DNA from: Opisthorchis felineus | Lineage: Eukaryota; Platyhelminthes; Trematoda; Opisthorchiida; Opisthorchiidae | NCBI GenBank assembly: GCA_004794785.1 | Contig: SJOL01005777.1 | Span: 106,164 to 170,163 of the forward strand | Direction: 5' to 3' | Length of the DNA stretch: 64,000 bases | Part shown: piece by piece, positions 1 through 64,000 of the stretch | Position numbering within the stretch: position 1 is the stretch's first letter | Layout: each line of letters starts with the position of its first letter | Program-made: the position numbers and the translations under genes | The notes under the pieces: generated by a model | Told to the model about the DNA's origin: nothing | What the model saw: the letters and a program-made list of their open reading frames with translations, nothing else | Databases searched by the model: none

Positions 1-144
1 CTTATGAGGACCATTCTTTGTTCGTCAGTGTTCTTCAAGTAATTTGTCGTCAAACAAAAATCACATAGTATTTGACGAACATCTACAGCCATTTAGCACG
101 TGTCATATATATTCTAAATGCACCTCGTTGTTTTTATTATTCAG

Positions 145-3100
145 TTCAACTGTTGTGGTTATTGGAATGGAGACGACTTCAATGCTAACGCAACACAGTT
201 TACTCGACGGGATCGTTACCTTGAGTATGAGTACCCGTGTAAGTCACGGTTGACTTGTAACACTTTTGGCCCGTTCTTGAAAAATGCTGTCTGTTGCATT
301 CGCTGCTATTCAACGCCGTAGAGTTTTCAGTTTCTATCTAAAAGATGCATTTTTAAGAATGCATTTAACAACGTACCGTGTTTCAGGTAGAGAAAAACTC
401 ATTGGGGACGTTTCTGTTTCAAATAAGTGGAACGGTATACCCCGGCTTTCAAATTTTCTGCAAAACACTCAGTAGGTTTTGAACTTGGGAATTTTGGAGC
501 ATAAAATTCACATTCTGGTATTCAAATCATTCACTTGGGTGGCAATTTAACTGCCGATATTTCATGGTCATTTGTGATGACTGAGTATGCTTTGAATTGT
601 GAGGTGTGGAAGTTTATATACGTTCTTTGAATTCGGACCGACATTGGTTATGTTTGATAGTTGGGTTTTTACCTTGTATTACCTGTTGATCGACTGACCT
701 TTCGTATTCACATCCTATAGACATTTACCACTTGCTGCTGTGGCTGGTTATGTCACCCGATCCATCTGTCGTTCTGATCTGTTGGATTTATCTAACTGAG
801 TTGACAATTTCATGTTCATAACGTTCCATAGATTGCACATAGTTCGAAGCGTAGGTTAGGTGAATTAGTTTGGTAATAACGCATTTGGCGGAGAAGAAAC
901 ACATCGCTAAAGTCACCACAGCGCGGATCACTGATAATCCCGGCTAAACTACCAATTTAGTGCTCGAAACAAAAATGTAACGTAAGTGAAAAATCCGACC
1001 GCCAACCTCATGATCAGAATGCACATCACGTTAGCCTGGAACTTCTCAGGTCTCCAAATCTCAACGTTCTCGGATTTTCCTACGCACGCAGCTGCAGCTA
1101 GTGACCGAAAAGTGCAGTGCGGCTTACGAAATCATCGCTCGGCTAATTCCTCCACGTCACGGTGGTGAGCAGAAATGAGGATAAAATTTGTAGTGGCTTG
1201 TTAATCAGGACTTTTGAACCGGACGATATTTTCGGCTTGGTTATTTTCGTTTTAGAGATTAAGTTATAAATACGAAATGATCCCAGTCGGGTCAATACGT
1301 AAGTTCCGCTTTAATCCATATTCCATGACACTGAGGTAGCTACCATGAAACAGTTCTCGTCCCCAGAAGCGAAGTCGTTTAGCTACACTCATAGGGCATT
1401 CATTCTAGGCAGTTAAACGTATTGAACATTTCTGGATTTTCCTAGTTTGGTTAGTACACCAAAATACACTTCTTTGTGGATATGAGACATAAGGTATATT
1501 TTATAAAATGTCCAGCCTACAAGGTCTTTGGGATTTGAACCAGCAATAGTCTAGACACTGAACCACAGCTTATCCGGAAAATTTTGATGCAGAACAGATA
1601 TTTGAAACAGGTTATAAGAAGACGCCTAAGTCAAGAATGAGTAAACACTCAAACGAATTTCATTAGTTTTGAGAAACCCACACTGCACATGCCTCCTAAT
1701 TAGAAGAAAATAGTGCTGGTACCTTGCCTTGAAAACAAATGTTCAGTGTGATCCACTGCCGGCACTTTCAGCCGGTGGTCCACTGTTAAACCCTAGAGAT
1801 GGAATGTGGATAAGAGACTCATCAGTGGGCATTTACTTATTTACTCACCAGTGTGTGCCAAACTGCGTTGATCGCTCAACTTAACGCTTATCCTACAAAT
1901 ATGGCGGATATGAACCACAGCCTGGGAACTAGACTGTGACCAACCGATGCTGTCGCCGCTAACCCGATCGATCCAACGACCTGATCTACCCAGCGAAACA
2001 GTTAGAGAGCTATTTGGAAGTCATGCAATAAAAGGCATCCGAAAACATTCAGGACTGTACAAACTAAATACAGAGGATTCCGAGGCCGATGACGAGAAAA
2101 GAAAATGTATCATGCGCTTCAGCTGAATGGTATTCTTTTGCCGCAGTGCCCGAGAACCAAATACAGGTTGTTATTGCTAACATTCATCTTATTTGAGACA
2201 GACAGAAGGCGACATTTGAAGAAACTTAGAGGTGATTGATTGCACATGGAAAACGACGAGTAAAAAGGACGAGGAATGCAGGAATAAAATAAATGACGTG
2301 CTGTGGGGATTTGAAAAGTTCGGCAATTTATGAACATCAAACCATCCGATTGAAAGAAGTTGATTAGGAATGATAATTCACATAATGGGTGGGCCCTTCA
2401 TCTGAGAATTCGTCACTGAAGACGGCAGTCAACGCCTAACCTCCTAACATGAAATGATGATATTATGCATTTGCCTTGTCTAAGTGCGAGTTTGTCACAT
2501 TATTGTTGCGCCACCCGTGGCATAACTAATAAGTGTTTGACTACCCGTATAGAGTAGCGGATTTGAAACTCCCTGCAGCTTGACCTGGATGGACTTATTT
2601 GGCCAAGTATTGGGGAGCACTGTTTGAGTTTTACCCTTTAAGACAGTTACGCAAGGATATTTAAAATGATTGTTGTCTGCTTGAAAGAACCCATTTTGCG
2701 CGAATCAGGAAACTGGTTTCCAGATTTGTACAGCCTTACACCTGAGATTAGATCGGAAGAATATATGCGGGACGCGGTAATCGAAAACACAGTGTGCAAT
2801 CTCAAAACGTACAAGACTCATTTTGGGTTCCGTTGTAATCCATATTAGCCATTGGCTAATAGCAGTTACCTATTTTTTTCAAGATAAGCAGCTCTAGACT
2901 TACCGTAATAGACAACAGTTTTTTCACACTATAGGAATAAATATGTACATTTACATGTTCTCGCAAGTGTGCCAGGCAGCAACCTGTCTATACTTTTTCC
3001 TACAATCGATGCTTCCATGCAGTATGTTCTAGCCTTGTCTAGGCTTGGGCAACCTGGCAGTGTCTCAGCCCTCGTGCCTCCTTCGGGTGGCATGGCAGTT

Positions 3101-6100
3101 AGGCACCGAAAGGGTGCTACAGCTGAATGATGGTAGTATGCTCTAGATCAAAACCCAAAAAATTGTATGGCTGGAAACTATCCTATTGGACATTTTGGAG
3201 CTCATGTATTGAGAAAGTGGAGACAAGGTTTTTTGGAGTATTTTGGAAAACAGCGATATATTAGACAATATTACCTTAGGTTCTTACAGTTACAAAATGA
3301 TCGGAAAATAGAGACAAATGCACAAAACCTAAGTTTGAAGTACTAGAATGTTCCAGGCATTAGGAGAAGTGCTGTGTCACATCCAATGTGAGTTTTTTCT
3401 CCAGGTCTTACGTTATTTTACTAGAAAATTCACGCGCAAATGCAGAATTTTCCGTATTTTTCCCATTCACAGATATTCGATACCCAATTTCATGCTGTAA
3501 GAAGTACAAAATTGGACAAGATGCTGACAGCTGCCCACAAGTATTCAACAGTACGAACAGCAATGTTAAAATTGGCTGCAAGTCAAAACTTTACGAAACA
3601 ACGGTGCCTCTGGTGAGCACCTTTGCTCTGGGGTCGTTGGGAATTCTTGCATTGGAGGTGAGTCAACTGGGCTGTACACGTAACGACCTTCTCATGAATA
3701 AAAGCGCCTAGCAACTCACACATGCCCACAGGAAGATCTATTCACTATTGGATCACGAGATGTGAGGTTGAAGGACAGTGGTGCCAAATCCCGCCCAAGT
3801 TTATGTTTAAAATATTTCTGATCAGCCACATGCGATTCGGTGAAATTCTGCTACATGTACGTTGCTATAAAGATTCGTATCCATGTCACGCAAGATTCCT
3901 CAAAAATGGGTTGCCTTAATGATTCCATGTTAAGGTTAATCAGGCCAGAACTTCTTACTCAATTCAATTCAATTTACCAGCTGTAGACCGCGCGCTGTAG
4001 GCACGGCTGGCATGCGGTGTACATGACATAACCAGCGTGAGTAATTCATCTATCGCAGGAGGGTTCCTTCCTCCTAGGACCAACTGGCATACCTCAGTAT
4101 TGCCACTCCGATATTCCAAGCAGACCCGACCAAGGCTTTCGAGACACCGGAGATGAAGCACTGATATCTTTCGTATGTCCTCTGCGCAAAGAGGCCACGT
4201 CTCTGATCCATGAAGCAGTACGGATAGCACAGTCTCAGTGTAAACTCTGCCCTTGACGTCAGGCCGGCGCCACAGATGTCGGTGGTTAGCGAACTCTGGC
4301 CTGGATTTCCTAATTCCACAAGTAATCTCATCTCCAGCCAGTCCGCCGGGCCTTACACAACAGTTCAGAAAAACGAATATATCTGCCACTTCGACTGGCC
4401 CGTCTGCAATCGTGAGTTTGGATTAGTAGTAACACTTTACACTTTGCACGTGTGCGGCAGAGTTATTAGGCTATTTGAAATGATTTACATTTTTGAAGGA
4501 TCTGACCCAAGGAGAGCAATATCGTCCACATACTCAGTGTTTTTAACTCGATGTGACCGTTTGTGCTGGACGTTCGTACTGGCCAGAATCAGACGATGAT
4601 CTGCACACAACTGAAGCGGTCGCTACTGATTATCGGCACACTGACCTTCGACTCCTAATCTACCACTGAATTGTGCTTCTTCGGGACTTAGTCGTCAAAA
4701 CTAATCATTTATATTGCCTCCTAAAATTACAATATCCGACCGTCTTGCTATCCGGAGGAGTTGTCGGGAACCTTGGTAAAAAAACCTTCTTTCTCACTCT
4801 CAAAGGTGCAGTCTGTTGGGACGTATGCGGATACACCGACAAACACCGTTTACCGCATCAATTCGTATTGATCTCACTTGAGTCAGACAGTCACACAGCA
4901 CAAATACGACTGTCTACTGGGATTCAGTCCAGTAAGTCTCTTTCAGCCTTGCGGCTGAGATCAACTACTTACTCCGTGGATACCACGAGCCATTGCGTCA
5001 GGATCATCGAATACCCCAAAAGTGCAATGTGGAACATCTGAGCTCGTCCTAAGCAGTTTTAGGTGCATAACCTAAGTGAGGCTTGTATGTCTGTTATGAA
5101 GACAAAACACGCATCGATCGATAAGGAAAGCAAGTTTTCAGCAAGATATGCCGGTTACCTTACGTGACAAAGAGTGCAGATTTTGGAGGATGCAACGTCA
5201 GTCGAATCTTTTGGGGGTTAGTAAGTGATTATTTTGGTTTATTTTTCTGGGCTAAGGTTTGGAAATGGGACAATAACTATGGACTGGCAGATTGGATGAT
5301 CGGACGGAATCGTCCCGTAGGTGGGATTGAGGTGCGGAGGAAGCCTGGCGAGCAGTGACCTGCGAAAGATACTTCCAGGTCGTCCAAACCGAATGAGTTT
5401 TGGTTGAGGTACTCCACCCTGACCCTTGGACTCAAAAGTCTGACGTACAAGACAGTGAGAAAATGTATGGTTTTTTCGAGGACCCTGTCCTCAGCCTGTG
5501 ACTCATACTTCGGAGACCGCGAGGCAGTGCTTTTTGGGGTTTTCGTCGGAGAACATTCTCGGAGCTAATGACTCAATAGTTTGACCCTTTTGAATACAGA
5601 GGACTAGCCCAGCCCGAGGACGCAGGTAGTGAGCGGCACTGGACTTTTGTTTTTAAGATATTTCGAACATATAGAATAATGCACCAGCAGTCGCGTTCAG
5701 CCGTTGGGCGACCGGAGTGTGTGGGTTTTCATGTCAAACTTTTCCAAACGGCCCTTCCTCGGGGGAGGCAGCATCACTGCTTCCATGAATATGGACATGC
5801 TGGTCACATGGGGGAAACGCCCTACTGCATTCACACACATATCGCAGAGGACAGTAGGGCTTTACCACCAGACTGCCTCCTAATACGATTACTTGCAGTA
5901 CGGGGACTCGCTGTTCTTCGTAGGGCTGCTCCCCGTCGGCCTTTCTGGCATGGTTGAACCTATAGGAACTGAGTTTCATACAGTATAGCCAACAGAACCT
6001 TTACAGCACAAAAAACCCGACCATCACCAGAAGGTTACAGTTTTTGGTCAGGAGAGCCTCCTGGTCACCGCTCAACCTCACTCGCAAGCAAAATATACAT

Positions 6101-8025
6101 TGGATTCGTTAAAATCTCAAAATGATCTACAAAGTCCTATCGGCCAGTTTTTTAGTCTGTCAACTGGCCGCGTTTGATAACTGGAAAACCAGGCTGCCTG
6201 CAACTACAACAGGGTCCTATTTACTACGGTCTTTGAGCAAAAAGGTCTTGGTTTCCCCTCTCATCTTACTGAATTGCTCACTATGGTTCTAGGGTGCTAT
6301 GTTTTACAGCGCCAGGGCTGCCGTTTGAAATACATCAGTGCAGCTTGTTGATATCACATTCTGTGGTGGCGGACCTTGACAAGTAGCTTCTCGGCATTCA
6401 CCACCTTTACACTTTTTCAACACAGTGGAAGACTATAAGGAAATGTTGAATCACTATTCATCCAAAGGTAAAAGGCCTTCATTCAACATTCGGGTAGTTT
6501 ATCACATTGATACAGAAAGAGAAGTCGTCAAATTTTCACTTTTTGTGTGAACCCCTTCCTTACTGACTAGTCGTACTTCGTTAGAAACGTTTGACTCCTA
6601 TCAAATGCTCCGCTATCATTTGAATTCGACTTGATTCCTTGTAGACTGATTATAATATTCTCATTAGCTGTCAAAAAACGAAGAACCTTAGGAATATAGA
6701 TAGTGTGAACTTGGGAATAAATATTGTCTTTTTTATCACCAACATGACAAAATGTTATGATATGTCCTTGAGCATAGTTTGCAAAATACTGACAGTTCGG
6801 CTGGTTTTGCATGCAGGATGCTCATCCAGATAGTACTCACCACAAAGGTCAAGTGTAATGTTCAGTTTGATCTTGCGGACTCACATACAACATGGAAATA
6901 GCATTTCGGATAGAAAAATTTAGATACATTGCAGCTCAAGGGCAAGAGGTAAAATTTCAAGAGACTTCAAAATAATAAAATCCCACTGGTTACCGATGCC
7001 CGCAATCACAATCACATTGTGTACTGTACAGATATCAGATTAAGGAATGTACATTTGCAATTTCACCCTGCACTTCTGGTGTAACCTACCTAGCCTGAGG
7101 ATCATGTATTTTGTTTACTATGAACTTTTATTGCCGAGATATTTGACTAAAAGGTCAGGTACTTCGCCTTTGATTGGGGCAATATAACACTCAAGAACTG
7201 ATTAAACGCCAATGAACCTACCGCATTTCGGTGACCGGCAACGCAGTAGTAGCTTGCTCTGCTCCATAGACAGCGCTTACACCTGAACTGATCACCATGG
7301 GTAGTGCATTGTGATAGTGTGGGAAGTGCGTCGAGCTTTGTACCTGAGCTGAGTCCATCCGGATCGGAAAACTGCGAAACGACACGTTAACTAATACACC
7401 TAGTGAAACTTCGTGAATTGTAGTCTCTTTCATGCTTGGTGTACCTCAGATGTTTTCATCTCTTGTGAACGCAGAAGCGACCAAAGGAGACGCGGTTCCT
7501 CTGTGCTCAATCAGAAAAAATCTGCCACTTTGTTGCGAAATCGAAAAGCGTGAACTAGAGCGCTTAGATGAACAAAAAGTATTGACGTAACGGAAACAGC
7601 CTTGTAGTCATTAGTGTATCCTACTTTAAGAACTATAGGCCCACGCACAAATATATTACAATTAAAATAACCAAACGCAGACGTTCTGTAGATACTCATT
7701 TCTACCGCAAACGTATTCAAGGAGTCCACCGCAGAATACCGATATCTACACCCTTTCTGTGAAAAAAATATCTTTTGCAAGCAACATTCCGGTTGCATTG
7801 ATACACCTGTAATGAAACCGACTGTTATTTTGTTCTGTTCTCCGCAATTGCAACGACTAACTAGACAATGTGTCCAAACTGACTTCTGAGTGCAAAAAAT
7901 GCATCAGTAAACCTGGAAGGCATTTTATACTAACACAGGGCTCTTCTTCCATTATTCCCCGTCTATCTTCACAGCTTTTGGTACTATCACTCGCAATGAT
8001 CAACGTCTGCTATGGAAAGAAATGA
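145..8025 (+). CDS. Tetraspanin A, 3' part of gene (last three coding exons)
   Basis: Coding exons are 145-238, 3473-3657 and 7975-8025 (TGA at 8023-8025); the 5' exons lie left of the window. Every junction is GT-AG: acceptor AG at 143-144, donor GTAAGT at 239, acceptor at 3471-3472, donor GTGAGT at 3658, acceptor at 7973-7974. Phases agree (94 nt, 185 nt, then 16 codons plus stop). The 109 visible residues hold the tetraspanin large extracellular loop: the CCG motif in the first exon, then PISCC, DSCPQ and IGCKSK, giving the six-cysteine pattern. TM4 is split over the last two exons (…LGILALE / LLVLSLAMINVCYGKK), followed by a very short cytoplasmic tail ending KK. Possible N-glycosylation sequons are NAT and NST. 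Exon lengths match tetraspanin B exactly. The last intron carries a retrotransposon insertion. AATATAAA at 8172 is a possible poly(A) signal. The family is a membrane scaffold; the specific partner is unknown. Confidence 0.9.
3036..3136 (+). repeat. Dispersed short repeat, copy 1 (SINE-like, hairpin-bearing)
   Basis: About 100 bases match, in reverse orientation, 15738-15837, and the distal half matches 9500-9575. Shared text includes a GGGCAACCT block, an ATGGCAG.TA block and an AGCTGAATGATGG end. A stem GCACC/GGTGC (3103-3107 and 3113-3117) closes a GAAAG loop. Tetraspanin paralog copy B lacks this piece at the equivalent place, so it behaves as an insertion. Confidence 0.55.
3950..6075 (-). 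mobile_element. Decayed non-LTR retrotransposon inserted in the last intron of tetraspanin A
   Basis: Paralog B matches copy A up to about 3945 and again from about 6085, so roughly 2.1 kb is extra in copy A. On the minus strand 4521-4535 reads EYVDD followed by IALLGSDPSKM, the catalytic YxDD box of a non-LTR reverse transcriptase. Downstream on the minus strand, about 4389-4080 encodes a CVRPGGLAGDEI block, an FANHRHLWRRPDVKGRVY block and SVLLHGSETWPLCAEDIRK, the characteristic C-terminal region of RTE/CR1-like elements common in flukes. Frameshifts and stops break the frame. On the minus strand the 3' end finishes in a short tandem tail at 3959-3976 (ATTGA units), as expected for target-primed elements with simple-repeat tails. 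The part from about 4640 to 6075 is only inferred to be element sequence. The clade (RTE or CR1) is not settled. Confidence 0.8.
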
Positions 8026-10998
8026 CGAGTCACAATTCCGCCTCAACTCATGACCCGTTCGCATGTTTTAGCAACATTTTTTATTCGCTTGTGAAAATTT
8101 TGAAACTGAATTATATGGATATAGGTTTGTTTGAATTCCAGAAAGCTTGAAAACTCGCTGGACAGTTGCACAATATAAAGCCAATCTTCAATGTACTATT
8201 TTTACGAACATCGATCTTTCTACTTTCATGCACGAGTGTTCATGGTTGTTCCTGTTCATACGGACTGAAATGTACGCCATACGGGAGGGCAAAAAGTGTG
8301 AATCCAAATAGCGTGACTGTGATTAATTGTGGTAGGTGATAATCGCCCATCTTCACGTCACAAACACCTCAGCATCAACAGGGTTCAAAATGGGTAGATC
8401 AGTTAGTGTTCCAAAACAACACCTCTTAAATATTCTTCGCCAGATGGATATACCGTTCAAGTTCGTGGAATGTCTTGCCCTTACCCTTATAATTCCAGCC
8501 GGATTTGCGGGTAGAACAAATCTCCTTACATCTAGTGCAATTCGTCAGGATTATCCACTCTCTCGATTTATTCTTCAAAGTTGTCGTAGGAAGGTACGCT
8601 CCAAGCGACATCAAAACCGCGTCTAGGAAAAAAGTGATTTCAACAGCATACCGGAAGCGAACCCGTGTTTTGCCTGTTACTTTCACCCTTAGAGTGCAAA
8701 TAGTTATTCAAGACTTTACATCCAATTGTCCTTCTCTGAAGCGCCAGCGTGAAACGTTTGATTTGTTGACCAGTTCTTGGTAGCTGCGTTAGCCGTATTT
8801 TGCCGTAACCAAAAACGTGAATGCGCAAAGACTTAAACCGCGAGAAGCTTTTGTCAGCTTGCCTCAGTTATTTCGTCAAAAATATACTTCGTCGAAAGTA
8901 AAGGGTAGTAAGTGTAACATTGATGATATTGTGAGGTTGGCCCACCAATTCTGGAACCCGAGGTGCCTACAAATGTCTGATCGCAGCAGTCTGGAGAGTA
9001 GCTTAAAATTTTTAGGTTAAGTTGATTGGGAGTCGCGCTTCTTCTATCGAAGAAAGCGCTGTTTTCTATTCCAAGCGACGGTTGGCGAAAGGTTCGCCAG
9101 AGACAAGTCGTGACAAGACAGTGTGGAACGAAATCGGCGGCTGTCAAACTGGATGTTGTGTTGTCTTCGCGCCTTCCTGGATAAGACCCAGATGCGTATG
9201 TTTGCAGGTGGGTGGCCCAAAAGACGTTTGACAACCGATCCTAATGGTTGCCATTTCCCACCGGAAACGCAGAGCTAATTTTCGCTTGCCGTTCTGAGAT
9301 GGAATTTTTTGCATTGAGGTTTACAGAGGACTCTCAGTCAATCCCTTTAATGGCGCCATACCTCAACATTAAGCTCAGATATGTTCATGTTTATCTTATC
9401 CGAAGTCGCAACACCGTTATACGTAATCGTCGTTGATGCGGACTCGGAGCCCCTTCGCACCAAGTTCACATTCATCTCTTATTTTTCCACTGCTTACTAA
9501 GGCTCCTCTTCCTATGGGTATGGCAGCTAAGCACCGGTGTATGCCACTGGTGCTTTAGATTAAACGATGATGGTGAGAACGGCACCACGATGATAACTTA
9601 GAAAAGCTTACCTCTATAAGACGATTTAGGCAATCTAGTACGATATTACTCTTCAAAGTCCCTTTACAAAACAAACTGAGAGGCCTTCTCAGTTAGAGTA
9701 GGCTTACTGGACACTTCCTGGGAGATTTGACTATCAGTTTCTCTTGCAAATAGCTATCAGGCAACTAGGTGCTTCATGACCACACAAAACAAAGGTTGTC
9801 TGTTACTTCGGACAAATCACTGAAAGGACTTTCCTTCCCACTGACGGAAACGTAAACCGAAGAAAAACGAAAACGTTCTCCTAAACAGTATGCGATTCCT
9901 GTGCCACCCAAGCGTGGCCAATAATCGGAAATTCAGCACTTTGCAGAGAGTAGAAATGATGTTGTTAGAGAAGCAGTTAATGAACCACTAGATGTTTCCT
10001 TGGAACACGTTAATGAATCAAATCAGTTTTGATGAGATTTTATGTCCGGAGTTCTAGCACATGATTGTTGGATAATTTATCAGCTTGGTATTGATCTGTT
10101 CGTTGAGCTTGGCAATTGACTTCCAGGTGTTTTGCTACCATTCGAGGAGATATCTTCAGTGCGCACTGAAGACACTAGTAACACACTACTAGAACACTAG
10201 TCGGTACCAATGAAATCGATTGGCGACAGCCGGCTGATAATCAATGCGATTAATTCGCACACAGACTGTATACAGTGACTCTCAGCCTTCAGCCACGACA
10301 TGTTTATGTCGAAGTTCAGATTGAACGGATGTTCTCATCTTAAGGAATGATTATCAGCCTACCTATTCCTTTCATGCGAGTAATCGTACTGCAAGATGTT
10401 TGCATCTCTTCACGGCAACCGTCTTTTCAAATGAAGATTTCATAAATTCACCGATATCTGCCTGCACAGAGTAGATTTTTACTAAATATCATTGTTCACC
10501 CTTGTCAGATCACCCAAGGTGAGTGTTTGTAAAACATGGGCATCCCATCTCTCTAGTGAATGGGCTTGTCAGAAGCAACGAGAGGTTAAAGTGCAAGGGA
10601 CCTATAACTGCCTTTCTTCCAAAAAATGATCAGTGGAAAATGGTTCTGAATCACTGTCGCTATATCTCTTTTTTTCGTATTTAGTGACTGCACCCGTGAT
10701 TCCAGTCTATGCAGTGCGCAGTCGAGAAAGTCAACTGTGCATTGCATTCGGAGACCAGCGCCCACAAGTAACATCGAACCAAACGCTTCTTATCAAGTTC
10801 AAGTTTTTTGCATAATGATCCAGGTTTCAGAAACACCGCTGCACTCATAATTCACTGGCTGCGCGAATCGAGGGCACACGGGAAACTAGGCGTCAAAACA
10901 TGAAATACTAGCATCAACATAGAAAAGGCTAAAATAAAGATCACCAATTTTCGCCAAGTTCTTAGAAAGTGTAATCACAACCACGTTTGCACGCAAAA
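8026..10998. other. Intergenic region between convergent tetraspanins A and A'
   Basis: No gene found. It holds the 3' UTR of A, a block at 8310-8470 well conserved with 52975-53130, a repeat at 9500-9575, a 20-bp palindrome at 10153-10172, and at 10855-10998 a stretch strongly conserved with 57520-57668 that should be the 3' UTR of A'. Open frames here are short and are open in several frames at once. Confidence 0.5.
9500..9575 (+). repeat. Dispersed short repeat, copy 2
   Basis: It matches the distal half of the copy at 3036-3136 (GGCTCCT…GGGTATGGCAGCTAAGCACC…GGTGCT…GATGATGG). The stem GCACC/GGTGC is at 9531-9535 and 9549-9553, extendable by two A-T pairs, with a longer loop than in the other copies. 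It lies in copy A sequence with no obvious counterpart in copy B. Confidence 0.45.
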
Positions 10999-11100
10999 TC
11001 AAAAACATGTATACCCTTTTAGTTCGGCCATGCGGTTGGTGTATGAATCATTCTTGGATGTGCAACAAAGAAGAATTATTGTCGTTATAAATGCCACAAG
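10999..11100 (-). CDS. Tetraspanin A', last coding exon (minus strand)
   Basis: On the minus strand a pyrimidine-rich tract ending CCCCACAG precedes an exon that opens LVAFITTIILLCCTSKNDSY and runs 33 codons to a TGA at 11001-10999. The first 12 or so residues are the second half of a TM4 helix and the rest is a cytoplasmic tail. It is clearly paralogous to 57669-57821 (tetraspanin C), where the penultimate exon is recognisable as tetraspanin. The tail lacks a 17-residue segment present in C. I could not find the upstream exons of A' between 11.1 and 28 kb; they may be too diverged to read by eye, or lost, in which case this is a relic. The gene faces tetraspanin A tail to tail. Confidence 0.7.
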   Translation of the reverse strand, partial: LVAFITTIILLCCTSKNDSYTNRMAELKGYTCF

Positions 11101-11540
11101 CTGTGGGGTAAAAAGGGACATGAAAGCTTGTAAACAATACTGAATAGATTTTGGAGACGTCATTTTCAATGCCACCAGGCATATGGGACGCCGAATTTAA
11201 TCTAGCACTGAGCCAGCAATGGTGCAACTCTTGAAATCAGAAAAAAAAATATCGCAACAACTTGCAAACCGTTGACCTTTATATCATTAAAAGCAATTGC
11301 GTTTCAGTTGATCTGTGCGATTCAACAGTCATGCACCTGCGGACGGTTGACTGTTTAAAAGATGGTCACCAGATTCTTGAAACTCGAGTTGTTTGTACTT
11401 ATTGAAGGGCAAACCCAAAAGGAGCTGTCGGCCTGCAGAACGCAAACATTATGACACAAAGGCTGAATGCGTCGGCAGATGCTGATCACCCAACAGTCGA
11501 CCGTGAATGCCAGTGCATTATTCAACCTGATCAAAAATGA

Positions 11541-12899
11541 TCTTAAAATCAGAGTCCTGTGCCGCTCAATGAACCAATGCTGTGAGCAGCTACATTAAGG
11601 TTCAGTTCATTATGCAGTAGTCTATCCGCCCTTGGGCCATGACGACTACCGGCAGCCAAGTGGCTCCGGGCAGGGTAGCCCAAAAATCCCAATAGCCACC
11701 GCCCTGCGGTTTTAACGTTTTAGCCAGGGGCTAGGACTAGGGTCACGAATAGACTTTACATCCTCCCGCGTGTTGGTGAGTCGGACGTTTGAGTCAAAGG
11801 CTGAAGGTGTGGTACCACAACCAAACTCTTTTTCGAACTGGGCAATCGGGAAGTATCATTCGCCACTACATTTCGTTGGCCGACATTTCCCACACGTCCC
11901 TCACACGCGTTCTTCTGATTCATTTGTGTGTCGACTACCTAACCGTTGCTTTATAACTAAGCATCCGCCAAGTGAAATAAACGAAAACAAACCCTTATTA
12001 AATTCAAGGGATTCGTTCTACCTTGCGGCCTCCAAAAATCTTAGTGTGTGTCAACTACTTAATAGGTCGCTCTTGTTCTCGCTTGTAATCAATAGATACA
12101 GTTTCTCACAAACGTGCATACAAGACCTCAGTTTGGTCATATGTCTAAAATAGCTCGGTATGAACCCGAATTTTCTCCACTTTATTCTTTGAATGTCTGG
12201 TGATCTTGATTCAATGGCTTGTGGTATCTAGAGTGCTTAGCTTCAGGTCTGATTGGAATGGATTCCAGTTAACGGTCACATTTGCGAGGTTACGTGGACC
12301 CTTTTGGTCAACATCGGTGCATCGTGAAGTGACAAACGTTACTCGTTTGTTGTTACATACGCTTGTGCAGAGCGTAGCAGTGAACCTGAGAAAAAAAGAT
12401 CCTATCGTGATTTGTCACAGTTGCGGTGTTTCTGGCATGAACGCATACATCCGTTGAATATGTCATAAAGGAGCCCATTTTGTCGACGGATTTTGGGTTG
12501 ACGCTCACCCCACAGAAAATGGTGCTCGACTTCTGCAGTCACGTGCTGAACATCACTTATTTCCAGCCAGCACACGCCTTCAGCGCAAGTGTCTACGTCA
12601 TATGACTTGGGGGCCGTTAAATGCCAAGCAGCCGTGAACTCTGATGGAAAATGTGGCAATCAGCTACAGGTGGAGATCTTCGATGCATGAGTGTTGCTCT
12701 TTTTGCAGTGCACCAGTAAACACATGTGCAGGCACTCATATCTGTTCATTTTGCCTTCAACGTCAGTTGATGCAAAGGCATTCAATTCACCACCTGCAAA
12801 AGGTGTCTGTGGGTCAGCGCTATTCAGATGATTTGGCTGAGAACCCCGGAGAACTCACCACGCACAATGATGATTTGAATGGCGATTGGAGGATGATGA
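11541..12899. other. Gene-free stretch left of the plus-strand retrotransposon
   Basis: No gene recognised. A GC-richer patch at about 11630-11760 and the following 400 bases may be the 5' part of the retrotransposon whose RT starts further right, but no endonuclease motif is readable, so this is a guess. Open frames at 11770-12153 and 12200-12457 show no family I recognise. Confidence 0.3.
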
Positions 12900-14600
12900 A
12901 TAAGTCATAGTCACGGACTTTGATTCTGTCTGCCTAGGTCTTTGGCAGATTTTAATGTAGACTGGATCTTGTCACCACCAACAAGAAGCCAGGAATGTAC
13001 CCCAGCAAAAAATGACTACGATGGTGTGCGCAAATCCCTCAAATACAGACTAATTGAAGATTAGGGTCTCATAGAGAGGGTTGGTGAATCGCAAAAGCCA
13101 GAGAAATGGAGGGAGCGTTTTAACAGGATGCCATCGTTAATCCGAATACCTGATTCACGGAAAGTTGATGTGAGACCATCTCCAAAAAGATGGGAATTCA
13201 ATTCATTCACAGAAACTTGGTGTTGAACAACGGGCTAACACTTTGAAGAATAGTTCAGCTGACCTCCATCAACTCATTCTCTTGAAGGACAAAGTGAACC
13301 TGAGTGGGCTGTGGATACCAGTCCACTGTCATCGACAACAAAAGCATCTGGTCCAGCTCTCTTGAAAGGATTGTCGCTTCCCAAGTGGCTATCCTCAAGG
13401 CTTCACTATAAAGTGTTTGGTGTGAGGAAGTAATTTCGACAGAATGAAGTGCCGTAAACGGAGGAAGAAACTACTGTGTGAAAACTACCGGGGCTTCAGT
13501 CTAGTAGTCATAACTTTCAAGGTATACCCTTTTAGTATCCTACGTCATCGATGGTAGTCAGGTTTGCAAGAGTCAAGTTAGGCTTCCTTCTGGTCAGAGC
13601 TGCATCCATCATACCTATACTTTGTGACAAATTCTGGAACTGCTCTACTGCTTCCGACAAATATCGCCGGTCGTCTTTCTTCACCTCAAACGTGTTTTTC
13701 ACTCATTTGATCTTACAGTGAGGGTACCCCTTCTAAATGGTTTTCTTCTGTAAAGACCCTACTGTGTACGCTTACATGCCTACGGAATATTTCCTCCTGA
13801 ATTCATCACATGCAGTGGTGCTAGATGGGGCGCCCTTTGACGTATTTTCTGTTAATATTTGCAATCAATGTGCTCGTTGAATCTTCTGTACCTGCCCCAA
13901 ACATCTCGGGGACAAAAAAAGTCCCCAGGATGTTCGCCTAAGGACACAGACAACGCAAGCGATAGTGTTCTGCTCGGATCAGAACTCTTGAAAGTGCAAA
14001 CTAGTTTAAAGAGTCTAAAGCAATCTGATGTGCCCTCTGAACCTGCATAAAATGCTGCTACAAGGCTGGGTGGGAGAAAACGTAAACCGCATGCTTGCAG
14101 GTGAACCGACTGGTTTGGTGGACGGTTCCGTCTATCTGAGCAGCTGCATCAGACCCGGCAGACTAGCAAAAGACGAAATCAAGTTTCGAATCAAGAATGC
14201 CAGTGCACCGTTTGCTAAATTCCGACGTTTGTGGTGCCCACGTGACATCGGCTTGACTGACAGGGGTAGAGTTTACTGTACCGCGGCTCGATCTGTCGTA
14301 CTCTGTGAATCGCAGACGTGACCGCTGCGTGCGGAAGGTTTTCAGACCCTTTTTGTGTGACCATCAGTGCCCCAAAAGGATTTTGCAAGTCTGTTGGGAA
14401 CACCAACCCAGTAATGCAAAGGTATGACAGACAGTTTTCGGGAAAGCTCACTTGCATCGATTGATCAGGTGGTCACAACTCACAGTTTGCAGTAGTTAGT
14501 CCATGTACTGTGTGTTCCAGAAGACCGTTTGCGTCGTAGTGTCTTATTCGTTTAGCCTTGTTTCGGATGAAGACGACAGAGCAGCGGCCAGTCCTTTAGT
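12900..14600 (+). mobile_element. Decayed non-LTR retrotransposon, plus strand (reverse transcriptase remnants)
   Basis: The conserved order of RT blocks survives across several frames. LADFNVDW at 12942 is a weak endonuclease GDFN-like motif. EPEWAVDTSP lies near 13300, ENYRGFSL at 13479-13502, a GQSCIHHTYTLxQILELL block near 13595, an LHAYG…FITCSGARWG block near 13770-13835, and VLLGSELLKVQTSL near 13964-14005. These are followed by VYLSSCIRPGRLAKDEI (14131 on), FAKFRRLWCPRDI and DRGRVYCTAARSVVL, and finally a VHVLCVPEDRLRRSVLF block near 14490-14550. The YADD catalytic box is degraded to NASD (13952-13963). Multiple frameshifts and stops make it inactive. It belongs to the same broad family as the element at 3950-6075. 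No target-site duplication could be read. Confidence 0.8.
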
Positions 14601-15737
14601 TGGAAATGAAGCATGATAGACTTAATCAGTGAATTGCCGTCTCCCCGAATGGAGACCTGGATGAGATGAAACAACAGTTATTGGCCTAATGAAGGAGTTG
14701 CAATTACACTAAAAATGCAGCTTCAATCGTCAGTCGGCAAGTGGAGTAGCGATCACCCCGTAGATTATCGACGCAAAAACGTTTTGTGCCGAAAATCGAG
14801 ACTTTATGATTCTTCATGAAATGCATCCTTCTATGATCAATGATGCTGCGGATCTCACCTCGGTGATTATTTGTCTTAGCGTCACACATCTACATGACTT
14901 GTGAATCTTCAACATGACGCTGGTATTTCCAATACTTAAGTCGCCGTTCGGTGCTTCCGTAAACGTGCAGAATGCGCTAATTCCTGAGAGGATAAAAAAA
15001 CTGGGGAACTTGATTTTTTGCGGTTACTCGCAGTTCTAATCAGTTGTGGCGTTTGGTAATGTTGGGGGCAAATCAACTCATTTTAAATTTACGTTCTTGG
15101 GGCAAATAAAACTGGTTGGTGCATTGCCATTCAATGATTTAGCTAACCGCATTGCCACAGAACTCACCTGTGAAAATTCTGTATTTCGGTAATGCCAGAT
15201 AATTAGTTCCAAATATCCGGCTACCGATTAGTAGTGACATTTATTTGTCCAAATGTTCGTTGAACTCCGTCTAAGGCTCTGAATTAGGCCAAATATTTTA
15301 TAAACTGGATTGCTGAATTTTCATACCAACACGAGTCTCGTTTGTAGCACTTTGATGCGCTTGTGTGAATAAAACACGAACTCAAACGCTTCTAGCTTCT
15401 AAACTGGACGTAAACATTCAGGGAAATTTCGTAAGATTTATCCTCCGCCCCGACTCCTGAACTTAATTTTCCGGCTGTTCCTTTTAACCGAGGTACCAGA
15501 ATCCATAAAGACAACCATCCAGGTGTATGCCAGTTGACGCATTTTGCATATGGCAATCCTCAGTAGAGCTGTTTTTGAGGAGTTTATATCGAGTTTGAAT
15601 GTTAGCTACAACCATGTTAAGTTACAACCCTACAAATGCCCAGTGGGATTTCAGCTGATTGGTAGATTTGCGCATGGTTTCAAAAGATAGACATCAATAA
15701 GAGCACTGAGAATTTCACCTGGTAAATAAAAATAGTA

Positions 15738-15837
15738 ATCATTCAGCTAAAACACCCTTTTGGTGTCTGGCTGTCATGTCACGTGAAGAGGACACGGGGA
15801 CAGAGATAAGGCAAGGTTGCCCAGGCCTAGTCACTGT
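15738..15837 (-). repeat. Dispersed short repeat, copy 3 (reverse orientation)
   Basis: On the minus strand it aligns over about 100 bases with 3036-3136, from a GGGCAACCTTG block to TTTTAGCTGAATGATT. The stem is ACACC/GGTGT with loop AAAAG, so the outer pair differs from GCACC/GGTGC in the other two copies by a compensatory change. Just beyond it (15838-15851) lies GGTTGGATTCGAGTC, which resembles a tRNA-type B box on the plus strand; this may be coincidental. Confidence 0.5.
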
Positions 15838-18489
15838 GGTTGGATTCGAGTCACAGACCTACTGGTCCGTAAATCTGCACCTGAATTACGGATGTATCTA
15901 GAGCTCAACTGAAGAGATGCACTGAAAATCAATAATTACACAACAACGATCAGCCATTGGTCAGTAATCGCAATGAAGGATGAACAGGCGCTTGTTGTTT
16001 CAGGAGAAAACTGCCCTGGCTTTGTTTTAAATGCCTAAAAAAAGTGGTAAAATAATCATAATTTTCATTATAAGGCTCAGCAGCAAAATGTCGGAAAAGC
16101 TAATAACGTTCAGCTAGCTTTTGTGTAGCTTGAATTAGATTAAATAAACGTGATAATGCGCGGATTACTGGCCAACAATTCAAGGCTAGTTGCTTCTACA
16201 TAATCGAAGAGGAACAGATTTCAACGCAAACTTTTCTTCTAACCTGTCAACCAGTGTGTAAAGCTGTCCCATGAAATATCTTCAGTCTAATGCGTTACGC
16301 AAAATCTTATATTCTTCCCACAAAGCGATTTAAAAAAGTATAGCCTCGCCTGGTTTGAAATATTTTAGATATGCAAACCTCAGTTTAATCACTGCGGGTG
16401 ATGATGCTTGAAAAGCGAATTTTTATGCGAATTTCTCTTTGGAGGACTTTATTTACTCCTAAACAACTGCACCTATGCAAACGTACTTTTGCTGATTACA
16501 GTCGATTAAATTAAATTATGTTGAAGAAATGTAAGTGTGTATGTACTGTGTATGTTGGTTTGGGTTTCCTTTCTACATGAGCTATTGCCAGCCAATAGCA
16601 GCCAATAATTTCCCCCCTCAAAAAAACGGGATTTCTGGAGCTTTTGACGCCAGTGTTTTGTTAGAACAAGGTTTTAGGCATCCAGTTGTGCAACCAAAGT
16701 GGGAGTACCACCCACCGATATGTGAACAAGCATTGTCTTGCATTTGATGACCAGCAGTCTAGCATTCTCAAGAGAACATCCATTGATTGTTGTACTACAC
16801 CTAGTACGGAAGTATGACTGAAAATTTTCTCCATCTTCTCCGCGAGGTGGATCTGTCAGTTTTACCAAATTTCTACTTCTTTTTTACATGTTAGACTCAA
16901 AAACAAGTGGGATAGAAAACAGAAAGTGAAATTCACTTGACAACTAAAGACTTCGAATAGCCTTAAAACAATTTTGGAGCCCGCAGCGCAGTAGTTTTTT
17001 TCCACCCAAGCAAATATTGGTGCATCAGAAAATGGAGGACCAAAGTGAATGCCTGTGACAATGCCGTCAATCTGACAATTTAAGGGCGTTTAGCTATCAA
17101 AAGGAATATATTGTTTATCTGAGCAAAACCTTTTTTTAGCAGGATACAGGGCACACCATTCACACCATCTGTCAAAGGTTGTTTGTGAATCCGACAGAAA
17201 ACGGATATCTCCGGACAGTCAGTCCCCTGTGTACTAAAATCAAAATCCTGGAGTGCATATTAATCGGTTCCGGTATTATGGTAGTCTAAAAATGATAGCT
17301 TTAAAGAGCAAAGTGAATTCGGGGTGTTGTTGCTCATCCTGTATTTGAGTACGTATTCTAAGAGCATCTCTTGATTTTGAAGATGTTGTAACTATATAGA
17401 ACCGTCTAGATTTGTGTGCCTCTTCACGTAGAACCAAGGCAGCAAAAATTTTTCCGGTGGTGTTTGGGGATAGCAGGTAATCGCTTTCACTGCTGCTGGT
17501 GCAGCTACGGTCGTCGGCTGCCCCAGAGTTTCTAGTAACGTTATGAATAGTGAGCCGTTGTATTGTTGTCTCTGTTGAACACTAGCAAACCAGTGAAGTG
17601 ATTGCGGAGCTTCAGTCACGATGCTTACGGGAGATATTTGTAAATTATTGGTCTGATCTGATTTTGGACACACTACCCTGAATGAGCAGAGATCATCTGA
17701 TACAGGCTAGACTTAGTGTACAACAAGCCACATTGGACACGCCAAGTCAAACCAATGGCTAACAATCCCATCTCCATTTAAGGAAAGCCACTTGAGCTCG
17801 AGGACGACTGAAATCGCTCTATTTTGACAACATACAAGCAAGTTTAATAAACCGAATTCCTGGTTGCAGATACCGAAAAAAAATCCGAAGTTTCATGCAC
17901 GAAGATTGGCGCAACTTAGCTCAGCCCCACAGAGCAAGTGCCGCAATCAAAAATGGCTGTTTTGGGTGTGTAACTCGTGACTGTACAGCCTGAGCGGCAT
18001 TTATCTTGTCAAAAACCGGTGCAATGACTCTAATTTACAACATACGTGTTCGTAAATCAACTGGTTTCTCAGGTTTTACCCAACGTCCGTCAAAAATACG
18101 TCTACTTCCTTCCCAGTTAACACCAGTGCGACCGTAATACCGTACAATGAAATGACAGCATTAGTAACGATCCTATTCCCAGTTACTTGCCTGAATATAC
18201 ATATCAACCTGAATTGTGCGCAATGGGCCAACTTCAGAGGGAAATGAAGTGGTGTGTCATCTACGAGAGTTGTGGCATACAACTGAAACTCAGCGTTCGA
18301 TATAAAAGAACAATTGCTGTTCCTGGTAGTTTGGCCGGCGTGTCATCATAGTCGAATCTCCTTGTTTATCTTATCATCTCGTGCTTAATTCGGTAGTGAC
18401 AACCTGCACGTAAGAAGTTGTTCATCTACGCCCTATTAGCGTCCAATGGAGCGACCACATCTGACCGGACATCAGCTGACCGTTATGTC

Positions 18490-18655
18490 ATAAATCTATT
18501 ATATTACATCGTATATTGTATTATGTCGTATTATCATAATATAGTACAGTATGTTATTCTGTATTGCATTGTATCATATTATAGCGCATTATATTATATT
18601 ATACCCTACCGTACTGTACTTTAATATATTATATTATATTTTATTATAATGTATC
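18490..18655. repeat. Degenerate 5-bp AT-rich microsatellite
   Basis: Roughly 165 bases consist of imperfect TATTR/GTATT pentamers (TATAT, TGTAT, TATGT, CGTAT, TATTA) with scattered substitutions, ending in near-pure TATTA. The short open frame across it is an artefact of the repeat. Confidence 0.7.
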
Positions 18656-21600
18656 GCACGATGTTATGTTGTTTTATAACGCAGTGTTGAATGCAACACG
18701 CATTTGGATTTTTTGTTCCATCGACGGACGTTCACAGAATTTTTGCAAAAGGATTGCCCGACGTTTAGCTAAAATCTGTTCCTCTTGAAGCGCGATCAGT
18801 GTTGTGTTTAAGGTCTTCACCAAGGTGCATGTAAACCTTTATCCCGAAAGAGTATACAAAGTTTGGAAAATAATGATAAAACATAAAAGAGAGACAGACC
18901 AAACGGAAATTTACTGTCGCATGTGAACGGAGTTTAAAAATTTTTTTAGCACAAACAAGCAGTTTTTTAACATGAAAGGTAGCTAGAAACTGAAGAGCTT
19001 GAATTTTAAAAAAATAAATGGGTGGTTTTTGAGATTCGGTAAAATTCTCTTGAGAGTTTATAAAAATCGCCTCTGTGGACATTACCCAAGTAGCCTGGGG
19101 GATACAAATTTAGTCGGTCCTTGCTACCGAAATTCGATTGAGAATGGAACGAAATTCACGTTGAAAATGTGCCTACCAAAACGGTGCACTCAGAAGAGAT
19201 GTAAATTTGATGAGATACTTATATTTGACTATCCCCATGAAGCAAGCCCGAATGGACCGCCTAGTGTGCGCGCTTTACCAAATGCGCTCCACTGATTATC
19301 ATTTGAAACTTTATACGCCATCCATAAGACTGATCCCGTTTTCTTTGTGAAAATTTACAACTCACTTCTGTCAAACATCCTACCGGAATAACTTTAAATT
19401 TTTATACAAACTTTTGCCTTTTAGTGACTGTTTTAGTGCATGTTTGGCTTACAGACTGCACAAAATCCCCTGAAAGAAATTTCTATCCGGCCGAGTTACC
19501 AGATCTAACTTTTCAACATTTCTTCATACAACAACGGAATAACTCGCTTACTTGCGAGACAACTTCTATGTGTGCCCATCAGTTTATCTTCTGCGGAATT
19601 AGACAGACTTAAAAAGAACAAGGGAGATGTCTCAGGCGAAGCTTTCCAAAGAAAAGCAGCGTGCTATTCGTCGTTTAGTGTATACCCACCTGAATAATGC
19701 TGGACACTGTTTGAACATTTTGGCCGGTTAGTAACCCTTTTAAGAACTTTAATGTGGACAGTCAGAAAAGCCATGAAATCAAAAACGGCTCTTGAGGGAA
19801 ATGAAACACACGGCTAGCCTGCCACACACTGATACACACCGTCCATGTTTCGATGCGAAGTTTGTTTCCTGAGTAGTTCATCTTGGCGGTAATGATCCCA
19901 GTTGGCTCCTTCGGCTGATGTCATATATCCCACACGATAATGTACGTATGTATACCTGTGAGGGAGGCGTTCAACTGGACCACACAATTGACGCCCACAC
20001 AACTATAGACGTCATTGGCTCCAGGATTTATAAATTGCGAGGGCTCTATTACAAGTATAGTTTGCCATTTGGGTTGCCACACCGCGCAGCATTGGTGAGT
20101 CGACTGACACTCTTCTGTTTCATTAATTTTGATTCTGTGTACTGATGAGCATATAGAAAACAAAACGCAGGATAGCATAGCTCAACCCTAACCAACATAT
20201 ATACATGAAGTTGTTAAACTAGTTTTACCACTGCGAAAATAGGCCTTTGAATTGAAATCCCATAGAGCAATAACTATATTTGCATTATTTTGATCACAAT
20301 ACTGACCTACACGTAGAAGAATTGTGGGAGTTGGCATTTCAGCGCACTTTCGTGATTCAGAGAATACCAGCGCCTATCCCACGCGCATCAAAACCTCTAC
20401 AAAGCCAAAATACTTTATTTATATTTCGTGGGGAAGGGTAAAGGTGACCCCGCTTGATTGGCATTCGGAAAGCCATAGATTCTGATGTGGTTGGTTGACC
20501 GTCATATGGTCGTGCATTACCGTCATTACCAGTGAAGCGTATGCGTTAATGAGGCATGCATAACTGATAGATATTACAATAAATTAATCACCTAGCCATG
20601 AATGGTGGCAAGTTCGCACATAGTCACATCTTTAAAGGAAGTCGTGGAATGACCAGATTTGATTCTTCCTACCGAAAATGAAATTGCTGTACCTTTCTGC
20701 AAGTTTACATCACGAGGATGCTGGACAACTAATTTGAAATTTTAATACTTTTCACTGCCGGAGAAGTGTACACAAATCGTTCGGTCTTACTCAGTGAAGG
20801 ACGCACTAAAGCGTACCATCAGGTCACCAGTGGTTAATTATTTCGGAAATTCTGTAGTACATGACAGTCTTATTGTCGTGTTTTTCTTGCTACGTTAAAT
20901 CAGAGGCTATTTACCTTAAGCGGTTTCCTGAATGCTAGTGAAATCTTCAGTGTTTGTCCAACTGCACGTCACTGTTCTAATCCAACAACTTTTTCAGCCC
21001 GTCAATCATCATATTTAAAGCAGACCAACACCAATCGGAAAACGTTCCGTAGGTTCAGATCAAGAATTGAAGCTCGAGGTTAGGACAGGCTCCTTAAATG
21101 AGACGAAGCATTATCTGATGTCAGATAGCAGTAATACGACTTGCCTAGAAGACCCGTTTGTTAGGATGTTGATTTTATTATACGGTTGATTACGCATTTC
21201 TGAGGGCGCAAATGCTGCTAAACTACAAACTATCAGACGACTACAGAGTCGATGCCAAAAAATCATGAACGAAACGTGTAACCGCATATCTACGGGTAAA
21301 TTTCGAGTTTGTTATTCGATCTATAGAAGGATGGTTTCGTGCATTCATGTGGCGGGAAATGCGATACTTTCTTATTTACACTTGAATGAGTTTTTTCCCC
21401 GTAAGTCAATACTGTGTGCAGTGTTTGATGCAGGAGTGTTGACACCATTTGATCAAACGTGGGAAAGCACACAGAAATAACTTTTTTCACGCTGCACCTC
21501 GGGTATCTCTCTTCATCACCTAATGTGTATACTATGAAGATCATCGAATCAATCAAATGGCCTTACCATTAGAATGGCGCAAGCGTGTCAACCACCAGAG

Positions 21601-24600
21601 GACTGTTTACGTAGATCTGCGTCCCATTTCCCGACAATAGCTGTTTCAGCAAACTGCAGCATCCAAGTATTCGTGTCCTGCATACGACCGTGAAACTACG
21701 GGGGACCTACTTCCAGGTATACGCGGGGCCATGGGAAAAGCTCGTAAATTTTGTCCAGCTACTCCGAAAAGCTAATTCGGACGGTTTGGGATGGATTTGC
21801 TCATCCTGTTCGCCGGAGTGGAAGGTATGTCCAGCAAGTTTGTCAGGTCGATTTGTGTAATACGGTAAATAATTTTAGAGGTGGCATGGTATTGTAATAG
21901 AAACCTAACTGCAGAGGCCAAGATTCACTGGCTGGTTTAGAAAACCATTGTTCACATGCAGTACCAACCGCACATTGGCCATGCAAAACTCAGTTGTACG
22001 CAGATTAGAAAGAGGTTTTGCCATGGAGTTCATTGGCAATGGAGTAGGTAAGACAAATTTTCGCTGTTGCAAGAGAGGGAATTTTTGCAGCAACTTCACC
22101 CTATTAGTACTTTAAAATCTTCTCATGTACTACAGAGCGTAGCACATGTCCAACCCTATATAGAGCGTTCCAGAATCAGTCTGGACATCCGGGGTAAATG
22201 GACGTCGTACACGACGCATTTCTCTACGTTGATATCACTAAGCGTGTGACTGTTTGCATCATGCGCCTTAATTTAGGAAAATCACTTTTTTGTGGTCCTT
22301 GCAACGCAGGCGTGAGTAAATCAAATTCCTATAATACCGACTCCGGAAGAACCAATTTTGCACTTTCGATTCTGCTGCTTACTGACCACTTTATAGACAA
22401 CAAATGCAGCAGATTTGGGGGAAACCTTACTGTGCATAGTATCAGTCTTCTCTCAAGATCTCCCTTCTCATGAGATGGCGTAATTGTTCATCTCAATTAT
22501 TCATTTGCCTAATATCCCTGTATAAAACTACCATCGCACTAGTATGCCTGAATTCACATGGCATACATGAGAGTACCGTATGTGCAGCAGTTTCCACTTC
22601 AAGCTAGAATGTATAAGCTAGCTAAAAATGCACATTGTTCGAACGATATTAAACAATGGCTGGTGGGAAACTTATTAGCTTGACTATTTGGGTGATCTCA
22701 CCTGATTCCGTTCGATTTAATGGAGCATAAACCCGACAAGATCACACTTCAAGCCGCGCACAATCCGAGGCAGCTTGATGCAAGTTTGAGTAACATGAAG
22801 ATTAAAAGTATAGCCTAAAATATTTTACTGGTGCGTGGACGGACCCAAACATGAACCCTAGCTTTTGAAAGACTGCTATGGAGATTTATTTTGCTGATCT
22901 CACTTATACCAGAAACACTAAATTAAAATGTATGGAAAGCAAAACCGCAATTGTTTTCCTTCTTTAACGTTCTCTCTAGGAAATACACTAGTCTGAAGAT
23001 CTGATATCAAAAAGGCATTTGCCAACCGATAATGTCCCAAATATTGTTAGCTCGGGTTTATTCAAAGGTTGCTGATCAGGTGGCTGTTAATCTATTCACC
23101 GAGCTTGTTAATTCGCTTGCGGAAACTTCATTCTCACATGAGGGTCATCTTGGTTGGACGGCCTCACATGGATCGCTTTTCGGCAAAGAGTTGAGACTCC
23201 ACTAGATTCTACTGCCGACAGATTAAGCGGCTGCCAGTACTTCCGTTCTTGCTGATTTTAGTTCAGTTGACGGTGCATGGTAGGCTATTTAAAGAAACTG
23301 CAAGTTTCCTGAACCCTCGCGCTCTCCCTACTATAGGGAAGACAATGGAACGAGTTGCAGTGCAAAGTTTTCCGATTGCAGTCTGATTTGAGAATTTTTA
23401 GGTACGCTTACAAAACATCTGTCACGCTGTTAAACTAAGTAGTGACTACGCGGAAGTACAAGGGTTAAAAAATGTACTTTACGTCAACATCAATTGAAAC
23501 AAGGTGAGTCGCGTTCGGTCATTGTTGGGAGACAGCGGAAAAGAGTATACGAACACACAAATTATTCATTTCAACGATTCTGCTAGGTTGTGGTTGTGAT
23601 CACCCGGGTTATTTCTTTGGAACCTCAGGACGAAGATGAATGAAATTGTTGAGTGAACGTTTTCCCTAGGCTAAGTTATCAGCACGAAAAAGCAACCTGA
23701 TGCACGTGGCTCAAAAGAATAGACATCTAAGGTGATAACTGATTATAAAAATTAAACGGACGACAACAAAACAAAAAGTCAGAAGATAGTATGGATGTCA
23801 AAAGCTTGCTAGACGACACTGGAGGTTGGATATACTGCTGTATTGTTGATACGAATCGGCCCACCGTCCACCGCTTCTCGCGGGGGTGTTCAGCACTTTT
23901 GGCCACCCGAACACTCATTGGACAATCAACGAATGTAGTGTACCTGAGATCCGGTCAGACGGCTAGAAAACTAAAGTCCCAAGCCTAGTTGCGTTTGCAT
24001 TTGCGTGTTTGTGGAGACCCATAGTTTTTTTCTGGTAGCAACGAAGTTTATTGACGGATATCTGAGGCGGTGCAGTCAGGCCCTGATGAAATGATGAATT
24101 AAAGCAGTAGTTTACTTTAGACGTGCTCGAGGTGAGAAATATTGTCACTGGGTATGGTTTTAAATCATTCGTCTCTATTTTGACGCCTGACACAAAACGT
24201 TTTTGTATAATTATGGCTACTATAGCATATCTGCAACTGCACCATATATACAACAACGAACTTTGTACCATTGTATTATATGTTATTCATACTTTGTGTG
24301 TTCTTCGCTGATTTGTTCCTTGACTGAAAGCGTTGCATTATTAAACCTAGAGAAGAGGGCCTGAGGTCCCTCAGAAACGTTATGGAATCACTGAACTGGG
24401 CTTTCAAAAGTTTGAAATAATTGCCAAAGTTTACGAGGGTATTCAATATTTTCCGCACAAATTAGGGCCATTCACCTCCTTAAGGTTGTCGATACACAAT
24501 TGCAACACCATTTATACTAACGAATAAAATACCCGATTCACAACCAATGTGAAACACTGTTTCATGTCCCACGTGCGCAGTGGATCAAATGATAGCACAA

Positions 24601-26478
24601 AGCAGTGCACCTGCGGGAGCCATGATTTCATGATCCAAATAGTAACTTCGGTTTCACCTATTTTAAAGGCTTGCGTCTTAGTTGATAAAACAAGCTGTAC
24701 GATCGCGAACACACTTTTCTTGGGACTGCGATGCCGTAGTGTCATCAAGGTTGCTGAATGTTGAGTCTGCTGTCTTGTATTGATACCGTGCTATTTTGAC
24801 ATGCGTGGTGTATCCATTACCGAGATACTGAGTACCGAGATGTCCCGGGTCTCAGAGTGTGTGGTGGCCATGCTTAAGCCACCCCGGCAGATCCTCTGTT
24901 CAGGGAGGTTTCTTCAGGACCCAGTATCGAACTCTCTGAAGGCTGTCGGTAGGTCACAACTCTAGTGTCCGTCTTGAAAATGTTTCCGACAGCTGTGCAT
25001 TTCGCTTGATGTAGGTAGCTTGGCTGGTTGTGAATGCGTACAAATTGGATTCCATATAGTTTCGTTCCGAAACTCTTGAGGATTCAAGTGTTTGTGTAGC
25101 CACTGAAGGCACATGCTTGTCCACGGATATCGTGCATGAAAGCGCGCGAGAAAACAGCGGTAATGTAGCTACACCTTCTACCTCTCTTTTGTGAAAATAA
25201 TGTGGATACTCCGATTGGACTAGGCACGGTGGCTTTGTAAAAACCTACCTGTGATGACTATTCTGTACACGTTGGTAGAGTTCATGAAGTGCCACTGTAC
25301 TTTGAATTTTACCAGCAGCTCTCTCATTGGATAAGCCCCACGCTGAGCAGATTGGTGAAGGACCATAGTTCTAGAAACACCTTCATTTATAGAAGAAGTG
25401 TTGTACATGCTGCACCTACGTTTTGCAGCATAAAAACGCTAGTGGAAACTATACACTTTGAAAACCGACCTCTGAGGTGACGCTTCAATGCGCTAGTTTG
25501 AAGTCAGAGGAAATGGTTTTCACGCAACAGCGGAGGACTGACTCATTGTAGTCTGAATGTCGAAGTCTACAGTCGTAGTTCCGCGTGTGACAAGTTTAGT
25601 CTCCATCCTTGAGTAGAAATGCTTGAAAACATATCTGAAAATACTCAATGTGGGTTTGAACCTCCCGATATTCGTAGGAACGTCCACATCGCTTCCCCAT
25701 TCACCAAACTCCTGTGGAGCTACCAAACGAAAGAAGCAGAGATTGATTAGATATTATTGCTTATGCTGCCAAATTGAGGTCAAGAGGAGTCTGTCGGCTG
25801 ATAATTCTCCAGATCTACACACAAAAGCCCAAGATTTCGGTGTCTCATTCGTGATGACTTGTAATGTACCCTCTCCTCTCTCATCCTTCAGTTATATTTC
25901 CGACTCCTCCATTTGCTCGCGCGTTCTTAATCCGGTCAAAAAAATCAAGCAACATGTAGACTAAGATTTTTTTGATGTCCAAAAACTGATTAGTTAAAAT
26001 GTATTTTATGGGTCCTGCAAAGGTATTTTCTACTTTGAATCACCGGACATGTAAGCAGGCTGAAAACAGTAGTGATGTGGTGTTCTTGCGAACGATGTAA
26101 AAATGCAGTTGATTGTAGGACACCTACCGCCTCTCACCTGAACTCAGTGAAATGAATAGTTAGGTTGTGCTAATTGTCCTCTAACAGCATGTTGTTTGTA
26201 AGCCACACGGTGATGACACGAAGCGCAATATATCGCTTGAACGCAAAATTCAACAATCTTCCTTAATCCAGATAGGACGGACATGGTCACTACGCATACC
26301 AATCACTATTCAGTCCGGACATTTGGATCAAATTTTCAGTACGCACGACTCCTACGTGGTCATTTTGAAGTGTCCTACAAAGTTGCAAACTTTCAAGCCC
26401 GTTTGCTATCAAGTTCGGAGAGAATGTAGGGTTGCCTACATGCTGACGGATATTGTTGTTTCATGTCATCCAACGTCT

Positions 26479-27378
26479 TCATGTCAGCACCAAGGGGACT
26501 AGCGAATCCACTGCACGCAGCGAGAGATTCGTATCATTTTGACAACCAACACGCTCCTCAGTCATGTATTGATGCGTACGTGAATCGTTTGGACGGCTCA
26601 CGGAACTGGACTGGGGACCAGACCCCACACTCGGAGAGAGTAAAGTTGCTGGGAGAAACTTGCTGAAGTACCCGCATCCCAGTAACTCACGAGTGACGCA
26701 CTTGCAAGTGCTATTGTTGACATCAAAGAACTGTTTGCCATAGTATATGAAAATCTCCTCGCCTTTCCGTAGGTCGATTTTGGCTTCCAGACTCATTCAA
26801 GCATCCGCGTCACAGTTGATAGTAAACTCACAATTGGGTGGACAATCGTGGTTGACCTAAGCTGCCGGACCCAGCCATAAATTGGAACAGTTTTTCCGCG
26901 AAGAATACATAACGGAAAAGTCATTTTTGCGATATCTGAGGAAGGATGCCTCCTCTGCGTGCATCATTTCAGCGATGCACCCAACGGGAGTGTGGATTCT
27001 AATACCTTTGGGCCAATCTTTGCTCGCAAAAATTGCTGCATTCACGTGATCGTCCCACGCACAACGCGAACATGGCCGAATTTCAACGCCTGAACGATCG
27101 TTAAGTAGCAACAAGTAACGATAAACATGTTCTCTGAATCGATGATCAGATTTCAACGACTGTTTGACAATGTTCGAGTCTGATGTGAGTTGATCATAGG
27201 CGGTCTCGTAGCATTTATGCTTTTGAAAGGAAAGCAACACATCTCGAAACCTGGCTTTAATACGTTCGGGTATTCGAACCTTCATTTATGTCATTTTGTG
27301 TGTTTTAAACTGAATAAATGCATCAACCGTTAGGGCGGAGGCTAAATCTTCGGCCTCAGCTAGCCCTTTCCAGTTCAT
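26479..27378 (-). pseudogene. Processed-type pseudogene of a Suv4-20/KMT5B-C histone H4K20 methyltransferase
   Basis: Reading down from an ATG at 27378, a single uninterrupted frame matches the SUV420 catalytic region from end to end: an N-terminal LAEAEDLASALTVDAF block, ERIKARFRDVLLSF, the VGCIAEM block, NDFSVMYSSRKNC, LWLGPAA, VNHDCPPNC (NHxC cofactor/catalytic motif), KGEEIFIYYG and the post-SET CKC…GCGYF zinc region. Three in-frame stops interrupt it: TAA 27288-27286, TAG 26859-26857 and TGA 26799-26797. The TAG sits where the family has Tyr or Phe before the NH motif, the TGA after DADA. The third zinc cysteine of the post-SET motif is Arg (CGT, one transition from TGT), and NHDCRPNC has become NHDCPPNC. 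No intron interrupts about 900 bases of homology, which suggests a retrocopy; I see no poly(A) or target-site duplication. The parent enzyme di- and tri-methylates H4K20. Confidence 0.88.
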
Positions 27379-28447
27379 TGCATGATGGCCCGTAACATTC
27401 GGGAGGCTTCCTGTATTTTTGTTCTATACCGCCGTTTATTAGTCGGAATGGTCATGGAAATTCAATCAAAAGCGACCATATTTATCGCAAGCACTGGCTG
27501 AAAATTCGCAGGAGCATCGTTAAAACATGCACTAATATACACGGCAGAAAACCGGAAACAACTGCATCAAACTACAATCGATCGAAAATACCGTTCGGAC
27601 TACTTAAATTAGCAGACATTTTGTTCAACAGAAATGCACCCGGGAGACGCGAATTTATATTTTCCATTCAACGACCAACACGTTTACTAAGGTTTTACTC
27701 TTAATTGTGAAATTTTCAACCATTTTACTTTCCACATCTTGCGGACTTCTCCTTCGTAACGTAGTTTTGGATGTTGTGCACACATCGCATTTATCATGAG
27801 ATTTTCGTAAATGAGTGAGCATAACCAACCCTTGATATGCATATTCTAAATTTCTCAGCCTGTAAGCGAAACGAAAAAAGGGACAATTCCATCGTTCTTA
27901 CTAGTGTTAGTTAAGGGACATTTGTTGAGAAGTGAACTAGGTGGGAGCACAAACCCTTCGCCATCCTATACTAGTATTTTCGCTCCCGAAATCCACCTGC
28001 GTTATGTACTTTGCTAAACTGGTTAAGTTACCATCCTGTTCTCCTGCTTATATCATGGACTCATGGTGCACATTGAAATGTGTGTCATGAGGAAACTAAA
28101 CAATCTGTGAAGTTGTTTAAACATTCCAGATTTACTTGTAAGAATATGAATGTAGCTACAACGTCAGGTGGACTCATGTCCTGGTAACCAACGCAAATAT
28201 AGCACAACTTGTGTTCAACAATAAAAGATAATCGCTGTCAAAATTGTAGAATACTTCATCACATAAATCACGCAGACTGAAATTTGAAAACTCTCAGTAT
28301 GAAGACAGGTGTTCGCCCTTTTTCAAATGTTTAAAAAATGTTCACAGACATATTACTGGCAGGTTCGTAATAGATTAAAAATTGAATTTAATCCAGCCAG
28401 TTTCTATCAAATAAGCCTGTTAAATTCTTTCTCTCTTTTCAGCAGAA
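27379..28447. promoter_or_regulatory. Region upstream of tetraspanin B
   Basis: No coding feature seen. It should hold the promoter or a 5' UTR intron of tetraspanin B. A strong pyrimidine tract and acceptor (CTTTCTCTCTTTTCAG, ending 28442) lies five bases before the ATG, so the true transcription start is further upstream or the message is trans-spliced. No TATA or initiator element could be assigned. Confidence 0.35.
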
Positions 28448-31400
28448 ATGTGTCAAGAATGGACTTCCCGTCTTCGGGTTACTCTGACCTTTTTGTTGAT
28501 CGTGAGTTGCAGTGGTTTTTGTAAATGTCGCTATTGTTTAATTACGCACGGCATTTGTTGTGCTCGCTAATACACAACGTTTAGATTGCAAGGGAAGTCG
28601 TAGGTGTCCTATACGATATTTCACACTATGAGGCAAATTACGTAATAGATGAACCGGACTATGTTTCTTGTTTTTCATTACAAACCGTCTCCCGCGTGGC
28701 TCTCGGTTATCCGCAGAATGATTTGAGCCAACACTCATCCTTTGAAAAATATCTTTGAATTAGGCCTTGTACATTAACTTTCTAAATGCTTACTTAGATC
28801 ACATCACGTGAGAAAGTGTTGGCCCGCCCCCAAACCCCGATTTTCAGGGAGAAATGATCGTTTTATAAACAAGCAAACTTGCGCCGCACGCTCTCTTTAG
28901 TGAGACTAATGAGCGACACTAATCTCGTATATAACCGAGACCACTATCTAGAGGGGTAAGTCCTATTTCTGACAACAGGTCACAGAGTCAGAATGAGAGA
29001 TAATCAACTGCGCTACATATTCGTCTGGTTTTCTTGAAAAATAACTCGCTGCAGGTGAGTCAACAGCACACATCGTTAACTCAACTGGACTGGATTAGTC
29101 CAAAGCATAGTGTTGCTCGGCAGGTCAATATGCAACGTATTTTCGAGGGATCTTGATTAAATCACATCCCATGAGGTATTTCTTCTCTCCCATTACGGCG
29201 ACAGTGTGACATTCGTGATTTTCGACAAACTTACCATTGTATCGGATTTTTCGATGAACCACTGTGCACGAAAACAACTGGAGCTACAAAAGAAGTGATA
29301 GCAGATGCGCCCGTCGCTTCGTTATCGTCCATTAAGCCAAAAATGTAGCTGTGCTTAGCCAGCAACACCCAAAGCACGAATTTGAGACCGGTTGTTTAAT
29401 GATTCGGTTCGCATGTAACATGTTCTCTTGCATGACAAAGAACATTAGTTCCACGAATAACATAGATGCAACCAGTGCACTTAAACGGTCTTATTCCATC
29501 ACTTGTAAGACGTATCTAAACGTTGTTTGGTTGACCGAGGGTAGATTTTGGACTTACTTACCTATTAGTGCGTGACTGGGAAACCAACGAGTTCAGTTGA
29601 TCAGTATGTTGCGATTGGTTCTGAACTCAAAGAGACAGCGACGAAAAACGACGCAAGGGACTCAAGACTTGCATTCGATGGTCCATAATTCGCAGTAATG
29701 TCGTTTATTTGGTACCTTTCTACCAAGATGCAGACCTTTCCTCGGTCTCAACAAGACTCTGATACTTGTTTGCGTGAATATCACTCGTGAGACTTAACCG
29801 TGTCCCAGGGGACAGATGACAGACAGTATGCAAGGAATTAAACCAAGGTACTCAATCTGGCATATATATCATAGGAATCTGGTCACCAGTGCCGTAGTTC
29901 TAATCGTCATCGATGTCACCTCCCATATACAATCTACGTGCTTGAAGTTTCTCTCCGGGCAAAACGGGTTTTGCTTTCAACTTCAGACCTGAAGTGTTGG
30001 CACTTGAATAGTTGGTGGGTCCTAAATGAAACCTGACGCAATACACATTTTGTTGCATAAACAATCATCTTCGTATTGATATCGAAACGCCCCTAGAACG
30101 TTCACCCTCGAATACGTAGCAAGCGGATGATCCTGCTGCTGTGGAATCACACAATTCTGCCGCACGGTGTGTTATACACTTCACACCTGTTGGGTGCAAA
30201 GTGCCGCTACAATTTGGGTGGGCTCAAATCCCACCTCAGTGGTCCAGACAATCTATTTACTTAACTAAAGGTTGTGTAAGTTCCAATGGACAGTCCGAGT
30301 ATTAGATCAGTGTCTAAACCTTCAGCACTTGTGGGACTTGTATGATATTGGTTTTCCTCTCAAGGGCAATTCACACTATGTTACAGCTTAGAAACGTGGG
30401 TTCTATGCATAGTGAAGTTACAGAAAATTAATGGTTGTTCAAATAACCTACTTCTTCAAAGATTTGGTTAGGACTGTTGGAAGCTTAAATTACGGAACTC
30501 CTGGACCCATTATAATCGGTGGATTTACCAGACATACGGTCTTATACTTCAAATCAATAAGCTTTACTAAGAATTGGAGTGGAAGCATGCCAGCCAGCGA
30601 AATTATTACGCACAGTGCTCTGCTGGGGAGTCCGCTGAGAAATAACATGGCACATTAGGCTGATCAGTTTCATTGTAACCATTTTCACTTGTTCATTTCT
30701 TTGTGTCTAGTTCCGCAGAGTAAGATAAATATGTACATCGACCAGATGCATATACTGAAGAAACCAAAAGGCCTCAGACGAAATTGAGATTAGCTAATTA
30801 CCCGATGTATTCACAGAAACCAACTCAAGATGAGCAAAGGCAAAAACTGCAGGTCACACGAAACGACCTGAAAACGTAGCTTATCTAGCGGCCCCACAAT
30901 CACTGATGGACACTCGTTTGTTTGAAGTTGAAGGCCGCATTTCTACTCCCTGAGATCACGTATATAAAAAAAATCTGCCACGGAAACGGTGGTTCTAGCA
31001 TCCCAACTAAATATCTTGTTACTGCTTCAGGCGTAGAAAATCACTGTTTGGCAGCTCGGGGACGAAGATGGCCACAAAATGAAGATTATTTTGAGGATCG
31101 TAAGCATACCATCGTCGTCATTTAGTGAAATGAGGTAGATTTTCATGTCACATTCGGTTAGCGGATACCTTTGGTCGGTTGACTCCAAGGTTGTTTGGTT
31201 ACTTGAATGTATTTGCCCAGTACAGATAGGGGAACCAAACCGACAACGGTCGAAGGAATAACCATTTTTATCGGCCTTCTTTGTAAAAAGGATCTGAAAA
31301 CAAATGATCTGACTCGATGTGTACATCACACAATGTGGTGCGAATTTCTAGCCATCGCAACCAAAGTGGGGATCTTCACTCCTTTGCGTTCCACTATCGA

Positions 31401-34400
31401 TCCACATTGACCAGAAATAGACGTCACGAGAGTTTACTTTTGCCTTCAGCTAATATCGACAACTAAGGATACGTTTAGCTGGGTTAAAAGGTTCCAAGTC
31501 TCGATTTCGACCTGATATGCATCATGGAATGTCTGCAGAAAATGGGTCTCGTGAAGTAAACCCAGTGATTGAAGTCACAAGTAGGCAGTTTCGTGACTAA
31601 GTTGTTTGCTAAACCACATAGGGCAGATAAAGATGTCCTTGTCCAATAAAACTTTGATGTTGCAATCAGACTGGTACCAGTTGTTATCATTGTTGTTCAG
31701 TGGCCGCGGTTTATGGGATTCTAGGTATTCCATCCGGGTTCATGCCCGTCTAGGTATGCCCAGTCGGACTTATTCAAAGGCGAACATTTAGAAGAATGAT
31801 TCTGATGCTTGTAACACAGTGGCATACAAGACCACTGTGTGCTAGACTTGATCACGCTAAGAATTGCGAGAATGTGTCAACCAAACCAACTATTTTGTGC
31901 ATCAGATCTAAACTTGCGTCTATTTACATCTTTTACCAAATGAGCTACAAGTGCACCAAAACAAACTCACAGCTTCACCTACTTGGTTCACTCTTAATTG
32001 CATTCTTCCATTTTTATGACTTCGGGCAGCCTACCGGGCAAGAGAGAGTGGTCAGAAGCCTTTCAGAGGTTCGTACTCTTTTCTTTCCCTTTTGCTAAGG
32101 GCGTAAAAACAATAGGCTGCTTTTCGCTCCTTTTGAGGAGCTTTTAGTCAATCGTTCAAACAATTTGTGTGGTTAAATATGTCCGTATGCACTGCAATAG
32201 TTTTGTACTAGGTCATCAAGTGATAATCCTGCCTATGTGAAATTCAATAAGAATATACATGGTGTTTGTGGGAAGTTTGAAGCAATATTTTGGGGGCTTT
32301 TACTATGGTTTTCATCACTGATTTTTCAACTAAAACTCCCATCAATAGAAATATCTCCCTGCACGTAAAGCCGATCTATGCTGAAAAGCTGGGAGGCGCT
32401 GTACGGCTGTTTTGTTCTCACTGGGAATCTTCCGCCCTGCGCATCTCAGGAAAATCCACAGAGTTCAGAACCCACGTAAAAGTGGCGCTGTGTTCTGTCT
32501 AAGTGCACACTAATCACACCCCGGATCAGCCGCTCGTAACCGAAGGGTCAGATGTTCAAGCCACTAGTCGCCGTGTCTCAGGTTCATGATTTCCTGAATT
32601 TCCGCGGAATGCACACCGATATGGATTTCAAATACTAACGATACACTTGTACAGGATTCACGGCTTCGTTTGCAGAACAAAATATCCTTCAAAGCTTTTC
32701 TTGTTTTCAAAAGTTATTCTATGAATCTATTGGTTGAATCTTAATTGCAGGGAATTTTCCACTTCTTAAACACTGCCTCAGCTATATCATATTAGGAGAG
32801 CAGATTCAGATGAAAAAAATATTTCACCTGAGCTAATCGGTTAGGTATTACGTTTAGAAAACTCAAATTCGCGGTCCAAGTTATCTAGGAAAATTTGCGA
32901 CCTGTACGTAAGGGATGAGTCACAGCCTAGCATGTAGGTCCACTAATCTAGGTCATCAAAAAAGATGAAAATTAATGTCTACAATTTCCGGGGAAAAGAT
33001 GGATAAATTGCCCACCTTAATTCCTAGCAGGACTAGAGGATTAAGAGTTTCCTGTCATGAGTGAAGCTAATCATAAGGTTGCTGAAAATTCTTCGAAAGC
33101 CAAATGTCGCCTGCGCTCTTTTACTTCGAGCTCGTTAGGTGGGCGCAGTCCCCGAGTTTCCGTCAACCTTATGTTCGACTTGAACCCAAAGTCCACAAAA
33201 TTTGACAACTACACACATTTGCACACCAGTTTGGTTTTCGCGGGAAAGTCATCAGAATCCCAGCTAAAAATTTCCCATTTGTAATATTCTTCCTACCCAC
33301 TGAAACATGAGGCAGATTTGCCACATTACATTCAGTTGAAAAATATCATTACCATGAGAATTAGCTGGGATTCAGTTAAGTCACTCATGAAAAACAAAGT
33401 GATATAGAGATAGTGTATAGTTTGAAAATCTCCTTTTGTTCAGCTGCTGGTTACTCTTTCTCTGGTCGTCCTCAGTTTTCCTTGTTGATATGAACAAAAC
33501 CTGAGGAACAGAGTTCCACCATGAGTTGTATGCAAGATCAAGCAGTCACTTTATGTCGGAACTGGTTCTGATGTGGAACAAAACAGCTGTGATGGGAAAT
33601 CTATTTAGCATGAGCCATTTTACCAATTCCAAAGGGTTTCAGTTGTATTTACCAGATATATTGACAAGATATTTACAAGATCTTTTGCCACAGCTAAGCT
33701 CTATGTTTTTTTAAATTTATTTAGCAGGTGAAACTCCATTTAGTACCCCCCTTCCCAGAATTACAAGTGGTATGGACTCTCATCAGCTGAATTTAAAACG
33801 GTGGCGATACTACTCCAAAATACTGTTGACCACTGTATATTCCAGCGTCTTTATGGTCGAAGCGAGAAGGAAAGAATCAAACGATCATTTTTACCCAAAA
33901 CACTTCAAAATAACGCCTTTGGTGTCCTTCTCATTAGCTGTGTTTGTTTTATCTCTTTTGACCTGAAACTCACACTATGAACCACAGATTGTCGGTGGCG
34001 TAATCATGATCACGGGTGGTGTGATGGTGTGGAGTCAAGTATTCGTTGGAACCTTAGTGCAGACCAAATTCTGGAAGAGGCAAGTTTCACTCGAACCACC
34101 ACGAGAATCGTACGACCGAATGGCCCAGTTGTTTCAAACTGTGACTAGTAAGTAATATCCATATCATTCACATAGTCTCCTTTACCACTCAGCATTTTAT
34201 GATTATTCTTAGAAAACGTTGCGAAGAATAGGTCAAAGTAAGATTAGTCATAATGATGAATTCCCTCCCAGTCGAATTTACTGGAATCACTGGTCAGATC
34301 ACTAGATGCTCCCACAGAGCCGTGGACGTTTTTGTGGTGCTTTAGGGGGTGAGGCCTACATGCTGTTAGTGCCATTGATGACAATAAAATCCCAAGGCAG

Positions 34401-37400
34401 AAGAGAAGAGAATTGTTGCAATTGAACATTCGACCTAAAAATGCTGGTGTGACAATGAACACTGGCATCAGTCACGTACCCACCATCGAGGTATGGACAA
34501 CATACACCGCCAACTGCCTCAATGTTCAAAGTATTGCTGCAAATCTTGTGTGGCTCCGAAGAAATGTTCCAGAAGTTGTACATCATCATGAAGTTGGTGC
34601 TAGATAATCTGTGGTGATAATTCATCAGCCGTAGGGTTACGGATGTGATCGTTCTCAAAATGACAATCACATGCAGGTGATGATTAGATGGAAAATGAAG
34701 TTAGAACAGTGAGTACGCTGGCGACCCACAAGGTCAAACCACAAGGTAACTGGATTAGCTATTTGCACCAGAGAGTAGATGCAATGTCATACCTGTAAAG
34801 ATAATTACCTGCCAGGCCGCCTTATGGATGACGTCCCCTAATAATTTAAATAGAATGTTGCAGTTTTTTAAATGCATAAAAAGGTATTCTGAACAACGGA
34901 AGTTTGGGCCTTTGTGCTTCTGAACCCCTGAGTAAACAAAAGGTTCTATAAACCGAATAAGTGCATTCATTTCAGTGACCCACTTCGGCATTCGACTCCA
35001 ACAACTTCAACTTGGAGGATGTTGCCACACGGTACTAGGTCTATCCAGTTAATTCAAAGGATTTTGCGTAGATATTGTAGGTTCGATTGGTTAATTATCG
35101 CTCGTTTTGTCCATGTTTTGCTACCGCTCGGCAGTGAAGACAGCAAAACGGAACTGAGTAATTATCCGGCCAACAGCTGTTGAATTAGCATACCAGTTTG
35201 GCAGTGGTGAAATACCCTTTGCAGATCGCTGAAGATTCAGATCTGAATGTGAAAACAACGGCGATTTTGACCCTAGCATAGAACATCCAGCTCTCGAGCT
35301 TACACCTCCCACGTAAAAATCTTTGACGAAATTACCAAATATCCAACCAGCTGTTACCAGCCTGAAATGGTAATGGTCAATTTTCAGTTTTGTGATGATC
35401 CTGTGGACTACAGTGACTAGCTATTCGGCTGCTTAGTTTCATCCATACCATGAATAGCAAAGCTATGCAGAGACGAAATGTATGAAGTACTTGTATCAAA
35501 TTCATTGTCAGTTCGGAGCAATCTGTGGAGACATTCCCATTGTCCGGTGAGACAAGGGTATGTGAACAATACGGTTTTTTCCCGCAGACAATCGGTGGCT
35601 TTCTCTGAGAAAGGGGGCGTTTGAAAAATTCAGCAGGGTTGACCGTGACCACTGGCAAATATCTTTAGCCACCAGAAGGCCTTTTCGGTCTAGATTACAG
35701 CAGTAGTACCGTTAGAACCCACTAATTCGTACGGCTTATGTCATCGAACGAGGCCGGCTCTCGTCACCGATAATATCAGATACAGTCAAACACGATGCAT
35801 GAAGAGAATGAAGGCCGTTAACTAATGTATCACACGTGAGGACCCAATGCATCGGAAAGAACCAAAATGCAACCACAAATAAACACTAGCGACTCACTTG
35901 ACTTTGGCCCGGAACCTGCAAATTTGGAACCCTTTTCGGCAGAGGTGGAAATAACAAGCCCAAAAGCGTACTGTCCTTTCATTTGCCTAGCTGCAAACCC
36001 ATTATTCTGACCTAGCTATCGTCGAAGAAACTTCGTTATCCGACACAAAGGGGTTATGTAGATTTCCACTGAATTTTCTACAGAAAGGTGGATCCAGACT
36101 TACAGCGTCAGATCATACAAATGGAAAAATAGTGATGGAGCCGAATTACATTGGCCCAAGTGATCTACCCGTCCACTTCGTCTTCGATAGCTTAATTTTA
36201 AAGTGAATAACTGAAATACGAAACATAAAGGCTGATTAAAAGATGGATTACCTGAACTTGTGTACAAATTAAGGAAACCCGTATAGGAAGATAGATTTTT
36301 TTCCTAATCTAGGAGGTTAACAATGCGCCACAATAGTCCAAATAAACCGAAATTACGCTAATGAAGAAAAAGGAAATCAGACAAATATAAGGACAACTAT
36401 CATGTGACAGTCTTCTTTAGTACAAGCAAAATCTGTACATGGATTCTACTCAGCCCGCTGAACCCGGATAACTTGGACGAAATTACAGATGAAAGACTCT
36501 ATGAATGCCGAAGTGGGCAAGGTACAAATGACTTAGTGTTTTCATCATGTCAGTTGCAAGAGGTATGGCAGAAACGGAACCAACCGTCGCATGTTCTGCC
36601 TGCGAACCGCATGAAGTCCTTCGTTTCAGCAACCAGAGAGGTGCCGCAGGTGGACCGCTTGACAACAACTTCAAAATTATCAGATCCCGTCAGTCCACCA
36701 GAAATAACTAAGTGCGTATCTGTGATTCTATCACTGTTTAGTTTAAAGCGACCACGCGAATTACTGAAGAGTTGTGGTCTATTTGTCACTTGTTTGGGTT
36801 TCTAGGCGAAAGAGATTTGTGCGGAAACAACTCTTAGTTTTAAAAATGGTGTACGTATTCGGTAACCTCTGGACTATCACCTCTCTAACTTCAATAGATT
36901 CCTGACAAAGCTGCAGTTGCATGAATCGGGGAACTGCAATTTGCTTTTTGAATGACCGTACTCTATTTGAGAGTAACAGAAGCAGATTTTCAGCCAGTGA
37001 CTTCAGAATCTGCTTCGGCAGCGGCTGACTTTGTTTTTAACACAAATGCTTCTGAAAAGCTTGTCCTCCGTGTGTTTACAAGGTATCTTTCAATCCTGTA
37101 CACAATCCTGCACATGGACTTGGCAATAGAAAATAAACTGCATGCTCTAGTTTCCAAACCGACCTTGGTGTCCTTTCGTCTGTGCAAACCAAGGTGTGAG
37201 ATCGCAACCTGGCGATTTCGAATCCCTAACTCCCAAAATGGGTGGGGCTTGTTGGATTCTGAGGTAGGTGTTCCGTACCACGCCCCTACAAACTGAGTTT
37301 AACTTCGAAGAATAGTGTAGTGGATGGTGTATATGTCGCTTGATTGAGAAGATTCTGCTCAAAAGCTCCGATGGGGAAGGCGGCGCCTCTTTATTCCTGC

Positions 37401-40400
37401 AAATGCATAGGAGACCGACAGGCTGTTTAAGCTGTAGAAGCATTGCCTGACGTGTTCGACAGCAAAGCAAGCAATCACAATACATTTTACGCCATTTGTC
37501 TGCATTTGAAAATGAATCAAATGAAGCACACTTAATTTAGCTGGCGTTTATAGTGTTTGTAATGATGTTCCAATAATTCGAACAACTAATCTCCATTTCG
37601 CTAATTCAGCAGTGGATATATCAGCCTAGCTTGTAATTTGCCGGTCACACTAGTGAAATACCTTTCATGCGCATGGTTGCATGTGGGTGCTTTTGGACTG
37701 TATCGCAACCTTCGGTTAGGTGCCAAAAAGATGAGTGGTTGGTGTGAAAGTGTCACCTTACTAACAGCGGGCGCACAACAAGGAATTCGTCACACTAATC
37801 GTTTCATCATGTCCTTCTGACCCAAATGACAAGGTGCCTTCCAACTTAAAACCACAACACCAGCACCTAGCGTGACAGCACCAAAACACTGAGCCTGGAA
37901 TCTTGCCACGCATTTCTAGCTACCAAAAACCAATCGGAAGCAGCTTTGCTACTGAAGCAATTTCATGTTCCATGGGGTACCAGACAGAGTTTGGAAATTC
38001 AGTGACCAACTTATTCTGTATGCATAGCAATCAATATCTTGAGAACCTTCAAAAGATTATCGATGCACGATACACGTTTTCTAAGAGAATGATCAGAAAA
38101 GTTAACTCTACAATAGCGGTTAATTAATTAGTTTCATGAAGTGTATGTAGAACGCACACGCAATGCAAAAATGCATCGATTACTCCAATCCATAGATTAA
38201 AATTTGGATAACAATTTGACTTGTACTCTGGCCGCATCCCGCGAGGCTTCCGTGGGCTACCTTGGTGACGAATAATCGACTAACATGTAGAAAATATCAC
38301 ATGGCTATCCCGGGAATGTTCCGCGATAGTATGGTGGATAAAAATCTAAAATTGTAGCTTGTCATGTTCTACACTTTACTGAGCTGTATGTTCCACGGAT
38401 AGAAAAACGTGAGGTTTTCAGTCCAGGGTGGGCATTTATTAATTTGACTGGTCTACAACACATTTACGCTTTGTTCATTTTTCAGGTGTCAGTTTAGGAA
38501 TTATTACTCAAAAGCTTGTGTCTAAAGTTTTACCACTGCGTAACTGTCATGTCTGCCTGTCAATGTACAGTGCAAAAACGTCTCTAAAACTGATTTGTTC
38601 AGCCTCACGGGTTAAATCACAGATTTTCAAATCAATGCAGTCGACTTACATCGGCTCAACTGGACAGTGGAACTGAACAACCCGGTGTGCAACATTCCCT
38701 GGGAGGTCAAATCGTGTTGGATCTTTCTACTCTACTCAACAGGTGGCTGCGTACTCGTCAATATTATCTGACTTCGAAAACTCTCTCAAAAATGGCTAGT
38801 GAACACTGGAAAAGAGCACTGGAAAAACGGTCTCTCATACCCTGTGGATAGATATTCCAAAGTCCAGAAGTGTATGGTCACAAGATTCATTCACTGCCAG
38901 CTCAATTTTGCTGCTAAATTTCAGTACACTTTCAAGCACTTCAGTATGCATAGTAATATTTAACGGTTCAATCTATATTTGTTTCCGCCTTTGTGTCAAA
39001 ACCATATTAGTGCAACACAACAATATCAGCGTCCGTTCCACATCCGTTTCGATCCGCAGGACCAGTCGGCATTGTGTTTTTCGTGTTTGGCTTCCTTTTG
39101 TCCTTGAGTGCAACCATCGGCCTTGTTGGCGTTTACCATCTCCGAGTGATGATTTTTGTTGTAAGTCATAACAGTGCATTTGGGTGTGTCATGAACTGTT
39201 TGATGTAAAATATCCTGTCAAGTCTCTTGTCCCTCCAGAGTTCAGTTATTATTAGTTATTGTTAGTTATTAGTTATCAGTCATTATTATTAATGCGTAAA
39301 AGTGGCCTCAGTGGTAATTGATTCTCCGGCTGCAGCAAAACAGTGGGTGCCCCAACACTCGGTCGAGCGCCGGGTTCGCTCAAGCGCCTATTCTACGCCG
39401 AGTGATCAACTGAAGACAAACTAATTAAGACTGGATTGCTGAGTAGGATCATAGCATAATAACAACACAAGTTCCTAGCAAAGTGAGCACGGCACCCCGA
39501 GTTGTGGGTTTACAGTAGCAGCGATCAGTGTTCATCGTTGGTTTAGGCAAGCTTTAGAAGACAGCTTATTGAAAATATGCTATGACAGCCCAAATTTGTG
39601 ATAATTTGCATGCGACGAAATCATAAATATGGCACAACCTTATGCTTCTAGTTTTTGTGTCTCCGCAGAAAGCTTGAAGAATTGACTATTGTCCAGATAT
39701 GTTGACTTATGTACTTTCAAGCGATTAGTCATCAACGGGGCTTTACAAAATTGTGGTCGTCCTTTCATTATGAACTATATTCTTGATTAACAGATTGGCC
39801 GGCATATCAAAGCTGCTGGTGCTCGACAATGCCGCAAACCAACATACAAAATCTGGAGCCTGGACAACATCGGATGTATCCAAAGGAAAACTCAGGTCTA
39901 ATAGAAAAATACCCTCAAACCAATAAACTGTAGCGATAAAATGAAGGACTTCTTGGGAGGCAGGGACTAGACCTGTGTGTTTCCCCCAGAAAGGCCAAAC
40001 GTTATCAGAACCTTCAAATATTCGATAAACTTTGCCGGATCCGAAACCATTTACGTATCCTAGGGGAATGGCAGCAATAGAGGTACGCTGACTTCACGCG
40101 TCACTTTAACAGTATCCCAAAGACAGCACATTTTTGAATCGAATAGGTACTTCACCAGCAATACGGATGTCGTTCCAGGGTGGGATGATGGCAAAGCATT
40201 AACACATTTTTGGAGTGAGGAAGTAATAGTAAACTTTTTCAGCTCGGACGATAGGGGTATCACGCTCGCCTCAGAAGCGACAGTAGTCAACATGAGCACA
40301 GCAGCGGTTGACCGGACACGCGCGCTTGTATCAACTACGAAACATTTGAATAAGACGTGAAATGCCCGCGAAGCTTTAGGCGGTTGGTAAACCGAGGATC

Positions 40401-43400
40401 ATATAAGAACTAAATGAAAAACCACCCCTGTATGACGGCTTAGTAGCCGGATGCACTAGGCTCCTGACGGTCGAGCTGTCACTGAAAGGTTTTTGACCCA
40501 GCTGTGACCTCCTTTCGCATTGAACTACCTGCTGTAGGGCTCCGACCCAGAAGCCCACAAAAGACCTCAGAAGTCCGACTGTTTAACGGCTTTAGACACT
40601 AGGTTGCTGTTGAGGTTCCCAGTACGGAACTTTGTGTCAGACGCAGGTTTGGTGATTCCAGATACCAAAAGAAAGAACTGGGTTCGAAAGTCTGCGGTGC
40701 TATTTACACAACAATCAGCAAGCAAAGTTATACATCAAACCTCAACCGTCCAATTTCGTGGCTTCAACAGGTGCGTAAATCTGTCACTGACCTGCACATT
40801 ACAGTATTAAGGTCAGCACACGAGGCAACGGCGTGCGGAATGTTGGCTCGGTAGTGTAAGTTGCAGTCGTCCCTTCTCAGGTCAGTCTCGCAATTTCGAT
40901 TGGCTGCGCGGTCACACGGAACTCACGACAGGACAAGGCACACTCAGCAGACGGGGCATGAACACACCTGGTTGAATAAGTCAACTGTGCGTACTCATAC
41001 ACGTACACACATGCCCACATACTAGTGTCGGACTCGTCGGCCTTTGAGACAAGGTAAATGGCGGATCCGAATGAGCTAAACAAACATGAGCGGAGTTAGC
41101 AAATGGATGGGGGGAATTATCATGTCCAGTTAAATTCAGTAACCATGCTAAATAAATACGAGGGACAATCCAATAACCATGTAGGTGATATAACTGTGCG
41201 CAATGCAATAGTTTTTGCTTAAGGAACAAGTATAATGTATAATAATGAATTGAAACTGGTTGGAGGATTCTGTTGAAAACGGCCGAATTGGAACAAAAGG
41301 CACGTCATCCCAAAAATGGTTGTGAATGATTTATCTATTGCTTAGAACAGGTTCAGAAAAATTTGCAGGCCTGTGATGGTTTCAACTTTGTATTTTCCGG
41401 ATGGATAAATGGCAAACATTGTCAGATCGTAGCTGATGCTTAATGGCAAAACGATCACGAACTGGTTTAAGCTCATACAGATTTAAATCCTTTCGGCGTA
41501 AACACAAATCCGTTTTTAACGCACTGCAGGAACCGAGGAAATTTATCGCCCAGTACAGAGAAAGAAGTAAAATTAGAACTAGATACAACTTATTCCAAAC
41601 AAGTCAAACATTCTTTGTCTAATCTGCAAATGTTACATATATATATGTAGAGAGAGAGAGAGTATAGGTTTCTGAAGAATGGGGAGCAAGGAGCTATCTA
41701 ATCAGGACAATAGATAAATTGCTTGTCCGAATACGAACGGATCTAATTATTGAGTAGGCGTTAAATACAGAGAGCCTACAAATCACCTTCTCCAGCGTCT
41801 TCAGTTATAACGCAACTCTTAGGCCGGGATCTTTCGTAGCAATAGATCATTTACAGGTCGAAAAACCTAGACCCTCAAAAAAAATGAAAAACAACCGTAC
41901 TTTGATTATTCTTGAGTCGTTAGAGCGTGCAATGTTTCGCACATGTTCCGCCTAGCACTTTATTATGGGATTTGCAGAACTCACTTCCATATCACTCTCG
42001 TCTAAACAGTCCTCCTGAAACTTACTGATAATTTCAGATTATTGTTCTCGTGTAAGTCTCTCTGTAAGTTTATTCAAAATGATCGGTTTCGATCTATGAT
42101 GCCAACAGGGGAACAAATCCACCTCTATCCATAAGTTGACTGGGATGTAGATAGGGTGCCTAAAATCGTCTTCACTTAGTTGCCGACGCTTATTTTACTG
42201 ATATTATTATATGATGCGTTTCAATATGCACGTATTTCATTTCATAAACTGTAAACGCAAAACCCTACGAAGAACAACCGACTCAATAAGTCTCGAGTTC
42301 CTTTTTTCCGTTGAGCCACGTGTGCCTCTATCAAAACTAGACAGTCAGCAGTCCCTCGTCCTTTTAACGTCACCGTTTCTTTTTTATGTAGGACGCAGCC
42401 ATGGTTGGAGTTGTTGCTTTGAGTCACATCATCCTGGTGAATGTATATTTCAGTAACCGAGAAGTGGTGAGTCTAATGGTGTGATGTTAAATCAACCCGT
42501 TTCTCGTGATTTTGATACGTGGCCTCCAGGCGATATTGTTACTTATTCAGAAATTGCGAGTCTTGTTTCCTGTTCATGGTACGTTTTAACCAATCCACCA
42601 CTTCTGTGAAGAAAAACGTGCTTATCGACCAAATGCATGGTCATTTTCTCGTCAGCTGGTGTATCCTTTTCGCAGAACATTTGATATTGGGGGACAACGG
42701 AGTGAAAGTAGACCTTGAAACAGCATTTCAGCGGTCAAGCTGTTTAACTTGTGCTTTCTACTACGGTAAGCAGCTTAATCCGATCAGACAAAGCGGGTGA
42801 TTAGCCATAAATGGAATAAATCGTATTACTATTATTATAGTTGTTTGCTCATATATCACGAGGGAGATGTACCCAATCTTTGCTTTACGATTTAAACGCC
42901 TAATACAGATGTCAAAATGTACGGGACTTTGGGCGAACTAGCTGAGAGGTTTTCTCTTTCGCTGCGTCGGAACAAGATGTCAAAGATATTTGGCATTTGG
43001 CATGTTTTATTTCGGTTGGTTCATTAAATTAACCGCATTATTTGTTAGAACAGGAGCTGTATTTTATTTAGTATTTGTCTACCTAAAAAAGATAGTTTGA
43101 AAAAAAACGAATTTACACTTATTACGGGCATCTCACAAGAAAAAAAATTTGATGATCGTAAATTTCAGAATGGGAACAGAATCAGAATTACAACAACATG
43201 GTCGTCTAAAAACCTGTGACTAAAATTCCCCAGGAAAAAACTTAATTGACAAAGTGTTGGTGATACTTATTTGCTAAAATTGCTTTTTTATCTGTGTATG
43301 TGTTCCACACCTACAAAATGGAAGCCGAGTGTCACTTCTCGCCTTCTCTTCTTTTTAACACACTTAAGTATGCAATGTTGCAAATAAAGTGGGATGTAAC

Positions 43401-46400
43401 TTCTGTCCCTGGTTTACCAACATAGAAGAACCCCACACAAGCCTAGATTTTTGTTCCCGCACGTTTCGACTTATATACAAATTGGTCAAGATATTGAATT
43501 TCCATCCCCTATAATGCAGTTGACCTTACATCCGTTTCACTTTTTAATGCCCCTTGTTCTCTGACACTCTAAATAGTTTCTGACGCAGAGCTACGACGCG
43601 ATGCAGAATCTCGTCAAGAAATACAAATCAATCGAAAGCAATGAACAAGACAGTTGGACACTTGGGTTGTTTATGTCCATGGTATGTTCAAAGGAATTAA
43701 AAATTTTGCCTTCTTATCAGGCAAATACATTTATTGGTTGTTTTCCCATTTACGATCAGACTGGACGATAGGTGCGGAAATTATGCATATCGTTTGCAGT
43801 TTACCAACTGTGGAAAAACTAGACACTACCTGACGTGAAGTACTGTAATTAGTGTTTTGTTACGCGGTTGAAGTCAACTAAACATGACGCTCTATTATTT
43901 GGTGCTACCGACAAAAAGAGTATGGCAAGGTACGGTTGCGACGCCGCCAGGGCGCCTAAAGTACAAACAAACCCTCTCACATCCCGCTCCGCAGGTGGTC
44001 AGTTTAATTGCCCAGCCGAATCGCGTCCAATGCAAGATGTTTGCAATAGCTCATGCGGTTAATGTCCAGATACCGGGCAGTAAACTTTCGCACGGAGGAA
44101 ATCGTTGACCGCACTCAATCGAACTCCTTGATTCTCAAATGATTACTTGCGGAATGATGTAGGAATTTGAAAGCGATATTGCCGGAGTAATTGTACACCT
44201 TGGCGACATGCTCAACTGATATGGCACAAAGACAATGAAACCTGCATTTGTTTTGGGTAATTCATTTTTCGGGAAAAGCTAACTTCTTTGAATTCTGAAT
44301 AAATGAAATTTTGGTGAACTTGAAGTTCTGCATACGGTTGTTCAGGAGCAAGATTAGTTCAGATTAGTCCAGAATCCAGTTCATAGTTTCAGTGGGCGAT
44401 AAGCAGACTAGAGTGGTTGCATTTACTTCGAGGTCTCCGAAAACCATGACAAAACAGATGAACGTCAGCAGAAGTATGAGGTGGAGGCTGGTGAAACAGC
44501 AATTTTTCGATAAAGTATATCTCATTATGTACAAAGAGTTGCAGGTGCTAACCTTCCAAACTATCAAATATCCTTAGAATAGGTGGTTTCACCCAAATCG
44601 TTATGAAATGATTAAACGAAATGGATTCTACTGATCTAGTATGTGGTTGCAAAGAAGTGAGAAGCAAAAGTGCAAACGTCTTTTAGGTGTTAGGTTTTAG
44701 CACACGTGCAAAAGCCCTTCCAGAGATTTTATGCGCTAAAATGTCGTTCAGAAACACGAATTATTTGGCTCTGGTGAGGGAATTTAGGCAGAACTTCTGG
44801 GCGCATAGTTTTTCAGCCGGGAACTCTTGTTTTTCTTTCATGCTGCAAAATTACTTGTCAGTTCGTTTGGCGCACTTCTCCCAAAGTCATATGGAACTTC
44901 CAGGACGAACTTATAACTTTGGGACTATGGAGGTATTGTTTAGCCGAAGTTGCTGCTACCCGCAAACATCTTGGACGTAATCAATTTGCCAACGTACAAC
45001 CATCCGAACCTTGGTTTGTGACCAATTCTGTGTGAAACGTGAAAGACACCCAGAGATGCGAGACACCGGGACATTAAATTGAAACAGAGTTCGACCATCT
45101 GATGTTGTGACATTCGTTGGAAATGTCTTAATCAGAATACTGAGCACATTTTCCTTTACCACGAAAGACTGAAAAGCATAGTTCCGTGAAGATTGCTCCG
45201 AAACATATGATTTTTTGTCATCACCTGTCAGTATTATTCTGTACAATATGATTCGATGATTTCCTCCAAGAACCGCAGTCTTTGGGGTCAAACTGCGAGT
45301 GTCTTTACTCTACAAGGCTGAAGTTCAACTAATCGTTGACCGAGGAAGCGTAGCATTCCACAGAAATTTGTTAACCCTGAACTGACTGTTAACAAGGCAT
45401 CTAAGAACTTTTAGGACAGTATAGTATAAAAGACTACTTGGTTATTTTCACCACATCATGCGCACCTAGTTTAATCATTTCCGGATTTTATTAAATTAAG
45501 TGGAACTCAACGGTGGAATGGTCGTTTCATATTCAAAATCATCAGGAAAGCAAAACAAGTCAGTCTAGTAATGAATAAATGTTCAATCATTTTGGAAGTC
45601 TCCTTGCTACTCACCGACACACCGCTGTACAAGGTATGCTGCTATACCACTACCTAGTCACAGTGCCACCGGATGGTTAAAGCAACCTTTGCAGGAAGAA
45701 GGTCAGTCACGCCAGATAGCACAAACTGCAACGTCGTAAACACACCTGCCAACATCCTTCTCTCTCTCCATTTCGGTTCTTGCAGGCTCCTGGGAATTTC
45801 GTAACCACCGGTAGACTAGAGGTCATCAAGCTGCGTCCATTGTGCAAGGAGGAAACAATTCCATGCCATAAGAAAACAGTGAAAAATTAAACTTGAATTT
45901 GAGGGTGCATCCCATTGGGACTAAGGTCACCCAGGTGGCGACAAAAATTTGTCGGTTTAGAGCAGTTTCCTGAGGCTAGTATGTTTGCATATTTGCATTT
46001 ATTCAACGTGTGACCCAAGAAACCACTGTGGCAACCAATTAGGTATACCAGAGCCAGCCTAGAACTCTATTAGAGTGTCAATTTTCGAGTTTTAGGATGT
46101 AACAGAACAAAATTGGAATTCACATTGTACTGTCAGCATAAACGTTGTTCATCAGCCATCCGTTTGTGTCCTTTAATATCAAGGAATTATTCGTTTTCTA
46201 TATTTTAATCTACACAAATGGTAAGCACCACTGATCTGAATGGCCCAGATATGACAAGACGCTCGGCTGCAATTACAGTGGTTCTGTGCCAAAGTAGATT
46301 ACTTGAACACCTAACCATCCGTCGACTCCATTCAAGAGAGCCACAGCAATTTGTTGCCAAACGAGAGTGTAAATTTTGGGTGTTGCAATAAACATTGGCA

Positions 46401-49400
46401 TAATATTTGATAAAATCTTCAAGGCGTTGTACAGACGAAAGGAGGAAAGCCTTCCTATGCGAAGTCATTTACTATCAAACACGAACTACGCAGTTACAAG
46501 TCATTAGACAGGGAAGTAAACATCTCATATGCACATAGTCTTTATAAAAACTTGACATTCTTACGCATCCTAGTGAACTTTCCTGGATATTCGTTGACAA
46601 TTAAACAATAGTAAACGAACGCCGAAAAGCGAATCCACAAGTTCCGTAACAAGTTTTACCTCCCATCAGATGCGGTGGCGGAGCTTGGTCACCAAACATA
46701 GACTACTCGCATTCTTCATCAGTGGTATCCACCGTTACACAGATAGCATGGCTGTTCTAATTGCGCCCCATTTTCCCCATTGGTTAGCTCAACTGCTGCG
46801 GTTATTTGAATGGAGACGACTTTAATGCCAAAGGAACACAGTTTACGCGGCGAGATCATTACCTTATGTATGACTACCCAGGTAGGTAACTGTTGGCTTG
46901 TAACAAATTTACCCCACTCTTATAAAAATGTTCATCGATTCTCCAGTTTTTTATTATCCGTGGTTTGTAGTCTTGTATTTAAAAGACGCATTTTTGAGGA
47001 TGCACAGGAGACATATCCCGTCTTAGGTCGCGTCAAATTCGGTAGAAATGTTATCGGCTTGAATAAGTGGAACGGGCATTCCTCGGGTCCCACATTCTCT
47101 GCGGACGGTCAGATAGGGGGTGCTCTGCAGAACTTTGGGCATAAATTTCATATCCTGGTGGTCAGGTCATTCACTGTGTTGGTAATTTATGTGCAGTTAT
47201 TTCATGGCCAGTTGTGTTGACATCTTCAATGCGTAAATGAGTGTGTGTTGAATCGTGGTATGAGGGAGTTTATATACTTTCGTTCATGTGGGAAAGTTAG
47301 TCAATTATATTTGGTAGTTGATTGGTTTGTTACTTTATGCTATCAGTGGTCCACAACCGTGTAACTTTTCCTTTCCTGTTAACTGTGACCGCTTCCCGCC
47401 ACAGCCGGTCGTATAACCCGAATTACCTTATGTTCTGTTTCGTTGGATTTACCCAACTGACCCGACAAGTCCCTCATTATTTTCGTTAGATTCCACACAA
47501 TTCAAAGAGTCGGTTGACTGAATAAGTTTTAGGAATAGCCCGTTTAGCGGAACTGACGCAAACCACTAACACCACCATAAAAACGGCACAGTGATAATCT
47601 CGTCGCAACTGCTAGTTAGGGGCCTGATACAAAAATTTAGGCTTACTGATCAATAATAGATCGCTAACCAAACAACTAGAATCCACATCACGTTAGACTG
47701 GAGCTTCTCTGGTCTCCGAAGGTTTCGAAAGCAAGAAAGCGGGGGACTCTAGTACTTTAATGTCTTCGGATTTCCCGGAAAGATCGAGTGACAGTGGAAC
47801 ACTTTGGTGGATGACGATCACTGATGATCAAAACATCTCGAGGCTAGTCCATCCACGTCACAATGGTAAGCACAAATCTGGCTAAAACCCATAGTAGCTG
47901 GTCTTTCAGAGCATTCAACGGAAGCTTTCGAACAACGGGATATTTGTGGCTTAGTCTCATTTTGTCAATTAAGTTGAGGATATGGAATATCTTATCCACT
48001 AAGTAAGTTTCGCTTTAATTGGTATTCCATGAGTTTCCAGAGGTTAGCAATAACAGTCTGCCTGGCCTGAAGCGAAGTCGTTTAACTACATTTACAAAAT
48101 ATTCAGAATAGGTTGAGGAACATAGAGCACGTTCCTGTTTCTAGATTTTGCAGTCATAAAAAGACAAAACAAATCATTTAAGACGGATGTAATCCAGTTA
48201 GTACACCAATTTCCACATCATTGTGTATATGAGATATGAGATGTATTTAATAAAATGCCTTGCATGCAAGGCCTGCGTGATTTGTACTGGCAATAGTCTT
48301 AACACCGAAGCACCGCTTATCCGGAGAGTTTTGACGCGTATCGGATACCCAAGATTGTTTAAAAAAAGGGTCTGAATCAAAGGATGGATTTCACCCATAA
48401 CAGATTCATCATTCGCTATAAACCCGTACTGCAGCTGTCCCTCCATTAGAGGCATTAGGTTTCCCGGAACACCGGCATTTCACCATGAAAATAGACTTTA
48501 GTGTGGCCTACCTATCGGTACTTTTCTTCAGTGGTCCACTGTTGAACACCGGATTTAGGAGAGAATGAGGATAAATGACTCATCAAAAGCCAGTTATCCA
48601 TTTGTTAACAGTGTTTAAGAAACTACGTAGATATCTCAACTTGAGGCTTCTCCTACATAATTAGTATCACGGGCTGAACACTTTGAAAACGAGGCTGGAG
48701 ATCAACGGGTGGTATCGCCACTCATCTGACGGATCCAAGCACGTGGTTGCATCAGTAAAACCGTCAGAAGCGATTTGTCAGGTGCTAAAGTTGAAAGCCG
48801 TGCGTTGAAAATCACTTTAAGTAAAGACGTTTAATACTCGGTTCTTTGATTTCTTTTTATGTATTCCTATGATCCATCTTAGTGGAGGCCGTTATAAATC
48901 GACAATCAGGGAAACTGAGATATGTGTGACCGCCTATGGGAAGCATAGTGATGTTGGTAACAAATTTGTGATAAAATGCAGCATTGATGATCGTTGTAAT
49001 GTTCACATTGCTGTTGATGCGGAGAAAGCAAGGAGGAGCAAAAGAATCCTTAAAGTTTAGTGGCAAGTGGATATAAAGAGGAATTCCAGAATGAAATGAA
49101 TCGAGTGTCGTGGCAAAAAGGATGGCAATTTATGAATACCAAACCAAAAAACGTGAAGCTGCTCAGCAGGAAAAATAAGTTGCTGGATGATTGAGCCTTC
49201 AATTAGGGAAATCGTCACTCAAGCGACCAGTCGACGCCTGACCTCCCGATATGTTCTGACAATGAGAAGTATTCTGTCTTGGTTAAGCGTGATTCGCCGC
49301 TGCTGGCCCAATGGCCAAGTGTTTGACTACTGGCCTTGAGTAGCTGGTTGGAACTCCCTGTACCTTGACTTAGGTAAATTTATTTGCCCAAGTACTGAAA

Positions 49401-52400
49401 GACATTATTTGTGGATTCTACTTTGTTGCAAATGTGCAAGGGCACTGTCAAAACAGTTACTGTTTGCTTGATAGAACACATTTTGTGCATATCAGGGAGC
49501 TGATTTCCCGAACTGTACATCCCTCCACCTGGGAGTAGATTGATCGATTATACGAGAGTTATGGAGAACAAAAACACAACGCGTGATTTCAAGCATACAA
49601 GACTCATTTTGAATTCCGTTGCAACCCTAATCGGCTTTGTCTGCTGACTTTTTTTAAGATACTCAAATCCAGAAGCACATAAAAGCAACTGTTATAGACA
49701 ATATTTCCTTCACATGAAAGGCTAAAGGTATGTTGTCCATTTATGATTTCTCACAATGGAGACTGAGATAGCCTTCTGGTCATACTTCATCTGATTAGTG
49801 AGGGTTTTGTGTCCCATGCTTTGGAACGACACCCAGCAAGTGAAGTAAACTATGTACGTATTGAGAAACCAGAGATGAGGCTGAGTTGGAACGCTTTTTG
49901 GCATTGTCCTAAAAAAATTACGAGTGCAACACAAGTATTTTGGATTTTTACAGTTTCAAAATGAGAAAAAACGCAAATAAATTCGTAAAAGCTAGTTTAA
50001 ACGTGCCCCGATGTTCTGAAAATTAGGAGAAGCGCTGTCACACATCTGATGTGAGTTTTTCTACCAGTGCTTACACATTCTGCTCCAAATATCACGTGCA
50101 AATGCAGAATTTTGTGTATTTTCTGCTTTCATAGATATTCGGTACCCAATTTCATGCTGTAAGAGAAACTACATTGGACAAAGTGCTTACAGCTGCCCAC
50201 GAGTCTTTAATAGCTCAAACAGTAATATTAAAGTTGGCTGCAAGTCAAAACTGTACGATAAAACGATACCATTGCTGAACTTTATAATTTTGGGGTCGTT
50301 TGGAGTTCTTGCGTTGGAGGTGAGTACACACAGCAAGTAACGCGCAAGTAACAATGCTTTTATGTTATTTTAGCTAGAATTTAGGTTTGAATAATAGATA
50401 AAGTAGGACTAGACCTGCGGTGTTTCTATAAAATAGCAGCTAACCTCTAGCAGCTATATAATTATACGTACTTATATATATTCATATAACACAACCTGCT
50501 TCTGAACTAAAGTGTCCAACAAGATGCACATGTCCACAACAGGGCGTATTCACTACTGGACCATGAAATTCGAGTTTCCTACTTGGAAAACAGTGGTACC
50601 ACCTCCTGTTCACTTCACGTTCAAAAAGTTGCCGATCACCTACACACAAAGCAATGGTAATTTGATACACCTACGTTGATAGAAGTTTTCGCACCCATGT
50701 CACCCAAGATTCCTAAAACATAAGTTGCCTGGCGACTCCATGTTGAGGTTAATCAGCTCAAAAATGGCCTACTGGTTACAGCCTAAGCTTGTTTGCCAGG
50801 TGAAATATAGACTTGATGTTTCAAACTAGAAAGCGGTCCACAATCTAGAATCGATTGGTTTTTAGCATGTCTCAACTGATTGCGTTTGATAGATGGAAAA
50901 AAACTGACCTCAAAATCCGACTGGGTCCTCTAATAGTAAGGTGTTTGGGCTACCGTTTTGGTTTTTCTTCCCACTTGCCACTCTTGTACTCCGGGGTTGC
51001 GTTTTGGAACAACTAAGCTGGATTTCGAAATATAGCAGTGCAGCTTAATGTGACCATATTATATGATATCGGACCTTGAAAAGTAGTTTCCAAGCACTGA
51101 TACCGTTACACTTTTTGAGATGGCTGAAGAAGCCTTTACATAATATTTGGATATTTTATCACACTGACACATGAAGAGAAAAAAGTCGAGGTGTTGCATT
51201 CACTCTATCCTTATTGATCACTAGTACATTGTACAAAATGTTTGCTATATGTCAAGTGTTTTCTTTATCATTCAAATAAGGTTTAATTGTCGGTAAAACT
51301 GATCTTAGTTGCCTCTGAAAAAAAGAAGTACGCTTTTTATCTTTTTTTAAATAAGAATTAAAAATGAGGTATAAACATGGTCTACTTTGATTACCACCTG
51401 GATACTAACCAGTGGTAGGAAATATCCTGATATATTCGTAAACATAGATTGGAAAATATAGACTTTTCGGCCGCTCTTTCACGCAGGATGCTCAGTCAGA
51501 TAGCACTTACCACAGAGGTCAGCGATAATGTCTAATGTGATTCAACCAGATCATTGGCAAAATTGAAAACGCATTTGGGAAAGACAAATCTGCAAAAAGT
51601 GAAGGTCATAGGTGAACAAATTCAAGGGATTCTACCTAAAAACATGTACTCAGTCACAATCATTTTGTGTACCGTTCAAATATCAGATCTTGCGCTTGTA
51701 TCCTGCGCCGTTGATACAACATACCTGTCCCCAAAATCAAGTAGTTTGTTTACCTCACTCTTTTTTGCCAAGGTATTTGGCCAAGACGAATAAGACAACT
51801 TATGGAGTGAAAAACGCCAACAATGCTAGCACACTCCGGCAACCGGAAACGCACTAGTAACTTCCCTTTTCTCCCAAAAGGTTTGTATATATCATAATGA
51901 GTAGTGCACTGCAATAATTTGAGATGTAATTCGAGGTGTGTACCTGTGCACCTGAGTCAATCCGGAATAGAAAACTACGCAACGCGGAGTCTACAAAGAC
52001 ATCTAGACAAACAACATCAGTTTTATCCCCATCTGGTGCCAGGTATACGTCTCCTATAAACAAAAGACTAACGAAATGGAATACGATACATTTGTGCTTG
52101 AGTAGGAAAAATCCACCAAGGTGTTTCAAAATCGGAAGGCGCATATCAGCGAAGCACTCGTGAGCACTTTCCCGAATTAAATTTACTGGTGTAACCGTTA
52201 TAACTTTGTAGTCAATGCTGTGCCCCACTTAAGGAACGTTGGGCCCATGAGCTAATAAGTGACATTTTAGTTACCGAATTAAGATGTTGCTTTATTTCAT
52301 TTGATTTTCGAATAGATGTTAACTGACCATATTGTTCCTGAACGTAGTAGTCAAGTAGTCGACTACAGAATTCCCATATCTAGACCCTCCTTTGTAAGGC

Positions 52401-52679
52401 AGGATTTTCCTGAAATTTCCAGATAACATTTAGGTTGCAATGATCAACTATAAACCTGTGGTGAAATCGACTGGGATTTTTTCGGTTTTCCGCTATCACA
52501 GCCACCAGCAAGGTTATGCGCCTAAACTCACACTTCACTGCAACTAGGGCATCATTATGCCCAAAAATATTTTGTACTCTTACATGTTTCAAGACTATTC
52601 CCTTAATATTTTCCGTCTGTTACCACAGCTTTTGAAGCTGTCAGTTACAGTGATCAATTTCTGCTTCGAAGGGATATGA
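28448..52679 (+). CDS. Tetraspanin B, complete gene with eight coding exons (270 aa predicted)
   Basis: Exons are 28448-28501, 33988-34147, 39060-39160, 42392-42466, 43589-43681, 46788-46881, 50135-50319 and 52629-52679 (TGA 52677-52679). All introns are GT-AG (donors GTGAGT, GTAAGT, GTAAGT, GTGAGT, GTATGT, GTAGGT, GTGAGT) and every phase matches, giving one open frame. Domains: TM1 about residues 9-33 ([10 protein letters not shown] / [15 protein letters not shown]), small loop 34-71, TM2 about 73-97, TM3 about 106-126, large loop 131-237, TM4 about 238-266. The large loop has CCG at 164-166, PISCC at 197-201, C213 and C228, the six-cysteine set. It also has an NSS sequon. The inner loop lacks the usual TM2-adjacent cysteines. 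The tail is very short (FEGI), and Lys257 lies within TM4. An AATAAA at 52853-52858 is a likely poly(A) signal. Length is typical for the family (about 220-300 aa). Its role as a membrane-domain organiser is family knowledge. Confidence 0.93.
28502..33987 (+). other. Intron 1 of tetraspanin B
   Basis: About 5.5 kb with no supportable gene. Short open frames (31796-32098 plus, 31027-31329 minus) have no recognisable domain. The intron splits TM1 after residue 18. Confidence 0.6.
39241..39292. repeat. Imperfect TTATTAG-type microsatellite
   Basis: About 50 bases of AGTTATT/TTATTAG units with small interruptions, in intron 3 of tetraspanin B just downstream of the TM2 exon. Confidence 0.6.
41636..41663. 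repeat. TA then GA dinucleotide tract
   Basis: A short TA run (ATATATATATGT) is followed directly by AGAGAGAGAGAGAG. It lies in intron 3 of tetraspanin B. Confidence 0.7.
46882..52628 (+). other. Introns 6 and 7 of tetraspanin B
   Basis: Apart from exon 7 at 50135-50319, no gene is supported. Much of it aligns with introns of tetraspanin A (239-3472 and 3658-7974). A minus-strand frame of 124 codons at 51854-52228 contains an IDSGAQV string, considered under findings. Confidence 0.5.
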
Positions 52680-55312
52680 AAAATTGTGTGCAGGACTAAA
52701 CATCTGACAATTCACCATTCCGCCTCATCCCATGCTGGGTTCGCATGTCTTGTAAACATTTTCAGCTGCCTTTAAAAAGGTTGAAACTGAATTTTATGAA
52801 TAACGCTTGATTTGTATTACAGCAAACTTGACACTTTGTGGAACAGCTGCGAAATAAAAGGTCACTGTTCGATTTCCGAAAACTTATCTTTTGCTTTTCA
52901 TGCACGAGTGTTAGAAGTCTTTTCCTCTTTACGTAAAATATTCATCATAGAGTAGGACAGTAAGTGTGGTTCCGGACAGTGTGACTGTGATTAATTTTGG
53001 TAGGTGATAATCACCCACCTTTACGTCATCATCGCCTCAGCATTAGCTGAGTTGAAAATGTGTACATCAATAAATGTTTTAAAACGCTACCCCTTAAATA
53101 TTCTTTGCACGATGGGGAGGCCGGTAAAGTTAGTGGAAATTTTTTGTGCCTTTCATTTCCATAATTCCGGCGTAGGGTGTACAATGAGCCATCCAGAAGC
53201 TTCCTTACATCTGGTTGGTTTCATCAGGGTTGTCTACACTCTCATTAATTGTTCACTTTTGAATTGATGTTCTCGTGGAGAGACACCACAAGCGACCAGA
53301 CAGAGGCAAGTAAATTTGAACCATGCGCAAATGTATTTTTCGTGGCTGACGATTATTTGTCCGCGCAAAATCATTTCAACAGAATATCGGAGGTGATCCT
53401 TTGTTTCAACTGGTGCTTTCACCTTTAAAGTGCAAATCCTATTTTAAGCTTTCCATTCCGCCTGTGCTTTTCTGAAACACCAGCAAAGAGACTTGAGTTT
53501 GCTAATCAGCTCGCATACCTCAAAAGTTGCGTAAGCCGTCTTCATACCGTAACAAATAAAGTTGGTGCACGGGTGCTCAAAGCACGAGAAGCGCTCTTTT
53601 ATGGCACCGGAGATGCATTTCGGTGGAACTCAAGGGTAGTAACCGTAAGAGCGAGCACATTTTTTGTTAGGCCACTAATTTCGGAACCCGATTTGTCTTC
53701 AAATGTCTGGTCGCTGATGCCTCTGCAGCATAGGAATAGTTGGCTGGCTGCAGCCAGTATCCTAAAAAGTGGTGTGAAATCGGTTTCTTCTTAATGAAAT
53801 GGAATTGTTTGATAACCAAGAAAACACTTTTGGTTGAAGTGGTCGGGGGTTGCGCTGCGTGTGTCCAACCAAAATCTATCGAACAAAGCGCTTTTTTCTG
53901 TTTCAAGTGAGTGTTAGTGAAAGGTTCGTGGAAGACAAGTCTTGGCATGGTAACGTGAATCGAAAGCGGTGGCTGACAAGCTGAATGCTGCGGAACCTTC
54001 GCACCTTCCGGGGCTCAGCCAAGTGTCCCTGCTCGCAGGTGGGTTGCAATCCTGGATGACATGCCACAAAACCACTCCATTTGGCCTGCACGCTGTTATT
54101 TATTTAGGAAAATGATTCCTGTAAAATGATTCAAACAATCCACTATGACGGTAGACTCTAAAATCCCTTCGCAGTATAAGAAGAAAAGGCTTATCGAACA
54201 GCTTGTTTCGTAGGAGTGGTTTGTCATACTAGTCAAAGCCAAATAGAAACCCTCTGGAGAATTTGATAATCGGTTGCTCTTGCAGATAGCGATCGCGCAG
54301 CTAGATGCTTTACACACACTCAGTACAATAAAATAAGTTGGTCGTTACCGCCGGACAAATTACTAGGAGATTCACAGCCGCCTTACAGTCGGGGAAGAGA
54401 TAACCAACGAAAATATCAACGCGCTCCTAGACAGTATATGTTTCCTGTGCCACCTACGTGTAGCAAATGATAGGAAATCTAACACTGCAGATTGCATTGC
54501 AGTTATAACTTTCCATCTATATTTTTCTAGCTTCCTTATACACTGGCTTAACGTAACTGGTTGACCATCTGCTATTTTTCGGTGAACGTAGTAGACAACT
54601 GGATGATCATTGTATCTTTGCGGAAAACGTAAATTTATGGAGGAATTGATTGGTGGAGTGCAAGCGCCCTCCTATATTTCGTTGTGTTTTGATTTGCACT
54701 ATCCCAGAAGGGAAAGTATATCAACTCGGTTTCTTTCTACTCGTCTTCTCTGGCGCTGACTCAAACTAACGACCGTAGGAAAGAAAAAAATCCATTGTGC
54801 TAAACACCATTATTCCGGCTTCAGTAACCTACCGAATATTGTCTTTCCCAAATTTTGTTCAGACTTCTCCTCCTTTTGGAGAAGGCTTTCATTTCTCAGA
54901 TAGAATAACACAAGATTAGCCGCAGGAAAGTATTCGATATGAAATAGACTACGTTTGTCCGGTCCAGTAAGCTGTTGTCTTCGGGAATGTATGGCTGTTT
55001 ATGGGTAATGATAGATATCTGCCAAAATTACGTTAATAAGCCAAAACATTTCTGATGACATCTGCTCTCCAAAGTTCCAGAGCTTGATAGGTTACATGTA
55101 AAAATGAAGGCCAAATTTGATTGTGGTTGGACAAGATGTGGTTACAGGGGCAGATACTTTACCCATCAATGACTGCCGTGAACTACATTCATCAAGCATT
55201 ACACAAACGGCACTAAGAAATAGATATATCCTTCGCAAGTAAGCTGTCAACACCGAGGTTAACCGCCTTGTACGTTTGAAATGCATAGATTGACCTACTC
55301 TACCTAGCATAG
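52680..55312. other. Intergenic region right of tetraspanin B
   Basis: It holds the 3' UTR of B (AATAAA at 52853-52858) and blocks shared with 8100-9960. The shared block at 52975-53130 reads through an open frame (53004-53267) preceded by AG, but the corresponding residues in the left copy are not conserved in a protein-like way. From about 54490 the sequence has no counterpart in the left copy. Confidence 0.4.
52853..52858 (+). terminator. Likely poly(A) signal of tetraspanin B
   Basis: AATAAA lies 174 bases after the stop codon. At the equivalent place in tetraspanin A (8172) the sequence is AATATAAA. Confidence 0.5.
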
Positions 55313-56057
55313 TCTACAGGAACAATTTCGACAGTATTGCATCTGCTGACCAAGAAGAACTTTATGAAGGACTCATTTGTACGCTCCAGGAGATTACAAA
55401 TGGTTATTCGAGAGCAGAATTGGTCGCATTCGCAGAGGTAATCTAATTTTATACAAGCGGTGGTTGAGCCTCACTAGGTAGTTGTAGTGCTGTTTTATTG
55501 CTTATTGTACATTTCGTAATTTCACAACTTTTAGCTAGCGTCAACTAATTGCTGGCTCAACATGGTGTGTATGAGTGCAACCGATTTACTTATCTTAGTG
55601 AATGCACACCTGGGCTTGTAGATAAAGCCTCTCAGATGAATCAGTAATTCAAGCTTGCGGAGTTTTCTTCATTGTAATGAACAAATATGTGTGTTAATTT
55701 TAAATAAGTCACTTTTTACGAGCCCCTCTATCCTTGGTAAAAAAATTACAGGACGTTTTCACGGGTGTGTGTATAACTGGCTAACGTTTTCAGCACTTAT
55801 TCTTAAAATTCTTTGCAACTTAGTTCGTTCCGAGATGTTCCTACAAACGAGTCTTGGTAGTGGTCGCGAGTTTGCTTCATTGTATATTGACGCACATGCA
55901 TCCCGCAGAGCGTGCGACACCCTCATGGCTGTCGATTCAGTATTATGTTGGTTGTTCAGAGGGCCTTCCACTTCTTGTAACGAGTTACGCAATTCTGTGG
56001 GGCGACACCAGGCAATCCGCTACTTCTGCGCTGATGGTTCGAGGAAATTTAAACAAG
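55313..56057 (+). CDS. Two candidate exons of an unidentified membrane protein
   Basis: A first candidate exon, 55313-55437, follows AG at 55311-55312 and ends at donor GTAATC. It reads 41 codons with two leading bases and contains DQEELYEGLICTLQEITNG and ELVAFAE, an acidic, helix-like stretch. A second, 55824-56057, follows AG at 55822-55823 and ends at donor GTAGGA. It reads 78 codons and starts in the phase the first exon leaves. It has one hydrophobic helix (RVLVVVASLLHCIL) and another (GLPLLVTSYAIL) with a WLSIQYYVG stretch between. I cannot name the family. The piece lies in the segment present only in the right duplication copy. Caution: other frames are also open across 55824-56057, on both strands, and no upstream exon was found. 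Confidence 0.4.
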
Positions 56058-57668
56058 GTAGGAGGTCAAACTGATAAATGAGGTCTTTGACAACGCGTAC
56101 GCCAACGTCCCTATGCGTCATTCAACCCAAAGTATGCCGCGGTGTCAGGATTAAGGTTTCATGAAATTGTGTGTTGCCGCATGAAGCTGAAAGGGTGGTT
56201 CTGCTGGGGATATTTTGACCGTAAAATGCATTAGGATGTCCATGATCCGCAGTGTTGAAAATTACGATGTTTTTACTATTGTTGCTTGAATGGCTAGTCC
56301 TGGCTTGGAATTACAAGATACTCCTCTGCGACTGAAATATTGGAATTTAAGTACTTCGGTAAACAAATATGGAGAACTTCTTGCATCAACCGCCTTCAAA
56401 AAATGGCAATGTTAGAAATAAGTGGCGTAGCTGAACTTAAATCATGACCACTGATTATCACCTCTGTAGTTTTTGTCAATTTTTTGTAAAGTGTGAAACC
56501 AGAGCGTTTTCCTCCAACAGGAAGTATTAAAGCAATGACCAGGATGGTAATCAGACGCATAAAAGGCACTGTTTACTATCTACTCGACTGAATTTTTTTC
56601 TCTAATCCGGCCTATTAACAAGCAAGCAAAACGAAACAAGTTTACATCTCACATCCCAACGCAATTTCCTGAGCCGGTGACACTCAGTTTTCACTATCTT
56701 TGCTACATGATACTTTCGCCGTCAAATATATTATAAGGTTACCCTGTTGTTCCGTGGTCAATTACTGTGTTACAGGAATTTCAGCAACACGTATTTACAT
56801 TCAGCCAAATTGTTTATGCTTCTTTGTGGTAGGAAATGCTAAGAGATGAGTCTAGTTTATGCGGAAATGCTCCGAAGCATCTTATAGCAGTTTCGTACTT
56901 ACTTGGAACGTACTTGTCATCACTTTTCATGGAGCTTCGAACTCGAAACCCGCCAGCGAGTAGTTGACAGTTAAATCTATCGGCGACAACCGCCTGATAA
57001 GCAGTACGATTCACGCGCACATAGAGAGAATATAGTGACAGTCCGCATTTAATCACATATTTGTGTCGACTCCCAGCTTGTACGGGTGTTCTCATGATAA
57101 GGAACGGCTTTTTCTGCCTGGGGATTCCTCCCATGATTGAAATCGTACGGCGAACAGTTTAGGTCTTTTCATTGCAAGCGCATTTTGGATGGAGTTTTCG
57201 TAAAGTCACCGATATCTGGCTGCACGGTGAAGAGATCTGATTGATATGAGTATTCACTTTTGCCGGATCACATAAGGTTAGTGTTCGTGAACCACGGGCA
57301 TCTCATTCTCCCATTTGGATGTGCTTGTCACAAGACAAAGAGAGATCAAAGTATGAGGCCCCTATGACTGGCTTTCCTCCAAATATTATTTAACCAGAAG
57401 TGTTTCTGAATCACTGTCTCTACACGCCTTTTTGCGTCAGAATAAACGCACCTTATCAAGTTTAGTACAAGTTTTAAATAATGATCCTGTTTCCAAAAAA
57501 AATCCCGGCTGCAGTCACAAATCACTGGCTGCGCGAATCAAGGGCACACGAGAATATATGCGTCGAAACATGAGGTATTAGCATCAACATAGAAAAGGGC
57601 GAAATAAAAATCACTAAGATTTGCCAAGTTCTTGGAAAATGTTGTCACCATCACGTTTGCACGCAAAA

Positions 57669-60600
57669 TCAAAAACGTGTAAGTCCCTTTAGTTCAACCG
57701 TGTACGGCAACTTATACGGATGTGGAGAGGCATCAGTATAAATTACGGGCTGGCGGTTCGTGTACGAATCATCCTTGGACGCGTAACAAAGAAGAATTAT
57801 TGTCAATATGAACGCCACAAGCTGTGAAGCGAGAAAAAAAGGAACGAAAGCTTTTGAACAATATCGAATGTGTTGGGATATCTTTTTCCATACCGCTGCG
57901 CTTATGGAAAACCAAATTGGTTTTAGCACTGAGCGAGCAATGGTACAAACCTTGAACGTACAAAAGGACAAAATATCACGACAGCCGACCTTTATCTTAT
58001 CAAAATGAATTATTTTTTAATCGATCCGTGAACTTCAACAATCATTCGTCTACACACTGGTTACTGTTTGAAAGTTGGACACAAGATGCCTGGAACTGCA
58101 CAAGATATTTATAATTAAGAAAGGCAGCTATGGCCCTCAGAAATGTTTTATTCGTTTGCTGTTCTGCAAGGCTTTTTGCATTAATCGCATAGCCCGATGA
58201 GTATTTGTGTGTACAACTTGCCAGCACTGGTTTTGATAATTACTTATTCCGTCTGCATCGCAAAATTGTTCATAGGTGATGTTTTAGATTGGCTGTGAAA
58301 TGGCAGTGGAAACGCTGATATTAACGCAATAGAAGTCCTAGGTTGTTCATCATTCCAAGTCTATCCTGGATTTCCACCCAGATGGGAACAGATATGAGGT
58401 TACACAACAGTGATGGGCATATCCAGATTCTAAGCCTCCCCCCTGTGACATCCGTCGCTTACACGGTGACAATGGCAAAGTCCATTATCACTTGTCATCT
58501 GTCGTATTTGTCATCTTATTAGCTGGAAAGCTGGTTTGAGCTGCTGTCATCTTACGCACTGTTACGTATCTGGTAACTCACCACACTTATGTTTCGGTTT
58601 TAAGGACAACACAATTTTCCGTACTCGTTCTGCTCTGTCCTATCACCTGCCATTGGATTATTGCTCGCCTGCTTTTGGGTGTTTCTTGCACGAAGTTTCC
58701 TGGTCATATTAGCACTTGTAGTAACGGACACTTAGTAGTATAAGATCTGTTCAGCATGTCTCTATAGGGAGTGACAACGACGAATAAGTCTAAGGATCCG
58801 AAAACGGTACTAACTTTTATACCCGCGACAAATCCATTGCCCAGAGCACACACGGCAGCAGCTGACACCAGGTAGGTTACTGTGTGACCAAATTTTCATC
58901 ACAAATGTTACCTTTTGCAGTTCGAAATGCAGACCGGTTGTCACGGTCTTATCATTGACATATACGGATCATACTTTTCAACTGATTCCTCCATTCCATC
59001 GACTGTTGCGACCACAGTGTACACACACTACATTTTTAATGCCAATCGTCTCCAAATTGAGAGGAATTTAGTTTTTAGCCCAACGCTTCTTGCCCCTAAA
59101 ACAGTCTTATGATTTTCCCAAAAATCTAAAAATCGTATCTCTTGACTTGGCAAAACCTCAACTCTCGTACTGGCTCAGTCGTGCATGTCTCTGCAATTTT
59201 GAGAAAATAACTGAATACAAAAGCACGCCCTCTAAGTTTGTTTCGTTTAAACCAAGTTATTTACTTTGAGTTCCTTACTGCTATCATCGATCCGGGGGAA
59301 GGATAGCTTCGTGAGTAAAAAAGTTGTTCAACAATCCAGTATACATGTAAAAGGCCGATCATGCTAGGATCTTACAGATGCGGTTGGCCAAAATTTCCTT
59401 TTTTATTTCCTTCAATCTGATGATGATCCCAATTTATTAGCCACAAGGCTCGGTCTTGCATTAAATCAGAAGCCGGCGCGTTTAGTCCCGTAACAAAATG
59501 AACATCCATTATACAACCATTGTTACTTGAAGCCCATTGGACGCCGCTAAATGAACCAAGTTGAATCGATGCTTGCTTCCTTATCCGATGATATTTCTTT
59601 ACCCTCAAACTTTGCTGAATCTAAGTCCATCCACCGGTCACTCACACTTGATTCTTAGTTTGTTTTAAAACCATTTTTTTCCATTTGAGATATCAAATTT
59701 GTTTACATTTTGCTTTCCTAAATACTCCTCTTCTCGGCTTCTATCGCCCTAGAGTTTCTAGGACCCTTCATCGTGGTACACCGGTGTTATATTCTGTGTG
59801 AAGCTTCCTCTACGTATGTTGATCCAGTGGGAAATTCGGAGTCCCATTGACATTTCTACTTTAACCAAAATTCCCCCTGCATCGTTCACAAAAGTCATAC
59901 TTTCGACAAGAGAACAAGTACTTTTACTTTGCTTTCCTTTCTTAGGTCCTACTCATATTTTGCTTCAGTTAGCCGCAGGAAATCTCAGTCCACCTGAAAT
60001 ACGTTTTATTGCATTTTCTCTGTAGGTGCATGTCCCTTAAATTCACTCCGTCTTCTGTTCTTGAAACTTTTAAGGACCGCATTAATGGTTGTTTACTCAA
60101 ACTTTCCCGACGCCTGGCAATCTTGATATATTTATACATTGTCCACTCTCCTTGATATTCAGTCTTCCAACTCTCTGCAAATTCAACCTTTTAGAAACAA
60201 AATGTAACCCTGATCCATTATTCTTTCGGATGGGAATGTTTACTGCTAGTATGGTTCTCTTCCTTGAAATAATTTCCGAGTAAAGGGTATATGGTATAAT
60301 CTTTGGCGACGGGAAATTTTGCAGCGAGGCTGGTTATCAGCGTGCAGCCGCAGAGTGGAGGATGTAGACTTGGCGGGCTTACATTAAGTTCCTCTCGGAG
60401 AAGTCGCTTGCCAACAAAAATAGGCAGGCGTGCACAGCAAAACTAGCATTCTCCCCGATCGAACATTTCGTCCTCCGATCGAACGTTGTTTTAGGCACAT
60501 CAAAGAACTTTGCAACTACGGAATTCCTGGGTTTGAATAAGCCAAAAAGGTCATTGGAACACAGCAGACCTCCTTGTATCAGTCTCATGAACTAGCGTAT

Positions 60601-62053
60601 TTGGGCTTTGCGCGTGCATTTGTGTCAGTTTGCTGAAACATAAAGGACGATTACTGTTCGATTTAACAAGATGTCTAAGATTTGATAACTTCGTCATAAG
60701 ACCAAAAAAGAATATTCTATTCATTGACCTATGAGTTCTCCTAGAGTTGGTAGTCCCCATTGTAGGATGAAATTTAAAGTGTCCTTAAATTAAGTGAACA
60801 AGTTGACAAACGGATGTATTTCAAGAACGACAAAATCTCTTCCGCGTAACGCATGAATCGGTTAGTTCGAACAAAAATTGGTGCTTCCGCTAATGAGTTA
60901 CTCTCTAGTTCCTTCAAACTACCAATCCGAAATCAGCGGATTGAACTACATGGTCCCAAAGTTTTCACATCAGTTGAAACATAAACACCGCGAATAGGAA
61001 ACTCACTTAAAATTCCTAAAACGATTAAGGCCACTTAGATATAGTTTGTGTGCCTGCAACCTAGTCACGTGCTGAAGCACGGTGGATTTCTTTGCCCATT
61101 TTCGAAGGGTTAAATCGCCGCCCCAGCTAAACAACCGTCGGGATTTTCCGAACACCTGAGAGCCTAACAGTAAGTTTTAATAATGATTCCCACTGATGGT
61201 GAGTAATAGTCATGCAATATCCGACTGATGGTGAATGCTGATCAACTTTTGCATTGCGTTTCAGTAGATGTAGTGGGTAATTTACTGAAACTCTTCACAC
61301 CACTTTGTACACAAAATATTTCTTTGGAATTTGAAGAAGCCGTCTGTAGACAACTTGCCTGAAAGTTCAGTGTGAAAAACGCGCCAGCCTATGATTTAAT
61401 GACGAAAGCTGTAGAGTAAATAATCTATCAAGTTACTAGTTTACCCATGTGAGTGGCAGGTTGTTTATTTCACGTCTGATGGAAATTTTGGCTCATAGCT
61501 AATAATCTATCCAGCTAGTTGGCGTCTCAAATAATTGAATCGAATGCGATTTAAACCTTCCTAGATGTTTTCCAGGCCACGAGTTCCAGTTGGATTTTAC
61601 AACAAACGGTCTGTTGCACATACGTGATGGGGTATCAGCAACCACAATGCGTACATTGGCCCAAGAAGATATTACTGAGTAGCGTGAGCAACATGTGCTT
61701 CTCAGATGGCATAGCTGAAAATGAGAACTTCTCGCAGCAGCCGCCGAATACCATGGGCTAACCGGAGACGCTAATCTTTGTGGAGCGGTGTTATTTAGGC
61801 CTCAAAAAACAACAAAAATTTAAAAAAATGTACTGCTCTACGTAATCTGGAGATGAATCCCCATAGACTTTCTGTCATGAACTAAGGGCAAATCGTTTTG
61901 CGGTTTCGCTAATTGTGAAAGTAACTCGTAATTCCTAACAGACGCTTGGAGTATCACCAAACAGGGCTTCTTCCAGCCTCGACAATGTTTCCTCGCCTTT
62001 ACCTCAAAAAATTCATATGCATACATACATACATACATACATACATACATACA

Positions 62054-62086
<33 letters not shown>

Positions 62087-62378
62087 GTACGCAATTCACT
62101 TCACAGGTACCGATGATCAGATGCTAAATTTTCTTGCACATTACCTGCAAACCTAGGTTGATGCATGGGCAAACAACTAATTTATCTACTCACCGCGACA
62201 ATGGGAATCACCAAGGAGCTCAGAGCTACGAGCATGACCGGTTTCTTGAAACTATCATGCAGTCCCTCGTTGCAACCTTTGAGATAGTTGCTGTTTACTT
62301 CCGAGAACACTTGAGGACAATCTTGTGCACCCTCTCCGATGTGTCCTTTCTTGCAGCAGGGTACGGGATACTGGATTG
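57669..62378 (-). CDS. Tetraspanin C, last two coding exons (minus strand, 5' part beyond window)
   Basis: The penultimate exon is 62378-62194. It follows a TTTATTTTTAG acceptor and has donor GTGAGT at 62193. Its 185 bases have the same length and phase as the equivalent exons of tetraspanins A and B. It encodes IQYPVPCCKKG, QDCPQVFSEVNSN, YLKGCNEGL and the first half of TM4 (…VMLVALSSLVIPIVA). The last exon is 57821-57669. It follows a TTTTTTCTCGCTTCACAG acceptor, completes TM4 (LVAFILTIILLCYASKDD) and adds a tail of roughly 30 residues rich in Tyr and Pro to a TGA at 57671-57669. Joined, the frame is open and the cysteine pattern is tetraspanin. The CCG exon should lie a few kb further right, off the window. 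The tail is 17 residues longer than in A'. It is convergent with tetraspanin B. Confidence 0.87.
57822..62193 (-). other. Last intron of tetraspanin C
   Basis: About 4.4 kb. Its left end aligns with 11101-11540. A 15-unit ATAC microsatellite lies at 62021-62080. On the plus strand, 58768-59071 can be read as two small exons (see findings). No other supportable feature; open frames at 59372-59608, 60379-60588 and 60551-60760 (minus) and 59798-60025 (plus) match nothing I know. Confidence 0.5.
62021..62080. repeat. ATAC tetranucleotide microsatellite (15 units)
   Basis: Fifteen perfect ATAC units, followed by ATATATGTAC. On the minus strand this produces a meaningless MYVC-repeat open frame. 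Confidence 0.95.
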
Positions 62379-64000
62379 CTAAAAATAAATTGAAATTATA
62401 GCTATTATTTGCGCCATACCGCATCATATTATGCCGTTATACAGTTAACAAATCATCATTTTTAAGTCCTGCCACTTGAAACCACATAGCGTATGAGTTC
62501 TTTGAAGGTGTTCGGTGATAGCACTGTTCTCAAGCACACATACTTGTCTTTGTCCGAGGTTACATAACACGTTAAAAGTTTATTCAAACCGTCAACGTCT
62601 AAATTCGGGTTGAAGCATTGAAGGAGAAGCCACATGCCAGGTAGATAATGTTTAAATGATGCCATCGTTGCTCGCGCTGTCTCTTAAGCTTCCCGGATGC
62701 AAAACTGGATACAAGATAGCGCGTGCAGACTCGGTCGTTAAATAGGGGTGAGGACTTTCCGGTGATTGCCTACCGACCGACAGTCACCAACATACTCCAA
62801 TGTTTGGACACATTCATCAGATAGTGCACGACTTCACCACTGGACTACTTAAGTAGGCCTGATGAGATATCACGCCAGCGGTTATCAGGGATAAGCTTGA
62901 ATTTGGGGTTCCGAGGAATGGTAACCTGTAGGTGGTAGATGTTTAAGTGGAACCCCGTAAGATCCGTTTCTTATCCCCATAAGAACATTATATGAAATTT
63001 CATATCGTTTAGCTTGAAATTCTCAGTATGGCTTTATCAAGTGATTGCTCACAGTGGACGCGAAACGTTACTCTCGACCTCCACAGACTACTGGTTTGTG
63101 CATGAGATTTTTTGAAGACCAGTGAGAATTTCCGAGGAATATTGTGTTGTTCTGAACAACTGCAGTTATGTGGCCCTATTACCACAAAGAACATTGCGCG
63201 CCTTCATAAATACTATTGGGCAGAGTTTAAGTCGGAGCAGAAAGTTTCACTCTGTAAGTAACAACTGTCCTCTTCTCGTATGTCATACTTTTTCTGGTAT
63301 TGTTTTCCCATACAAAGTTACTGAGAGCACGTTAGCGTGATGTGGAGTAGACCAATTCTCGTGACCTCTTGGTACAATAATTCTAAAGATTTTATTCAGA
63401 AACATCCGAGAAAGTACATCTAATTGTGTCATTTAGGTTTTAAGGAGCTGTAGCTAGCTGCTGATTAATTCTCGATCAAATAGATATGTGACCATTTAGT
63501 GAATACAGTAGAATCAAACATGTTTGTGATTTTTTTCACCGTGTGATCCTGCGAAAAACGAAACAAATAAATGAAGGCAAACGAAATAAAAATAAGAAGA
63601 CTTATTAAGCAGCCACCATCCTCAAGCGTAATGATTTCGTTCCGCCCTAAATTAAGTAGTCAAAATGCTCACGAAAAGACAAATCACCCGTGAGCGTTAA
63701 AGACAATGCAGCAGGTCACTTTCGGTGGTCATATTTATGTCATATACTTCTCTCATCTTTGATCGATAGCGACAGTAACACCCGTCTTTGTTATACAGAG
63801 CGATGCTACTGTATGCTCGCAAAAGGATAGTTTTGGTCATGTCTACTATTCTCTTTACTTTTTGTTTTTATGATGCGGCAAAGACGAACAAAACGGTCCT
63901 GACTATTAGGCAGTGGGTAAGAACTAAACCAGCGACTTACATGGGAAAGTAAACCTTCTGTATGAATCTCTGTGAGTGAACTGGGCACCCTCAACAAGGA
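62379..64000 (-). other. Intron of tetraspanin C up to the window edge
   Basis: By analogy with A and B, where the intron before this exon is about 3.2 kb, the CCG exon of C should be near 65.6 kb. I see no tetraspanin exon here. A 67-codon minus-strand frame (62665-62462) is the only notable one. Confidence 0.45.

What the first reader, a model, noticed from the sequence alone, without database searches (positions are those of the whole stretch)
1..62378. Tandem duplication of a convergent (tail-to-tail) tetraspanin pair
Two plus-strand tetraspanins (A, B) each face a minus-strand tetraspanin (A', C) across about 3-5 kb of shared intergenic DNA. The repeat unit is about 46.6 kb, and introns and intergenic sequence align as well as exons. 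This gives the order of events: an inverted pair first, then duplication of the pair. The plus and minus genes share the 185-nt penultimate exon length and phase, so all four look like descendants of one gene. Fluke tetraspanins are surface and vesicle antigens, so local expansion with loop divergence is biologically relevant.
Basis: partly seen in the sequence, partly recalled or inferred. Interest (0 to 1): 0.75.

Follow-up and report, generated by a model that had tools for sequence, protein, structure and literature searches.

The report
Fluke tetraspanin duplication with orphan exon
A liver-fluke surface-protein gene was copied side by side long ago, and the copy dragged along only the last exon of its back-to-back neighbour, so the window holds three tetraspanin genes and one stranded exon rather than two complete pairs.

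Summary
The direct duplication is real; the gene count is not. The window matches three annotated Opisthorchis felineus tetraspanins: A (CRM22_003519, +), B (CRM22_003520, +, all 8 exons inside) and C (CRM22_003521, -). A/B dS is 0.5-0.6; their split appears older than the Opisthorchis/Clonorchis split. A/C is far older. Exon length and phase are shared with tetraspanins on other scaffolds. The large loop is the better conserved part of A/B. One puzzle: the stranded exon and its 3' flank are the best conserved stretch of the tract (83.7%). Otherwise an ordinary gene-family expansion.

The parts
145..238 (+). A (CRM22_003519) exon 6, first half of the large extracellular loop (CCG motif); 94 nt
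   Evidence: splice model; A exons 1-5 lie left of the window
3473..3657 (+). A exon 7, rest of loop and start of TM4; 185 nt, phase 1 to 0
7975..8025 (+). A exon 8, end of TM4 and stop; not in the database protein P0003 (ends ALEL) but supported by O. viverrini P0004
112..11384 (.). part of the left copy of the tandem tract that lies in the window (the copy continues left to at least C826:53,650)
3944..6148 (.). left-arm stretch without counterpart in the right arm (2.2 kb against 0.1 kb); 5,362-6,009 matches a repeat at C826:211,597-212,305 (70.7%)
10999..11100 (-). orphan copy of C exon 8 (33 codons and stop), with intact AG acceptor; no other exon of that gene found
10781..11166 (.). block around and downstream of the orphan exon: best conserved stretch of the aligned tract (318 of 380 columns, 83.7%)
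11385..15894 (.). junction region between the two copies; no match to C's last intron or to the readable left flank beyond a 25-nt chance-level hit; holds dispersed repeats near both ends (about 11,486-11,864 and 15,738-15,833)
15895..58097 (.). right copy of the tandem tract; for 15,895-16,319 the genome search found one other place, C826:53,650-54,063
28448..28501 (+). B (CRM22_003520) exon 1
   Evidence: unique splice solution reproducing P0002 exactly
33988..34147 (+). B exon 2 (160 nt)
39060..39160 (+). B exon 3 (TM2, 101 nt)
42392..42466 (+). B exon 4 (TM3, 75 nt)
43577..43681 (+). B exon 5 (105 nt)
46788..46881 (+). B exon 6 (loop, CCG, 94 nt)
50135..50319 (+). B exon 7 (loop and TM4 start, 185 nt)
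52629..52679 (+). B exon 8 (TM4 end and stop, 51 nt)
54492..56972 (.). stretch of the right arm with no counterpart in the left arm (2.5 kb against 0.27 kb)
57669..57821 (-). C (CRM22_003521) exon 8, 50 codons and stop; counterpart of the orphan exon
62194..62378 (-). C exon 7 (185 nt)
63941..64000 (-). C exon 6, cut by the window end (runs to 64,034); C exons 5-1 lie right of the window

Best explanation
A single tandem duplication in an opisthorchiid ancestor copied a segment running from the 3' end of tetraspanin gene D (or beyond), through the whole plus-strand A/B ancestor, to a point inside the last intron of the convergent minus-strand gene C. The result is D, A, a stranded C exon 8 on the minus strand, then B and the intact C. 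A and B then diverged as paralogues under purifying selection. Shown here: the two collinear tracts, where homology ends, the stranded exon, the resumption of a second tract, and similar synonymous divergence for A/B and for stranded exon/C8. Inferred: unequal exchange or a replication error as the mechanism, that the right break was the original one rather than a later deletion, and the dating to before the species split. The proteins most likely work as ordinary tetraspanins, membrane organisers of the fluke surface and vesicles (from family knowledge, not tested).
For: Window identified by exact proteins and scaffold length 466,215. Collinear tracts. Homology ends at 11,384/58,097, 276 nt into C's last intron; beyond it 0 of 16,453 nt aligns collinearly. 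The second tract resumes at 15,895; for its first 425 nt the genome search found 2 places, itself and C826:53,650 (the tool calls such counts lower bounds), so it does not look like a dispersed repeat. D's last exon sits inside the left tract at C826:56,122-56,172. A/B dS 0.49 (exons 6-8) or 0.60 (all); stranded exon/C8 dS 0.42 from only 25 synonymous sites, compatible with one event; A/C and B/C at or near saturation. Tree of 13 proteins: A_Ofel+A_Oviv 99/98; B of three species 88/91 (not starred); A+B 100/100; D as sister 96/92.
Against: The left break cannot be seen: the left tract starts at the very edge of a 23.9-kb run of N. The B-side copy lacks the counterpart of D exon 8 (1.0 kb in place of 5.0 kb), so a second deletion must be assumed. 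The 4.5 kb between the tracts is unexplained. O. viverrini has two C-like genes (P0007, P0013), so a once-complete A' is not excluded. The stranded-exon block is too well conserved (83.7%) for simple neutral decay unless C's side is nearly frozen.
Confidence: 0.8

Rival explanations
1. The whole convergent pair was duplicated, and A' later lost exons 1-7 by deletion in O. felineus, leaving its last exon.
For: Leaves the same footprint. O. viverrini has two C-like genes, one of them (P0007) apparently on the same contig as its A orthologue P0004, judged only from equal contig length. Conserved acceptor, frame and 3' flank.
Against: No trace of C exons 1-7 or C intron DNA after the orphan exon: 0 of 16,453 nt collinear, and one 43-nt inverted match at E 0.025 when all of C 164,261-186,000 is tried. 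In the 61-column exon-7 tree the two O. viverrini C-like genes group together (85/69, not starred) with C_Ofel outside, which points weakly to a separate O. viverrini duplication.
Confidence: 0.14
2. Assembly or haplotype duplication.
For: This scaffold has several suspicious repeats beside gaps (99.97, 99.5, 93.8 and 93.1%) and a 98.7% palindrome beside a gap; the genome paper reports high heterozygosity and Illumina mate-pair assembly (PMC6530080, passages).
Against: A and B differ at about 0.5-0.6 synonymous substitutions per site, both have a complete open 8-exon model (splice sites GT-AG were imposed in the search, one solution each), and each has its own orthologue in O. viverrini.
Confidence: 0.02
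3. Separate, older tetraspanins that merely sit together; noncoding similarity is from shared transposons.
For: Some dispersed repeats do match across the scaffold.
Against: 16 collinear plus-strand matches in one order over the window arms and more to the left; for the tract start only two places were found in the genome (lower bound).
Confidence: 0.01

Closest known systems
Tetraspanin family (Pfam PF00335), including the C. sinensis entry named 'tetraspanin-CD63 receptor' (P0005)
   Same: Four TM segments, CCG loop motif; B is 86% identical to P0005 over 274 aligned residues
   Different: The link to published vaccine antigens is open: PMC11732047 (passages) reports O. felineus tetraspanins found by mass spectrometry at 50% similarity or less to Ov-TSP-1/2/3; whether those are A, B, C or D was not tested here
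Tandem duplications that capture part of a neighbouring gene (D. yakuba study PMC5460883 and review PMC3449122, both seen only as search listing and start of abstract)
   Same: A break inside a neighbour's intron leaves a detached exon beside the complete duplicate (general principle, recalled)
   Different: Here the detached exon is a 3' end on the opposite strand and is the best conserved part of the tract
Opisthorchiid granulin genes GRN-1/GRN-4 (PMC6530080, passages)
   Same: Local duplicate that the paper describes as fixed in opisthorchiid genomes
   Different: GRN-4 is reported 95% identical to GRN-1 in nucleotide sequence; A/B are 64% identical in protein and far older

Membership tests
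Tetraspanin | Profile match PF00335 | tested here: met
   Three partial spliced peptides hit it alone, E 6e-4 to 1e-4, under the curated cut-off of 32.1 bits; the database proteins P0001, P0002, P0003 carry PF00335.27 as precomputed annotation
Tetraspanin | CCG motif and further cysteines in the large loop, TM4 after it | tested here: met
   Translations of A, B and C
Tetraspanin | Orphan exon is a tetraspanin gene of its own | tested here: not met
   One terminal exon of 33 codons, no other exon; the reading frame around it alone gives no Pfam hit, but neither does that around B's real exon 3, so that result is uninformative
Tandem segmental duplication | Two collinear direct copies with coding and noncoding DNA | tested here: met
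Tandem segmental duplication | Second copy starts after the end of the first | tested here: met
   11,384 then 15,895; two places found for the start sequence (lower bound); the intervening 4.5 kb is unexplained
Tandem segmental duplication | Exact left breakpoint | not testable with these tools
   Falls in or beyond an N run, C826:29,771-53,649
Duplication of a convergent gene pair | Both genes complete in both copies | tested here: not met
   C exons 1-7 absent from the left copy
Loop-driven diversification | Large loop more divergent than the rest, omega raised | tested here: not met
   Loop 74% identical, omega 0.24; rest 57%, omega 0.47. Exon 7 by itself has omega 0.45, so not every loop exon is low

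The most novel reading that the evidence does not exclude
The stranded exon is still in use or still exchanged with its parent: either C transcripts can splice to it, some 46.7 kb beyond C's own last exon, as an alternative and shorter cytoplasmic tail (acceptor, frame and stop intact, 17 codons fewer), or its 3' flank is a shared regulatory element kept in both copies, or gene conversion has homogenised about 380 bp. The evidence excludes none of these: this block is the best conserved part of the tract, above the coding exons of A and B.
Probability: 0.15. Interest if true: 0.5.

Novelty: new member of a known kind. Interest (0 to 1): 0.33.

Why it matters
It corrects the gene count and the history of a fluke surface-protein cluster: three genes and a stranded exon in the window, a fourth gene (D) further left, one datable duplication and one much older split. 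It supplies complete exon models for A, B and C, including a last exon missing from the database protein for A. It warns against reading loop-specific divergence into this family. The conserved stranded exon gives a small testable question about gene conversion or alternative tails.

Tried and rejected
Four complete genes: rejected after tblastn with 15 related proteins, an exon scan by splice site and phase, and DNA comparison. The best leftover minus-strand protein hit between the orphan exon and C was a 47-residue stretch at 46,334-46,462 like B residues 126-172 (30%, E 0.02, no introns), taken as chance. 185-nt exon as proof of local descent: rejected; loop exons of 182, 188 and 188 nt with the same phases lie on C987, C1417 and C1182. 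There the scan also offered other lengths of equal or slightly better score (237, 134, 131 nt); I took those that start at the conserved YP motif and end after TM4's start. The fourth fetched off-scaffold place, C1182:1,076,001, gave no such exon. Positive selection on the loop: not seen. Orphan exon plus downstream frame as a small gene: substitutions by codon position [5,10,8], [10,8,5], [8,5,10] give no coding signal. Structured RNA in its 3' flank: z -0.10 left, -2.59 right, different folds; Rfam at gathering threshold none. Ten ORFs, among them those in the arm insertions: no Pfam family above its cut-off. Ten hydrophobic segments, among them B exon 3 and the orphan exon: none above cut-off, so single short exons are below that tool's reach. 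Solved structures: only CD81 and CD9, best E 0.024. Neutral frame survival of the orphan exon is uninformative: 46-62% chance of no premature stop. No paper on this cluster was seen among titles and abstract starts listed (20 of 64 shown; 12 of 21; 12 of 13; 3 of 3; 1 of 1); open-licence PMC only. Not completed because the machine stayed busy: a count of all tetraspanins in the genome, and genome-wide copy numbers of the junction and orphan blocks.

Full report
WHERE IT IS. A profile of three spliced peptides from the window found 10 proteins at E up to 1, among them three of Opisthorchis felineus, CRM22_003519, 003520 and 003521, with a longest contig of 466,215 bases. The window lies at G000:C826:106,164-170,163 of its own genome, and C826 has that same length. 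The splice models reproduce P0002 (B) and P0001 (C) letter for letter, and the first 256 of 257 residues of P0003 (A), each with a single solution. The species is therefore inferred from named database proteins; the genome handle itself is unnamed.

GENES. A, B and C each have eight coding exons of 54, 154 or 160, 101 or 104, 75, 105, 94, 185, and 51 or 153 nt with the same phases. The window holds A exons 6-8, all of B, and C exons 8, 7 and part of 6. A fourth cluster gene, D (CRM22_003518, P0011), lies on the plus strand further left: its first four exons match within about C826:20,677-27,207 and its last at 56,122-56,172. The part between (residues 132-258) was not found outside the paralogues in the held genome and may lie in a run of N at 29,771-53,649. 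Database protein P0003 ends ALEL and lacks the A exon 8 found here at 7,975-8,025, which O. viverrini P0004 supports.

THE REPEAT. Self-comparison gives 16 collinear direct matches between the arms at E 0.01 or better, 64.9-79.5% identity, from 112/46,755 to 11,384/58,097. Spacing moves between 44.5 and 46.8 kb because each arm carries a stretch the other lacks (about 2.1 kb more on the left at 3,944-6,148, about 2.2 kb more on the right at 54,492-56,972). Left of the window the same two tracts continue with spacings of about 49.8 to 68.4 kb, back to C826:53,650, the edge of the N run. Thus 46.6 kb is a local spacing and not the unit length. Of the window arms 5,604 of 11,384 and 5,708 of 11,458 nt are alignable. 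In aligned columns A/B exons are 77.0% identical (629 of 817) and other noncoding 71.4% (10,865 of 15,223). These figures count alignable columns only and so flatter the noncoding part.

THE FOURTH GENE IS NOT THERE. The minus-strand exon at 10,999-11,100 encodes 33 residues beginning LVAFITTIILLCCTSKNDSYTNR and a stop, with an AG acceptor, and matches C exon 8 at 57,669-57,821. Fifteen related proteins searched against the window gave no other C-type exon on the minus strand between it and C; the best leftover hit there is at E 0.02, at 46,334-46,462, like a stretch of B and without introns. A scan for loop exons by length, frame, cysteines and splice sites found A, B and C plus one unrelated candidate at 44,409. 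Beyond 11,384, 0 of 16,453 nt align collinearly with the same distance of C, and all of C up to 186,000 gives one 43-nt inverted match at E 0.025. Homology in C ends 276 nt into its last intron.

HOW IT AROSE. After the stranded exon a second tract begins: for 15,895-16,319 the search of the 630-Mb genome found two places, itself and C826:53,650-54,063 (the tool calls counts lower bounds). D's exon 8 falls inside the left tract; its counterpart is missing on the B side, where 1.0 kb stands for 5.0 kb, so a later deletion has to be assumed. The 4.5 kb between 11,384 and 15,895 remains unexplained; it holds dispersed repeats near both ends.

AGE. Nei-Gojobori dS is 0.49 for A/B exons 6-8 and 0.42 for the stranded exon against C8 (25 synonymous sites only), and 0.60 for all A/B exons, ranging from 0.45 to 1.02 by exon. 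A/C and B/C are at or near saturation. A maximum-likelihood tree of 13 of the 15 fetched proteins groups A with its O. viverrini orthologue (99/98), B of three species (88/91, not starred), A+B (100/100) and D next to them (96/92); C with two O. viverrini C-like proteins (100/99). So A/B is younger than D/(A,B) and C, but appears older than the split of these species. The tree warned of long branches (Echinostoma, Calicophoron), and its root is drawn at the midpoint.

TWO CLAIMS THAT FAIL. Tetraspanin loop exons on three other scaffolds have 182, 188 and 188 nt with the same phases, in my choice among the splice candidates, so exon length and phase mark a wider subfamily. A survey of tetraspanin introns (PMC2650405, passages) states that the ancestral introns are phase 0 and that derived ones concentrate in the loops, seven of ten breaking the frame; the phase-1 loop intron here fits a derived, subfamily-level intron. 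The large loop of A/B is more conserved than the rest: 74% and omega 0.24 against 57% and 0.47 (loop bounds set by me at B residues 129-243; by exon omega is 0.15, 0.23 and 0.45 for exons 5, 6 and 7).

THE PUZZLE. In 1,244 overlapping 100-column windows over the aligned tract, 24 of the best 25 lie at 10,781-11,166, the stranded exon and its 3' flank; the other is in A exon 7. Noncoding windows away from it average 70.1% (sd 4.2, highest 82). The exon is 85.3% identical (87 of 102), the 3' side 83.8% (181 of 216), the block 83.7% (318 of 380), falling to 72.9% on the intron side; one further 50-column step beyond the block, 10,628-10,754, is also high at 86%. If the stranded copy were neutral and C evolved at half rate, 77% would be expected from noncoding divergence (P 0.0014); with C completely frozen 84% would be expected and the data fit (P 0.6). 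With synonymous rates as the yardstick even a frozen C fits poorly (P 0.014 or 5e-5). The block edges were chosen after looking, the windows overlap, and the rates are rough. The exon's omega is 0.40 with bootstrap range 0.12-1.25, so selection on the peptide is not shown. Constraint on C alone, gene conversion, or a retained role all remain open.

FUNCTION. Fluke tetraspanins are known surface and vesicle proteins, and O. felineus tetraspanin-CD63 receptors were found in secretions and in one vesicle fraction but not in the tegument (PMC11732047, passages); whether those are A, B, C or D was not tested. The cluster proteins most likely act as ordinary tetraspanins. No expression evidence was examined.

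On re-reading the calls I softened the copy-number statement, the support for the B group, the off-scaffold exon lengths and the literature absence, and added the leftover protein hit, the inverted 43-nt match and the control result.

Noticed in passing
C826:99,771-104,665 (window -6,392 to -1,498), left of the window: Palindrome of about 4.9 kb, 98.7% identical to its own reverse complement, containing A exon 5 in both orientations and ending exactly at an N gap; probably an assembly error
   Followed up: partly
C826:11,889/17,652; 78,010/82,427; 86,312/88,114; 200,565/206,194: Similar to near-identical sequences (99.5, 93.1, 93.8 and 99.97%) on the two sides of N runs, suggesting duplicated gap flanks in the assembly
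   Followed up: no
7,975-8,025: A exon 8 is absent from database protein P0003; another database product of the same locus tag (P0015) skips exon 6 and reads exon 7 out of frame
   Followed up: partly
O. viverrini proteins P0007 and P0013: Two C-like tetraspanins where the search of the O. felineus genome showed one; weakly sister to each other on exon 7
   Followed up: partly
3,036-3,131 and 15,738-15,833: A 96-bp inverted match, 76%; the first lies in a short dispersed repeat also found near C826:213,430-214,972
   Followed up: no
46,334-46,462, minus strand: Open stretch with an NCCG motif weakly like B residues 126-172 (30%, E 0.02), upstream of B exon 6 on the other strand; probably chance
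   Followed up: no
62,020-62,083: Perfect CATA tetranucleotide array, 16 copies, 111 nt downstream of C exon 7 in its last intron
   Followed up: no
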